DNA of 42,075 nucleotides from positions 1 to 42,075 of the forward strand of contig NZ_SACS01000030.1 of assembly GCF_004005945.1 (NCBI RefSeq), given 5' to 3'. Both the position numbers and the translations under genes were made by a program. The first letter of the stretch is position 1. Each line of letters opens with the position of its first letter. This document shows positions 1-42,075 of the stretch, piece after piece. This DNA comes from Rheinheimera riviphila (GTDB taxonomy: Bacteria; Pseudomonadota; Gammaproteobacteria; Enterobacterales; Alteromonadaceae). The notes under the pieces are model-generated. The model was not told where the DNA came from and searched no databases. It saw only the letters and a program-made list of their open reading frames with translations.

Positions 1-5
1 AAACC

Positions 6-101
6 GTAGGGCGTACTCACCCGCAGGGTAGTACGCCGTCGGGCGGCAATTTGCAATCGGATTGTGGCGTACTGCCGCTGACGCGGCGAGTAGCGCCCTA
101 C
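6..101. repeat. REPIN: two inverted REP sequences, tail to tail
   Basis: The forward REP at 6-37 starts with GTAGGGCGTACTC and ends with AGTACGCC. Its inverted partner at 66-101 ends with CGCCCTAC. Each is a GTAG head followed by an imperfect palindrome, the layout known for REPs mobilised by RAYT (TnpA_REP) transposases. The same family recurs seven more times in this window. The pair lies just upstream of the permease gene at 161. No RAYT gene is visible here. Confidence 0.85.
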
Positions 102-160
102 GATGGTAAGTAACTATATAAAACTAAAAATAACTATCAAAAAATAACAGGGGGACGACG

Positions 161-1402
161 ATGGACAGCATAAAAATACGCCTCAGCAGTATGATGTTTT
201 TGCAGTTTTTTATCTGGGGGGGCTGGTTTGTCACTTTAGGTACTTTTTTAGCGCAAAACCTCAACGCCGACGGTCCGCAAACCGGCATGGCGTTTTCGAC
301 CCAATCCTGGGGTGCCATCATTGCCCCCTTTATCATCGGTTTGATTGCTGACCGTTATATCAATGCTGAGCGTTTGTTGGGCGTGTTGCATCTGGTCGGT
401 GCGGTGCTGATGTACCTGATGTATCAAGCCACTGATTTCACGACTTTTTACCCGCTGGTGCTCGGCTACATGCTGGCTTATATGCCAACGCTGGCGCTGG
501 TCAATTCGGTGTCTTTTGGTCAGCTGAAAAAACCGGAATTAGAATTCGGCCAAATCCGGGTGTGGGGTACTGTTGGCTGGATTGCCGCCGGTCTGGTAAT
601 TAGTTATCTGTTTGGCTGGGATGCCCAAAGCGCCATCGCTGCCGGCATGCTGAAAAATACCTTCCTGATGTGTGCAGTTGCTTCATTGGCGCTAGGCCTT
701 TATAGCTTCACGCTGCCAGCCACGCCGCCAGCTGGTAAGGGTTCCGAATTAAAACTGGGGCAACTGCTGGGTCTGGACGCGCTGGCGATGCTCAAAGATC
801 GTAACTTTGCGCTGTTTTTCCTGTCATCAATTCTGATTTGTATTCCACTGGCGTTTTATTACCAGAATGCCAATCCGTTCCTGACGGCTGTTGGTGTGGA
901 AAATGCCACCGGTAAAATGACGCTGGGCCAGGTGTCTGAAGTGTTATTTATGCTGGCTTTACCGGTGTTTTTAAATCGGTTTGGCATTCGTGTCACTTTA
1001 TTACTGGGCATGGCTGCCTGGGTGCTGCGCTACGTGTTATTCGCCTATGGTGACGCGGGTTCAGGTATGTGGTTGTTATTGATTGGTATTGCACTGCACG
1101 GTATTTGTTATGACTTCTTTTTTGTCTCAGGCCAGATTTACACCAATAGCAAAGCCGGTAGTACTTACAAAAGTGCTGCGCAGGGGTTAATCACGCTCGC
1201 GACTTACGGTATCGGCATGCTGATTGGCTTTAGTGTCGCCGGTCAGGTGACGGCTGCTTACACCACAGCTTCCGGTCAGGATTGGCAACAAATCTGGTTG
1301 TTCCCGGCGTTATTTGCTGGTGCGGTATTGGTACTGTTTGCGCTGATCTTTAAAAACGAAACTGTGGCTGTCACTGGCGAAAAATCAGGGAAATCAGTAT
1401 GA
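161..1402 (+). CDS. MFS permease of the nucleoside:H+ symporter (NupG-like) family
   Basis: A 413-residue inner-membrane protein with about 12 hydrophobic segments. The N-terminus (RLSSMMFLQFFIWGGWFV, residues 7-24) is typical of the Nuc_H_symport family (PF03825), whose members import nucleosides or, in sugar clusters, uncharacterised carbohydrates. A GGGGGA ribosome site lies just before the ATG. Its stop overlaps the next gene by ATGA, so the two are probably translationally coupled. The neighbours (TIM-barrel isomerase, GMC dehydrogenase, DUF1080) suggest that the substrate is a sugar or 3-keto sugar rather than a nucleoside. That is context inference only; the family call is firm and the substrate is unknown. 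Confidence 0.85.
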   Translation: MDSIKIRLSSMMFLQFFIWGGWFVTLGTFLAQNLNADGPQTGMAFSTQSWGAIIAPFIIGLIADRYINAERLLGVLHLVGAVLMYLMYQATDFTTFYPLVLGYMLAYMPTLALVNSVSFGQLKKPELEFGQIRVWGTVGWIAAGLVISYLFGWDAQSAIAAGMLKNTFLMCAVASLALGLYSFTLPATPPAGKGSELKLGQLLGLDALAMLKDRNFALFFLSSILICIPLAFYYQNANPFLTAVGVENATGKMTLGQVSEVLFMLALPVFLNRFGIRVTLLLGMAAWVLRYVLFAYGDAGSGMWLLLIGIALHGICYDFFFVSGQIYTNSKAGSTYKSAAQGLITLATYGIGMLIGFSVAGQVTAAYTTASGQDWQQIWLFPALFAGAVLVLFALIFKNETVAVTGEKSGKSV

Positions 1403-2361
1403 GCTCACCACTGTTCACCCATGAATTGGCAGAACCGCAATTACCAAGAAGGCAATTGCTGAAACAACTGGCTGCTGGCGGACTGACTGCTGGTGTTCTT
1501 GGTAGCAGTTTGTTGCAGAGCCAAGTGTTTGCGGCAACTGCTGATCAGGCGACCACCGGAAGTAATGCAGTGGCCGCAAACGCTCCACTTAAAGGCAATA
1601 TCCAACATTCGGTCAGTCGTTGGACTTACGGTGACTTATCAATTGAAGCTTTGTGTCAGCTGGTGAAAAAGCTCGGTTTTGCCGCCATCGATTTAGTCGG
1701 CCCTGCGGACTGGCCGGTGCTGAAACAATATGGCATCGACTCATCAATGTGTAATGGCGCTGAGTTGAATCTGGTCGACGGCTGGAGCAACCCACAGTTT
1801 CACGAAGAGCTGATTAAACGTTATCGCGCGCACATCGATTTAGTTGCTGATGCTGGTTACAAAAACCTGATTTGTTTCTCCGGCAACGCCAAAGGCATGG
1901 ACAGAGAAACCGCGCTGCAACATGCAGTCAAAGGTTTGTCGCAAATTCTGCCGCAGGCGGAAAAGCGTGGTGTGGTACTGCAGATGGAGCTGTTTAACAG
2001 CAAAGTCGATCACCCTGATTATTTGGCGGACAGTTCTGCCTGGGGCATCGAGCTTTGTAAGCGACTGAAATCAGAAAACTTTAAGCTGTTGTATGACATC
2101 TACCATATGCAAATTATGGAAGGTGACATCATCCGCACCATCCAGGATCAGCATCAATATTTTGGCCATTACCACACCGCAGGTGTACCGGGGCGGCATG
2201 AGATTGATGATAGTCAGGAGCTGAATTACCCCGCCATTGCCCGCGCGATAGTGGCGACCGGTTTTAAAGGCTATCTGGCACAGGAGTTTATTCCAACGCC
2301 AACCACGCCGGAGGGCAGAGTGTTATCTCTGGCGCAGGCGGTGCGGATCTGCGACGTCTAG
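1399..2361 (+). CDS. Tat-signal TIM-barrel protein, hydroxypyruvate isomerase / sugar phosphate isomerase-epimerase-like
   Basis: A 320-residue protein. Residues 17-45 form a twin-arginine signal (PRRQLLKQLAAGGLTAG, then an AxA-like cleavage region), so export to the periplasm is likely. The remainder is an AP-endonuclease-2 type TIM barrel. Candidate metal ligands are visible: Glu in MELFN, Asp in YDIYHM, His in HYHTAG and Glu in AQEF. These match the metal-binding positions of the hydroxypyruvate isomerase/IolE fold. Such proteins often accompany GMC dehydrogenases and DUF1080 proteins. The role may be isomerisation or hydration of an oxidised sugar, which is inference. It overlaps the permease gene by 4 bp (ATGA). 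The exact reaction is unknown. Confidence 0.8.
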   Translation: MSSPLFTHELAEPQLPRRQLLKQLAAGGLTAGVLGSSLLQSQVFAATADQATTGSNAVAANAPLKGNIQHSVSRWTYGDLSIEALCQLVKKLGFAAIDLVGPADWPVLKQYGIDSSMCNGAELNLVDGWSNPQFHEELIKRYRAHIDLVADAGYKNLICFSGNAKGMDRETALQHAVKGLSQILPQAEKRGVVLQMELFNSKVDHPDYLADSSAWGIELCKRLKSENFKLLYDIYHMQIMEGDIIRTIQDQHQYFGHYHTAGVPGRHEIDDSQELNYPAIARAIVATGFKGYLAQEFIPTPTTPEGRVLSLAQAVRICDV

Positions 2362-2484
2362 CAGATCCGAACGCCCCGGTTTGGGAGAGCAGGGGTAGCA
2401 AGGATTGGTAATAAACCATAATTAAAACAATGAATATTAGAGCCGGATAAATGCAAGAACGACGGCTATAACAGGGTGCAAGCG

Positions 2485-4176
2485 ATGACAACTGCAACGA
2501 ATCATTACGACGCTATCGTGGTCGGCTCCGGGATCAGCGGTGGCTGGGCAGCAAAAGAATTGACCGAAAAAGGCTTAAAAGTGCTACTGCTGGAACGCGG
2601 TCGTAATATTGAGCATATCAAAGACTATACCAATGCTTTTAAAGAAGCCTGGGATTATCCGCACCGCGACCGGCCAACGGAGCAGAAAAAGCAGGATTAT
2701 CCGGTGCTTAAACGCGATTATCCGCTCAATGAAAGCACCTTTGGCATGTGGGCCAATGAAAAAGAAAACCCTTATGTCGAGAAAAAACGTTTTGATTGGT
2801 ATCGCGGTTATCACATGGGCGGCCGTTCGTTATTGTGGGGTCGCCAGAGTTATCGCTTAAACGAAGCTGACTTTGAAGCCAACGCCAAAGAAGGTATCGC
2901 TGTTGACTGGCCGATCCGTTATGCCGATTTAGCGCCCTGGTACGATTATGTGGAACGTTTTGCCGGTATTTCCGGTAATCGTGATGGTTTGGATGTGCTA
3001 CCCGATGGTCAATATTTGCCGGCTATTGATTTAAATATTGTTGAAAAAGACGTGGCGGCACGGATCAAAAAAGCCTTTGGCGGCTCGCGGCATCTGATTA
3101 TTGGCCGTACTGCCAATATCACCAAACCAATGCCGGAACAGAACCGCGTTAATTGCCAATACCGGGCCAAATGCTGGTTGGGCTGTCCGTTTGGCGCTTA
3201 TTTCAGTACACAGTCCTCGACTTTACCGGTGGCGATGAAAACCGGCAATTTAACGGTGCGGCCTTATTCGATTGTGACGCAAGTGCTGTATGACAAAGAC
3301 AAAAAGCGCGCCCGTGGCGTGGAAGTCATCGACAGCGAAACCAATCAAACGGTCGAATTCACCAGCAAAATCATTTTCTTAAACGCATCGTCATTTAATT
3401 CGACCTGGATCTTAATGAATTCCGCCACTGACGTCTGGGAAGGCGGTTTGGGTAGCAGCAGCAATGCGCTGGGCCGCAATGTGATGGATCACCATCTGAA
3501 TGCCGGTGCCTGGGGCGAAGTCGAGGGATATCAGGATAGCTATTATTCTGGCCGTCGGCCGACTGGTTTTTATGTGCCAAGGTTTCGCAACTGGGGCAGC
3601 GATAAACGTGATTATTTACGTGGTTTTGGTTATCAGGGCGCGGCCAGTCGTGAGAATTGGCGCCGTGATGTGGCTGAACTCAGTATTGGTGCTGATTTAA
3701 AAGCAGCTTTGACTGAACCTGGTCGTTGGACCATTGGCATGGGCGGTTTTGGTGAAATGTTGCCGCACCACGACAACCGGATTTTTCTGGATCGCACCGT
3801 GAAAGATAAATGGGGTTTACCGGTGCTGGCGATGGATGTGGAGCTTAAAGACAACGAAATCCGCATGCGCAAAGACATGATGAATGATGCCATTGAGTTT
3901 TTCGAACAAGCCGGCGTTAAAAATGTGCAGGGCTATAACGGTGATTACGGCCCGGGCATGGGCATTCATGAAATGGGCACAGCCCGGATGGGAAGGGATC
4001 CAAAAACCTCAGTGCTCAACGGCAACAATCAGGTGTGGGATGCGCCGAATGTGTTTGTGACCGATGGCGCCTGTATGACCTCGGCATCGTGTGTCAATCC
4101 GTCGTTAACTTATATGGCCTTAACTGCGCGCGCCGCCAATTTTGCGGTCGAAGCGCTGAAAAAAGGGGAGCTGTAA
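2485..4176 (+). CDS. GMC-family FAD-dependent oxidoreductase (large subunit, sugar dehydrogenase type)
   Basis: A 563-residue flavoprotein. The N-terminal Rossmann motif VGSGISGGWAAKEL and the following LLLERG bind FAD. Mid-protein CWLGCPFGAYFSTQS is typical of gluconate 2-dehydrogenase / glucose 3-dehydrogenase large subunits. The C-terminal GMC domain has HEMGTARMG and NPSLTYMALTARAANFAVEA, which carry the usual active-site His and Asn. I chose ATG 2485 over GTG 2476 because AGGG at 2473-2476 then has proper spacing. The protein has no signal of its own and the next gene encodes a Tat-type small subunit, so piggy-back export of the complex is plausible. It probably oxidises a sugar ring hydroxyl (C3?), but the substrate is inferred from context. 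Confidence 0.9.
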   Translation: MTTATNHYDAIVVGSGISGGWAAKELTEKGLKVLLLERGRNIEHIKDYTNAFKEAWDYPHRDRPTEQKKQDYPVLKRDYPLNESTFGMWANEKENPYVEKKRFDWYRGYHMGGRSLLWGRQSYRLNEADFEANAKEGIAVDWPIRYADLAPWYDYVERFAGISGNRDGLDVLPDGQYLPAIDLNIVEKDVAARIKKAFGGSRHLIIGRTANITKPMPEQNRVNCQYRAKCWLGCPFGAYFSTQSSTLPVAMKTGNLTVRPYSIVTQVLYDKDKKRARGVEVIDSETNQTVEFTSKIIFLNASSFNSTWILMNSATDVWEGGLGSSSNALGRNVMDHHLNAGAWGEVEGYQDSYYSGRRPTGFYVPRFRNWGSDKRDYLRGFGYQGAASRENWRRDVAELSIGADLKAALTEPGRWTIGMGGFGEMLPHHDNRIFLDRTVKDKWGLPVLAMDVELKDNEIRMRKDMMNDAIEFFEQAGVKNVQGYNGDYGPGMGIHEMGTARMGRDPKTSVLNGNNQVWDAPNVFVTDGACMTSASCVNPSLTYMALTARAANFAVEALKKGEL

Positions 4177-4177
4177 C

Positions 4178-4813
4178 ATGGAACGTCGTGAACTGTTAAA
4201 AATGATTGCTGCTGCGACTGGTATGGCGTTTGTCGGCGGTGAAGTCTGGGCGGCGGGTCTGAATAATCTTGCCAGTTCAGCCGCTATGCCGGGCCGCAAG
4301 TTATTCAGCGTCAGCGATATCGCGCTTTTGGATGAAATTGCTGAAACCATTTTACCAAAAACGACCACGCCCGGTGCTAAAGACGCTGGTTGTGGTGCGC
4401 AGATGGCGACGCAAATTAACGACTGTTACAACGCGACTGAACAGGGCTGGTTTGTTGATGGGTTAAAGCAATTACGCGCTCGCAGTCAGCAAGACTTTAA
4501 GCTCGATTTTATGCAGCTTTCCAAAGAACAACGTCATCAGTTACTGGTAAAACTGGATGCGGAAGCCAAAGCGCGAAATGCACAGATTTATGCAGCGGCC
4601 AATGATAGTACCAACTCTCGTAAGAGTAGCAGTGCCAATAAAGCTGTCGCGGATAACACACCGCATTATTTTACTTTGCTAAAGCAACTGACCTTGTTTG
4701 TGTTTTTTACCTCCAAAGTCGGGGCGACCGAAGTGCTGCGTTATTCGGCGATCCCTGGAAAATATGAAGGGGCGTTGCCGTATAAAAAAGGCGATCGCGC
4801 CTGGGCGACCTAA
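4178..4813 (+). CDS. Gluconate 2-dehydrogenase subunit 3-family protein
   Basis: A 211-residue small subunit (PF13618 type). The N-terminus MERRELLKMIAAATGMAF is a twin-arginine-like signal. The segment LFSVSDIALLDEIAETILP is the family hallmark. The gene starts 1 nt after the GMC gene, with GGGGAG 8 nt before the ATG, so both subunits are made from one message. In characterised complexes this subunit escorts and stabilises the flavoprotein for Tat export. The usual third partner, a cytochrome c, is not encoded next to it. A Ser/Asn-rich stretch near residues 147-160 is probably a loop. Confidence 0.87.
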   Translation: MERRELLKMIAAATGMAFVGGEVWAAGLNNLASSAAMPGRKLFSVSDIALLDEIAETILPKTTTPGAKDAGCGAQMATQINDCYNATEQGWFVDGLKQLRARSQQDFKLDFMQLSKEQRHQLLVKLDAEAKARNAQIYAAANDSTNSRKSSSANKAVADNTPHYFTLLKQLTLFVFFTSKVGATEVLRYSAIPGKYEGALPYKKGDRAWAT

Positions 4814-4864
4814 AGCGACCACAAGCCGACGAACTTTTTCTGACTGAATATAGGTAAGCTACTG

Positions 4865-5668
4865 ATGATCAATAACAAAATTTTCTGCTTGGGCTTTAGC
4901 CTGTTGCTTAGCGGCAACGTGCTGGCCAGTGATTTTCCACCTGCGGCTGAAATCGCTGCGATGACCGATCAGCAGCGCCATACGCTGGCTGCAAAAACGG
5001 AAGTCTGGACGCCGGTGCCTGCAGTGGTCAAAGTTGCCGCAGCCCAAGCACCACAAGCGGCACCTTCTGATGCGCTGGTGTTACTCGGCGCAACCAGCGC
5101 TGATTTAACGCAGTGGCGCTCGGTCAACAGTGGCAAAGCCGCCGAATGGTCACTTCAAAACGGCGAAATGACGGTAAAACCTGGTACCGGCGATATCCGG
5201 ACGGTCGAGAATTTCTGTGATATTCAGCTCCATTTGGAATGGCGCACCACCAAAGCTGATCCGGCCAAAACCGGTCAAGCACGCAATAACAGCGGGATTT
5301 TCCTGCAGGATAAATACGAAATTCAGATTTTAGATTCGTATCAGAATGCGACTTATCCGAATGGTCAGGCCGGTTCGGTATATAAACAAACCATACCGCT
5401 GGCCAATGCGATGCGTCCTGATGGGCAGTGGCAGCAATACGACATTATTTACCGTGCGCCGCGTTTTGAAGGAAACAAGCGGTTAGCGGCAGGTTTTGTC
5501 ACGGTGCTGCATAACGGCGTGCTGCTGCAAAACCATACCGAAATTCTCGGCACCACCGAGTGGATTGGCCCACCGCAACAACCAGCGCATGGCTGTGCGC
5601 CGCTGAAGTTGCAGGATCATGGTGATAAGGTCAGTTTTCGGAATATCTGGGTACGGAAGTTAGATTAA
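4865..5668 (+). CDS. Secreted DUF1080 (3-keto-disaccharide hydrolase type) protein
   Basis: A 267-residue protein with a signal peptide (FCLGFSLLLSGNVLAS, residues 6-21) and one concanavalin-like PF06439 domain from about residue 72. Recognisable pieces are NNSGIFLQDKYEIQILDSY, GSVYKQ and GQWQQYDIIYRAPRF. Members of this family act on 3-keto-glycosides. It is the last gene of the five-gene cluster, 51 nt after the subunit 3 gene. Together with the GMC dehydrogenase it suggests oxidise-then-cleave breakdown of a glycoside in the periplasm. That scheme is inferred; the domain call is secure. Confidence 0.85.
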   Translation: MINNKIFCLGFSLLLSGNVLASDFPPAAEIAAMTDQQRHTLAAKTEVWTPVPAVVKVAAAQAPQAAPSDALVLLGATSADLTQWRSVNSGKAAEWSLQNGEMTVKPGTGDIRTVENFCDIQLHLEWRTTKADPAKTGQARNNSGIFLQDKYEIQILDSYQNATYPNGQAGSVYKQTIPLANAMRPDGQWQQYDIIYRAPRFEGNKRLAAGFVTVLHNGVLLQNHTEILGTTEWIGPPQQPAHGCAPLKLQDHGDKVSFRNIWVRKLD

Positions 5669-5675
5669 ATGACCT

Positions 5676-5708
5676 GGCTGGTAGCGTTGAGTTAAAGCGC
5701 TGCCAGCC
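5676..5708. terminator. Strong hairpin between convergent genes, probable bidirectional terminator
   Basis: GGCTGGTAGCG at 5676-5686 pairs with CGCTGCCAGCC at 5698-5708. There is one mismatch and an 11-nt loop. It lies between the converging DUF1080 and TauE/SafE genes. The following T-rich stretch is imperfect, so termination is likely but not certain. Confidence 0.6.
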
Positions 5709-5730
5709 GCTTGTTTATAACTCTTGTTGC

Positions 5731-6432
5731 TTACTGGAGCAACGACATCAACCCGGAGGCAAAAGCCACGGTCAGGATCATCTGCCGCAAGCTGCGGGCA
5801 TTAATATGCCGCCCGACCAGATCCGACAACGCCCATCCCAGCAAGAGTGCCGGGACCGACTGCGCAAATAACACCAGATCGGCCCAGCCGGACATGCCGC
5901 TCAGCCAGAGCACAATCATGCCAAAGATATTGATATATAAGAAGAACATACTCAAATGTGCATTACGCAGTGGCGGTGGTGCATGTTGATACAACAAGCC
6001 CATCGGCGCGCCGCCTGCCGAGGTGGTGGTGCCCATAAAACCTGAGAGCATACCGGCGATTAGATTATTGCGTGGACTGAGTTTCGGGTGCGCGCCAATC
6101 AGCGACAACAGCACGGCGATGATCATCAAAGCGCCAAATAACATCCGGTATTGCGACACCGCCAGGCTTGACATCAGCACCGCCGCCGCTAGTACACCAA
6201 CACTACCACCGGTCAGTGCATATCCGGTTTGCCGCCATTCTAAAGATCGGTGATTACGAATCGACATCAGCAGCGTCAGCAACAAAGCGTTGAGGATCAT
6301 CGGTCCTGGTACATAGTGTGGCGCCAATAAAAACAGCAAGGGGGCGCTGAAAAATCCCAGCCCAAACCCGAGCAAGCCTTGCAGGCAGGCGCCAATCAGC
6401 AGGATCAGATTTACCAGAACTAATTCAATCAA
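5731..6432 (-). CDS. TauE/SafE-family membrane permease (anion exporter type)
   Basis: A 233-residue, highly hydrophobic protein of the TauE/SafE family (PF01925), with repeated helices and glycine-rich turns such as LLGFGLGFFSAPLLFL and LSGFMGTTTSAGG. Family members move sulfite, sulfoacetate or other small organic acids; the substrate here is unknown. The start codon is TTG at 6432, supported by GGAG seven bases upstream. The length is slightly short for the family (about 240-270). A candidate regulator operator and TATGCT -10 box lie about 50 nt upstream. This hints that it belongs to the arabinose regulon, perhaps exporting an acid formed by sugar oxidation (inference). Confidence 0.8.
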   Translation of the reverse strand: MIELVLVNLILLIGACLQGLLGFGLGFFSAPLLFLLAPHYVPGPMILNALLLTLLMSIRNHRSLEWRQTGYALTGGSVGVLAAAVLMSSLAVSQYRMLFGALMIIAVLLSLIGAHPKLSPRNNLIAGMLSGFMGTTTSAGGAPMGLLYQHAPPPLRNAHLSMFFLYINIFGMIVLWLSGMSGWADLVLFAQSVPALLLGWALSDLVGRHINARSLRQMILTVAFASGLMSLLQ

Positions 6433-6476
6433 ACAGCGACTCCGATCGGCTGGTTAGCAAGCAATATCAATCTTAA

Positions 6477-6493
6477 AGCATATTATAATACTA
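6477..6493 (-). promoter_or_regulatory. Candidate operator plus -10 box for the TauE/SafE gene
   Basis: On the minus strand TAGTATTATAA (6493-6483) is followed directly by TATGCT (6482-6477). It matches the operator family seen upstream of the arabinose genes, and the same TATGCT follows the site at 8536. No convincing -35 is visible. Confidence 0.45.
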
Positions 6494-6676
6494 ATTAGCA
6501 AGTTGCTGCTACAGTTGATAAAAAAAGCAGAAATTATTGAAGTTGCTGGAAAAGCATCCGCTTTGGTTGCTGTGGCAAGGCGTGGTTCGGTGGATAATAA
6601 AGAAAATTTGTGCCCAACTTCATCGATGAGCCAGGTTGGCGGCCAACAACCCTACAACTTCAAGGATGAAGGGTAT

Positions 6677-7456
6677 TTACACCCAGCCGCCATCGACAAT
6701 CACCGACTGCGCCGTCAACATCCGGCTATCGTCGGCGGCCAGAAACAATGCCATATCGACAATATCATCCGGCAGTAGCGGTTGTTTAATCGCCTGCTGA
6801 CTTTTGATTTCTTTGACGGTGTTGGCATCAAGCCAGCGCGCCAGTTGCCGCTCAGTCATGACCCAGCCGGGGATCAAGCTGTTGACCCGGATCAGATCTT
6901 CGCCATAACGACCGGCTAAAGTACGGGTCAAGCCTTCAATACCGGCTTTAGCTGTGGTGTAAGCCGGCATACAACTTTGTTTGAGGCGCCAGCTAATGGA
7001 ACCTAAGTTAATAATGCTGCCGCCACCCAATTGTTGCATCTGCGGGATCACCGCTTGTGCGGCAAAAAAATAGTGCCGTAAATTCACCGCAAAGCGGTCA
7101 TCCCAATATTCAACGGTGATTTCTTCGGCCTGGTGGCGGGTGTCATCGGCAGCGTTGTTAATCAACACCGCAATATTGCCAAATTGCTGTTGCGTCTGAG
7201 CGATGCAGGCTTGTAAGGCCGGAATGTCCCGAATATCACAAGGCATAAACAGCGGGGCAGTGCCATCGCCCTGGCGAAGCCTTTCGACCAAAGCGTTGCC
7301 TGCGTCAACAGCAATATCCACAAACGCCACTTTCGCGCCTTGCCAGACAAAACGTTCCACCATGCGCTCACCGATGCCGGTGCCACCACCACTGATAAAA
7401 ACCACTTTATCCCGCAGTGTCGGGTAATTGGCTTTGTGGGTCAGTTGTTGCTGCAT
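6677..7456 (-). CDS. SDR-family sugar 1-dehydrogenase, XylB-like
   Basis: A 259-residue short-chain dehydrogenase. The nucleotide motif is ISGGGTGIGERM, the NNA motif is INNAADDTRHQ, and the catalytic Ser and YxxxK are in LGSISWRL and YTTAKAGIEGLTRTLA. The NLRHYFFAAQAV, SISW and GWVMTERQLARWL segments resemble Caulobacter XylB-type D-xylose dehydrogenase and related L-arabinose/galactose 1-dehydrogenases (from memory, no search). It likely oxidises an aldose to its lactone with NAD(P)+ in the cytoplasm. AGGAA lies 5 nt before the ATG. It sits 87 nt downstream of the GntR regulator gene and is probably co-transcribed. No lactonase or sugar-acid dehydratase is in the window. Confidence 0.8.
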   Translation of the reverse strand: MQQQLTHKANYPTLRDKVVFISGGGTGIGERMVERFVWQGAKVAFVDIAVDAGNALVERLRQGDGTAPLFMPCDIRDIPALQACIAQTQQQFGNIAVLINNAADDTRHQAEEITVEYWDDRFAVNLRHYFFAAQAVIPQMQQLGGGSIINLGSISWRLKQSCMPAYTTAKAGIEGLTRTLAGRYGEDLIRVNSLIPGWVMTERQLARWLDANTVKEIKSQQAIKQPLLPDDIVDMALFLAADDSRMLTAQSVIVDGGWV

Positions 7457-7543
7457 TGCTGTTCCTACATCTTTTGTCAGGCTACGACTTCCGTCACGGT
7501 GCTATTGGCTATCAGCGCAGATGGTCGTGGTATGGGGTAATTT

Positions 7544-8260
7544 TTAACCTTGTTTTTTGATTTCGAGCTCGATAAAGGTTTTTGCTTCATCGATCAGGTA
7601 TTTCATCAAATTTCTGGCCCGCTCCGGCTGGCGGTTGCGGATCGCGGTGTAGATTTTAGCGTGATCGTCAGCCACCGCTAAATCGTTGGCTTTAGCTGGC
7701 GTGGTGTGTTGAATACTGACGTTCAGCGCCGTACTGATAAAGTCGCGCAAGTGCGAGAAAAACCGGTTGCCGCTGGCAAACAGGATGCTGGTATGAAAGG
7801 CCAAATCCGCGTCATGCATGCTGCCGCTGGGATCGTTGGCGGCAGCTTTCATCGCTTCAACGGCTTTGCCAATTTGATCAATATCTTCATCCCGGCCAAA
7901 TTCTGCGGCCAGTGCGGCAGCTTCCGGCTCGATCGCCAGGCGCATTTGCAAAAATTCTTTGAGGACATATAAAGAAGGGCTGCTGCTCAGCAACCATTTT
8001 AATACGCTGGTATCGTACAAATTCCAATTGGAGGGTTGTTCGACACTGATACCCTGGCGTGGCCGTGATGAAATCAGGCCTTTGGCAGCCAGCATTTTGA
8101 CGGCTTCGCGCACCGCGGTGCGGCTGATGCCATATTCTTCACACAACTGGGCTTCTGTCGGTAAGCCAGATTCACAGCTATATTCGCCAGCGACAATGGC
8201 GCGGCCCAGCTCGTTGGTGACCTGCTCGGACAGATTTAAATTTTCGATGATGCGACCCAT
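7544..8260 (-). CDS. GntR-family regulator, FadR (FCD) subfamily; probable arabinose regulator
   Basis: A 238-residue DNA-binding protein. The winged helix-turn-helix (residues about 8-75) has the classic LPTEAQLCEEYGISRTAVRE followed by MLAAKGLISSRPRQG. The C-terminal all-helical FCD domain (about 95-230) contains DADLAFHTSI and VADDHAKIY, which carry the likely metal-binding Asp and His residues of the effector pocket. AGGAG precedes the ATG. The gene is divergent from the sugar symporter, and FadR-type proteins typically bind TTGTnnnnACAA-like palindromes. That pattern recurs upstream of the arabinose genes here. I infer that it is the local arabinose repressor; this has not been shown. 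Confidence 0.85.
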   Translation of the reverse strand: MGRIIENLNLSEQVTNELGRAIVAGEYSCESGLPTEAQLCEEYGISRTAVREAVKMLAAKGLISSRPRQGISVEQPSNWNLYDTSVLKWLLSSSPSLYVLKEFLQMRLAIEPEAAALAAEFGRDEDIDQIGKAVEAMKAAANDPSGSMHDADLAFHTSILFASGNRFFSHLRDFISTALNVSIQHTTPAKANDLAVADDHAKIYTAIRNRQPERARNLMKYLIDEAKTFIELEIKKQG

Positions 8261-8285
8261 GTTGGCTCCTGAATTCCGCTATTGT

Positions 8286-8296
8286 CTGTCATATTA
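8286..8296 (-). promoter_or_regulatory. Weak candidate operator upstream of the regulator gene
   Basis: CTGTCATATTA matches the transaldolase operator TTGTCATATAA at 9 of 11 bases and lies 26 bp before the regulator start codon. Autoregulation is plausible. The match is weak and no good -10/-35 pair is evident. Confidence 0.3.
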
Positions 8297-8495
8297 ACAT
8301 ATGTTTGACGCAAAACCTGACAGCGGTTTTTAAAGCTATCAGCATCCTGCCAAGGTGCATAAAAACCGCAGAAAATTCAAGCCTTAAAGCGAAAAGTCGC
8401 AGAATAAGTTCCGTAAAAAGCTGGTGCATACCACACAGCCACCAAGCAGATTGCAGCGGGCCGCGTTTGATCTTCAGCATAAATCTTTGCCATTG

Positions 8496-8510
8496 CGCAC
8501 ATTCTGTGCG
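8496..8510. promoter_or_regulatory. Short palindrome in the regulator-symporter intergenic region
   Basis: CGCACA-ttc-TGTGCG is a 6-bp perfect inverted repeat 25 bp upstream of the symporter operator. It does not fit the CRP consensus. The rest of the 8261-8634 gap shows only the two operator candidates and no gene. Confidence 0.3.
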
Positions 8511-8535
8511 GTTCCCCCCCTTCTCAATAGACATA

Positions 8536-8552
8536 TTGTAATATAATATGCT
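8536..8552 (+). promoter_or_regulatory. Candidate operator and -10 of the symporter-transketolase unit
   Basis: TTGTAATATAA (8536-8546) differs from the perfect palindrome TTGTAATACAA by one base. TATGCT (8547-8552) follows as a possible -10. An alternative -10, TATAAT at 8542-8547, lies inside the operator. Either way a bound repressor would cover the promoter. Confidence 0.6.
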
Positions 8553-8634
8553 TTTACAACAATAACGCGCGTCCAATGCCGGTGGCTACCGCTGAAGGCA
8601 TCACGATGTGCCCAAGCTATGGACGAAGGATATG

Positions 8635-10260
8635 ATGCAACTCAGTACGTTAGATTATCTGGTGCTGGTCGGATTTTTGGTTTTGATGGTCGCAGTGGTG
8701 TGGTACTCGATGCGGCAAAAGGAAGAAGATACCGCCGATTATTTTCTGGCCGGGCGTAACGCCGGTTGGTTGGTGATTGGGGCGTCGATTTTTGCCTCGA
8801 ATATCGGTTCGGAACATTTGGTCGGATTGTCAGGCTCTGGCGCAGCCTCGGGCATGGCGCTGGCGCACTGGGAACTGCAATCCTGGATTATTCTGCTACT
8901 AGGCTGGTTGTTTGTGCCTTTTTACTGGAGTAGCAAGGTCTACACCATGCCGGAATTTCTGGAGCGGCGCTTTAACGCGCAGTCGCGCACTTTCCTGTCG
9001 GTGATTTCGTTGATCAGCTACGTGCTGACCAAAGTGGCAGTGACGGTATACGCCGGTGGCGTGGCATTTCAATCCATTTTGGGCATTGATACGATCTGGG
9101 GCATCGATTTTTTCTGGATATCCGCCGTCGGTCTGGTGTTAATTACCGGACTTTACACCGTGCTCGGCGGCATGAAAGCCATTATGTGGACCTCCGTTTT
9201 ACAAACGCCGATTTTGATTATTGGTTCTGTCGTGATAGTGGTGGTTGGCCTCGATAAAGTCGGTGGTTGGGCTGAAGTCGAACGCATTAATGGCGCCAAT
9301 ATGCATTTAATGCGTGCCACCACCGACGCTGATTTCCCTTGGCCTGGCATTATTTTTGGCTCCTTTATTATCGGTTTTTGGTATTGGTGTACCGATCAAT
9401 ATATTGTGCAACGGGTGTTGTCGGCCAAAGGTATTCAAGCGGCTCGGCGCGGTGCTATTTTTGCCGGTTATTTAAAACTGCTGCCGGTATTTATCTTTTT
9501 GGTACCTGGTTTAATCGCCCATGCGCTGCAGGTCAAAGGCATTATTTCTTACGATAGCCCGGATCAGGCGTTCCCGACGCTAGTGGCGGAACTGCTGCCT
9601 TCTGGTGTGAAAGGTATTGTGATTGGTGGCTTGCTGGCGGCACTGATGAGTTCGCTGGCGTCGTTGTTTAACTCGTCCGCTACGCTTTTTACCATTGATT
9701 TTTATAAGAAATATAAACCTGAATCGAGCGAGCTGCATTTATTAAAAGTCGGCCGTATTGCCACAGTAGTGGTAGTGGTGCTGGGGATTTTGTGGATCCC
9801 GGTGATGAGCCTGATTGCCGACGTGTTGTATGAATATCTGCAAAGTGTGCAGTCGCTGATTGCGCCAGGCATTGCTGCGGTCTTTATGCTCGGTATTTTA
9901 AGTCGGCGCATTACGCCAACGGCCGGTTATGTCGGTTTGGTCAGCGGTTTTGTGCTTGGCATGATCCGGTTGGTGTTGCTGCCGTTTCGCGACTCGTTGC
10001 ACGGTGGCCCGCTGGCCTGGATTGTTGAAATGAACTGGTTGTATTACTGCGTGCTGCTATTTGTGGTGGTCTGCGCGGTGGTGATTTTACTGAGTTTCGT
10101 CACCAAAGCGTCCAGCGACGACAATATTCGCGGCCTGACGGTGCGAAGTCTCGGCAAAGACACCTGGAACGATGTGCGCCAGGGGCTGGATAAATGGGAT
10201 TACATCCATACCGGCGTTATTTTGGGGATCACCGCCTTTATTTATTACCGGTTCTGGTAA
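8635..10260 (+). CDS. Sodium:solute symporter (SSS/SGLT type), probable L-arabinose uptake
   Basis: A 541-residue inner-membrane protein with about 14 hydrophobic segments. ADYFLAGRNAGWLVIGASIFASNIGSEHLVGLSG is the SGLT family signature region, and WYWCTDQYIVQRVLSAK is typical of sugar-specific members. The start at ATG 8635 is preferred over GTG 8608 and ATG 8632 because GAAGGA at 8625-8630 then has usable spacing. The gene is divergent from the GntR regulator and sits upstream of transketolase. The neighbouring araBDA genes make L-arabinose the best substrate guess. A galactose or xylose specificity cannot be excluded from sequence. Confidence 0.88.
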   Translation: MQLSTLDYLVLVGFLVLMVAVVWYSMRQKEEDTADYFLAGRNAGWLVIGASIFASNIGSEHLVGLSGSGAASGMALAHWELQSWIILLLGWLFVPFYWSSKVYTMPEFLERRFNAQSRTFLSVISLISYVLTKVAVTVYAGGVAFQSILGIDTIWGIDFFWISAVGLVLITGLYTVLGGMKAIMWTSVLQTPILIIGSVVIVVVGLDKVGGWAEVERINGANMHLMRATTDADFPWPGIIFGSFIIGFWYWCTDQYIVQRVLSAKGIQAARRGAIFAGYLKLLPVFIFLVPGLIAHALQVKGIISYDSPDQAFPTLVAELLPSGVKGIVIGGLLAALMSSLASLFNSSATLFTIDFYKKYKPESSELHLLKVGRIATVVVVVLGILWIPVMSLIADVLYEYLQSVQSLIAPGIAAVFMLGILSRRITPTAGYVGLVSGFVLGMIRLVLLPFRDSLHGGPLAWIVEMNWLYYCVLLFVVVCAVVILLSFVTKASSDDNIRGLTVRSLGKDTWNDVRQGLDKWDYIHTGVILGITAFIYYRFW

Positions 10261-10297
10261 CGGAGCCTGTCCGGCGAGCTCGTCGGTCTTATTTTCG

Positions 10298-10320
10298 AGC
10301 CGCAACAGACTGTTGCGGCT
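10298..10320 (+). other. Intercistronic hairpin between symporter and transketolase
   Basis: AGCCGCAACA-gac-TGTTGCGGCT is a perfect 10-bp stem with a 3-nt loop in the 113-bp gap. No T-run follows, so it may be an RNA-stability or partial-attenuation element rather than a full terminator. Confidence 0.55.
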
Positions 10321-10373
10321 AAAGCTTCCTGATCGTGGCTAATTCAAACCAAAGTTTTTTATAGGATTTAAAG

Positions 10374-12389
10374 ATGTCAGCAACAAATCAATTAGCCAAT
10401 GCGATCCGCGTGTTAGCGATGGATGCAGTACAACAAGCTAAATCCGGTCATCCGGGCGCGCCGATGGGGATGGCCGATATTGCGACCGTGCTGTGGCGCG
10501 ACTTTTTACAACACAATCCGGCCAATCCAGCCTGGCCGAATCGCGACCGCTTTGTTCTCTCCAATGGCCATGGTTCGATGCTGCTGTATGCGCTGCTGCA
10601 TCTGACCGGTTACGACCTGTCGCTGGCGGATTTAAAGAACTTTCGCCAGCTGCATTCGAAAACACCGGGTCATCCGGAATATGGTTACACCCCGGGCGTA
10701 GAAACCACTACCGGGCCGTTAGGCGCTGGTATTGCCAATGCGGTGGGGATGGCGATTGCGGAAAAAACTTTGGCGGCGCAGTTTAACCGGACTGATTTAG
10801 CTTTGGTGAATCACTTCACCTATTGTTTTCTCGGCGATGGTTGCCTGATGGAAGGGCTGTCGCATGAAGCCTGTTCGCTGGCCGGGACTTTACAACTGGG
10901 TAAGCTGATTGCTTTTTGGGATGACAACGGCATTTCCATTGACGGTCACGTCGAAGGCTGGTTTACCGACAATACGCCAGAGCGGTTTAAAGCCTACGGC
11001 TGGCAAGTGATTGCCGATGTCGACGGCCACGATGCTGTGGCGATTGCCGCGGCGATTCGTCAGGCGCAGGCCAATACCAGCCAGCCCACACTGATTTGTT
11101 GTAAAACGGTGATTGGATTTGGCTCACCCAACAAAGCCGGTACCCATGATTGCCATGGCGCGCCTTTGGGGGACACTGAAGTGGCCGCGGTGCGGCAGCA
11201 ACTGGGCTGGGATTATCCGCGTTTTACTATGCCGGACGATATCGCAACGGCCTGGAATTGCGTGGCGGCTGGTGCCGACAGGGAACAAGCCTGGTTGGCG
11301 TTGTGGCAACGGTATCAACAGGCGCAGCCGGAATTAGCTGCTGAATTTGAACGCCGGGTGCTTCAACGTAAATTGCCGGAGAATTTTGCGGCTAAAGCTG
11401 ATTTGTTTATTCGCGACTGTCAGCAAAAAGCCCAGCAAAAAGGCCAGAGCATCGCCACCCGCAAAGCTTCACAAAACAGTATCGAAGCATTTGCTGCGAT
11501 ATTGCCGGAATTGCTCGGCGGTTCAGCCGATTTAGCCGGTTCAAACTTGACGTTATGGCCAAACGCCAAAGCCTTACATCTGGCGGCCGATGGCAATTAT
11601 CTGCATTACGGCGTACGCGAATTTGGTATGAATAGCATCATCAATGGCATCACCTTGCATGGTGGTTTTCTGCCGTTTGGTGCGACTTTCCTGATGTTTA
11701 TGGAATATGGTCGCAACGCGCTGCGGATGGCGGCGCTGATGGGCATTCAAAGCATTTTTGTATTTACCCACGACTCGATTGCGCAGGGCGAAGATGGCCC
11801 TACCCATCAGCCAATAGAGCAGCTGGCTAATTTACGGTTGACGCCAAACTTATCGACCTGGCGCCCGGCCGATGCCACCGAAACCGCCGTCGCCTGGCGT
11901 CATGCCATTGAACGGCAAAATGGCCCAACGGCTTTGGTATTTAGTCGGCAGAATGTGGCACCGGTGGTGAATATGGCGATTGATCCGGCGTTGATCGCCC
12001 GCGGCGGTTATATTCTGCGTGGTTGTCAGGGCGCGCCACAGCTGGTGCTGTTGGCGACCGGCGCTGAAGTGGAGCTGGCATTATCAGCATACCAAACGTT
12101 GAGCAGCGAAGGTTATCAGGTGCAATTGGTATCGATGCCAAGTACCGATGTGTTTGATGCGCAGGATTTGGCGTATCAGGCAAACGTGCTGCCATTAACT
12201 TCGCCAGTGCTGGCGATTGAAGCTGCACATCGCGATTTTTGGCATAAATACGTCGGCCGCAACGGCGCGATCATCGGCATGCACAGCTTCGGCGAATCCG
12301 CACCAGGCCCGGTGTTGATGGAGCATTTTGGGTTTACCACCGAGAAAGTGGTTGCAAAGGCACGGCAGTTGTTGGAATTAGCAGTTTAA
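10374..12389 (+). CDS. tkt: Transketolase
   Basis: A 671-residue thiamine-diphosphate enzyme of full family length. Motifs in order: [13 protein letters not shown] (residues about 23-35), [34 protein letters not shown], the ThDP/Mg motif [13 protein letters not shown] with DDNGIS, then GSADLAGSN, and [12 protein letters not shown] in the pyrimidine domain. It transfers two-carbon units between pentose phosphates. Lying next to the arabinose symporter, regulator and araBDA, it is probably an inducible copy that processes xylulose 5-phosphate from arabinose. A housekeeping copy elsewhere is expected but not visible. It is likely co-transcribed with the symporter. Confidence 0.95.
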
Positions 12390-12391
12390 AA

Positions 12392-12495
12392 GTAGGGCGC
12401 GACTCGCCGCAGGCAGTCCGCCGCATTTAATATCCACCACCCACGATAAGTTTGCCCATGGCGCACTACCGCTTACGCGGTGAGTGTCGCCCTAC
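12392..12495. repeat. REPIN: inverted REP pair, tail to tail
   Basis: The forward REP at 12392-12422 starts GTAGGGCGCGACTC. The inverted partner at 12460-12495 ends GTCGCCCTAC. The first copy carries changes in both stem arms compared with the common form. The pair sits directly after the transketolase stop and before the ParDE module. Confidence 0.8.
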
Positions 12496-12597
12496 GATCT
12501 GTTGAAATTGAATAATCATTTGATATTTAACTGCAATTTTCCGTTCAACCACTTAAAATTGGACCATGGCGACCGCGCTTATGCGACCTCCACTAGA

Positions 12598-12635
12598 TTG
12601 ATTCTCTAAAAACGCATGGTATGATATTGTCATAC
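12598..12635 (+). promoter_or_regulatory. ParDE-like promoter with autoregulatory palindrome
   Basis: TTGATT (12598-12603) and TATGAT (12620-12625) form a -35/-10 pair 16 bp apart. GTATGA (12619-12624) and TCATAC (12630-12635) are perfect inverted arms with a 5-bp centre covering the -10. This is the usual position for autorepression by an RHH antitoxin. Confidence 0.55.
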
Positions 12636-12667
12636 TGTTGAGGCTTGAGGAGTATCTGAAATTGAGT

Positions 12668-12916
12668 ATGCATCGGAAAACCATCACGCTGACTGAGCAG
12701 CAAGACAATTGGGTGAAAACCCAAATTGAGAGCGGACACTACGGCAATGATAGTGAATATATTCGCGATCTTATCCGACGAGATCAGCAGGCTCAAGAGC
12801 GTCTTACGTTACTGCGAAATGCCCTGATTGAAGGTGAGTTAAGCGGGGAGCCGAAACCGCTCGATATGGCGGCTGTCAGGGCCGCAGGCCGGCTGCGGCT
12901 GAAGGCGTCCAGCTAG
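12668..12916 (+). CDS. parD: ParD-like ribbon-helix-helix antitoxin
   Basis: An 82-residue type II antitoxin. The N-terminal ribbon KTITLTEQQDNWVKTQIESG and GNDSEYIRDLIRRDQ are typical of ParD/CopG proteins. The C-terminal tail would wrap the toxin. ATG 12668 is used here, but TTG 12662 is better spaced (9 nt) from GAGGAG at 12647-12652, so the protein may be two residues longer. The stop codon shares one base with the toxin start. The antitoxin neutralises ParE and probably represses the operon through the palindrome at 12619-12635. Confidence 0.85.
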   Translation: MHRKTITLTEQQDNWVKTQIESGHYGNDSEYIRDLIRRDQQAQERLTLLRNALIEGELSGEPKPLDMAAVRAAGRLRLKASS

Positions 12917-13218
12917 TGTTCAAGTTGAGTATCACGCCGAAAGCAGAATCAGACCTAATTGGAATTTGGGTCTATAGCTGTGAAGCATGGGGTGTGGAGC
13001 AGGCCGATAAATACCTGGACCAGCTGGAAAAGGCCATGAAACAGCTCGCCGAACATCCGGCTGTTGGTACCGACTACGCCCATGTGCGTCCTGGATTTCG
13101 TCTGTTGCCGGTCGAGCATCACTCAATATTTTATCGGGTATGTGAAACCGAAATCCTCGTGGTTCGGGTTCTGCACGAGGACATGGATGCACCACAAAGG
13201 TTAATGGATTTGTGGTAA
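12916..13218 (+). CDS. parE: ParE/RelE-superfamily toxin
   Basis: A 100-residue protein with the ParE pattern: ITPKAESDLIGIWVYS at the N-terminus, GVEQADKYLDQLEKAMKQLA in the helical hairpin, then FRLLPVEHHSIFYRV and LVVRVLHEDMDA in the C-terminal strands. It starts with GTG at 12916, overlapping the antitoxin stop (TAGTG) by one base. ParE toxins poison DNA gyrase; RelE relatives cleave mRNA. Sequence alone favours ParE because of the ParD partner. It appears intact. Confidence 0.87.
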   Translation: MFKLSITPKAESDLIGIWVYSCEAWGVEQADKYLDQLEKAMKQLAEHPAVGTDYAHVRPGFRLLPVEHHSIFYRVCETEILVVRVLHEDMDAPQRLMDLW

Positions 13219-13281
13219 TACAATTTCAGGGTTCATTAAGTTCGTTTTATCACTCAGCCACTGTAAATTGAATTGAACCAT

Positions 13282-13374
13282 GGCGCACCTAACGCGGTGA
13301 GTGACGCCCTACGCAAGGTTATGTTTTTAAATAAAAAAGTAGGGAGCTACTCGCCGCGTCAGCGGCAGTACGCC
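13282..13374. repeat. REPIN: inverted REP pair, head to head
   Basis: The inverted REP at 13282-13312 (shortened loop, ends GACGCCCTAC) and the forward REP at 13339-13374 (starts GTAGGGAGCTACTC) face each other across a 26-bp AT-rich spacer. The pair lies between the ParDE module and the transaldolase 3' end. Confidence 0.8.
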
Positions 13375-13404
13375 GAATGGTCATTTAAGCCTTCACGCTG
13401 CATC

Positions 13405-14361
13405 TCAAACTGCTTTCAACAACTCCTCCAGCTTCTGCTGATCGGCTGCAAACTGCCGAATGCCTTCCAGCAATTTATCCGTGGCCATTGGGTCTTCCAG
13501 CATTTGCCAGCGAAATTCTGCTTCGGTTAATGCGCCGGGCACCTCGATAAAAGGTACATCTGCGTGCAGCTGGCGGATGACAGGTTGATGGCTGTCTGCT
13601 AATTCGGCCAGCAAATTCGGGCTAATCGTCAGGCGGTCACATCCTGCAAGTTGGCGGATTTCTTCGGTATTTCGAAAACTGGCACCCATCACAATGGTGG
13701 GGTAACGATGTTGTTTAAAGTACTGATAGACCTTGCGCACAAACTGCACACCTGGGTCTTGGGCACCAGAAAAATCTGCGTCAGGCTGTTGTTTTTTATA
13801 CCAATCTAAAATGCGTCCAACAAAAGGTGAGATCAAAAAGGCACTGGCTTCGGCACTGGCGCGGGCCTGGGCGAAGCTGAAAATCAGCGTTAAGTTGCAG
13901 CGAATGCCTTGTTGCTCCAGCACGCGGGCGGCCTGAATGCCTTCCCAGGTGGCGGCGACTTTAATCAGCACCCGGCTGGTGTCGGCACCTTGTTGTTGGT
14001 ACAGATCCAGCAACTGATGGGCTTTTTCGATGGTCGCCATGCTGTTAAACGACAGCCTCGCATCTACTTCAGTCGACACATAACCCGGTACCTGTTGCAT
14101 CAGTTGGTGGCCAATCAGTACCGCCAGTTTGTCTGCGGCAAGCGCTATACGCTGCGCTTGAGTCCCATTCGCCAAAGTGCTGGCGGCAAATTGCAGCGCT
14201 TCTGTGGCCAAATGTTGATACTGGCTTTGTTCAATTGTTTTTAAAATCAACGATGGATTGGTGGTGGCATCTTCCGGCTGGTATTGCGCAATCGAGGCGA
14301 AATCGCCGGTATCCGCTACCACTGTGGTCAGTTGTTTCAGCTGGCTTAACTGGTCAGTCAT
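13405..14361 (-). CDS. tal: Transaldolase (class I, TalB type)
   Basis: A 318-residue enzyme of standard TalB length. [10 protein letters not shown] near the N-terminus is the family signature. [21 protein letters not shown] contains the Schiff-base lysine, and [18 protein letters not shown] and [14 protein letters not shown] follow in order. It transfers a dihydroxyacetone unit in the non-oxidative pentose phosphate pathway, complementing the transketolase. I chose ATG 14361 over the longer frame from 14400 because AAGGAA (14368-14373) is correctly spaced and the protein then begins [10 protein letters not shown] as in TalB. It is divergent from araB and shares its control region. Confidence 0.95.
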
Positions 14362-14387
14362 AGATAATTCCTTATGTGATCCCGATA

Positions 14388-14404
14388 ATTTTATTGTCAT
14401 ATAA
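14388..14404 (-). promoter_or_regulatory. Candidate operator and -10 of the transaldolase gene
   Basis: On the minus strand TTATATGACAA (14404-14394) abuts TAAAAT (14393-14388), a good -10. A weak -35, CTGAAT, lies 17 bp upstream (14416-14411). The arrangement matches the TonB receptor and GPH symporter promoters. Confidence 0.55.
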
Positions 14405-14424
14405 AAATATATTCAGATATAGGC

Positions 14425-14458
14425 TTTACAGTCATTTAATGGTGATATTATCATACAA
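14425..14458 (+). promoter_or_regulatory. Candidate promoter and operator of araBDA
   Basis: TTTACA (14425-14430) and TATCAT (14449-14454) form a -35/-10 pair with an 18-bp spacer. TTATCATACAA (14448-14458) is the reverse complement of the site at 32456-32466, TTGTATGATAA, base for base. A repressor bound here would cover the -10. Confidence 0.6.
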
Positions 14459-14500
14459 TTAATTTGTAGGTCATCTTGAAGCTGTCGGGAACTCAAAAAT

Positions 14501-16201
14501 ATGTCGCATTACGTGATTGGACTGGATTACGGCTCGGACTCGGTTCGGGCTTTATTGGTCGATACCGCCGATGGCCGTGAACTGGCGAGCCATGTGGTGA
14601 ACTATCCACGCTGGGCGAAAGGGCTGTATTGCGCGCCGCAGTTGGATCAATTCCGCCAGCATCCACAAGATTACTTAGACGGTCTGGAGCAAGTGCTGCA
14701 AGGCCTGTGGCTACAAGCGCCGGCTGGCAGCGCCGCCAAAGTGATTGGTTTAAGTGTCGATACCACGGGTTCAACGCCGGTCGCGATTAACCAAGACGGC
14801 GTGGCACTGTCGTTATTGCCAGAATTTGCTGAAAACCCGAATGCGATGTTTGTGCTGTGGAAAGACCACACCGCAGTGGAAGAGGCGGCGGAAATTACAG
14901 CTGCAGCTAATGCGAACGCTAACATCAATTATCTCAAATTTATGGGCGGCATTTATTCCTCCGAATGGTTCTGGGCCAAAGCGCTGCATGTGCTGCGGCA
15001 GGACCCGCAAGTACGCGCTGCGACTTATAGTTTTGTCGAACATTGTGACTGGATCACCGCTGTGCTCAGCGGGACCACAGCCCCAGCTGATTTCCGGATG
15101 GGCCGCTGCGCCACCGGTCATAAAATGATGTGGCATCAAAACTGGGACGGCTTCCCGCCCAATGCATTTTTTAAAGCGATTGACCCGTTGTTAGATGGGT
15201 TAGTCGACACACTGAACCCAGACACCCGCACCTCGGATTTATGCGCTGGCCGGTTAACTGTCGACTGGGCAGAAAAATTGGGTTTACCGCGGGGCATTGC
15301 CATTGGTTATGGCGCTTTTGATTGCCATATGGGCGCAGTCGCCGCCAAGGTTCGCCCTGGCGTGCTGACCAAAGTGATGGGCACCTCGACCTGCGATATT
15401 ACGGTCGCCGATCCAACACTGCTCGGCGACAAAACCGTGCCGGGTATTTGTGGTCAGGTTGATGGTTCGGTCGTACCGGGCATGATAGGCCTGGAAGCAG
15501 GGCAGTCGGCCTTTGGCGATTTATATGCCTGGTTTCGCGACCTGCTGAGCTTTCCGCTGTCGTTAGTGCCAGGTTTACCAGCCGACAGTATTGCCGCGGC
15601 CGAAGATCACATCATTGGCGCTTTATCCAAAGCTGCGGCTGAGCTTAAACCCGGCCAAAACGGCCTGACGGCGCTGGATTGGGTGAACGGTCGGCGTACA
15701 CCTGATGCCAGTCAGCGCGTCAGTATGGCCATTATGGGTTTGAAAATGGGTAGCACAGCACCGCATATTTTCCGCGCTTTAGTAGAAGCCACTGCCTTTG
15801 GCTCGCGCGCCATTAATGAGCGCTTTCGTGCCCAAGGCGTGCCGGTTGATTCAATTACGGTGATTGGTGGTATTTCGAAAAAGTCGCCGCTGGTGATGCA
15901 AATTTGCGCCGATGTCTGGAACTGCGACATCGACGTGCTGGAAAGTGAACAAAGTTGTGCCTTAGGTGCAGCGATTTTTGCTGCTGTCGCTGCCGGAGCT
16001 TTTCCAAATGTCGCTGCTGCGCAAGAGGTGATGGCGTCACCGGTCTGCCAAACCTATCAGCCGCAGCCGGAGCTGGTGCCAGTGTATGACAAGTTATATG
16101 CGCAATATCAGCAGCTTGGTGAATTTGTTGAAGGACAGAGTAAGCAGCAAAGCAAGCTGAAAAACAACGCTGCAACACAAGCCGCAGGAGTATCCGCATG
16201 A
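14501..16201 (+). CDS. araB: Ribulokinase
   Basis: A 566-residue FGGY-family kinase, the same length as E. coli AraB. GLDYGSDSVRALLVDTADG opens the first actin-like domain. GAFDCHMGAVAAKV and KVMGTSTCDI are central AraB motifs, GLEAGQSAFGDLYAWF follows, and GGISKKSPLVMQICADVW is the C-terminal ATP-site motif. It phosphorylates L-ribulose to L-ribulose 5-phosphate with ATP in the cytoplasm. It is first in the araB-araD-araA operon and its TGA overlaps the araD ATG. The C-terminal tail is Gln/Ala rich. Confidence 0.96.
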   Translation: MSHYVIGLDYGSDSVRALLVDTADGRELASHVVNYPRWAKGLYCAPQLDQFRQHPQDYLDGLEQVLQGLWLQAPAGSAAKVIGLSVDTTGSTPVAINQDGVALSLLPEFAENPNAMFVLWKDHTAVEEAAEITAAANANANINYLKFMGGIYSSEWFWAKALHVLRQDPQVRAATYSFVEHCDWITAVLSGTTAPADFRMGRCATGHKMMWHQNWDGFPPNAFFKAIDPLLDGLVDTLNPDTRTSDLCAGRLTVDWAEKLGLPRGIAIGYGAFDCHMGAVAAKVRPGVLTKVMGTSTCDITVADPTLLGDKTVPGICGQVDGSVVPGMIGLEAGQSAFGDLYAWFRDLLSFPLSLVPGLPADSIAAAEDHIIGALSKAAAELKPGQNGLTALDWVNGRRTPDASQRVSMAIMGLKMGSTAPHIFRALVEATAFGSRAINERFRAQGVPVDSITVIGGISKKSPLVMQICADVWNCDIDVLESEQSCALGAAIFAAVAAGAFPNVAAAQEVMASPVCQTYQPQPELVPVYDKLYAQYQQLGEFVEGQSKQQSKLKNNAATQAAGVSA

Positions 16202-16905
16202 GCTACACCGAATTAAAACGGGAAGTGTTTGAAGCGAATTTAGAGCTGCAAAAACGCGGGCTGGTGATCTACACCTTCGGCAATGTGTCGCAAATTGACC
16301 GTGCCAAAGGCGTGATTGCGATTAAGCCCAGCGGCGTCGCCTACGAGAACATGAGCGCCGACGATATGGTGATTGTTGACTTAGAAAACCAAATCGTAGA
16401 GGGGACTGTGCGACAGGTCATGCGACCCTCGTCCGACACCAAAACCCATACCCATTTGTACCGGCATTTTGCCGATATCGGCGGAGTGACGCACACCCAT
16501 TCTACCTACGCCACTGCCTGGGCGCAGGCTAAGTTGCCGATCCCTTGTTTAGGTACTACGCATGCTGATTTTGTTTACGGCGCCGTGCCTTGTACCGCCG
16601 AGATGTCGAATGAGCAGGTGCAACGCGATTACGAAGAAGAAACCGGCGTGCAGATCGTGCGTTGTTTTGCTGAGCTGGATCCAAATGCTGCGCCAATGGT
16701 GGTGGTGGCTGGTCATGCGCCTTTTACCTGGGGCAAAGATGCCGCCAAGTCGGTGTATCACGCGGTGATTTTAGAAGAAATCGCCCGCATGGCGTACCTG
16801 ACCCGAACTTTAGCACCGCAGGGTGATGTGCTCGCCCGCGCGGTGATGGACAAACACTATTTCAGAAAACATGGCAAAAACGCCTATTACGGACAAACCA
16901 AATAA
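16198..16905 (+). CDS. araD: L-ribulose-5-phosphate 4-epimerase
   Basis: A 235-residue class II aldolase-fold epimerase. KPSGVAYENMSADDMVIVDL near residues 42-61 and SSDTKTHTHLYRHF bind the phosphosugar. THTHSTYATAWAQA carries two zinc-binding histidines and AGHAPFTWGK the third. It converts L-ribulose 5-phosphate to D-xylulose 5-phosphate. The start overlaps the araB stop (ATGA), implying translational coupling, and GCAGGAG precedes it. The order B-D-A differs from the E. coli B-A-D order. Confidence 0.95.
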   Translation: MSYTELKREVFEANLELQKRGLVIYTFGNVSQIDRAKGVIAIKPSGVAYENMSADDMVIVDLENQIVEGTVRQVMRPSSDTKTHTHLYRHFADIGGVTHTHSTYATAWAQAKLPIPCLGTTHADFVYGAVPCTAEMSNEQVQRDYEEETGVQIVRCFAELDPNAAPMVVVAGHAPFTWGKDAAKSVYHAVILEEIARMAYLTRTLAPQGDVLARAVMDKHYFRKHGKNAYYGQTK

Positions 16906-16906
16906 T

Positions 16907-16932
16907 TCTGGCTCGCCTGTTCAGCGGCCAGA
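16907..16932 (+). other. Intercistronic hairpin between araD and araA
   Basis: TCTGGC (16907-16912) pairs with GCCAGA (16927-16932) around a 14-nt loop in the 54-nt gap. No T-run follows. It may shield or separately stabilise the araA message. Confidence 0.35.
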
Positions 16933-16959
16933 TCTGAAACTAATTTTGAGGAAATTCAA

Positions 16960-18489
16960 ATGATTGCTACAAACTCATTCACCACCACCAAAGAAGTTTG
17001 GTTTGTCACCGGCTCGCAACATTTATACGGCCCGAAAGTACTGGCGACCGTCGCGCAAGACAGCGAAATTATTGTCGCTGGCTTAAATCAGCAAGCCGGT
17101 TTGCCGGTCAAATTGGTTTGTAAGCCAACAGTGAAAAGCCCGGAAGAAATTTTTGCCGTTTGCCAGCAAGCCAATGCCAATCCGGATTGTGTCGGCCTGG
17201 TGCTGTGGATGCATACCTTTTCGCCCGCCAAAATGTGGATCGCCGGCTTAAGTGAGCTCAGAAAACCATTTTTGCACCTGCACACCCAGTTCAACGCTGA
17301 ACTGCCGTGGGCCGAAATTAATATGAATTATATGAATACCCATCAGAGCGCGCATGGTTGTCGCGAATTTGGTTTTATCGGCACCCGCATGCGCAAAGAG
17401 CGCAAAGTGGTGGTGGGTCATTGGCAAAGCCCGTTGTTGCAGGGCGATGTCAACGACTGGTGCCGCGCGGCATTAGGTTGGGCAGAAAGCCGCTCGTTAA
17501 AAGTGGCACGCTTTGGCGACAATATGCGTCAGGTGGCGGTGACTGAAGGCGATAAAGTTGCGGCGCAAATTCAATTTGGTTATGAAGTGCATGCTTATGG
17601 TCTGGCCGATTTAGCGGCGGTGGTAGATGCAGTGAACGACGGCGATGTGGCGTCGCAGCTCGATTTATATCGTCAGGATTATCAATGTCATGACAGCATT
17701 TTTACCGATGAATATGCACTCAAGATGCTGCAAAACGAAGCCCGGCTGGAACTTGGCATGCGCCGTTTCCTCGACCAGGGCGGCTTTAAAGCCTTCACCA
17801 ACTGCTTTGAAAACCTGGCTGGTTTAACCGGTTTACCAGGCCTCGCCACGCAGCGCCTGATGGCGGCCGGTTATGGTTATGGCGCCGAAGGCGACTGGAA
17901 AACGTCGGCCATGGTGCGGATTATGAAAGTGATGGGCCAGGGCCGGGCTGGTGGTTGTTCCTTTATGGAAGACTACACATATAACTTCGGGGGGTACAAT
18001 TTTGGCAGCCGCGATCAGGTCCTTGGCGCGCATATGTTGGAAGTCTGCCCATCAATTGCCGCCGCCAAGCCAAAACTGGAAGTGCATCGCCATACCATTG
18101 GCGTGAAATGTGACGTGCCACGCTTGTTGTTTAACGCTGCAGCAGGCCCGGCCATTAACGTGTCGCCAATTGATTTAGGCAACCGATTCCGGATTTTAAT
18201 CAACGAAGTCGACGCCGTCGTACCACCAGCCGGCACCCCGGAATTACCGGTGGCTTCAGCCTTGTGGGAGCCAAGACCAAATCTGAATGTCGCAGCAGCA
18301 GCCTGGATCCACGCCGGCGGCGCGCACCATACCGTATTCAGCCAATCAGTCACCACCGACATGATGGTCGATTTCGCCGAAATGGCTGGCGTTGAAACAG
18401 TGATTATTGATGGCAGCACCAATATTCGTCAGTTGAAGACCGATTTACGGCATAGCGCGGCTTATTTCCATTTAAACCAAGGGGTTTAG
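16960..18489 (+). CDS. araA: L-arabinose isomerase
   Basis: A 509-residue enzyme close to the usual 500. [13 protein letters not shown] starts the fold. [15 protein letters not shown] and [20 protein letters not shown] are AraA signatures, the latter with the first metal-binding Glu. [10 protein letters not shown] carries the second Glu, EVHRHTIG the third ligand region, and [12 protein letters not shown] the last His. It converts L-arabinose to L-ribulose with Mn. GAGG lies 8-11 nt before the ATG. It is the last gene of araBDA, followed by a REPIN. Confidence 0.97.
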
Positions 18490-18530
18490 TTAGGCAGACC
18501 CGCCTCGTTGCGATTGTTTAATCATCGACA

Positions 18531-18673
18531 GTAGGGCGTACTCACCCGAAGGGTAGTACGCCGTGATTTTTTAGCTGCAAGTTGACTGCAGATTTAATCA
18601 CTTAATTACTTAAAAAATCCTTTGCTTTCAAGGGAAAAAATGGCGTACTACCCTTCGGGTGAGTACACCCTAC
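18531..18673. repeat. REPIN: inverted REP pair, tail to tail
   Basis: The forward REP at 18531-18562 has the CCCGAAGGG loop. The inverted REP at 18642-18673 has the matching CCCTTCGGG loop. An 79-bp AT-rich spacer separates them. The pair occupies most of the araA-HAD gap and may end or stabilise the araBDA message. Confidence 0.85.
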
Positions 18674-18715
18674 CATCGGCAAGTTTCGCTACCGGGCGTA
18701 CCGATTTAAATTCCA

Positions 18716-19324
18716 ATGACAGTGCAGGGTAATCAATTGATCAATCTAAACCAATACCAAGCCATCATCTTTGACATGGATGGTACCCTTATCGACTCGA
18801 TGCCCGGCCATGGCAAAGCGTGGCAGTTGACCTGTGAACGCTACGGTTATCCGTTTGACCTGGTGTATATGCAAAGTTTAGGCGGGGTGCCGACCGATCA
18901 AACGGTGGTGCTGCTGAACGAAAAATATCAGTTGAACCATGATATTGCCGAAGTGGCGGCGTTCAAAGCTGCGATGTGGGAACAAATGGATGAAGCGCCG
19001 GTATTGATCCCCTGCACTTTGGAAGTGCTGCAACATTACCTGCCTTCAATAAAAATTGGCATCGGCACCGGTGCTGAACGCAGCCATGCGTTAAAAATGC
19101 TGCTTCAAACCGGGCTGTTGGAATTAGTGCCGACAGTGGTCACTGCCAGCGATGTGACTTTTGGCAAACCTCATCCGGAAACCTTTTTAACTGTTGCCGC
19201 AAAGCTTGGTGTGGCACCAGAGCTGTGTGTGGTGTTTGAAGATACTGCGATCGGCCAGCAAGCAGCGCTCGCCGCAGGGATGGACTGTATTTTGGTGAAG
19301 GATGGGCAGCTGTTGTGTGATTGA
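18716..19324 (+). CDS. HAD-superfamily phosphatase (beta-phosphoglucomutase/YqaB-like)
   Basis: A 202-residue haloacid-dehalogenase hydrolase. FDMDGTLIDSMPGHGKAW carries the nucleophile Asp and acid/base Asp, a helical cap follows, GTGAERSHA is motif II, and GKPHPETF with VFEDTAIGQQAALAAGM form motifs III and IV. Such enzymes dephosphorylate small sugar phosphates; here it may remove dead-end pentose or hexose phosphates made during arabinose growth (inference). The start is uncertain: ATG 18716 has no clear ribosome site. TTG 18737, seven bases after CAGGG, would give the more typical beginning MINLNQYQAIIFDMDG. Confidence 0.85.
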   Translation: MTVQGNQLINLNQYQAIIFDMDGTLIDSMPGHGKAWQLTCERYGYPFDLVYMQSLGGVPTDQTVVLLNEKYQLNHDIAEVAAFKAAMWEQMDEAPVLIPCTLEVLQHYLPSIKIGIGTGAERSHALKMLLQTGLLELVPTVVTASDVTFGKPHPETFLTVAAKLGVAPELCVVFEDTAIGQQAALAAGMDCILVKDGQLLCD

Positions 19325-19342
19325 GTAAGTGGTGCTGCTCAT

Positions 19343-19741
19343 TCAATCAAACCAGTTTTCAACAGCCAGACCAGCGATGCGGGAAAACTCGCTGACATTA
19401 CGTGTCACCAGTATCGCCCCAGCCGCTTTGGCACTAGCGGCAATCAGGTTATCCAGTGGGCCGATCATGCGGCCTTGTTGTTCCAAATCAGCACGCACAT
19501 CGGCAGCAATTCGGGCGGCTTTGGCATCAAATGGAATAATTTGAATCACTTTTAACAGCTCATTCAGTTGATCACGTCTTTTCGCCGGCGCCTGCGATTT
19601 AGCAATGCCCGTTTCCAACTCATACAAGACAACTGCCGGGATCAACACATCACCTGGCATCTTGGCCAATAGTTTTTGATCGACCTTACCCATGCCTTTA
19701 AAAAAATAAATCAAGGTGTTGGTATCCAGCGCGTATTTCAT
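19343..19741 (-). CDS. vapC: VapC-like PIN-domain toxin
   Basis: A 132-residue PIN ribonuclease. The conserved acids are visible in YALDTNTLIYFFKG (Asp6), VVLYELETGIAKS (Glu) and GPLDNLIAASAKAAGAILVTRN (Asp in the third motif). It probably cleaves specific RNAs when free of its antitoxin. Its start overlaps the antitoxin stop (ATGA). It converges on the HAD gene with an 18-bp gap. It appears complete. Confidence 0.9.
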   Translation of the reverse strand: MKYALDTNTLIYFFKGMGKVDQKLLAKMPGDVLIPAVVLYELETGIAKSQAPAKRRDQLNELLKVIQIIPFDAKAARIAADVRADLEQQGRMIGPLDNLIAASAKAAGAILVTRNVSEFSRIAGLAVENWFD

Positions 19742-19968
19742 AGAGACTCTCGCGGTATATCATCACCTTGTTCGGCACGCAGTTCGTCTTGCTGTGGAAA
19801 TACTTGCCAGCTACCAGCCATCTCCCGCACCGCTAACGGCCAATCCGTATGGGACTGCTGGCGGATCAGATCCGCAATCCACTGGCTTTGCGACACCTTC
19901 GCCTCAGCCGAGGCTTGTTTGACCTTCTGGATGAGCTCGTCGTCCAGATAAATAGTAATTTGCGCCAT
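19738..19968 (-). CDS. vapB: VapB-like ribbon-helix-helix antitoxin
   Basis: A 76-residue antitoxin. ITIYLDDELIQKVKQASAEA is an RHH DNA-binding segment and the C-terminal acidic tail would occupy the toxin active site. A very strong GGAGGTGA ribosome site precedes the ATG, as expected when the antitoxin must be made in excess. A near-perfect palindrome upstream (19989-20016) is its likely operator. Confidence 0.88.
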   Translation of the reverse strand: MAQITIYLDDELIQKVKQASAEAKVSQSQWIADLIRQQSHTDWPLAVREMAGSWQVFPQQDELRAEQGDDIPRESL

Positions 19969-19988
19969 AGGTCACCTCCAACCTTACA

Positions 19989-20016
19989 TATAAGTGCAAG
20001 TATAATTGCGCTTATA
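19989..20016 (-). promoter_or_regulatory. Probable VapBC autoregulatory operator
   Basis: TATAAGTGCAA (19989-19999) and TTGCGCTTATA (20006-20016) form an 11-bp inverted repeat with one mismatch and a 6-bp centre. It lies 21 bp upstream of vapB. Confidence 0.6.
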
Positions 20017-20197
20017 GGGTATGCCAACCATCACTCCCAAAATTCTTAGTTTGTGGCTGGATAGCACCTTTTATTGTCGAATCTTTAAAGATTGCAGGCA
20101 TTGTGCTGAACGTCGGGGCTTGCACAATCTCTGGAACCTTTGGCGATCGGCATGTAGTTGCGCTTACTCTTGGTTTTCGCAATCCCAAATAAAACTC

Positions 20198-20226
20198 TTG
20201 CCTAAAACCTATCAATTGTATTATAA
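20198..20226 (+). promoter_or_regulatory. Candidate promoter and operator of the mutarotase-GH43 unit
   Basis: TTGCCT (20198-20203) and TTATAA (20221-20226) are 17 bp apart. TTGTATTATAA (20216-20226) fits the arabinose operator family and overlaps the -10. The rest of the 19969-20275 gap holds only the VapBC operator and a short leader. Confidence 0.5.
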
Positions 20227-20275
20227 AATTACAAAAAATAATCAAACCAACAATGTTCAAAAAACAGGGTGGACT

Positions 20276-21577
20276 ATGACGATTTTAATGACTTTCAGCA
20301 AAGGTGCAGGTTGCCAAACTTTTCGTTTGGCTTGCCGTCCGGCATTAGCCTCGGGCAAATCTTTTTCGATGGCGATGTTGGTATTGTTGCTCTGCGGCTG
20401 TGGTCCGGCGCAGCAACCTACATCCTCGACATCAACTCAGCCAGCGGCCACGGCAACATCTTCAGCGCCATCAGCAGCAACAGCGGATCCTCAACAAGTG
20501 AAACAAATGAATAACGCAGCATTGAGTGTACAAAGCAAGGTTTTTGGCCAGTTGCCAGACGGTCGGGAAGTATCGTTAGTGACGCTGAAAAATAGTCACG
20601 GCGTCGAGCTGGACGTCACCAACTATGGTGGCATTATCACCCGTCTCATCACGCCGGATGCGAAGGGCCAGCCGGGCGATATCGTGCTTGGATATGACAA
20701 TCTGCAGCAATATCTCGACAATAACCCGTATTTTGGCGCCATTATCGGCCGTTTTGGTAATCGGATTGCCAAAGGTCAGTTCGCGATTGACGGCAAAAGC
20801 TATCAGCTCGCCAATAATGATGGCGACAATCATTTACACGGTGGGGTGCAGGGTTTTGATAAAAAACTATGGCAAATGCAGCCTTTTCAGCATGCGGACA
20901 GCGTGGGTGTTGAACTCAGTTATTTAAGTGTGGATGGTGAAGAAGGTTATCCCGGTAATTTGCAGGTAAAAGTAATTTATACCCTGACCAATACCAACGA
21001 ACTACAAATGCAATTTCAGGCCACCACCGACCAAACCACTCCGGTCAATTTAACCCAGCATAGCTATTTTAATCTGGCAGGCTCCGGCAGTATTTTAGAG
21101 CATCAGCTGGAAATTCCGGCGGCGCAAATTACGCCGGTTGGTGCGGGCTTAATTCCAACCGGTGAGTTGCAAGCGGTGGAAGGCACAGCTTTTGATTTTC
21201 GCAGCGCCAAAGCCATCGGCCGGGACATTGCTGCTGAGGATGCGCAGCTGAAACTGGGGCTGGGCTATGATCATAATTTTGTATTAAAAGCGACAGTGGA
21301 TGACTCGTTGGTGTTAGCTGGTCGGGTATTGGAGCCAAAAAGTGGCCGGGTGCTGGAAGTCTGGACTGAAGAGCCGGCGGTGCAGTTTTACTCCGGTAAT
21401 TTCCTTGATGGCAGCCTGACCGGTAAAGGCGTGCAGTATGCACATCGCAGTGGTTTTTGTTTAGAGCCGCAGCATTATCCGGACGCGCCCAATCAAAGCA
21501 CTTTCCCATCGACCTTGCTCAAACCAGGCGAGACCTATTCGACGCAGATTGTGTATCGGTTTAGCACTAAGTCTTAA
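20276..21577 (+). CDS. Aldose 1-epimerase (galactose mutarotase family), probable lipoprotein
   Basis: A 433-residue protein. After a long N-region, MAMLVLLLCGCG gives a lipobox-like cleavage before Cys42, then a Ser/Thr/Ala/Pro-rich linker to about residue 78. The mutarotase fold follows: DVTNYGGIITRL, GAIIGRFGNRIAKGQF, NHLHGGVQGF, TQHSYFNLAG with the catalytic His, and FCLEPQHYPDAPN with the catalytic Glu. I chose ATG 20276 because AGGG at 20266-20269 precedes it; the longer frame from 20021 crosses the promoter. It would interconvert alpha and beta sugar anomers outside the cytoplasm, ahead of transport. It is followed after 14 nt by a secreted GH43 gene. Confidence 0.88.
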   Translation: MTILMTFSKGAGCQTFRLACRPALASGKSFSMAMLVLLLCGCGPAQQPTSSTSTQPAATATSSAPSAATADPQQVKQMNNAALSVQSKVFGQLPDGREVSLVTLKNSHGVELDVTNYGGIITRLITPDAKGQPGDIVLGYDNLQQYLDNNPYFGAIIGRFGNRIAKGQFAIDGKSYQLANNDGDNHLHGGVQGFDKKLWQMQPFQHADSVGVELSYLSVDGEEGYPGNLQVKVIYTLTNTNELQMQFQATTDQTTPVNLTQHSYFNLAGSGSILEHQLEIPAAQITPVGAGLIPTGELQAVEGTAFDFRSAKAIGRDIAAEDAQLKLGLGYDHNFVLKATVDDSLVLAGRVLEPKSGRVLEVWTEEPAVQFYSGNFLDGSLTGKGVQYAHRSGFCLEPQHYPDAPNQSTFPSTLLKPGETYSTQIVYRFSTKS

Positions 21578-21591
21578 GGAAGGATGGACCC

Positions 21592-23469
21592 ATGACCCTG
21601 AATTTAGCGACTCTTTCGACCTTAGCGCTGCTGGTGACGATTGGCTTGGCGCAGACTCCTGCCGAGGCGATGACCTCAGACAAGGCTGATGCGGTGAAAA
21701 GCGCTGCTGTCAGCGATGGCAGCTTTACCAATCCATTATTCCCGAACGGCGCCGATCCGTGGCTGGAATATTTTGACGGTAACTATTACCTGACGACAAC
21801 CACCTGGACCTCGGAATTGGTGATGCGTAAATCGCCAACGCTGGCTGGTCTTGCTACTGCGACACCCATTAACGTCTGGTCGGCCACCGATCCTAAACGC
21901 TGCTGTAATTTTTGGGCTTTTGAGTTTCACCGCTTAAAAGGTCCGAACGGTTATCGCTGGTACATGATGTACACCGCAGGTCAGGACGGCACCCTAGATC
22001 ATCAACATCTGAACGTGCTGGAAAGTGCGGGTGACGATCCAATGGGGCCCTACGAGTACAAAGGCACGATGATGCCGGATGTCTGGAATATAGACGGTAA
22101 CTATCTGACATTTAAAGACAAACTGTATTTAATTTATTCGCAGTGGCAAGGCGATCAGCAGCTAAATCTGATAGTGCCGATGGACAATCCCTGGACTTTA
22201 ACCGCTGGTGTCAAGCCAATGGTGCTGACGCGACCAGAGCTTGCTTGGGAAATCAGTGGTCGCAAAGTCACCGAAGGCGCTGAAGTGTTGCAGCATCAGG
22301 GCCGTACTTTTGTCACTTATTCGGCCAGTTTTTGCGATACGCCCGATTATAAACTGGGTTTGCTGGAACTGACCGGCGACGACCCGATGAATCCGGCGCA
22401 TTGGCAAAAATCGCCACAACCGGTATTTAGCCGTACCGAACAAGTGTTTGGTCCTGGTCATAACGGCTTTTTTAAATCGCCGGACGGCAAAGAACATTGG
22501 CTGGTGTATCACGGCAATGACAAAGCCAGCGATGGTTGCAGCGCAAGCCGTTCGTTACGTGCACAAAAATTCAGCTTTGATCAAAACGGCCTGCCGGTAT
22601 TTGGCAAGCCATTGGCGCCTGGTGTGAAAGTGGCGGCGCCTTCCGGTGAACATACGCCTTTAACTACCAAAGTTCAGGGACAACGGCTGCAGTTGCAAGC
22701 AGGTGGTTTGTGTTTAACTGCGGACGCCAAAGGCAAGGTGAGTAAAGCCAGTTGTACGATTTCGAGTGTGGTTTCGGGCACAGATCCGGGTGTGGCAGGC
22801 GATGCCGCCAGCTTCTGGGTTGCCGATGCGTTAGCGACCGATGGCCTGCGTTTGAATCATCCGGCAACCGGCCAGTTTTTAACGCGCACCAGCAAAGGCT
22901 ATCAACTCAGCCCCTGGCAGCAACAGCCGGAGCAGCAATTTACTTGGCTTGACGGGCAGTTACAGTCGTTGTCTACACCAGCGGTAGCCAAAACCGAATG
23001 TGCTGAAAACGATTTGCGTTGCCAGTCCTGGCAATTATTGCCGGTAGGAAATGCCGTGTTGCTAAGCCAGCAATCCGGTAAAGCAGTGACTGTCGCCGAT
23101 TGCGCCAAAAGCATGGGAGCAAAAGTGCAGCAAGATGCCTGGAGCGGCAAGTTGTGCCAACAATGGCAAGTCAAAGCCGGTGAAAAAGGGTTTGTCAGGC
23201 TACAACCAGCGCATGCGCCAGAGTTATGCCTGCAGGTGAAAGATGACGCGGTGGTGCCTGGCGCTGGTTTAGTGCAGGGCAGCTGTCAGGCGAAAACTGC
23301 TTTGTGGCGACTGACCCCGGTCACCGGTGGTGGTTTGCTGCTGGAAAACGGCTATAGCAAACAACTGGTGGATTTATCCAGCTGCGGCCTTGCCGATGGT
23401 ACGGCATTAGCGCAAGCGCCGAAGCTAGGTCATGCTTGTCAGGTATTTCATTTGCGGGCACCAAAGTAG
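21592..23469 (+). CDS. Secreted GH43 arabinosidase with C-terminal beta-trefoil domain
   Basis: A 625-residue protein with a signal peptide (residues about 1-26). A five-bladed propeller GH43 domain spans about residues 40-345: the catalytic base Asp is in NGADPWLEYF, the pKa-modulating Asp in WNIDGNYL, and the acid Glu in KVTEGAEVLQ. From about residue 365 a Cys-rich region with repeated CQSWQLL, CQQWQV and CQVFHL motifs resembles a ricin-type (CBM13) sugar-binding trefoil. ELAWEISGRKVTEGAEVL and FGPGHNGF closely parallel the cytoplasmic GH43 at 38445, so the two are paralogues. It likely removes arabinofuranosyl units from arabinan or side chains. It is co-transcribed with the mutarotase. 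Confidence 0.88.
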   Translation: MTLNLATLSTLALLVTIGLAQTPAEAMTSDKADAVKSAAVSDGSFTNPLFPNGADPWLEYFDGNYYLTTTTWTSELVMRKSPTLAGLATATPINVWSATDPKRCCNFWAFEFHRLKGPNGYRWYMMYTAGQDGTLDHQHLNVLESAGDDPMGPYEYKGTMMPDVWNIDGNYLTFKDKLYLIYSQWQGDQQLNLIVPMDNPWTLTAGVKPMVLTRPELAWEISGRKVTEGAEVLQHQGRTFVTYSASFCDTPDYKLGLLELTGDDPMNPAHWQKSPQPVFSRTEQVFGPGHNGFFKSPDGKEHWLVYHGNDKASDGCSASRSLRAQKFSFDQNGLPVFGKPLAPGVKVAAPSGEHTPLTTKVQGQRLQLQAGGLCLTADAKGKVSKASCTISSVVSGTDPGVAGDAASFWVADALATDGLRLNHPATGQFLTRTSKGYQLSPWQQQPEQQFTWLDGQLQSLSTPAVAKTECAENDLRCQSWQLLPVGNAVLLSQQSGKAVTVADCAKSMGAKVQQDAWSGKLCQQWQVKAGEKGFVRLQPAHAPELCLQVKDDAVVPGAGLVQGSCQAKTALWRLTPVTGGGLLLENGYSKQLVDLSSCGLADGTALAQAPKLGHACQVFHLRAPK

Positions 23470-23507
23470 CCGAGTAGCGCTATTTTATGACGAACAATAA
23501 ATGGATA

Positions 23508-23543
23508 GTAGGGCGTCACTCACCGCGTCAGCGGTAGTGCGCC
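23508..23543 (+). repeat. Single REP sequence
   Basis: It starts GTAGGGCGTCACTCACCG, has the CGTCAG loop and ends AGTGCGCC. The partner REP is missing. It lies between the GH43 gene and the convergent rpmJ2/rpmE2 genes. Confidence 0.8.
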
Positions 23544-23594
23544 ATGCGCCAGTTGCAAGCCATTGCCCGATGTCAGAATGGACCGGTTAAGTCT

Positions 23595-23720
23595 TTAGCG
23601 CTGCCGCGCTTTAAAGCGTGGATTGGCTTTACAGATGACAAAAACTTTGCCGCGCCGATGCACAATCTGGCAATCCGGGTGGCGCTCTTTGGCCGATTTC
23701 AGTGACGATAAGACTTTCAT
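23595..23720 (-). CDS. rpmJ2: Ribosomal protein L36, zinc-independent paralogue
   Basis: A 41-residue protein starting [18 protein letters not shown] and ending NPRFKARQR, matching the YkgO/RpmJ2 form. Only two cysteines (17 and 30) are present instead of the four-ligand zinc set of the standard protein. AGGAG precedes the ATG. It lies 30 nt after rpmE2 and probably shares its transcript and Zur-type control. It would replace the zinc-binding L36 when zinc is scarce. Confidence 0.93.
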
Positions 23721-23750
23721 ATCTAACTCCTTTTTTATTAACTGCTTTGA

Positions 23751-24014
23751 TTAACCGCGGCTGCTTTTGGCCAGAGCTCCAAACTTTTTGCTGAACGCGG
23801 CCACACGGCCTTCGGTTTGTGTCACTTTCTGTCTACCGGTGTAGAAGGGGTGGGACGCGCTGGACACATCTAATGCGATATAGGGGTAAGTTTCACCGTC
23901 CGTCCACTGGTAAGTGCGGCTAGTATCAATGGTCGATCCGACCAGAAAAAATGCATCAACAGACAAGTCGTGGAACAACACTGTGCGATACGCAGGATGA
24001 ATATTTTTTTTCAT
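23751..24014 (-). CDS. rpmE2: Ribosomal protein L31 type B (zinc-independent)
   Basis: An 87-residue protein beginning [18 protein letters not shown], with [20 protein letters not shown], the hallmark of L31. It contains no cysteine, so it is the C-minus, zinc-free type B form. In other gammaproteobacteria it replaces the zinc form under zinc limitation and is repressed by Zur. A matching palindrome lies 40 bp upstream. It heads the two-gene unit with rpmJ2. Confidence 0.95.
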
Positions 24015-24052
24015 AACGGGCCTTTGTGATTACTGCAACATTGCAAGATACA

Positions 24053-24068
24053 TAATGTGATAACATAA
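24053..24068 (-). promoter_or_regulatory. Zur-like operator of rpmE2-rpmJ2
   Basis: TAATGTGATAACATAA contains ATGTGATAACAT, one base from the perfect ATGTTATAACAT core of gammaproteobacterial Zur boxes. Its position upstream of a zinc-free ribosomal protein pair supports the call. Confidence 0.7.
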
Positions 24069-24259
24069 CAATTTTTACCTAAATGAGAATTGATGTCAAT
24101 TGCAAATTCGAGCTAATCTTGCATCGGAATGACAAACGCAGGCGGGTCCAGTTGCAGAATTTTTGATACATTTTGTACAAACTATTAAATCTAATGACTT
24201 TTTTATTTTGTAAAATCAGCAGACTTTACTGTTGTAAAGCGAGTAGTTTGATCATGCGT

Positions 24260-24361
24260 GGCGGACTGCCTGCGGCGAGTCACGCCCTACTGTTGGTTTT
24301 TAACAGCTCAATATTCGGCACCAAGGGTAGGGCGTACTCACCGCGTCAGCGGTAGTACGCC
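24260..24361. repeat. REPIN: inverted REP pair, head to head
   Basis: The inverted REP at 24260-24290 and the forward REP at 24327-24361 are separated by a 36-bp spacer (24291-24326). That spacer is nearly identical to the one at 27190-27225. The pair fills much of the 24015-24396 gap, where otherwise only the Zur-like box is seen. Confidence 0.85.
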
Positions 24362-24396
24362 ATGTGATGAGCTTCAAAAAAGTCCGCCATGCACGG

Positions 24397-25161
24397 TTAA
24401 GTTCTGGTGATCGAAGCACCGCCATCTACTAACGACGCTGTGCCGGTGACAAAAGATGAATCGTCAGATGCCAGATACAACACCGAACGTGCCAGCTCTT
24501 CCGCCGTCGCCACCCGTTTTAATGCGTGCAGGTTGGCAATAAATGCTTGTGATTCAGTGCTTTCGTTCATGTCCCGGTACATTGGCGTGTCCACGGCGCC
24601 TGGCAATATCGCATTGACTCTGATCTGCTGTGGACCGAATTCCGCCGCAAGAGCTTGGGTTAAGCCAATCAAACCAGCTTTACTGGCGGCATAAGCGGCT
24701 ACACCGGGGAAAGCGAAGCTGTAGCCGACAAAAGTTGAGGTGAAAATAATCGAACCACCACCTTGTTTCATCATCGCCGGCAGCTGGTATTTTGCGCCTA
24801 AAAACGCGCTGGTTAGATTGGTTTGCAGAGTGTCGGTGAAGCCTTGCCCCGATACTTCGGTACTTGGCCCCATTTCGCCTAAAGTGCCGGCGTTATTAAA
24901 CGCAATATCGAGCCGGCCATATTGACGCACCGCCAGTTCAACCAATGCTTTAGCGTAAACTTCCGATACCACATCGCCCGCCAGTGCCGTGGCTTCGCCG
25001 CCTGCGGCTTTAATTTGCGCCACCAGACTGCTGAGTTCTGCTTCGCGCCGTGCGCCGACCACCACACTGGCGCCTTCTTTTGCAAACAACAAAGCGGTCG
25101 CTCGGCCAATGCCTGAGCTGGCGCCGGTCACAATGGCTACTTTACCGGTTAATTTGTTCAT
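24397..25161 (-). CDS. SDR-family oxidoreductase
   Basis: A 254-residue classical short-chain dehydrogenase. VTGASSGIGRATALLFAKEG binds NAD(P), FNNAGTLGEM is the NNAG motif, and STFVGYSFAFPGVAAYAASKAG carries Ser and YxxxK. The C-terminus ends in VDGGASITRT. GAGG precedes the ATG. It is divergent from the LysR gene, which may control it. The substrate is unknown; nothing ties it to arabinose. Confidence 0.85.
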   Translation of the reverse strand: MNKLTGKVAIVTGASSGIGRATALLFAKEGASVVVGARREAELSSLVAQIKAAGGEATALAGDVVSEVYAKALVELAVRQYGRLDIAFNNAGTLGEMGPSTEVSGQGFTDTLQTNLTSAFLGAKYQLPAMMKQGGGSIIFTSTFVGYSFAFPGVAAYAASKAGLIGLTQALAAEFGPQQIRVNAILPGAVDTPMYRDMNESTESQAFIANLHALKRVATAEELARSVLYLASDDSSFVTGTASLVDGGASITRT

Positions 25162-25264
25162 TTTAGAGCCCTCAATTTAAGTACTACCGAAACCCAATGT
25201 TCCGTTGCAATGCACTATATTGATTTGTAATTCAGTGAAACAGCGGCTGAATATGAAGCCATTG

Positions 25265-25279
25265 TTCAGCTTTTATGAA
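25265..25279. promoter_or_regulatory. Candidate LysR-type box upstream of the LysR gene
   Basis: TTCAGCTTTTATGAA has TTCA/TGAA arms, the LTTR box layout. The 17-mer GTTCAGCTTTTATGAAT recurs exactly at 27150-27166, upstream of the second SDR gene. Confidence 0.45.
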
Positions 25280-25293
25280 TTTTAGGAGATCGG

Positions 25294-26193
25294 ATGGACA
25301 GGTTAAGGGCGTACGAAATATTCATGACCGTGGTCAACAAAGGCAGTTTCAGTAAAGCCGCTGATTTGCTCGATACATCACCGGCGAATGTCACTCGTTA
25401 TATCAATGACTTAGAGGCATATTTGGGTTGCCGGCTGCTCAATCGCAGTTCGCGGAAATTGTCGTTAACCGAAAGCGGCGAAGCCTTATTTGAACGTTGT
25501 AAAACCATCCTGGCCGAAGTTGCCGAAACCGAAGCGCTGGTGTCCTCGGCCGCCATCCAGCCGCGTGGTCGTTTGCGGATCAACGCGCCGCTGAGTTTTG
25601 GCATTTTGCATTTGGCGCCGTTGTGGCCGGATTTCAGCCGCCGCTATCCGGAACTGGAGCTGGATATCACCTTGAATGACCGGGTCGTTGATATCGTGGA
25701 GGAAGGTTATGATTTGGTGATCCGGATCTCCAGAAGTGGCTCGGTTGACCACGCAGCCCGTAAGCTGGCCAGCTCACACAATATTTTATGCGCAGCGCCG
25801 AAGTATTTAAAACAATTCGGTTTCCCACAAACTCCGGCAGAATTGCGTGACCACCAGTGCATTACCTATCTGTACTCTGGTGATGAATGGCGATTCACCG
25901 ACAGCGCCGGCAAAGCGCATCAGGTCAAAGTGAAAGGGAAAATTCATACCAATAATGGTGATACCGCGCGGGCAATGGCGTTGGCTGGTGCCGGAATTAT
26001 CTGGCAACCCGGTTTTTTAATCGGGCCGGATATCGCTTCGGGCGCGCTGGTGCCGTTGTTGCCAGATTATCGATTGCCGGATATTGATGTACTGGCGATG
26101 TACCCAAGTCGTCGCCATCTGAGCGTTAAAGTGCGGGTGTTGGTTGATTATCTGGTGGAGGCTTTTGCTGGGACGCCGCCCTGGGAACGTTAA
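25294..26193 (+). CDS. LysR-family transcriptional regulator (CrgA-like)
   Basis: A 299-residue regulator. The N-terminal helix-turn-helix runs from MDRLRAYEIFMTVVNKGSFS through AADLLDTSPANVTRYINDLE to RSSRKLSLTESG (residues about 1-60). The periplasmic-binding-like effector domain follows from about residue 90 (GRLRINAPLSFG, LELDITLNDRVVDIVEEGYDLVIRI). AGGAG lies 6 nt before the ATG. It sits between two SDR genes, one divergent and one convergent. A shared TTCA/TGAA box suggests it controls itself and the second SDR. The effector is unknown. Confidence 0.92.
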   Translation: MDRLRAYEIFMTVVNKGSFSKAADLLDTSPANVTRYINDLEAYLGCRLLNRSSRKLSLTESGEALFERCKTILAEVAETEALVSSAAIQPRGRLRINAPLSFGILHLAPLWPDFSRRYPELELDITLNDRVVDIVEEGYDLVIRISRSGSVDHAARKLASSHNILCAAPKYLKQFGFPQTPAELRDHQCITYLYSGDEWRFTDSAGKAHQVKVKGKIHTNNGDTARAMALAGAGIIWQPGFLIGPDIASGALVPLLPDYRLPDIDVLAMYPSRRHLSVKVRVLVDYLVEAFAGTPPWER

Positions 26194-26200
26194 AACACAG

Positions 26201-26234
26201 CGCCACACATCACCATAAATGGCGCCGTGTGGCG
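26201..26234. terminator. Hairpin between convergent LysR and SDR genes
   Basis: CGCCACAC (26201-26208) pairs perfectly with GTGTGGCG (26227-26234) around an 18-nt loop. The position between convergent genes suggests a bidirectional terminator; no long T-run is present. Confidence 0.5.
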
Positions 26235-26256
26235 GTAATCCGGTCTGCTTAGGCTG

Positions 26257-27006
26257 TTATAGCTGGCTCATCCCACCATCGATAATCAGTTCAGTGCCGA
26301 CGATAAACGCCGATTCAGCAGACGACATAAACAATACGGCACTGGCCAGTTCTTCGGGCGTGCCAAATCGTTTGAGCGGGATCTGCGCCTGAATCGCCGC
26401 GGCCATCTGTTCCAGCTGCGCAGATTCCATGCCAAGGCGGCCATACAGCGGCGTCGCGACAGGACCCGGACTCACCACGTTAACCCGCACACCCAGCGGC
26501 AACAATTCTGCCGACAACGTTTTCGCCAAAGAGATCAGCGCCGCTTTGCTGGCGGCATAAACCGATGATGAAGGCATGCCGATATGCGCATTAATCGAGC
26601 CATTCAGCACAATGGCGGCGCCAGGATTCAGCAGCGGCGTCAGCGCCTGAATGGTGAAGTAGGCTCCTTTGACATTCACGTTAAAGGTTTGGTCCCACAG
26701 CGCTTCATCGATATCAGCAAAAGCCGCAAACTTCGCGACACCGGCATTGATAAAGATCGCGTCCAGCCGGATGTCTTGTTCGCGCAGCAGTTGCGCCAAC
26801 ACCTTGGATGCTTTGATGTCACCCTGATCATTTTGCAGCGCGATAGCATTGGGTCCAAGCAGCGTTTTGGCTTGATCTAAAGTCGTCTGATCCCGCCCGG
26901 TGATCACTACACGTGCGCCTTCTCTGGCATATTGCAAGGCTGTCGCCAGACCAATACCACTGTTGCCGCCGGTGACTAATACAGTTTTGTTTGCAAAACG
27001 ATTCAT
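26257..27006 (-). CDS. SDR-family oxidoreductase
   Basis: A 249-residue classical SDR. VTGGNSGIGLATALQYAREG is the cofactor motif, FINAGVAKF the NNAG-like motif (Asn-Ala-Gly kept, first Asn changed to Ile), and NGSINAHIGMPSSSVYAASKAAL carries Ser and YxxxK. It ends LIIDGGMSQL. AGGAG precedes the ATG. It is convergent with the LysR gene, and a copy of the LysR-type box lies 145 bp upstream. The substrate is unknown. Confidence 0.87.
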   Translation of the reverse strand: MNRFANKTVLVTGGNSGIGLATALQYAREGARVVITGRDQTTLDQAKTLLGPNAIALQNDQGDIKASKVLAQLLREQDIRLDAIFINAGVAKFAAFADIDEALWDQTFNVNVKGAYFTIQALTPLLNPGAAIVLNGSINAHIGMPSSSVYAASKAALISLAKTLSAELLPLGVRVNVVSPGPVATPLYGRLGMESAQLEQMAAAIQAQIPLKRFGTPEELASAVLFMSSAESAFIVGTELIIDGGMSQL

Positions 27007-27150
27007 ATAAAACTCCTCAGATTGGTTTGGTTCGGCTGTCGCATGCTCTATTGTTGCTGGCTCGGCCGGTTCATTTCATCCGGCGCTTGCCGTGGACATA
27101 AGATAAGAGCTTAGGAAATATCAAACAAACCCCAGAATGTTGATGATTAG

Positions 27151-27165
27151 TTCAGCTTTTATGAA
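27151..27165. promoter_or_regulatory. Second copy of the candidate LysR-type box
   Basis: TTCAGCTTTTATGAA is identical to 25265-25279, with one flanking base conserved on each side. It lies 145 bp upstream of the minus-strand SDR gene and just before a REPIN. The remaining 27007-27374 gap shows no gene. Confidence 0.4.
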
Positions 27166-27169
27166 TGAA

Positions 27170-27260
27170 GGTGGCGAGTCGCCCCCTACGGTTGGTTTTT
27201 AACAGCTCAATATTCGGCGCCAAAGGTAGGGCGTACTCACCGCGTCAGCGGCAGTACGCC
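27170..27260. repeat. REPIN: head-to-head pair with one truncated REP
   Basis: The left REP (27170-27189) has lost its outer half and keeps GGCGAGTCGCCCCCTAC. The right REP (27226-27260) is complete. The 36-bp spacer (27190-27225) matches the spacer at 24291-24326 at 33 of 36 positions. Confidence 0.8.
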
Positions 27261-27374
27261 GGGGGAATCCAAATGAACGTAACTCCGATCATTTTGGTTG
27301 TCGGCATTGTTCGTCATTACAGTCAGCGCTAACATTTGTACTCACGTATGTCAGGAGTACTACTGGAGTACGAT

Positions 27375-27659
27375 ATGGACACCCGCATTCAATTTCGTGT
27401 TGATGACGAAACCAAACGTTTAGCGCAGCAAATGGCCGAAAGTCAGGGCCGGACGCTGAGCGATGCCTGTCGTGAACTGACTGAGCAACTGGCAGCGCAA
27501 CAACGCAAAATCCTGGCGCAGGACGCTTGGTTAACTGAACAAGTGGATCAAGCTTTTGCCAGATTAGCTGCGGGGGAAACTAGCTTTGTTGACCATCAGA
27601 GTGCAAAAAACCGGATGGCCGAACAGAAAGCGAAAATCCGCAACCGGCACGCCAAATGA
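27375..27659 (+). CDS. RelB/DinJ-like antitoxin
   Basis: A 94-residue protein starting MDTRIQFRVDDETKRLAQQM, the RHH segment of RelB/DinJ antitoxins, followed by a Gln/Ala-rich helical tail. ATG 27375 is chosen because the family domain begins there; the frame extends to 27336 without a better ribosome site. Its stop overlaps a toxin start (ATGA), the normal operon layout, but that toxin is broken. The antitoxin may persist as an orphan. Confidence 0.78.
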   Translation: MDTRIQFRVDDETKRLAQQMAESQGRTLSDACRELTEQLAAQQRKILAQDAWLTEQVDQAFARLAAGETSFVDHQSAKNRMAEQKAKIRNRHAK

Positions 27660-27876
27660 TTTTCTGGGAAGAAAGATCGCTACAACACCGCGAGCAAATC
27701 TTTGAATTTCTTATCAAGTGAACCCGGTTGCCGCTGAAAAAACCGATGACCTGATTGAAGCCAAAGTTGAACATTTGCTGCAATATCCAATGCTGGGCGT
27801 GCAACGTGCAGGTATGCGCGGTCGGCTTTTGATCATTCCGGAGATCTCAATGGTCGTGGTGTATTGGGTTGATTGA
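27656..27876 (+). pseudogene. Broken RelE/ParE-type toxin gene
   Basis: The ATG at 27656 overlaps the antitoxin stop and reads MIFWEERSLQHREQIFEFL before a TGA at 27719. In another frame from 27721 the family sequence resumes: NPVAAEKTDDLIEAKVEHLL, then YPMLGVQRAGMRGRLLIIPE and VVVYWVD, then TGA at 27874. A frameshift near 27715-27720 plus loss of the usual C-terminal strand makes the toxin almost surely inactive. Confidence 0.8.
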
Positions 27877-27960
27877 GCCAAAAATCCCTTTAAAAACAAC
27901 CCTCCGACAAAGTTACCCAAAACAGGCCTTTACTTTCGCCCTGCATTTGATTTATTAATA

Positions 27961-27977
27961 TTGTAATACAATACTTT
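27961..27977 (+). promoter_or_regulatory. Perfect operator and -10 of the PEP-CTERM/arabinanase unit
   Basis: TTGTAATACAA (27961-27971) is a perfect palindrome around its central A, extended to ATTGTAATACAAT. TACTTT (27972-27977) follows directly as a possible -10. This is the best single copy of the operator family. Confidence 0.62.
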
Positions 27978-27983
27978 TAATGG

Positions 27984-28240
27984 TGGGTTTTGCTAAATTG
28001 GCAAAGCCGCCCTGAGGTTGTGGCCGTTTTCCTGTGAGTTGTTGTGCTCTTGCCTGTTGTTGGCCGGATCGCCTGGAGATGTTGTGGCCTAAGGACTTCA
28101 GAAGTCTGTTCGAAGAGGAGATCCACCCTTTGATCCGCCATTTGAACCAACACCGGTGTTTGCGCGCCGGTGCATAAAATCTGCGTTTAAGCAGAACAAC
28201 AAAGCTGCCAGCCTGACTGGCCGCACGACAGGAGAGCACG
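27984..28240 (+). other. Long 5' leader of the PEP-CTERM/arabinanase message
   Basis: About 255 nt separate the predicted transcript start from the first gene. GGTTTTGC (27986-27993) pairs with GCAAAGCC (28001-28008) near the 5' end. Smaller stems follow: GACTT-cag-AAGTC and CACCGG...CCGGTG. An 11-codon frame from ATG 27980 encodes MVGFAKLAKPP, without a clear ribosome site. No known riboswitch was recognised. Confidence 0.35.
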
Positions 28241-28891
28241 ATGAACAAAGCATCTTTACGCTGCTGGTTGCCGTTATTGCTGGGATTCAGCGGTTTCAGC
28301 CAGGCCAGCATTCTCAATCCGGATTTTAGTCAGGGGTTTGAGCATTGGCAGGCGCAAGTCAGCCAGTTTGATCCGGCAGCCAATGAGTCTTCGGCTCAAA
28401 GTGGCAGTATCGCGGGCTTGTTTCCGGAAAGTTTTAGTCTGGCGGGCAATAGCCTGACGCTTAGCACCGCTTATCAGCAAGATTTAGAAAACTGGAGCCT
28501 GGTGTTATTTCAGGATCTGCAATTTGATGTGCTCGCGAGTGGTCAAAGCCTGTGGTTGTCGCTGAGCGTGTTGTCCTGGCTTAGCAGCGCTGATGATTTT
28601 TATTTTGCCCAGCTGCGTGACCTTGCCACCGATGACGTGCTGGATTTAACCGCTGGCGGCAGCTTTGACATCAGTAGTTGGACAGGTCGGGCGTTGACGC
28701 TGGAATTTGGCTTGCAGGATAACGATTTTCAGCTCGGTGATATGTTGACCGTCAGCGATTTAAATCTACGCATAGCCAACAACGCAGTGCCAGCACCAGC
28801 GACAGCGTTGTTATTGCTGCCGGCGTTATGGCTGCTGCGTCGTGGCGGTGTCGGCTCCGCAGTTGGTGCAGTGCAGGAGCAACAATCATGA
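28241..28891 (+). CDS. PEP-CTERM-like sorted exported protein
   Basis: A 216-residue protein with a signal peptide (residues about 1-23, ending SQAS). A beta-rich body begins ILNPDFSQGFEHWQAQV, reminiscent of carbohydrate-binding jelly-roll domains. The C-terminal tripartite tail is VPAPATALLLLPALWLLRRGG: a PxPAT motif, a membrane segment and basic residues. This is the layout recognised by exosortase/archaeosortase-type enzymes. AGGAG precedes the ATG. The stop overlaps the arabinanase ATG by 4 bp, so both are made together. It may hold or present arabinan at the cell surface (inference). No exosortase gene is in the window. Confidence 0.75.
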   Translation: MNKASLRCWLPLLLGFSGFSQASILNPDFSQGFEHWQAQVSQFDPAANESSAQSGSIAGLFPESFSLAGNSLTLSTAYQQDLENWSLVLFQDLQFDVLASGQSLWLSLSVLSWLSSADDFYFAQLRDLATDDVLDLTAGGSFDISSWTGRALTLEFGLQDNDFQLGDMLTVSDLNLRIANNAVPAPATALLLLPALWLLRRGGVGSAVGAVQEQQS

Positions 28892-31800
28892 TCCAGCCAT
28901 TACAAAAATTTTGGCTCAGCCTGCTGTTGACACCGCTGGCTTTGGCCGCAGCCTTGAACAGCCCTCAGGCGCATGCCAACTGGCAACTGGCGCCTGAAGC
29001 AAAAATAAGCCAAGGTGCCAAAGTAGCGGTGCGTAATGTGGGTTATTACACCGACAATAAAATTACTTTAACGCCGGTGCCGACAGCGCCGCTGCGCCTG
29101 GTGGTGCTAAACAGCAGTTACGCCGTCACCAATGCTGATGGTTTGGACGAAAGCGGCCGGCCCTATTTTCAGGTGACCGATATCGCCAAAGCGGTGCGGA
29201 TTTATTTCGCCAATAGCCGTGGTGCTTTTAGTTACAGCACTGCGCTTTATCAGCAGCAAGACCCGAACCAGCCGGATCCAACCCTGGCCGGGCCAGTGAA
29301 TTATCAAAATGCTTCAGTGCATGACCCATCGGTGATCCGGCTCGACGACGGCCAGTTTTATGTATTTGGCTCGCATTTAGCTGCGGCGAAAAGCCCGGAT
29401 TTACTGAACTGGACCAAAATTTCCGATGGCGTCGATAACAACAATCCGCTGTTTGCCACTTACGCCAGCGAAGCGGCTGAAGGCATTGCCTGGTCCGGTG
29501 ACCATATGGGGTCCTGGGCGGCGGATGTCATTCAACTGGCTGATGGGAAATATTATTTTTACTACAACCACTGCGCCTCGCCGGAAAATGGCGAATGTGA
29601 TTCGTCGCGCTCTTACCTCGGTTTAGCCGTTTCCAGCAATATTGAAGGCCCGTATCAAAACTTAGGGTTATTTCTGAAAAGCGGCCATCGCGGCAGTGAA
29701 AACCCTGGCATCGACGGCAACAACTACAACGGCAATATTCACCCCAATGCCATTGATCCGGATGTGTTTTTTGATAAAACCGGCCGCTTGTGGATGGTGT
29801 ATGGGTCATATTCTGGCGGTATTTGGGTGATGGAATTAAGTCCAAGCACCGGTTTCCCGCTGCCAGGCCAGGGTTATGGCACCAAAATTATGGGTGGTTA
29901 TTACAGTGCGATTGAAGGCCCTTACATGCTGTATAGCCCGGAGTCGGATTACTACTACCTGTTTACCTCCTTTGGCGGTTTTGCCCAAAACGATGGTTAC
30001 AACATGCGCATCGCCCGGTCGCGTAATCCACAAGGACCATTCCTGGACGCTGAAGGCCGCAATATGATTGGCGCATCTGGTGGCTGGTCGTCGATTGCAC
30101 CCTTTGGCGTGAAAATCATGGGCGGCCATTTATTTGATGCCCATCCTGGCGATCCGGGCACGGATCACGGTTATATGGCGCCTGGCCATAACTCGGCTTA
30201 CTTTGACGTCGCTACCGGCAAACATCTGTTAATTTTACATACCCGTTTCCCGGATCGTGGTGAAGGCCATGAAATTCGGGTGCATGAAATGTTTGTCAAT
30301 GCCGATGGCTGGTTGGTGGCTTCGCCACATCGTTACACACCGATGCAGGGTGCTAATGTGGTGGACCCAGTGGATGTGCAAGGCGTGTATCAGCTGATCC
30401 TCCATGGCAAAGATATCAACCGCACTGTGCATAAATCGACCTATCTGCGCCTGGAAAACGGTGTAGTGAGCGGCGCTTATAGCGGCAGTTATCAGTTGCT
30501 GGCGGATAATCAGATCAGCTTGCAGTTGGCGGGTGTTGGTACGCTCAAAGGCGTGCTGGCCTGGCAATACAACGAAAACCTGCAGCAATTAGTACCGACT
30601 TTCAGTGCGTTATCAGCAACGGGCGAAGCGGTGTGGGGCAGTCGGTTACCGCCGCAAACCAATGCGCAAGTGCTGCAGGCAGTGTCTGATGCGCTGAATT
30701 TACCAGCTGCAACCACCACCGATTTAACCTTGCCGGTATTGGGGGCGCAAGGCGCACAAATTCTGTGGAGCTCCAGCTCGCCCATGGTGATCAACACCTC
30801 GGGCCGGGTTGAACGCCCTGCTGCCGGAAGTGCGGATCAACAAGTGGTGTTGCAAGCGACGATTTCGCTCGATGGCGCTACTGTGACCAAAACCTTTACG
30901 GTACTGGTCAAAGCCAGAACACCGCTTAATCGCACTGCCTGGTATCGGTTTGAGCAAAACCTTGTCGACAGCACCGGTCGCTTGGCCAATGGCAATGCCA
31001 CCGGCGCCCGTCCTGATAGCAGCGGCACTGTGCAATTTGTCGCCGGTCATGCCGGTTCGGCACTGCAGCTAAATGGCAATAACGGCGTGCGGTTACCCGA
31101 TGGGCTGATTAATAGTTCTGAATACACCGTCTCCCTGTGGTTAAACCCGGCCGCTTTGACCCAGTTCACCACGGCGTTTTTTGGCGCAGCATCGCCGGAT
31201 AACTGGATCAGTCTGGTGCCCAATAGCTGGGATCAAAACACCATGCTGTGGAGTGGCTCGCAAGCCTGGTTTGATGGGAGCGCCGGCATGCGTATTCCGC
31301 TTTTGCAATGGAGTCATGTGGCATTTAGCGTCAAACAAGGCCAATTACGGTTATATATCAACGGCGTGCAGCGTTTTAGCGGCAACAATCTGCGGGACTT
31401 TTTCAGCAATAGCCAAGGCTTGTTTACCTTAGGCATTAATTACTGGGATATCCCATTCCAGGGGCTGATTGATGAATTGGCGATTTATGAAACGGCACTC
31501 ACGGCCGCGGAAATTCAGGCGCTGGATATCGACCGCTTAACCGACGCTCAATTGCTGCAATCGGCAGTCAATCAGCTAGATTTGGGCGACATCAGCGCCG
31601 TTCGTTCGGATTTGGTAATGCCGCGTAGTGGCGCTTATGCTGCCGTGATCGCCTGGCAATCCAGTGATGAAAGCACCATTCATCTGGATGGCAAAGTGGT
31701 GCGTCCTGGTATTGATGAGCCGGATCAGCAAGTGACGTTAACGGCAACGGTGACGCTGAACGGTCAACTGCTGCAGCGTGAGTTTGTGGTGACGGTGCGA

Positions 31801-32439
31801 TCGTTAGCACCGCCGGTACCGGTCGCGCACTTTAGCTTTGACGGGCAAAATCTGTTGGATGCAACCGGCAACTTTGCCAGTGGTAGCAGCACTGCGGCAA
31901 GGCTGGATCAAGCCGGTGGCAGTTTAAGTTATCAGGCGGGTGTGGTTGGCCAGGCGCTGCGTTTGAATGGCAGCTCTGGTGTGCGGTTACCGGATAATCT
32001 GCTGACCGATCATAGCTATACCGTGACGATGTGGTTAAATCCGGAAGCCTTAACCAATTTCAGCACGGCATTTTTTGGTTATGCCAATCTCAGCAGCTGG
32101 ATAAGTGTGGTACCACGCGGTCATGGTGGTGTCGGCGAAAACACCATGCTCTGGTCAGGCACTGCCTGGTATGACGCGGGTATGGGACAACGCATTGCGC
32201 TGAATAGCTGGTCGCATCTGGCGGTGGTGGTGAAAAACGGTGAGTTGACCCTGTACCTCAACGGTCAGCAACGCTTTAGTGGCAACGGTTTCCCGAATGT
32301 ATTTGGCGCAGCCGGGACTAAAGGGTTTGGCCTGGGCGTAAATTTCTGGGATACACCTTATAAAGGTTTGCTCGATGAAGTGCGGATCTATGGCGAGGCG
32401 ATTACCGCCGAGGAAGTGCAGCAACTGTCGCAGCCATAA
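28888..32439 (+). CDS. Large secreted GH43 endo-arabinanase with duplicated Ig-like/LamG modules
   Basis: A 1183-residue secreted enzyme. Signal peptide about 1-31 (ends AHA). N-terminal beta domain about 32-135. GH43 propeller about 140-470: base Asp in VHDPSVIRL, NAIDPDVFFDKTG, acid Glu in YSAIEGPYML, with AKSPDLLNWTKIS typical of Abn2/YxiA-type endo-1,5-arabinanases. A further beta domain about 475-590 follows. Then come two copies of an Ig-like module plus a LamG/concanavalin module (about 593-872 and 885-1183). ATG 28888 overlaps the upstream stop (ATGA) and follows AGGAG. It would cut the arabinan backbone outside the cell, with the repeated modules binding polysaccharide (inference). 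Confidence 0.88.
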   Translation: MIQPLQKFWLSLLLTPLALAAALNSPQAHANWQLAPEAKISQGAKVAVRNVGYYTDNKITLTPVPTAPLRLVVLNSSYAVTNADGLDESGRPYFQVTDIAKAVRIYFANSRGAFSYSTALYQQQDPNQPDPTLAGPVNYQNASVHDPSVIRLDDGQFYVFGSHLAAAKSPDLLNWTKISDGVDNNNPLFATYASEAAEGIAWSGDHMGSWAADVIQLADGKYYFYYNHCASPENGECDSSRSYLGLAVSSNIEGPYQNLGLFLKSGHRGSENPGIDGNNYNGNIHPNAIDPDVFFDKTGRLWMVYGSYSGGIWVMELSPSTGFPLPGQGYGTKIMGGYYSAIEGPYMLYSPESDYYYLFTSFGGFAQNDGYNMRIARSRNPQGPFLDAEGRNMIGASGGWSSIAPFGVKIMGGHLFDAHPGDPGTDHGYMAPGHNSAYFDVATGKHLLILHTRFPDRGEGHEIRVHEMFVNADGWLVASPHRYTPMQGANVVDPVDVQGVYQLILHGKDINRTVHKSTYLRLENGVVSGAYSGSYQLLADNQISLQLAGVGTLKGVLAWQYNENLQQLVPTFSALSATGEAVWGSRLPPQTNAQVLQAVSDALNLPAATTTDLTLPVLGAQGAQILWSSSSPMVINTSGRVERPAAGSADQQVVLQATISLDGATVTKTFTVLVKARTPLNRTAWYRFEQNLVDSTGRLANGNATGARPDSSGTVQFVAGHAGSALQLNGNNGVRLPDGLINSSEYTVSLWLNPAALTQFTTAFFGAASPDNWISLVPNSWDQNTMLWSGSQAWFDGSAGMRIPLLQWSHVAFSVKQGQLRLYINGVQRFSGNNLRDFFSNSQGLFTLGINYWDIPFQGLIDELAIYETALTAAEIQALDIDRLTDAQLLQSAVNQLDLGDISAVRSDLVMPRSGAYAAVIAWQSSDESTIHLDGKVVRPGIDEPDQQVTLTATVTLNGQLLQREFVVTVRSLAPPVPVAHFSFDGQNLLDATGNFASGSSTAARLDQAGGSLSYQAGVVGQALRLNGSSGVRLPDNLLTDHSYTVTMWLNPEALTNFSTAFFGYANLSSWISVVPRGHGGVGENTMLWSGTAWYDAGMGQRIALNSWSHLAVVVKNGELTLYLNGQQRFSGNGFPNVFGAAGTKGFGLGVNFWDTPYKGLLDEVRIYGEAITAEEVQQLSQP
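30664..32437 (+). repeat. Intragenic tandem duplication: two Ig-like plus LamG units
   Basis: Unit 1 (about 30664-31505) and unit 2 (about 31540-32437) encode matching blocks. Examples are VRLPDGLINSSEYTV with VRLPDNLLTDHSYTV, NTMLWSG in both, and LGINYWDIPFQGLIDE with LGVNFWDTPYKGLLDE. Roughly half of the residues agree by eye, so the duplication is old. Confidence 0.8.
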
Positions 32440-32455
32440 GTAACCGAACATATAT

Positions 32456-32466
32456 TTGTATGATAA
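32456..32466 (+). promoter_or_regulatory. Candidate operator upstream of the third GH43 gene
   Basis: TTGTATGATAA is the exact reverse complement of the araB operator. It lies 54 bp before the gene. TATGAT (32459-32464) inside it could serve as -10; no clear -35 is seen. Confidence 0.5.
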
Positions 32467-32519
32467 TTTAAAGGCGCCGAAGCAGATATTTGCCAAGGCG
32501 CCAGTTTCGAGGGAATTTG

Positions 32520-33497
32520 ATGAAAAAGCATTTATGTCGTCTAACCGCAATCGCTGCCATAGTGTTGACGGCTGTCAGCGCACCGCTACATGCCAAAAAT
32601 CCAGTGTTTGATCATGTATTTACCGCAGATCCGGCGGCGATGGTGCATGGCGATACCGTGTATTTATTTACCGGCCACGATGAAGCGCCGCATAACGACA
32701 AATTTTTTGAAATGCATGACTGGTTGTTATTTAGCTCGAAAGATATGAAAACCTGGCAATCCCATGGCGCTGTGTTAAAAGCCACCGATTTTAACTGGGC
32801 TAAAGGCGATGCCTGGGCGGCGCATGCTATTGAACGCAATGGCAAATTTTACTTTTATACCACGGTAAGACACAAAGACGACAAGCCCGGTTTTGCTGTG
32901 GGGGTGGCAGTCGCAGATAGTCCGTTGGGTCCTTATAAAGACGCGATTGGTAAAGCGTTAATCACCAACGAGATGACCACCCAGACTAAAAACGACTGGG
33001 ACGATATCGATCCGGCGGCTTTTATCGACGACGATGGTCAGGCTTATCTGTTTTTTGGCAATAGCGTACCCAAATACGTCAAGTTAAAGGCCAGTATGAC
33101 CGAGTTAGACGGCGAGATTAAAGTCATTGCTTTAAAAGACTTTACCGAAGCCTTGTGGCTACATAAAAAAGATAAAACCTATTATCTTTCATATGCCTGC
33201 GAGTTCCCGGAAAAAATCTGTTATGCCAAAAGTCAAAGCATTCACGGCCCCTGGCAATACGGCGGCATCTTGAATGAAATTGCTGGTAATAGCGAAACCA
33301 ATCACCAGTCGATTATTGAATTCAAAGGCCAATCGTATTTTATTTACCACACCGGCGCTTTGCCGCCTAAAGATGGCCCAAACGGTGAAGAGCCAAGTGG
33401 CGGACGCTTTCGCCGTTCAGTCGCCATCGATCTTTTGCACTATAACCCGGACGGTTCGTTAAAACGGGTGCTCATGACCAGCGAAGGTATTCGCTAA
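32520..33497 (+). CDS. Secreted GH43 glycosidase (arabinosidase/xylosidase type)
   Basis: A 325-residue protein with a signal peptide (MKKHLCRLTAIAAIVLTAVS, cleavage after LHA). It is a single GH43 propeller: catalytic base Asp in VFTADPAAMV, modulating Asp in NDWDDIDPAAFIDDDG, and likely acid Glu in DFTEALWLHKK. GNSETNHQSI forms a later blade. ATG 32520 is chosen because GAGGGA (32509-32514) is correctly spaced; the frame from 32490 would precede the signal peptide. It probably trims arabino-oligosaccharides in the periplasm. The subfamily is uncertain, and xylosidase activity is possible. Confidence 0.87.
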   Translation: MKKHLCRLTAIAAIVLTAVSAPLHAKNPVFDHVFTADPAAMVHGDTVYLFTGHDEAPHNDKFFEMHDWLLFSSKDMKTWQSHGAVLKATDFNWAKGDAWAAHAIERNGKFYFYTTVRHKDDKPGFAVGVAVADSPLGPYKDAIGKALITNEMTTQTKNDWDDIDPAAFIDDDGQAYLFFGNSVPKYVKLKASMTELDGEIKVIALKDFTEALWLHKKDKTYYLSYACEFPEKICYAKSQSIHGPWQYGGILNEIAGNSETNHQSIIEFKGQSYFIYHTGALPPKDGPNGEEPSGGRFRRSVAIDLLHYNPDGSLKRVLMTSEGIR

Positions 33498-33523
33498 AAC
33501 AACCACTTTTAGTAAATAAATCA

Positions 33524-33558
33524 TTGGTTTAAAACTAAAAAATTAAGTTTTAAACCAA
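33524..33558. other. Perfect 13-bp AT-rich hairpin between GH43 and TonB receptor genes
   Basis: TTGGTTTAAAACT (33524-33536) pairs with AGTTTTAAACCAA (33546-33558) without mismatch around a 9-nt loop. It ends 12 bp upstream of the receptor -35 box. There is no clear terminator tail on the plus strand. It could be an mRNA 3' end or a second regulator site. Confidence 0.5.
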
Positions 33559-33570
33559 GTGAATCTTTGA

Positions 33571-33599
33571 TTGACAGCTCATTAGTCATACAATAGTAT
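33571..33599 (+). promoter_or_regulatory. Promoter of the TonB receptor with embedded operator
   Basis: Consensus -35 TTGACA (33571-33576) and -10 TAGTAT (33594-33599) are exactly 17 bp apart. Operator-like TAGTCATACAA (33583-33593) fills the spacer and abuts the -10. Confidence 0.72.
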
Positions 33600-33790
33600 T
33601 ATAGCTATAAAGATTTGACAGTGTCGGTTTTGCAGTGATATCAATGCAGATCTGACAAATGGACAAAGCAGTAAAAAAAATAAGCCAAAAAAGCCCGGGC
33701 AGTACAGGGTTGGTTCCTGCAGCGCAACGAAGCGTTAGCTTCTGGCAGCGAAGGAACAAAGGCATACAAATCAACGACGGGAGACGACCC

Positions 33791-36646
33791 ATGTTTAAGA
33801 AAAGCCATTTGTCCAGCGCTATCCTGCTGGTTCTGACCGGCCAGTTTGCTTATGCGCAGGAAACCAACACATCAGCGGCAGATAACCAAGCCGCTAAAAA
33901 AGATAAAACTGAAGCAGTTGAAGTGATCCAGGTGCGCGGGATCCGCGGCAGTCTGAATAAAGCTTTAGGTATCAAAAGATTAAACGAACAAATTGTTGAT
34001 TCAATTGTTGCCGAAGATATCGGCAAGTTCCCGGATAATAACGTAGTGGAGTCGTTGCAACGGGTGACCGGTGTGCAGGTGACCAACCGTGGATCCGGCG
34101 AAGTTTCTGGCGTGTCGATCCGGGGTTTAAGTGATATCACCACCACCGTTAACGGCCGTAATATTTTCACCGCTGCCGGCACTGCCGTGGCGCTGCAGGA
34201 CATTCCTGCCAGTTTATTAAAACAAGTGGCCGTGTATAAAACCCGTTCCGCCAGTCAGATTGAAAGTGGCATTGCCGGCGCCATTGACGTAAAAACCCAT
34301 CGCCCATTCGATTTTGAAGGCTCGAAGTTTATTGTGTCTGGCCGTGGTATTTACAACGAACAAAATGATGCCACCAATCCGGCCATCAGCGCTTTGGCTA
34401 GCGATCGCTGGGATACCGCTCAGGGTCAGGTTGGTGCTTTGGTGAATTTGTCATTTTCGCGGATCCGCTATCGTGATCAAAGCGTGACCGCTGGCGCGAT
34501 GGTGCCTTTTATGACCGAATCAACCACCGCACTTTTTACACCGTTTGAACGGGTGTGGCCAAACCGGGGTGGCGTCAGTGAAGATCCAATCTGGCAAGCT
34601 GGTTTGCTCGAAGGTTTGCCATCAGCCGCAGGTTCTACTTTTAACATTAATGGCAAGCCAACCGCTTATATGTTAGGCCGGGATGCGATTTTCCAAAGTG
34701 ATTACAATGGCGAGCGCGAACGTCCGGCAGCAAACGTGTCGTTCCAGTTTTCACCCAATGAAAACGCTGAATATGTGTTTGAAACATTCTACAACGGTTA
34801 CCGCAACGAAGGTTTTAACAGCTTATTGTTCTCGTTCGCCGATTGGTGGGGTGACTATGCCGGGATGAATCCATCACAGGCTGCAGCTGCGGCGAATGTG
34901 GTGTATCACCCTGGCACCAATATCGTGAAATCGCGTTCAGTGTTGCATCCGTGGGTCTTTACCAGCGGTGACTTATCGACCGGTAAAACCGACAGTATGT
35001 TGTACGCCTTTGGCGGTAATTGGCAGCTCAATGAAGACATGAGCCTGAAATCGGAAATCGTCTATCAGTCCAGTAAATACGAAAGTGACTTCTTTGCCAT
35101 GCGCTTTGTGCGTCCGGGTAATAACTACAAATTGAACGTCGACTTTAACCAAAATGACGGTATGCCTGGGTTTGGTTTTGAAGATGATCCGGCCACTGCG
35201 GCTGTGGATGAATCGACCATGGCCGAAGCATCTGCTTACCTGATTGACGGCATGTACGACAATGCCAACAGTGATGAAGGCGACGCCGTTACCTTGACCT
35301 CGGATTTGTCTTACAGTCTGGCTGGCTTTTTCACCAAAGTTGAAACCGGTATCCGTTACGACAAACGGGGTGCGGAAACTGCCTTCAGCCGCCAGGATCG
35401 TTGTTGTGGTGGTGGCCGGAACGTCGCGTCTATTGAGGGTTTAGCTTCAATCAACAGCGGTTTTATGGATGGCGAAGCACAGGTGCCAACGTCGTGGGTG
35501 GTGGCCAATGGTCATCATATCCGCGCCAATGCGGATGAATTCCGTACTTTGTATGGCATGAGCAAACTGGGGCTCAACCGTTCTTTTGACATTGAATCCA
35601 CCACCTTGTCGGCTTATGTGCAGGGTAAATACGAAACTGAGCTGGCTGGCCGTACCCTGGATGGTGAAATTGGTTTACGTTATACCGGCATCGATACCGA
35701 TTCGAAGTTTTATCAGGAAACCGCGCCTGGTGTGCCGCAGCCAATGACGCTGGGAGAGAGTAAAACCCGTACTTTATTGCCAAGTCTGACCCTGCGTTAT
35801 GAACTGATGGATGACTTGCAAATGCGTTTGGCTTATACCGAAACGCTGCGTTACCCGTCGTTTGGTGATTTAAACCCGCTGATTATTTATAACGAAGACG
35901 TCACTGGTATTGGTTATGGTACTGCCGGTGGTGGTAACCCTGATTTAAAACCAACTGAATCAACCAACTATGACTTTGCGTTGGAATGGTATTTTGCCGA
36001 TTCCAGCTCGTTATACGGCACTTTGTTCCGTCGTGATGTGGAAGGTTTTGTGGTGGGTTTCCGCCGTGCCGTAACGCATGACAAATCAGCGACTGATCCA
36101 ACGCCGTACAAATTTATCTTGAGCCAGCCGTACAACGCTTCGAACGGTGATATTTCCGGTGCCGAGCTTGGTTTAGTCTGGTTCCCGGACAATTTACCGC
36201 CGGTATTAGATGGTTTTGGCGTACAGGCGAGTTACACCGTGCTGTCATCGTCACAAACCACGCCGGATACCAACTCGGCCGGTGATATCACTGGCTACAA
36301 AGATACCGATGTATTTGGCGTGTCAGATTCGTCGTACAGCATGGTGTTGGCGTATGACAAAGATAAGTTAGGTATGCGTTTATCGTATTCATGGCGTGAA
36401 GATTTCCTCGCCAACTACGAAGCCGCTTTGTTCGCCAACCCATTGGAAATGCGCCGCCGTCCTGAGTCCAGTATGGATTTCCAGCTGAGTTATCAGGTCA
36501 CCGACAACTTTGAAGTCACTGTCGACGGGACCAACCTGACGAATGAGGTGTATCAGAGTTATTACGGTAATAACGCGACCACCAATAACTTTGGCACTTC
36601 GTTGTATAGCCGGACCTTTGCCTTAGGTGTGCGTTATTCGATGTAA
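33791..36646 (+). CDS. TonB-dependent outer membrane receptor (TIGR01782-like), arabinan oligosaccharide uptake
   Basis: A 951-residue receptor. Signal peptide about 1-24 (ends AYA). The plug domain (about 45-175) has IQVRGIRGSLNKALGIKR, DIGKFPDNNVVESLQRVTGV and VSIRGLSDITTTVNGR. The rest is a long beta-barrel ending LGVRYSM; a final Met in place of the usual aromatic residue is unusual. ATG 33791 is preferred over the frame start at 33659 because GGGAG and the signal peptide fit it. Such receptors import glycans with TonB energy. Placement among arabinanases and a matching operator make arabino-oligosaccharides the likely cargo. Confidence 0.92.
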   Translation: MFKKSHLSSAILLVLTGQFAYAQETNTSAADNQAAKKDKTEAVEVIQVRGIRGSLNKALGIKRLNEQIVDSIVAEDIGKFPDNNVVESLQRVTGVQVTNRGSGEVSGVSIRGLSDITTTVNGRNIFTAAGTAVALQDIPASLLKQVAVYKTRSASQIESGIAGAIDVKTHRPFDFEGSKFIVSGRGIYNEQNDATNPAISALASDRWDTAQGQVGALVNLSFSRIRYRDQSVTAGAMVPFMTESTTALFTPFERVWPNRGGVSEDPIWQAGLLEGLPSAAGSTFNINGKPTAYMLGRDAIFQSDYNGERERPAANVSFQFSPNENAEYVFETFYNGYRNEGFNSLLFSFADWWGDYAGMNPSQAAAAANVVYHPGTNIVKSRSVLHPWVFTSGDLSTGKTDSMLYAFGGNWQLNEDMSLKSEIVYQSSKYESDFFAMRFVRPGNNYKLNVDFNQNDGMPGFGFEDDPATAAVDESTMAEASAYLIDGMYDNANSDEGDAVTLTSDLSYSLAGFFTKVETGIRYDKRGAETAFSRQDRCCGGGRNVASIEGLASINSGFMDGEAQVPTSWVVANGHHIRANADEFRTLYGMSKLGLNRSFDIESTTLSAYVQGKYETELAGRTLDGEIGLRYTGIDTDSKFYQETAPGVPQPMTLGESKTRTLLPSLTLRYELMDDLQMRLAYTETLRYPSFGDLNPLIIYNEDVTGIGYGTAGGGNPDLKPTESTNYDFALEWYFADSSSLYGTLFRRDVEGFVVGFRRAVTHDKSATDPTPYKFILSQPYNASNGDISGAELGLVWFPDNLPPVLDGFGVQASYTVLSSSQTTPDTNSAGDITGYKDTDVFGVSDSSYSMVLAYDKDKLGMRLSYSWREDFLANYEAALFANPLEMRRRPESSMDFQLSYQVTDNFEVTVDGTNLTNEVYQSYYGNNATTNNFGTSLYSRTFALGVRYSM

Positions 36647-36647
36647 A

Positions 36648-36774
36648 TTTCCCCGTCATCCTTGACGTTGTAGGGTTGTTGCCTTCAGTCGCTCGCCCCA
36701 GTCACATAGTAAACTATGCTCCTGGGGTCTCGCTCCTTCGGCGCCTACCTACAACGTCAATGATTTAGGGGAAA
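36648..36774. repeat. 127-bp hairpin element, copy 1
   Basis: Outer arms TTTCCCC/GGGGAAA (7 bp) are followed by an unpaired 7x7 internal loop (GTCATCC opposite TGATTTA), an inner arm TTGACGTTGTAGG with perfect complement (13 bp), and a conserved apex with CCCCAG...CATAG...CTATG...CTGGGG. It begins 2 bp after the receptor stop codon. It shares layout and apex, but not arm sequence, with 39394-39521. Confidence 0.8.
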
Positions 36775-36816
36775 TATCTAATGTGTTGTGTGTAGTGTGT
36801 TGTAAGTAGGAACTTC

Positions 36817-36856
36817 GCCCCGGCAGTCAATATGTGTTCTGACCGGGGCTTTTTTT
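36817..36856 (+). terminator. Rho-independent terminator after the TonB receptor
   Basis: GCCCCGG (36817-36823) pairs with CCGGGGC (36843-36849), extended by CAG/CTG with one bulge, and is followed by seven T residues. Confidence 0.85.
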
Positions 36857-36894
36857 AGTAGTGAGCAGGATTGCTGTGCCATTGGCAAAAAAGC

Positions 36895-36923
36895 TTGTCG
36901 GCTCATTTATCCTACAATATTAT
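36895..36923 (+). promoter_or_regulatory. Promoter of the GPH symporter unit with embedded operator
   Basis: TTGTCG (36895-36900) and TATTAT (36918-36923) are 17 bp apart. TTATCCTACAA (36907-36917) abuts the -10, exactly as in the TonB receptor promoter. Confidence 0.65.
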
Positions 36924-37011
36924 CTTCAAAACATAATTATAAGGCGGCGACAGTCTGCCAATTAGCCGTGTGGTTCTGTAGCAGTGCAGATCCATCCGAC
37001 AGGAGCGCAAG

Positions 37012-38445
37012 ATGAGTGGTTACAAGCTTTCGCAGTTAGAAAAAGTGGGTTTTGGTGCCGGTGATATGGCGGTGAATGTCGTGATTTCGGCGATGATGCT
37101 GATTATTACCTTCTTTTACACCGACGTTTACGGCATGGATCCCGCCGATATGGCGCTGATGTTGCTGGTGGTAAGGATCCTGGACGCCATCACCGATCCT
37201 TTAATGGGTCTTATCACCGATAAATTTAACAGTCGTTGGGGTCGGTACCGGCCGTATTTATTGATTTTTGCCATTCCGTTTGGCATCTCGGTATTTCTCA
37301 CTTTCAGCACACCCGACATGGACTACAACGCCAAATTGGTGTGGGCTTATGCCACCTATATTTTTGTCACGCTGATGTTTACTGCGGTGACCATTCCTTA
37401 TATTTCGTTGATTGGCGTGATGACCGATGATCCAAAAGAGCGTTTGTCCGCCAACGGCTACCGGTTATTTTTCGCCAAAATCGCTGCCTTTTTAGTGACT
37501 ATTATTGTGCCGATTTTGGCCGGTGCCGATTATTGGCAAGGCGACCGCGCTGCTGGTTATCAGGCGGCGATGGGGCTAATGGCTGCGCTTGCGGTATTGT
37601 TTTTCCTGTTTTGTTTTTTCACCACCACCGAACGACTGCAACATAAAGTCGATCCACAACCGCTGAAACAACAATTTGCATTGCTGCTGAAAAACGATCA
37701 GTGGCTGGTGCTTTGCGGCGTATGTGTGCTGGGTACTGTCGGTTATGTGGTGCGCGGCTCGGTGGCGCTGTATTACGCCAAATATTACCTCGGTGGTGAT
37801 ACGGTGCTGCAGTCGTTGTTTTTATCGACCGGCGTGGGTGCGGCGATTTTGTCGATGATCGCGTCCACCTGGATCACTAAGGTGTATTGCAAAGTAAAAC
37901 TGTTTAAATACAGCCAGATGGCGGTGGGCGCTTTAAGTCTGCTGATGTTTGCGCTGGTCGGCCCCGGTGATGTGGTGCTGGCGTTTGTACTGTTTTTCCT
38001 GATTTCTTTTGTAGTCGATTTACATGCGCCGGTGTTTTGGTCGGCGATTGCTGAAGCGGTCGATTATGGCGAAAGCAAAACCGGGCAACGTGTGGCAGGT
38101 TTATCTTTTGGCGGCATTTCATTTTGTCAAAAAGCCGGTATGGGCGTAGCAGGGGCAATGGTCGGCTGGATGCTGGCCGGTTTTGGTTATCAGCCGGATG
38201 TGGCACAAACCGAACTGGCTTTGACCGGTATTGCCTTGATGCTGACCATTATTCCTGGCGTGTTTCATTATCTGGTCGGTGCGCTGATGCAACGCTACCG
38301 CATTACTGATGAAGCTTACCGTACTTTGCTGGCGGGGCTGGTGGTGACGCAGCAGGCAGAGTCCTTGGCAGGGTTGCAGCAACAGCAAACAGCAGAATCA
38401 ACACCTTCCGTAAAAATGACCGTAGTACCCGGAGTATCTTCTTGA
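37012..38445 (+). CDS. GPH-family (glycoside-pentoside-hexuronide) cation symporter
   Basis: A 477-residue inner-membrane protein with 12 hydrophobic segments. LEKVGFGAGDMAVNVV at the N-terminus, RILDAITDPLMGLITDK and SRWGRYRPYLL are GPH signatures, as in XynB/MelB-like transporters. AGGAG precedes the ATG. The stop shares one base with the ATG of a cytoplasmic GH43 (TGATG), so substrate import and intracellular hydrolysis are directly coupled. The likely cargo is short arabino-oligosaccharides. The C-terminal tail is Gln rich. Confidence 0.92.
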   Translation: MSGYKLSQLEKVGFGAGDMAVNVVISAMMLIITFFYTDVYGMDPADMALMLLVVRILDAITDPLMGLITDKFNSRWGRYRPYLLIFAIPFGISVFLTFSTPDMDYNAKLVWAYATYIFVTLMFTAVTIPYISLIGVMTDDPKERLSANGYRLFFAKIAAFLVTIIVPILAGADYWQGDRAAGYQAAMGLMAALAVLFFLFCFFTTTERLQHKVDPQPLKQQFALLLKNDQWLVLCGVCVLGTVGYVVRGSVALYYAKYYLGGDTVLQSLFLSTGVGAAILSMIASTWITKVYCKVKLFKYSQMAVGALSLLMFALVGPGDVVLAFVLFFLISFVVDLHAPVFWSAIAEAVDYGESKTGQRVAGLSFGGISFCQKAGMGVAGAMVGWMLAGFGYQPDVAQTELALTGIALMLTIIPGVFHYLVGALMQRYRITDEAYRTLLAGLVVTQQAESLAGLQQQQTAESTPSVKMTVVPGVSS

Positions 38446-39389
38446 TGTTAAACACCAATACACCTTTGATCCCGCAGCGTGCCGATCCGCATATTTATCG
38501 CCATAGCGATGGTTATTATTATTTCACCGCTTCGGTGCCATCTTACGAAGGCATTGAGCTGCGCCGGGCGAAAACTTTAGAAGAGCTTGCAACAGCACAG
38601 GCGCGGTTGGTGTGGCGCAAGCCGGATACCGGTGCTTATTCAGAGCTGATTTGGGCACCGGAGATCCATTTTCACGATGGCCGCTGGTATATCTATTTTG
38701 CGGCGGCGCCAAGTCGGGAAATTAAAGACAATTTATTCCAGCACCGGATGTATGTGGTGAGCGTGGCAGCGGAGAATCCGGTCGAAGCCGATTGGCAGTT
38801 TGCTGGCCAAATCGACAGCGGTATCGACACTTTCTGCCTTGATGCCACCACCTTTGAACATCAGGGCAAACTTTATTATCTGTGGGCGCAAAAAGGCCCG
38901 GGCATTACCGGCAACTCGAATTTGTATCTGGCAGAAATGGCGTCGCCGACCGCCATTAAAGGTACGCCGGTGCTGCTGACCAAACCTGAACTGCCGTGGG
39001 AAATTCGCGGTTTTTGGGTCAATGAAGGCCCGGCAGTGCTCAAAGGTCATGGCAAAATTTTTATCAGTTATTCGGCCAGTGCCACCGATGAAAATTACTG
39101 TATGGGTTTATTGTCCGCGGCGGAAGATGCCGATTTGCTCAACCCAAAAAGCTGGACTAAAGCACCAGCGCCGGTGTTTGCCACGGATGCGTCAGTGAAA
39201 ATGTTTGGTCCTGGTCACAACAGCTTTACCAAGCTGGCCGATGGCACCGATGTGCTGGTGTATCACGCGCGACAATATACCGAGATTGAAGGGGATCCGC
39301 TGTGGAATCCGGATCGGCATACTTTTGTCAAAACCATTCGGTGGGATGAGACCGGCATGCCGGTGTTTGGTAAACCTGGTCAGCCTTAA
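38445..39389 (+). CDS. Cytoplasmic GH43 exo-arabinofuranosidase
   Basis: A 314-residue protein without signal peptide. GH43 features: base Asp in QRADPHIYRH, LIWAPEIHF, modulating Asp in FCLDATTFEH and acid Glu in FWVNEGPAVLK; KMFGPGHNSF closes the propeller. ELPWEIRGFWVNEGPAVL parallels the secreted GH43 at 21592. ATG 38445 overlaps the symporter stop (TGATG) with GGAG 10 nt upstream; the TTG at 38442 is less likely. It would release L-arabinose from imported oligosaccharides, feeding AraA. The exo mode is inferred from location and subfamily resemblance. Confidence 0.88.
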   Translation: MLNTNTPLIPQRADPHIYRHSDGYYYFTASVPSYEGIELRRAKTLEELATAQARLVWRKPDTGAYSELIWAPEIHFHDGRWYIYFAAAPSREIKDNLFQHRMYVVSVAAENPVEADWQFAGQIDSGIDTFCLDATTFEHQGKLYYLWAQKGPGITGNSNLYLAEMASPTAIKGTPVLLTKPELPWEIRGFWVNEGPAVLKGHGKIFISYSASATDENYCMGLLSAAEDADLLNPKSWTKAPAPVFATDASVKMFGPGHNSFTKLADGTDVLVYHARQYTEIEGDPLWNPDRHTFVKTIRWDETGMPVFGKPGQP

Positions 39390-41980
39390 TGATTATACCC
39401 GTCATCCTTGAAAATTCGGGGTTGTTGCCTTCGCTCATTCGCCCCAGTCACATAGAACAGCTATGCTCCTGGGGTCTCACTCACTTGTCGCCTACCCGAA
39501 TCTTCAATGATTTTGGGTATAAATTGTTTCTTCGAAATTTCGCCTCTAGCCTCCTGCTGCTCGTGGCGCTACCGGGCTTGGCGAGCACGTCGATCAGCTA
39601 TTTTCCACTGCAGCAGGTCAAGCTGACCACTGGGCCTTTTGCCGATGCACAGCAGTTGAATGTGCAATATCTGCTGGCGCTGGAACCGGATCGGTTATTG
39701 GCACCATACCTGCGCGAAGCCGGTTTAGCCACCAAAGCCGAGCCTTATGGCAACTGGGAAAGCAGCGGCCTGGATGGGCATATCGGCGGCCATTATCTCA
39801 GTGCGTTAAGTCTGGCGGTTGCCGCCACCGGCGATGCTGAGTTACACCGACGTTTACGTTATATGCTGAGCGAACTGCGGCGTGCGCAGCTTCAGATGAG
39901 CACCGATCCGCAGCTCAAGGGTTATCTTGGTGGTGTGCCGCAAAGCCGCAAGCTGTGGGCGCAAATTCAGCAAGGCGATATACGTGCCGAACTGTTTAGC
40001 CTCAATCAAGCCTGGGTGCCGCTGTACAATCTGCACAAAGTGTTTGCCGGTTTGCATGATGCCTATCAATTTGGCGGCGAGCCTTTAGCGAAAACCATGT
40101 TGCTGGATTACGGCGATTGGCTAAAACGCTTGGTTTCGAAGTTAACGCCGGCGCAAATTCAGCAAATGCTGATTGCCGAACCTGGTGGCATCAACGAAAG
40201 CCTGGTGGATGTATATCAGCTTTCCGGCGACCAGGCTTATCTTGAACTCGCCAAGCAGTTTTCGCAGCAGAGCTTGCTCGAACCTTTGTTAAAACAACAA
40301 GATAAGCTAAACGGTCTGCACGCCAATACCCAAATTCCTAAAGTGATTGGCTTTTGGCGGGTTGGGCAAGCGGGTGGAAATGGTGTCGGAAACTCCGACT
40401 GGCAACAGGCCGCCGATTTTTTCTGGCGCACCGTCACTGAAAAACGCACTGTCGCTATTGGTGGCAACAGCGTGCGCGAGCATTTTCATGATGCGGCCGA
40501 TTTTCAGCCGATGGTCGAAGATGCCGAAGGGCCGGAAACCTGCAATAGCTATAACATGCTGAAACTCAGTAAGTTATTGTTTAGCCAAAGCGGCGATGTC
40601 AAATATCTGAACTACTACGAACGCACCAGTTACAACCATATTTTATCGTCGCAGCACCCCAAGCATGGCGGGCTGGTATATTTCACCTCGATGCGTCCCG
40701 GCCATTACCGCACTTATTCATCGGTGCAGGATTCGATGTGGTGCTGTGTCGGTTCCGGCATCGAAAACCATAGTAAATACGCCGAACTGATTTACGCCCG
40801 TGACGGCGACGAATTGCTGCTGAATTTGTTTATTCCTTCGACGCTGGATTGGCCGGAACGTGGTTTGCAGCTGCAGCTGGCGACCGAATTCCCGGATGCG
40901 AATGGTGTCACCCTTAGAGTGACTAAAGCTGCGGCGTCGCTACAAACTTTAAGTATCCGCGAGCCGGATTGGCTGCAGGGCCAGCCGCTGCAATTACTGC
41001 TCAACGGCAAACCGTTAACGGTGACCCGCAGCAGACCGGGTTATCTGAGCGTGACCCAACCTTTTAGCGCCGGTGATGAAATTCAGTTTGAACTCAAACC
41101 GCAATTGACGCTGGAACCATTGCCGGGGCGAACTGCCGAGCAACATCAGTATGTCGCCGCGCTCTATGGCCCGGTGGTATTGGCCAGTGCCGTGCAGCCT
41201 TTGGGCAAAGAAACATTGCAGTTTGTCGCAGGTGATGGCCGGATGGGGCATATCGCCGACGGCCCACAGTGCCCACCTGAAGCCGCGCCGTTATTGGTGG
41301 GCGAGTCGGCCGAATTTTTGGCGGGGTTACAACGTGTTCCAGGCGTGCCGCTGGCGTTTAGCGTCAATGCGCCCGTGAAAAATCCAGGTGCACAACCCCT
41401 GACGCTGATGCCATTTTTCCGCCTACACGACAGCCGTTATCAGCTGTATTGGCAACAAATGACGAAAGCCGAATATCCGGGTTTTATTGAAAAAGCCCAG
41501 CAACAACAGCAGGCTGCAGCAAAATTAACCGCGCTGACGCTGGATCAAATCAACCCCGGCGAGCAACAACCTGAAGTTGAACATCAATATCAGGGTGAGC
41601 AAAGCCGCGCCGGGATGCATTTGGGCCGCCATTGGCGCGACAGCACGGCTTGGTTTGGTTATCAGTTGGCCGATGTTGCACCAGTCGCGAATGGATCGCC
41701 ATTGAGGGTGCTGAGGGTGGATTATTTCGCCGGTGATGTCGGCCGGAGTTTTAGTATCTGGTTGAATGGTAAAAAGCTAGCCGATGTCAGTTTGCCGGTG
41801 TCGCAGCAGCTTCGCCAACCGGGCAGTGCTGATTTTTATAGCGTTGATTACCTAATTCCGCCTGAAGTATTGGCTTTATCGAGCAACGGCAAACATCAGC
41901 TGAAGTTTGTCGCCGATCCAGGCTCAGTCGCCGGGGGCATTTACGGCATTCGGTTGATGCGACAAGAGCCTGAAAAATAA
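39389..41980 (+). CDS. GH127-family beta-L-arabinofuranosidase (DUF1680)
   Basis: Up to 863 residues. The (alpha/alpha)6 catalytic core has DGHIGGHYLSALSLAVAATGD, zinc/catalytic residues Glu383 and Cys385 in GPETCNSYNML, and Cys452-Cys453 in MWCCVGSGIENH. These match the Glu/Cys-Cys-Cys set of HypBA1-type enzymes, which cut with a cysteine nucleophile. Beta-sandwich domains follow to the C-terminus. The start is uncertain: ATG 39389 overlaps the GH43 stop (TAATG), but residues 1-44 are then translated hairpin element. TTG 39524 would start just before the signal peptide (LFLRNFASSLLLLVALPGLAS) and give 818 residues. Confidence 0.88.
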   Translation: MIIPVILENSGLLPSLIRPSHIEQLCSWGLTHLSPTRIFNDFGYKLFLRNFASSLLLLVALPGLASTSISYFPLQQVKLTTGPFADAQQLNVQYLLALEPDRLLAPYLREAGLATKAEPYGNWESSGLDGHIGGHYLSALSLAVAATGDAELHRRLRYMLSELRRAQLQMSTDPQLKGYLGGVPQSRKLWAQIQQGDIRAELFSLNQAWVPLYNLHKVFAGLHDAYQFGGEPLAKTMLLDYGDWLKRLVSKLTPAQIQQMLIAEPGGINESLVDVYQLSGDQAYLELAKQFSQQSLLEPLLKQQDKLNGLHANTQIPKVIGFWRVGQAGGNGVGNSDWQQAADFFWRTVTEKRTVAIGGNSVREHFHDAADFQPMVEDAEGPETCNSYNMLKLSKLLFSQSGDVKYLNYYERTSYNHILSSQHPKHGGLVYFTSMRPGHYRTYSSVQDSMWCCVGSGIENHSKYAELIYARDGDELLLNLFIPSTLDWPERGLQLQLATEFPDANGVTLRVTKAAASLQTLSIREPDWLQGQPLQLLLNGKPLTVTRSRPGYLSVTQPFSAGDEIQFELKPQLTLEPLPGRTAEQHQYVAALYGPVVLASAVQPLGKETLQFVAGDGRMGHIADGPQCPPEAAPLLVGESAEFLAGLQRVPGVPLAFSVNAPVKNPGAQPLTLMPFFRLHDSRYQLYWQQMTKAEYPGFIEKAQQQQQAAAKLTALTLDQINPGEQQPEVEHQYQGEQSRAGMHLGRHWRDSTAWFGYQLADVAPVANGSPLRVLRVDYFAGDVGRSFSIWLNGKKLADVSLPVSQQLRQPGSADFYSVDYLIPPEVLALSSNGKHQLKFVADPGSVAGGIYGIRLMRQEPEK
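39394..39521. repeat. 128-bp hairpin element, copy 2
   Basis: Outer arms TATACCC/GGGTATA, the 7x7 internal loop GTCATCC opposite TGATTTT, and inner arm TTGAAAATTCGGG with CCCGAATCTTCAA (one mismatch) enclose the conserved CCCCAG...CTGGGG apex. It starts 5 bp after the GH43 stop and ends 2 bp before the TTG that may start the GH127 protein. Confidence 0.8.
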
Positions 41981-41987
41981 AAATCGG

Positions 41988-42071
41988 GTAGGGCGTACTC
42001 GCCGAAGGCAGTACGCCGCATGTGCATCTAAACCACTTCGGCGTACTACCCTTCGGGTGAGTACGCCCTAC
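41988..42071. repeat. REPIN: inverted REP pair, tail to tail
   Basis: The forward REP at 41988-42017 (loop CCGAAGG) and inverted REP at 42040-42071 (loop CCCTTCGGG) have a 22-bp spacer. The pair follows the GH127 stop by 7 bp and ends the arabinan locus. Confidence 0.85.
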
Positions 42072-42075
42072 TTTT

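Follow-up and report, generated by a model that had tools for sequence, protein, structure and literature searches.

The window analysed here, a stretch of 42,075 nucleotides, is the whole contig of a Rheinheimera-like genome and carries a conserved gene cluster for the use of arabinan and arabinose. Its genes are as follows:

5731..6432 (-): TauE/SafE-family membrane protein (PF01925, E 3.7e-24), with its own predicted operator
6677..7456 (-): SDR dehydrogenase, AraY-like, directly downstream of the GntR gene; closest to D-xylose 1-dehydrogenase XylB
7544..8260 (-): GntR/FadR-subfamily (FCD) regulator, the proposed repressor of the regulon (PF00392, E 4.4e-18; PF07729, E 1.1e-24)
8632..10260 (+): SSS-family sodium/solute symporter (PF00474)
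13405..14361 (-): transaldolase (PF00923), with corrected start 14361
14501..18489 (+): araB, araD and araA (matching models for L-ribulokinase, L-ribulose-5-phosphate 4-epimerase and L-arabinose isomerase)
20276..23469 (+): aldose-1-epimerase (araM-like) and GH43 (PF01263, PF04616)
25294-26193: LysR protein
28241..41980 (+): arabinan degradation block (unknown protein, two GH43, TonB-dependent receptor, GPH transporter, GH43, GH127)

Orthologs of the GntR regulator mark 38 loci (L039-L076, 61-89% identity); R. texasensis carries the ortholog. The TauE-family gene was found in 36 of them, and the dehydrogenase gene (araY) likewise adjoins the regulator gene in 36. The dehydrogenase scores 319 bits against NF053674, under that model's 400-bit cut-off. 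No dgo genes occur among the scanned window proteins.

The motif and its candidate sites

The original prediction joined ten 11-bp sites resembling TTGTAnTACAA into one family. All ten 11-mers are present where it placed them, the copy at 27961 is indeed a perfect palindrome, and those at 14448 and 32456 are exact reverse complements. To learn the motif de novo, palindrome EM was applied to 34 loci from outside the genus, which supplied 185 upstream regions free of overlap and are partly redundant (many are from Pseudoalteromonas); its output, TATTgTAaTAcAATa, gives the palindromic motif TATTGTAATACAATA. Under the matrix trained without the window or the genus, nine of the ten sites take ranks 1-7, 9 and 11 among 42,059 positions. 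By these scores, the nine sites at cluster promoters are real members of one motif, and the tenth, at 8286, is not. The nine are:

6483..6493 (-): predicted operator upstream of the TauE-family gene; 21.2 bits, rank 3
8536..8546 (+): predicted SSS operator in the SSS/GntR divergent region; 25.4 bits, rank 1; includes TATAAT
14394..14404 (-): predicted operator upstream of transaldolase, 38 nt from start 14361; 16.4 bits, rank 7
14448..14458 (+): predicted araBDA operator; 18.6 bits, rank 5
20216..20226 (+): predicted epimerase (araM-like) operator; 21.2 bits, rank 4
27961..27971 (+): predicted operator upstream of hyp28-GH43, the perfect palindrome; 22.2 bits, rank 2
32456..32466 (+): predicted operator between two GH43 genes; 16.9 bits, rank 6
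33583..33593 (+): predicted TonB-dependent receptor (TBDT) operator; 11.1 bits, rank 11
36907..36917 (+): predicted operator of the GPH-type transporter-GH43-GH127 operon, upstream of TATTAT; 12.9 bits, rank 9

Start codon and site centre are 29-275 nt apart over the nine sites, a distance that hinges on the start chosen for GH43c (likely 32520) and for TBDT, which may begin at a later ATG. The 20216 site falls within a mechanically called reading frame, yet lies 55 nt upstream of the likely epimerase start at 20276, and the 33583 site sits between TTGACA and TAGTAT, which are separated by a 17-bp spacer.

Several controls bear on whether such a set could arise by chance. The window has 30 matches to TTGTANTACAA with at most two mismatches. 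The expected number is 16.7 (sd 3.8), and none of 100 shuffles yields as many. The nine best scores sum to 169, a value reached by none of 2,000 column-permuted matrices (mean 99.9, maximum 155.9), and the top 11 positions hold nine of the claimed sites where permuted matrices average 0.8 (maximum 7). It counts for less that the nine best positions all fall in noncoding DNA, as 53 of the 2,000 permuted matrices do likewise. Noncoding matches of at least 11 bits number 11, whereas 500 dinucleotide shuffles gave 0.77 on average and never more than 5; the gene list used for this count lacked the ParDE pair, so that 13213 was scored as noncoding. That match (12.4 bits, rank 10), at the end of the ParE reading frame, and another at 12508 (10.8 bits), which has no gene logic, were treated as chance.

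Genome-wide, the strict form WTTRTANTAYAAW occurs at three places in 4,745,991 bp, all within the 42-kb window. Its reversed control occurs at four places in the genome, so what is special about WTTRTANTAYAAW is its location rather than its number. The looser TTRTMNKAYAA is found at no fewer than seven places in the window and shows no genome-wide enrichment (64 places against 76 for the control). Further sites elsewhere were sought in seven stretches round looser matches, where the best candidate (12.3 bits) was inside a reading frame and was rejected; the genome outside the window and those seven stretches was searched by patterns. Elements of 10.3-15.5 bits beside a DGOK-linked GntR paralogue and glpK (L030) are read as other, putative promoters.

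The site at 8286..8296 (-), the tenth of the original set, scores -8.6 bits (rank 638 of the 42,059 window positions) and is missing from the matches to TTGTANTACAA that include the other nine. By eye it resembles the core promoter of gntR more than an operator; a 20-bp element in this region is kept in three Rheinheimera relatives and not in G044. Separate GntR upstream regions reach 8 bits or more in one of six cases (L071, on a contig without an SSS gene). The regulator gene has no convincing operator beside its start, and its autoregulation is at most conjectural.

Conservation of the sites and their overlap with promoters

If the motif belongs to arabinose genes, it should be enriched at those genes in relatives, and this is what the matrix finds at loci outside the genus. 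Upstream regions reach at least 8 bits in 32 of 32 cases for TauE, 13 of 13 for MFS (the 36907 site), 36 of 41 for SSS, 27 of 30 for GH43d, 2 of 2 for TKT and 1 of 1 for TAL, and genes expected inside operons have no sites (araY 0/27, GH127 0/11). The epimerase has a site in one of five regions, and none was found outside the genus for TBDT (0/10), GMC (0/2), GH43big (0/2) or HAD (0/1). Within the genus, a by-eye comparison of three Rheinheimera relatives found six of the nine sites (TauE, SSS, araB, hyp28, TBDT and MFS); it left out 20216, since the compared stretch fell in a HAD gene. The araB site is the identical TTATCATACAA in all three, the TBDT site keeps its core in all three, and the SSS site at 8536 is kept in G044 as well. 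At GH43c (32456) the relatives retain only an (A/G)TACAATATGA element, and these three genomes show no counterpart of the palindrome at 14394.

The araB promoter allows the motif to be followed together with the regulator. Of 10 other genomes with either the window-type GntR or a second, distant GntR, 9 have a site of at least 16 bits upstream of araB, and a good site is found in none of four genomes with neither; the best scores are 16.1-20.1 in four genomes with the window-type protein vs 1.1-9.9 in the four with neither. L165, a genome with the second GntR, lacks a good site at araB (11.2 bits, shuffle p 0.57). One araB site, that of L171, is within the range of mononucleotide shuffles (p 0.09).

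A simpler explanation would be that the motif is just the sigma-70 -10 box (TATAAT/TACAAT) of AT-rich promoters, with no operator. The right half-site does read as TATAA in 50 and TACAA in 13 of 74 distinct gene-oriented sites outside the genus, mostly followed by the T that completes a -10 hexamer, and the EM runner-up was a shifted AT-rich palindrome. However, the core of the left half is equally constrained (T 0.99, A 0.99, with only G or A before), which a -10 box leaves unexplained; WTTRTANTAYAAW is confined to the window; the four checked genomes without either regulator lack the motif at araB; and the hyp28 palindrome lies, by eye, downstream of a putative -10. We consider a bare -10 box highly improbable. 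Instead, most sites appear to combine an operator with a -10 box and are not palindromes standing by themselves: as a rule one half-site also serves as the -10 box, which makes repression through promoter blocking likely.

The regulator and its possible signal

The motif, its positions, conservation and genome-wide specificity, and its co-occurrence with the regulator and AraA were all computed here, and together with the araB sites that track the GntR protein they favour the single regulon originally proposed, with the local FCD/FadR-type GntR as the best candidate binder. Orthologs at 73% identity or more occur in exactly the five AraA-bearing genomes of a 79-genome sample; in a 394-genome sample of the order, the seven genomes with an ortholog of at least 71% hold the seven best of 84 AraA matches. 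The protein has the FadR-subfamily architecture, a GntR winged HTH with an FCD domain. Its structure model (mean pLDDT 83.2, pTM 0.67) and Foldseek, where among the matches listed TM is at most 0.61 except for one domain-only match (TMt 0.82), confirm only the FCD/FadR class. FadR-subfamily operators are described as palindromes with GT and AC three bases apart (PMC4494728), and the de novo TTGTAnTACAA-type motif, to which the window GntR would bind, fits this spacing. Among the titles listed by a literature search, none was on this regulator.

Two other proteins of the genome might be the true binder: the LysR protein of the window, or the DGOK-linked GntR paralogue, which is of the same family, is 51-52% identical to the window GntR and could cross-bind. 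For LysR, the cluster stretches of the four nearest relatives hold no homologue above 35% identity, and some other loci have only weak matches of 26-30%. The paralogue type is also present in six genomes without AraA in the 79-genome sample, and in G011 and G044 the ara-linked GntR type alone passes 1e-60. By eye, many paralogue-type promoters show a TATGATAT-like element instead, though L121 and L125 do show TTATCATACAA; EM on the paralogue group gave no clean motif, only GC-rich or AT-rich artefacts. Either protein is a very unlikely binder. Of 11 genomes with the second, distant GntR mentioned above, 4 lack AraA at 1e-100.

It is very probable that the nine sites are operators of one repressor, the local GntR, acting by promoter blocking and released by an arabinose-derived effector. 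That the protein binds the sites, that it represses and does not activate, and what its effector is are points that we infer here. A repressor dimer would occupy the TTGTAnTACAA-like repeats, which overlap the -10 box or fill the -35/-10 spacer, and once bound would block RNA polymerase, like DgoR at the Escherichia coli dgo promoter. The effector, bound at the metal site of the FCD domain (D152/H156/H200), would then free the repressor from DNA. The regulon would comprise arabinan breakdown, uptake, AraBDA catabolism, transaldolase, the epimerase and the TauE-family membrane protein.

Which arabinose derivative acts as the signal is less clear-cut. L-arabinose itself is conceivable, if less likely than not: where their function is known, the regulated genes act in the use of arabinan or arabinose or in the pentose phosphate steps that follow, and the pocket residues aligned with W181 and T191 of DgoR differ in the window GntR (T187 and V/I196). 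DgoR binds galactonate through R102, W181, T191 and R224; of the three that the alignment covers, R102 is kept as R107, and the two changes suggest that the ligand is not simply galactonate. Several features speak against the sugar. The metal triad that in DgoR (D146/H150/H195; PMC7674646) holds the sugar-acid effector aligns with D152/H156/H200 (alignment to 7c7e), residues that are invariant in 11 aligned sequences and kept in 37 of 37 in a second comparison, and in nearly all the loci gntR is followed directly by the gene of a dehydrogenase that would produce L-arabonate or the corresponding lactone. This position next after gntR makes L-arabonate no weaker a candidate inducer than L-arabinose, and we give L-arabonate, formed by that SDR dehydrogenase, slightly less than an even chance of being the effector. 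A homologue of L-arabonate dehydratase is absent at 1e-60 in eight of nine tested genomes with this regulator, which leaves the dehydrogenase without an obvious catabolic role; seven lactonase-family (SGL) matches elsewhere in the genome make an arabonolactonase possible.

Put together, these points allow a broader reading that we offer only tentatively. In Rheinheimera and other Alteromonadales, a sugar-acid sensor derived from a DgoR-like galactonate repressor would control the arabinose regulon; the repressor-linked dehydrogenase would turn a little L-arabinose into an L-arabonate signal, which the TauE-family protein would dispose of; and two distant FCD regulators (33-34% identical) would have swapped on the same araB operator family, the operators having outlived the change of regulator.

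Relation to known systems

These results map the regulon of an arabinan-degrading cluster in a genus that has been little studied, and connect it with a lineage of regulators whose operator and metal site are of DgoR type, raising the question of whether the signal is a side-product sugar acid rather than the sugar. Beside Shewanella araBAD, the oxidative-route genes were reported to be incomplete, with a dehydrogenase, a lactonase and a dehydratase but none of the others (PMC2996990); a sugar-acid signal would give such genes, reduced here to the dehydrogenase, something to do. If one operator family has indeed served two distant regulators, it would offer a clear example from nature of one regulator replacing another.

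E. coli DgoR shares with the window GntR the FCD/FadR architecture, an operator core of TTGTAnTACAA type (TTGTAGTACAA in IR1, as described in PMC12288454) and overlap of that operator with the promoter. The two proteins align at only 98 bits (7c7e), and the window GntR is predicted to serve arabinan and arabinose genes from nine sites over about 30 kb, whereas DgoR is described at D-galactonate genes with two sites at one promoter; the DGOK neighbour belongs to the paralogue, not to the window GntR. Bacillus subtilis AraR also controls an arabinose regulon through a GntR-type DNA-binding domain (PMC4494728), but its sensor is LacI/GalR-type where that of the window protein is FCD, which places the latter outside the AraR subfamily. 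Halomonas AraR2, a GntR-family protein assigned to L-arabinose/L-arabinonate genes with an oxidative pathway and a TRAP transporter (PMC5507952), has, going by its description, the family and the arabinose-type targets in common with the window GntR.

Another parallel is AraR-II of Shewanella, a GntR-type regulator of an araBAD-araY-araM-TBDT-GPH locus for which sites were predicted at most ara operons (Rodionov 2010, PMC2996990), a trait that the window cluster shares. The GntR proteins of four loci matched to AraR-II by gene content (L160, L161, L162 and L169) are 33-34% identical to the window GntR and form a separate long branch, in a tree that carries a warning of long branches joining; these loci encode a dehydratase as well as an ABC transporter, and the comparison matched no homologue of SSS or TauE there. 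A GntR arabinose regulon is already known from Shewanella, and the window regulator appears to represent another lineage.

Probable operator sites in the window

The original prediction tied ten operators resembling TTGTAnTACAA into one arabinose regulon, and all ten 11-mers are present at the positions it gave (sites are named here by the start of the 11-mer). Loose matches with at most two mismatches number 30 in the window against 16.7 expected, with 0 of 100 shuffles as high; 8286 is not among them. Because this excess cannot tell which sites are real, the motif was learned from other loci. The source was 38 loci from public genomes (L039-L076) with orthologs, at 61-89% identity, of the window GntR (an FCD/FadR-type protein, 7544-8260, minus strand). 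Leaving out Rheinheimera and near-identical bins gave 34 loci and 213 upstream regions of cluster homologues, or 185 once overlapping ones were removed. A palindrome-constrained expectation maximisation, begun from 15-base stretches of these regions, returned TATTgTAaTAcAATa as the best motif and a shifted AT-rich palindrome as the runner-up. The scan matrix (17 columns) was built from the training regions with TATTgTAaTAcAATa as its initial consensus. Its test on the window is independent of the training set by genus, though many of the Pseudoalteromonas loci used are near-duplicates.

Among 42,059 window positions, the matrix ranked 8536 (1), 27961 (2), 6483 (3), 20216 (4), 14448 (5), 32456 (6), 14394 (7), 36907 (9) and 33583 (11); rank 8 overlaps site 20216 and rank 10 (13213) lies within the end of the ParE ORF. 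Nine predicted sites thus stand in the top 11, compared with a permuted-matrix mean of 0.8 (maximum 7), but 8286 fell to rank 638 and was rejected as an operator. The top-nine score sum was reached by 0 of 2,000 permuted matrices, while a top nine that was entirely noncoding also arose in 53 of 2,000. Noncoding matches of at least 11 bits number 11 in the window versus an average of 0.77 in 500 shuffles. Judged from sequence, the regulon is very probably real for nine of the ten sites.

The window is one complete contig of 42,075 bp, or 0.9% of the 4.75 Mb genome. Genome-wide there are 3 matches to the strict pattern WTTRTANTAYAAW, each of them inside the window, and 4 to its reversed control; the looser TTRTMNKAYAA has 64 matches versus 76 for its control, with 7 in the window among the 50 of 64 matches listed. 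The motif is therefore concentrated in the window, without enrichment in the genome overall.

Gene content, site conservation and promoters

Pfam and NCBIfam place in the window araB, araD, araA, transaldolase, transketolase, aldose-1-epimerase, several GH43 enzymes, GH127, a TonB-dependent receptor, a GPH-type transporter (MFS), an SSS symporter, a TauE-family protein, an SDR dehydrogenase and the FCD-type GntR. Other features lie between or beside these genes:

12638-13218: ParD/ParE, toxin-antitoxin type, between arabinose transcription units
19343-19741: PIN-domain protein, toxin-antitoxin type, likewise between units
27336-27659: RelB match just below cut-off, toxin-antitoxin type, likewise between units
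23751-24014: ribosomal protein L31 gene (PF01197), mid arabinose cluster
24397-27006: SDR-LysR-SDR group, within the cluster
7-24, 18532-18549, 24328-24345, 27227-27244, 41989-42006 and 42053-42070: dispersed repeat starting TAGGGCGTACTC, found within gaps and close to either end of the contig

The PIN gene stands between the HAD and epimerase genes, the latter with its own putative operator here (20216). The SDR-LysR-SDR group looks like an insertion, since the fetched stretches of four relatives hold no homologue above 35% identity. The TAGGGCGTACTC-type repeat (6 matches versus 1.24 expected) may explain the contig breaks. A contig labelled as an Oxalobacteraceae MAG (L039, JAIXXN010000081.1) also bears a cluster like that of Rheinheimera, its GntR being 88% identical, perhaps through a binning error.

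Outside the genus, upstream regions scoring at least 8 bits were counted by gene: TauE 32/32, MFS 13/13, SSS 36/41 (homologues that include paralogues of 31-35% identity), GH43d 27/30, TKT 2/2, TAL 1/1, GH43c 1/2, epimerase 1/5 and separate GntR regions 1/6. No such site was found for araY (0/27), GH127 (0/11), TBDT (0/10), GMC (0/2), GH43big (0/2) or HAD (0/1). Expected operon-internal genes are therefore without sites, and the TBDT count makes its control look lineage-specific, or hidden by start calls. The SSS, araB, hyp28, TBDT, MFS and TauE sites are kept with few changes in three Rheinheimera relatives. Transketolase in three relatives (L033, L035, L036) has a perfect site of its own, TTGTAATACAA or TTGTATTACAA; the window transketolase (10374-12389), now behind the SSS gene, has none.

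Among 74 distinct gene-oriented sites outside the genus, the 3′ half reads TATAA in 50 and TACAA in 13, with T as the next base in 97%: by sequence, a -10 hexamer at most of these sites. The 5′ half retains GTA or ATA, its T and A each at a frequency of 0.99. Read by eye, the TBDT site occupies the 17-bp spacer from TTGACA to TAGTAT, and the MFS site lies ahead of TATTAT. This overlap and spacer position predict occlusion: in an inferred cycle of binding, repression and release, the repressor on its operator would occlude RNA polymerase.

The candidate binder and a second GntR type

The proposal that the local GntR binds these sites appears well supported by its co-occurrence with AraA and by araB site scores. 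Orthologs of at least 73% identity occur in exactly the five AraA-bearing genomes of 79, and in an order sample of 394 genomes the seven with an ortholog of at least 71% identity have the seven best AraA matches among 84 carriers. A second, distant GntR (33-34% identity; L160, L161, L162, L169) is found in 11 genomes of that sample, all outside those seven, and AraA accompanies it in 7 of the 11. The remaining G374, G061, G085 and G104, with no AraA at 1e-100, may use an oxidative arabinose route.

Within 250 bp upstream of araB, best matrix scores were 16.1, 19.1, 19.1 and 20.1 in genomes carrying the window-type regulator, 20.9, 20.9, 16.9, 16.3, 17.8 and 11.2 in those carrying the second type, and 9.9, 5.9, 1.1 and 2.2 in those carrying neither (a fifth such genome, L164, gave no araB match and is outside the comparison). 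Shuffle p for the ten GntR carriers ran from 0.0005 to 0.035, except L171 (0.09) and L165 (0.57). In the tree, which carries a warning about long branches, the window-type proteins group in a single clade (96/90) next to paralogues of 45-54% identity, and the second type lies far away. One operator family thus seems to serve two regulators.

Relation to DgoR and AraR-II, and the possible signal

The best PDB match of the window GntR is 7c7e, the C-terminal domain of the E. coli galactonate repressor DgoR, deposited with a report that describes DgoR as holding its acid via metal (PMC7674646). The metal ligands named there, Asp146, His150 and His195, correspond in the alignment to D152, H156 and H200, residues shared by all 37 sequences of the comparison, among them the paralogues. 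DgoR R102 is kept as R107 (the alignment does not reach R224), whereas two galactonate-binding residues differ (W181 to T187, T191 to V196). A paralogue in the R. riviphila genome adjoins a 2-keto-3-deoxy-galactonokinase gene. DgoR IR1 is described as containing TTGTAGTACAA and overlapping the dgo promoter (PMC12288454). Given the aligned ligands and the likeness of IR1, E. coli DgoR is the closest working model.

The SDR behind gntR, next after it in 36/38 loci, resembles D-xylose 1-dehydrogenase with a score under that model's cut-off; its Shewanella counterpart AraY has been proposed as an L-arabinose 1-dehydrogenase (Rodionov, PMC2996990). No L-arabonate-dehydratase homologue was found at 1e-60 in 8 of nine tested window-type-regulator genomes, R. 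riviphila included; G044 has one. Together with the metal-held acid of DgoR, these points suggest L-arabonate as a hypothetical signal. The TauE gene is present in 36/38 loci, with an SMP-30-type lactonase next after it in 2 of 3 far loci tested; no such lactonase was found among the scanned window proteins, and the genome holds 7 matches elsewhere.

The Shewanella AraR-II locus, as described (PMC2996990), fits the gene order of L160, L161, L162 and L169, and the families checked in L161 (ILVD/EDD dehydratase, XylB-like SDR, YtfQ/YtfR-like ABC). This kind of system is already known; what is new is the lineage of the regulator, the match of the operator to that of DgoR and a possible sugar-acid signal.
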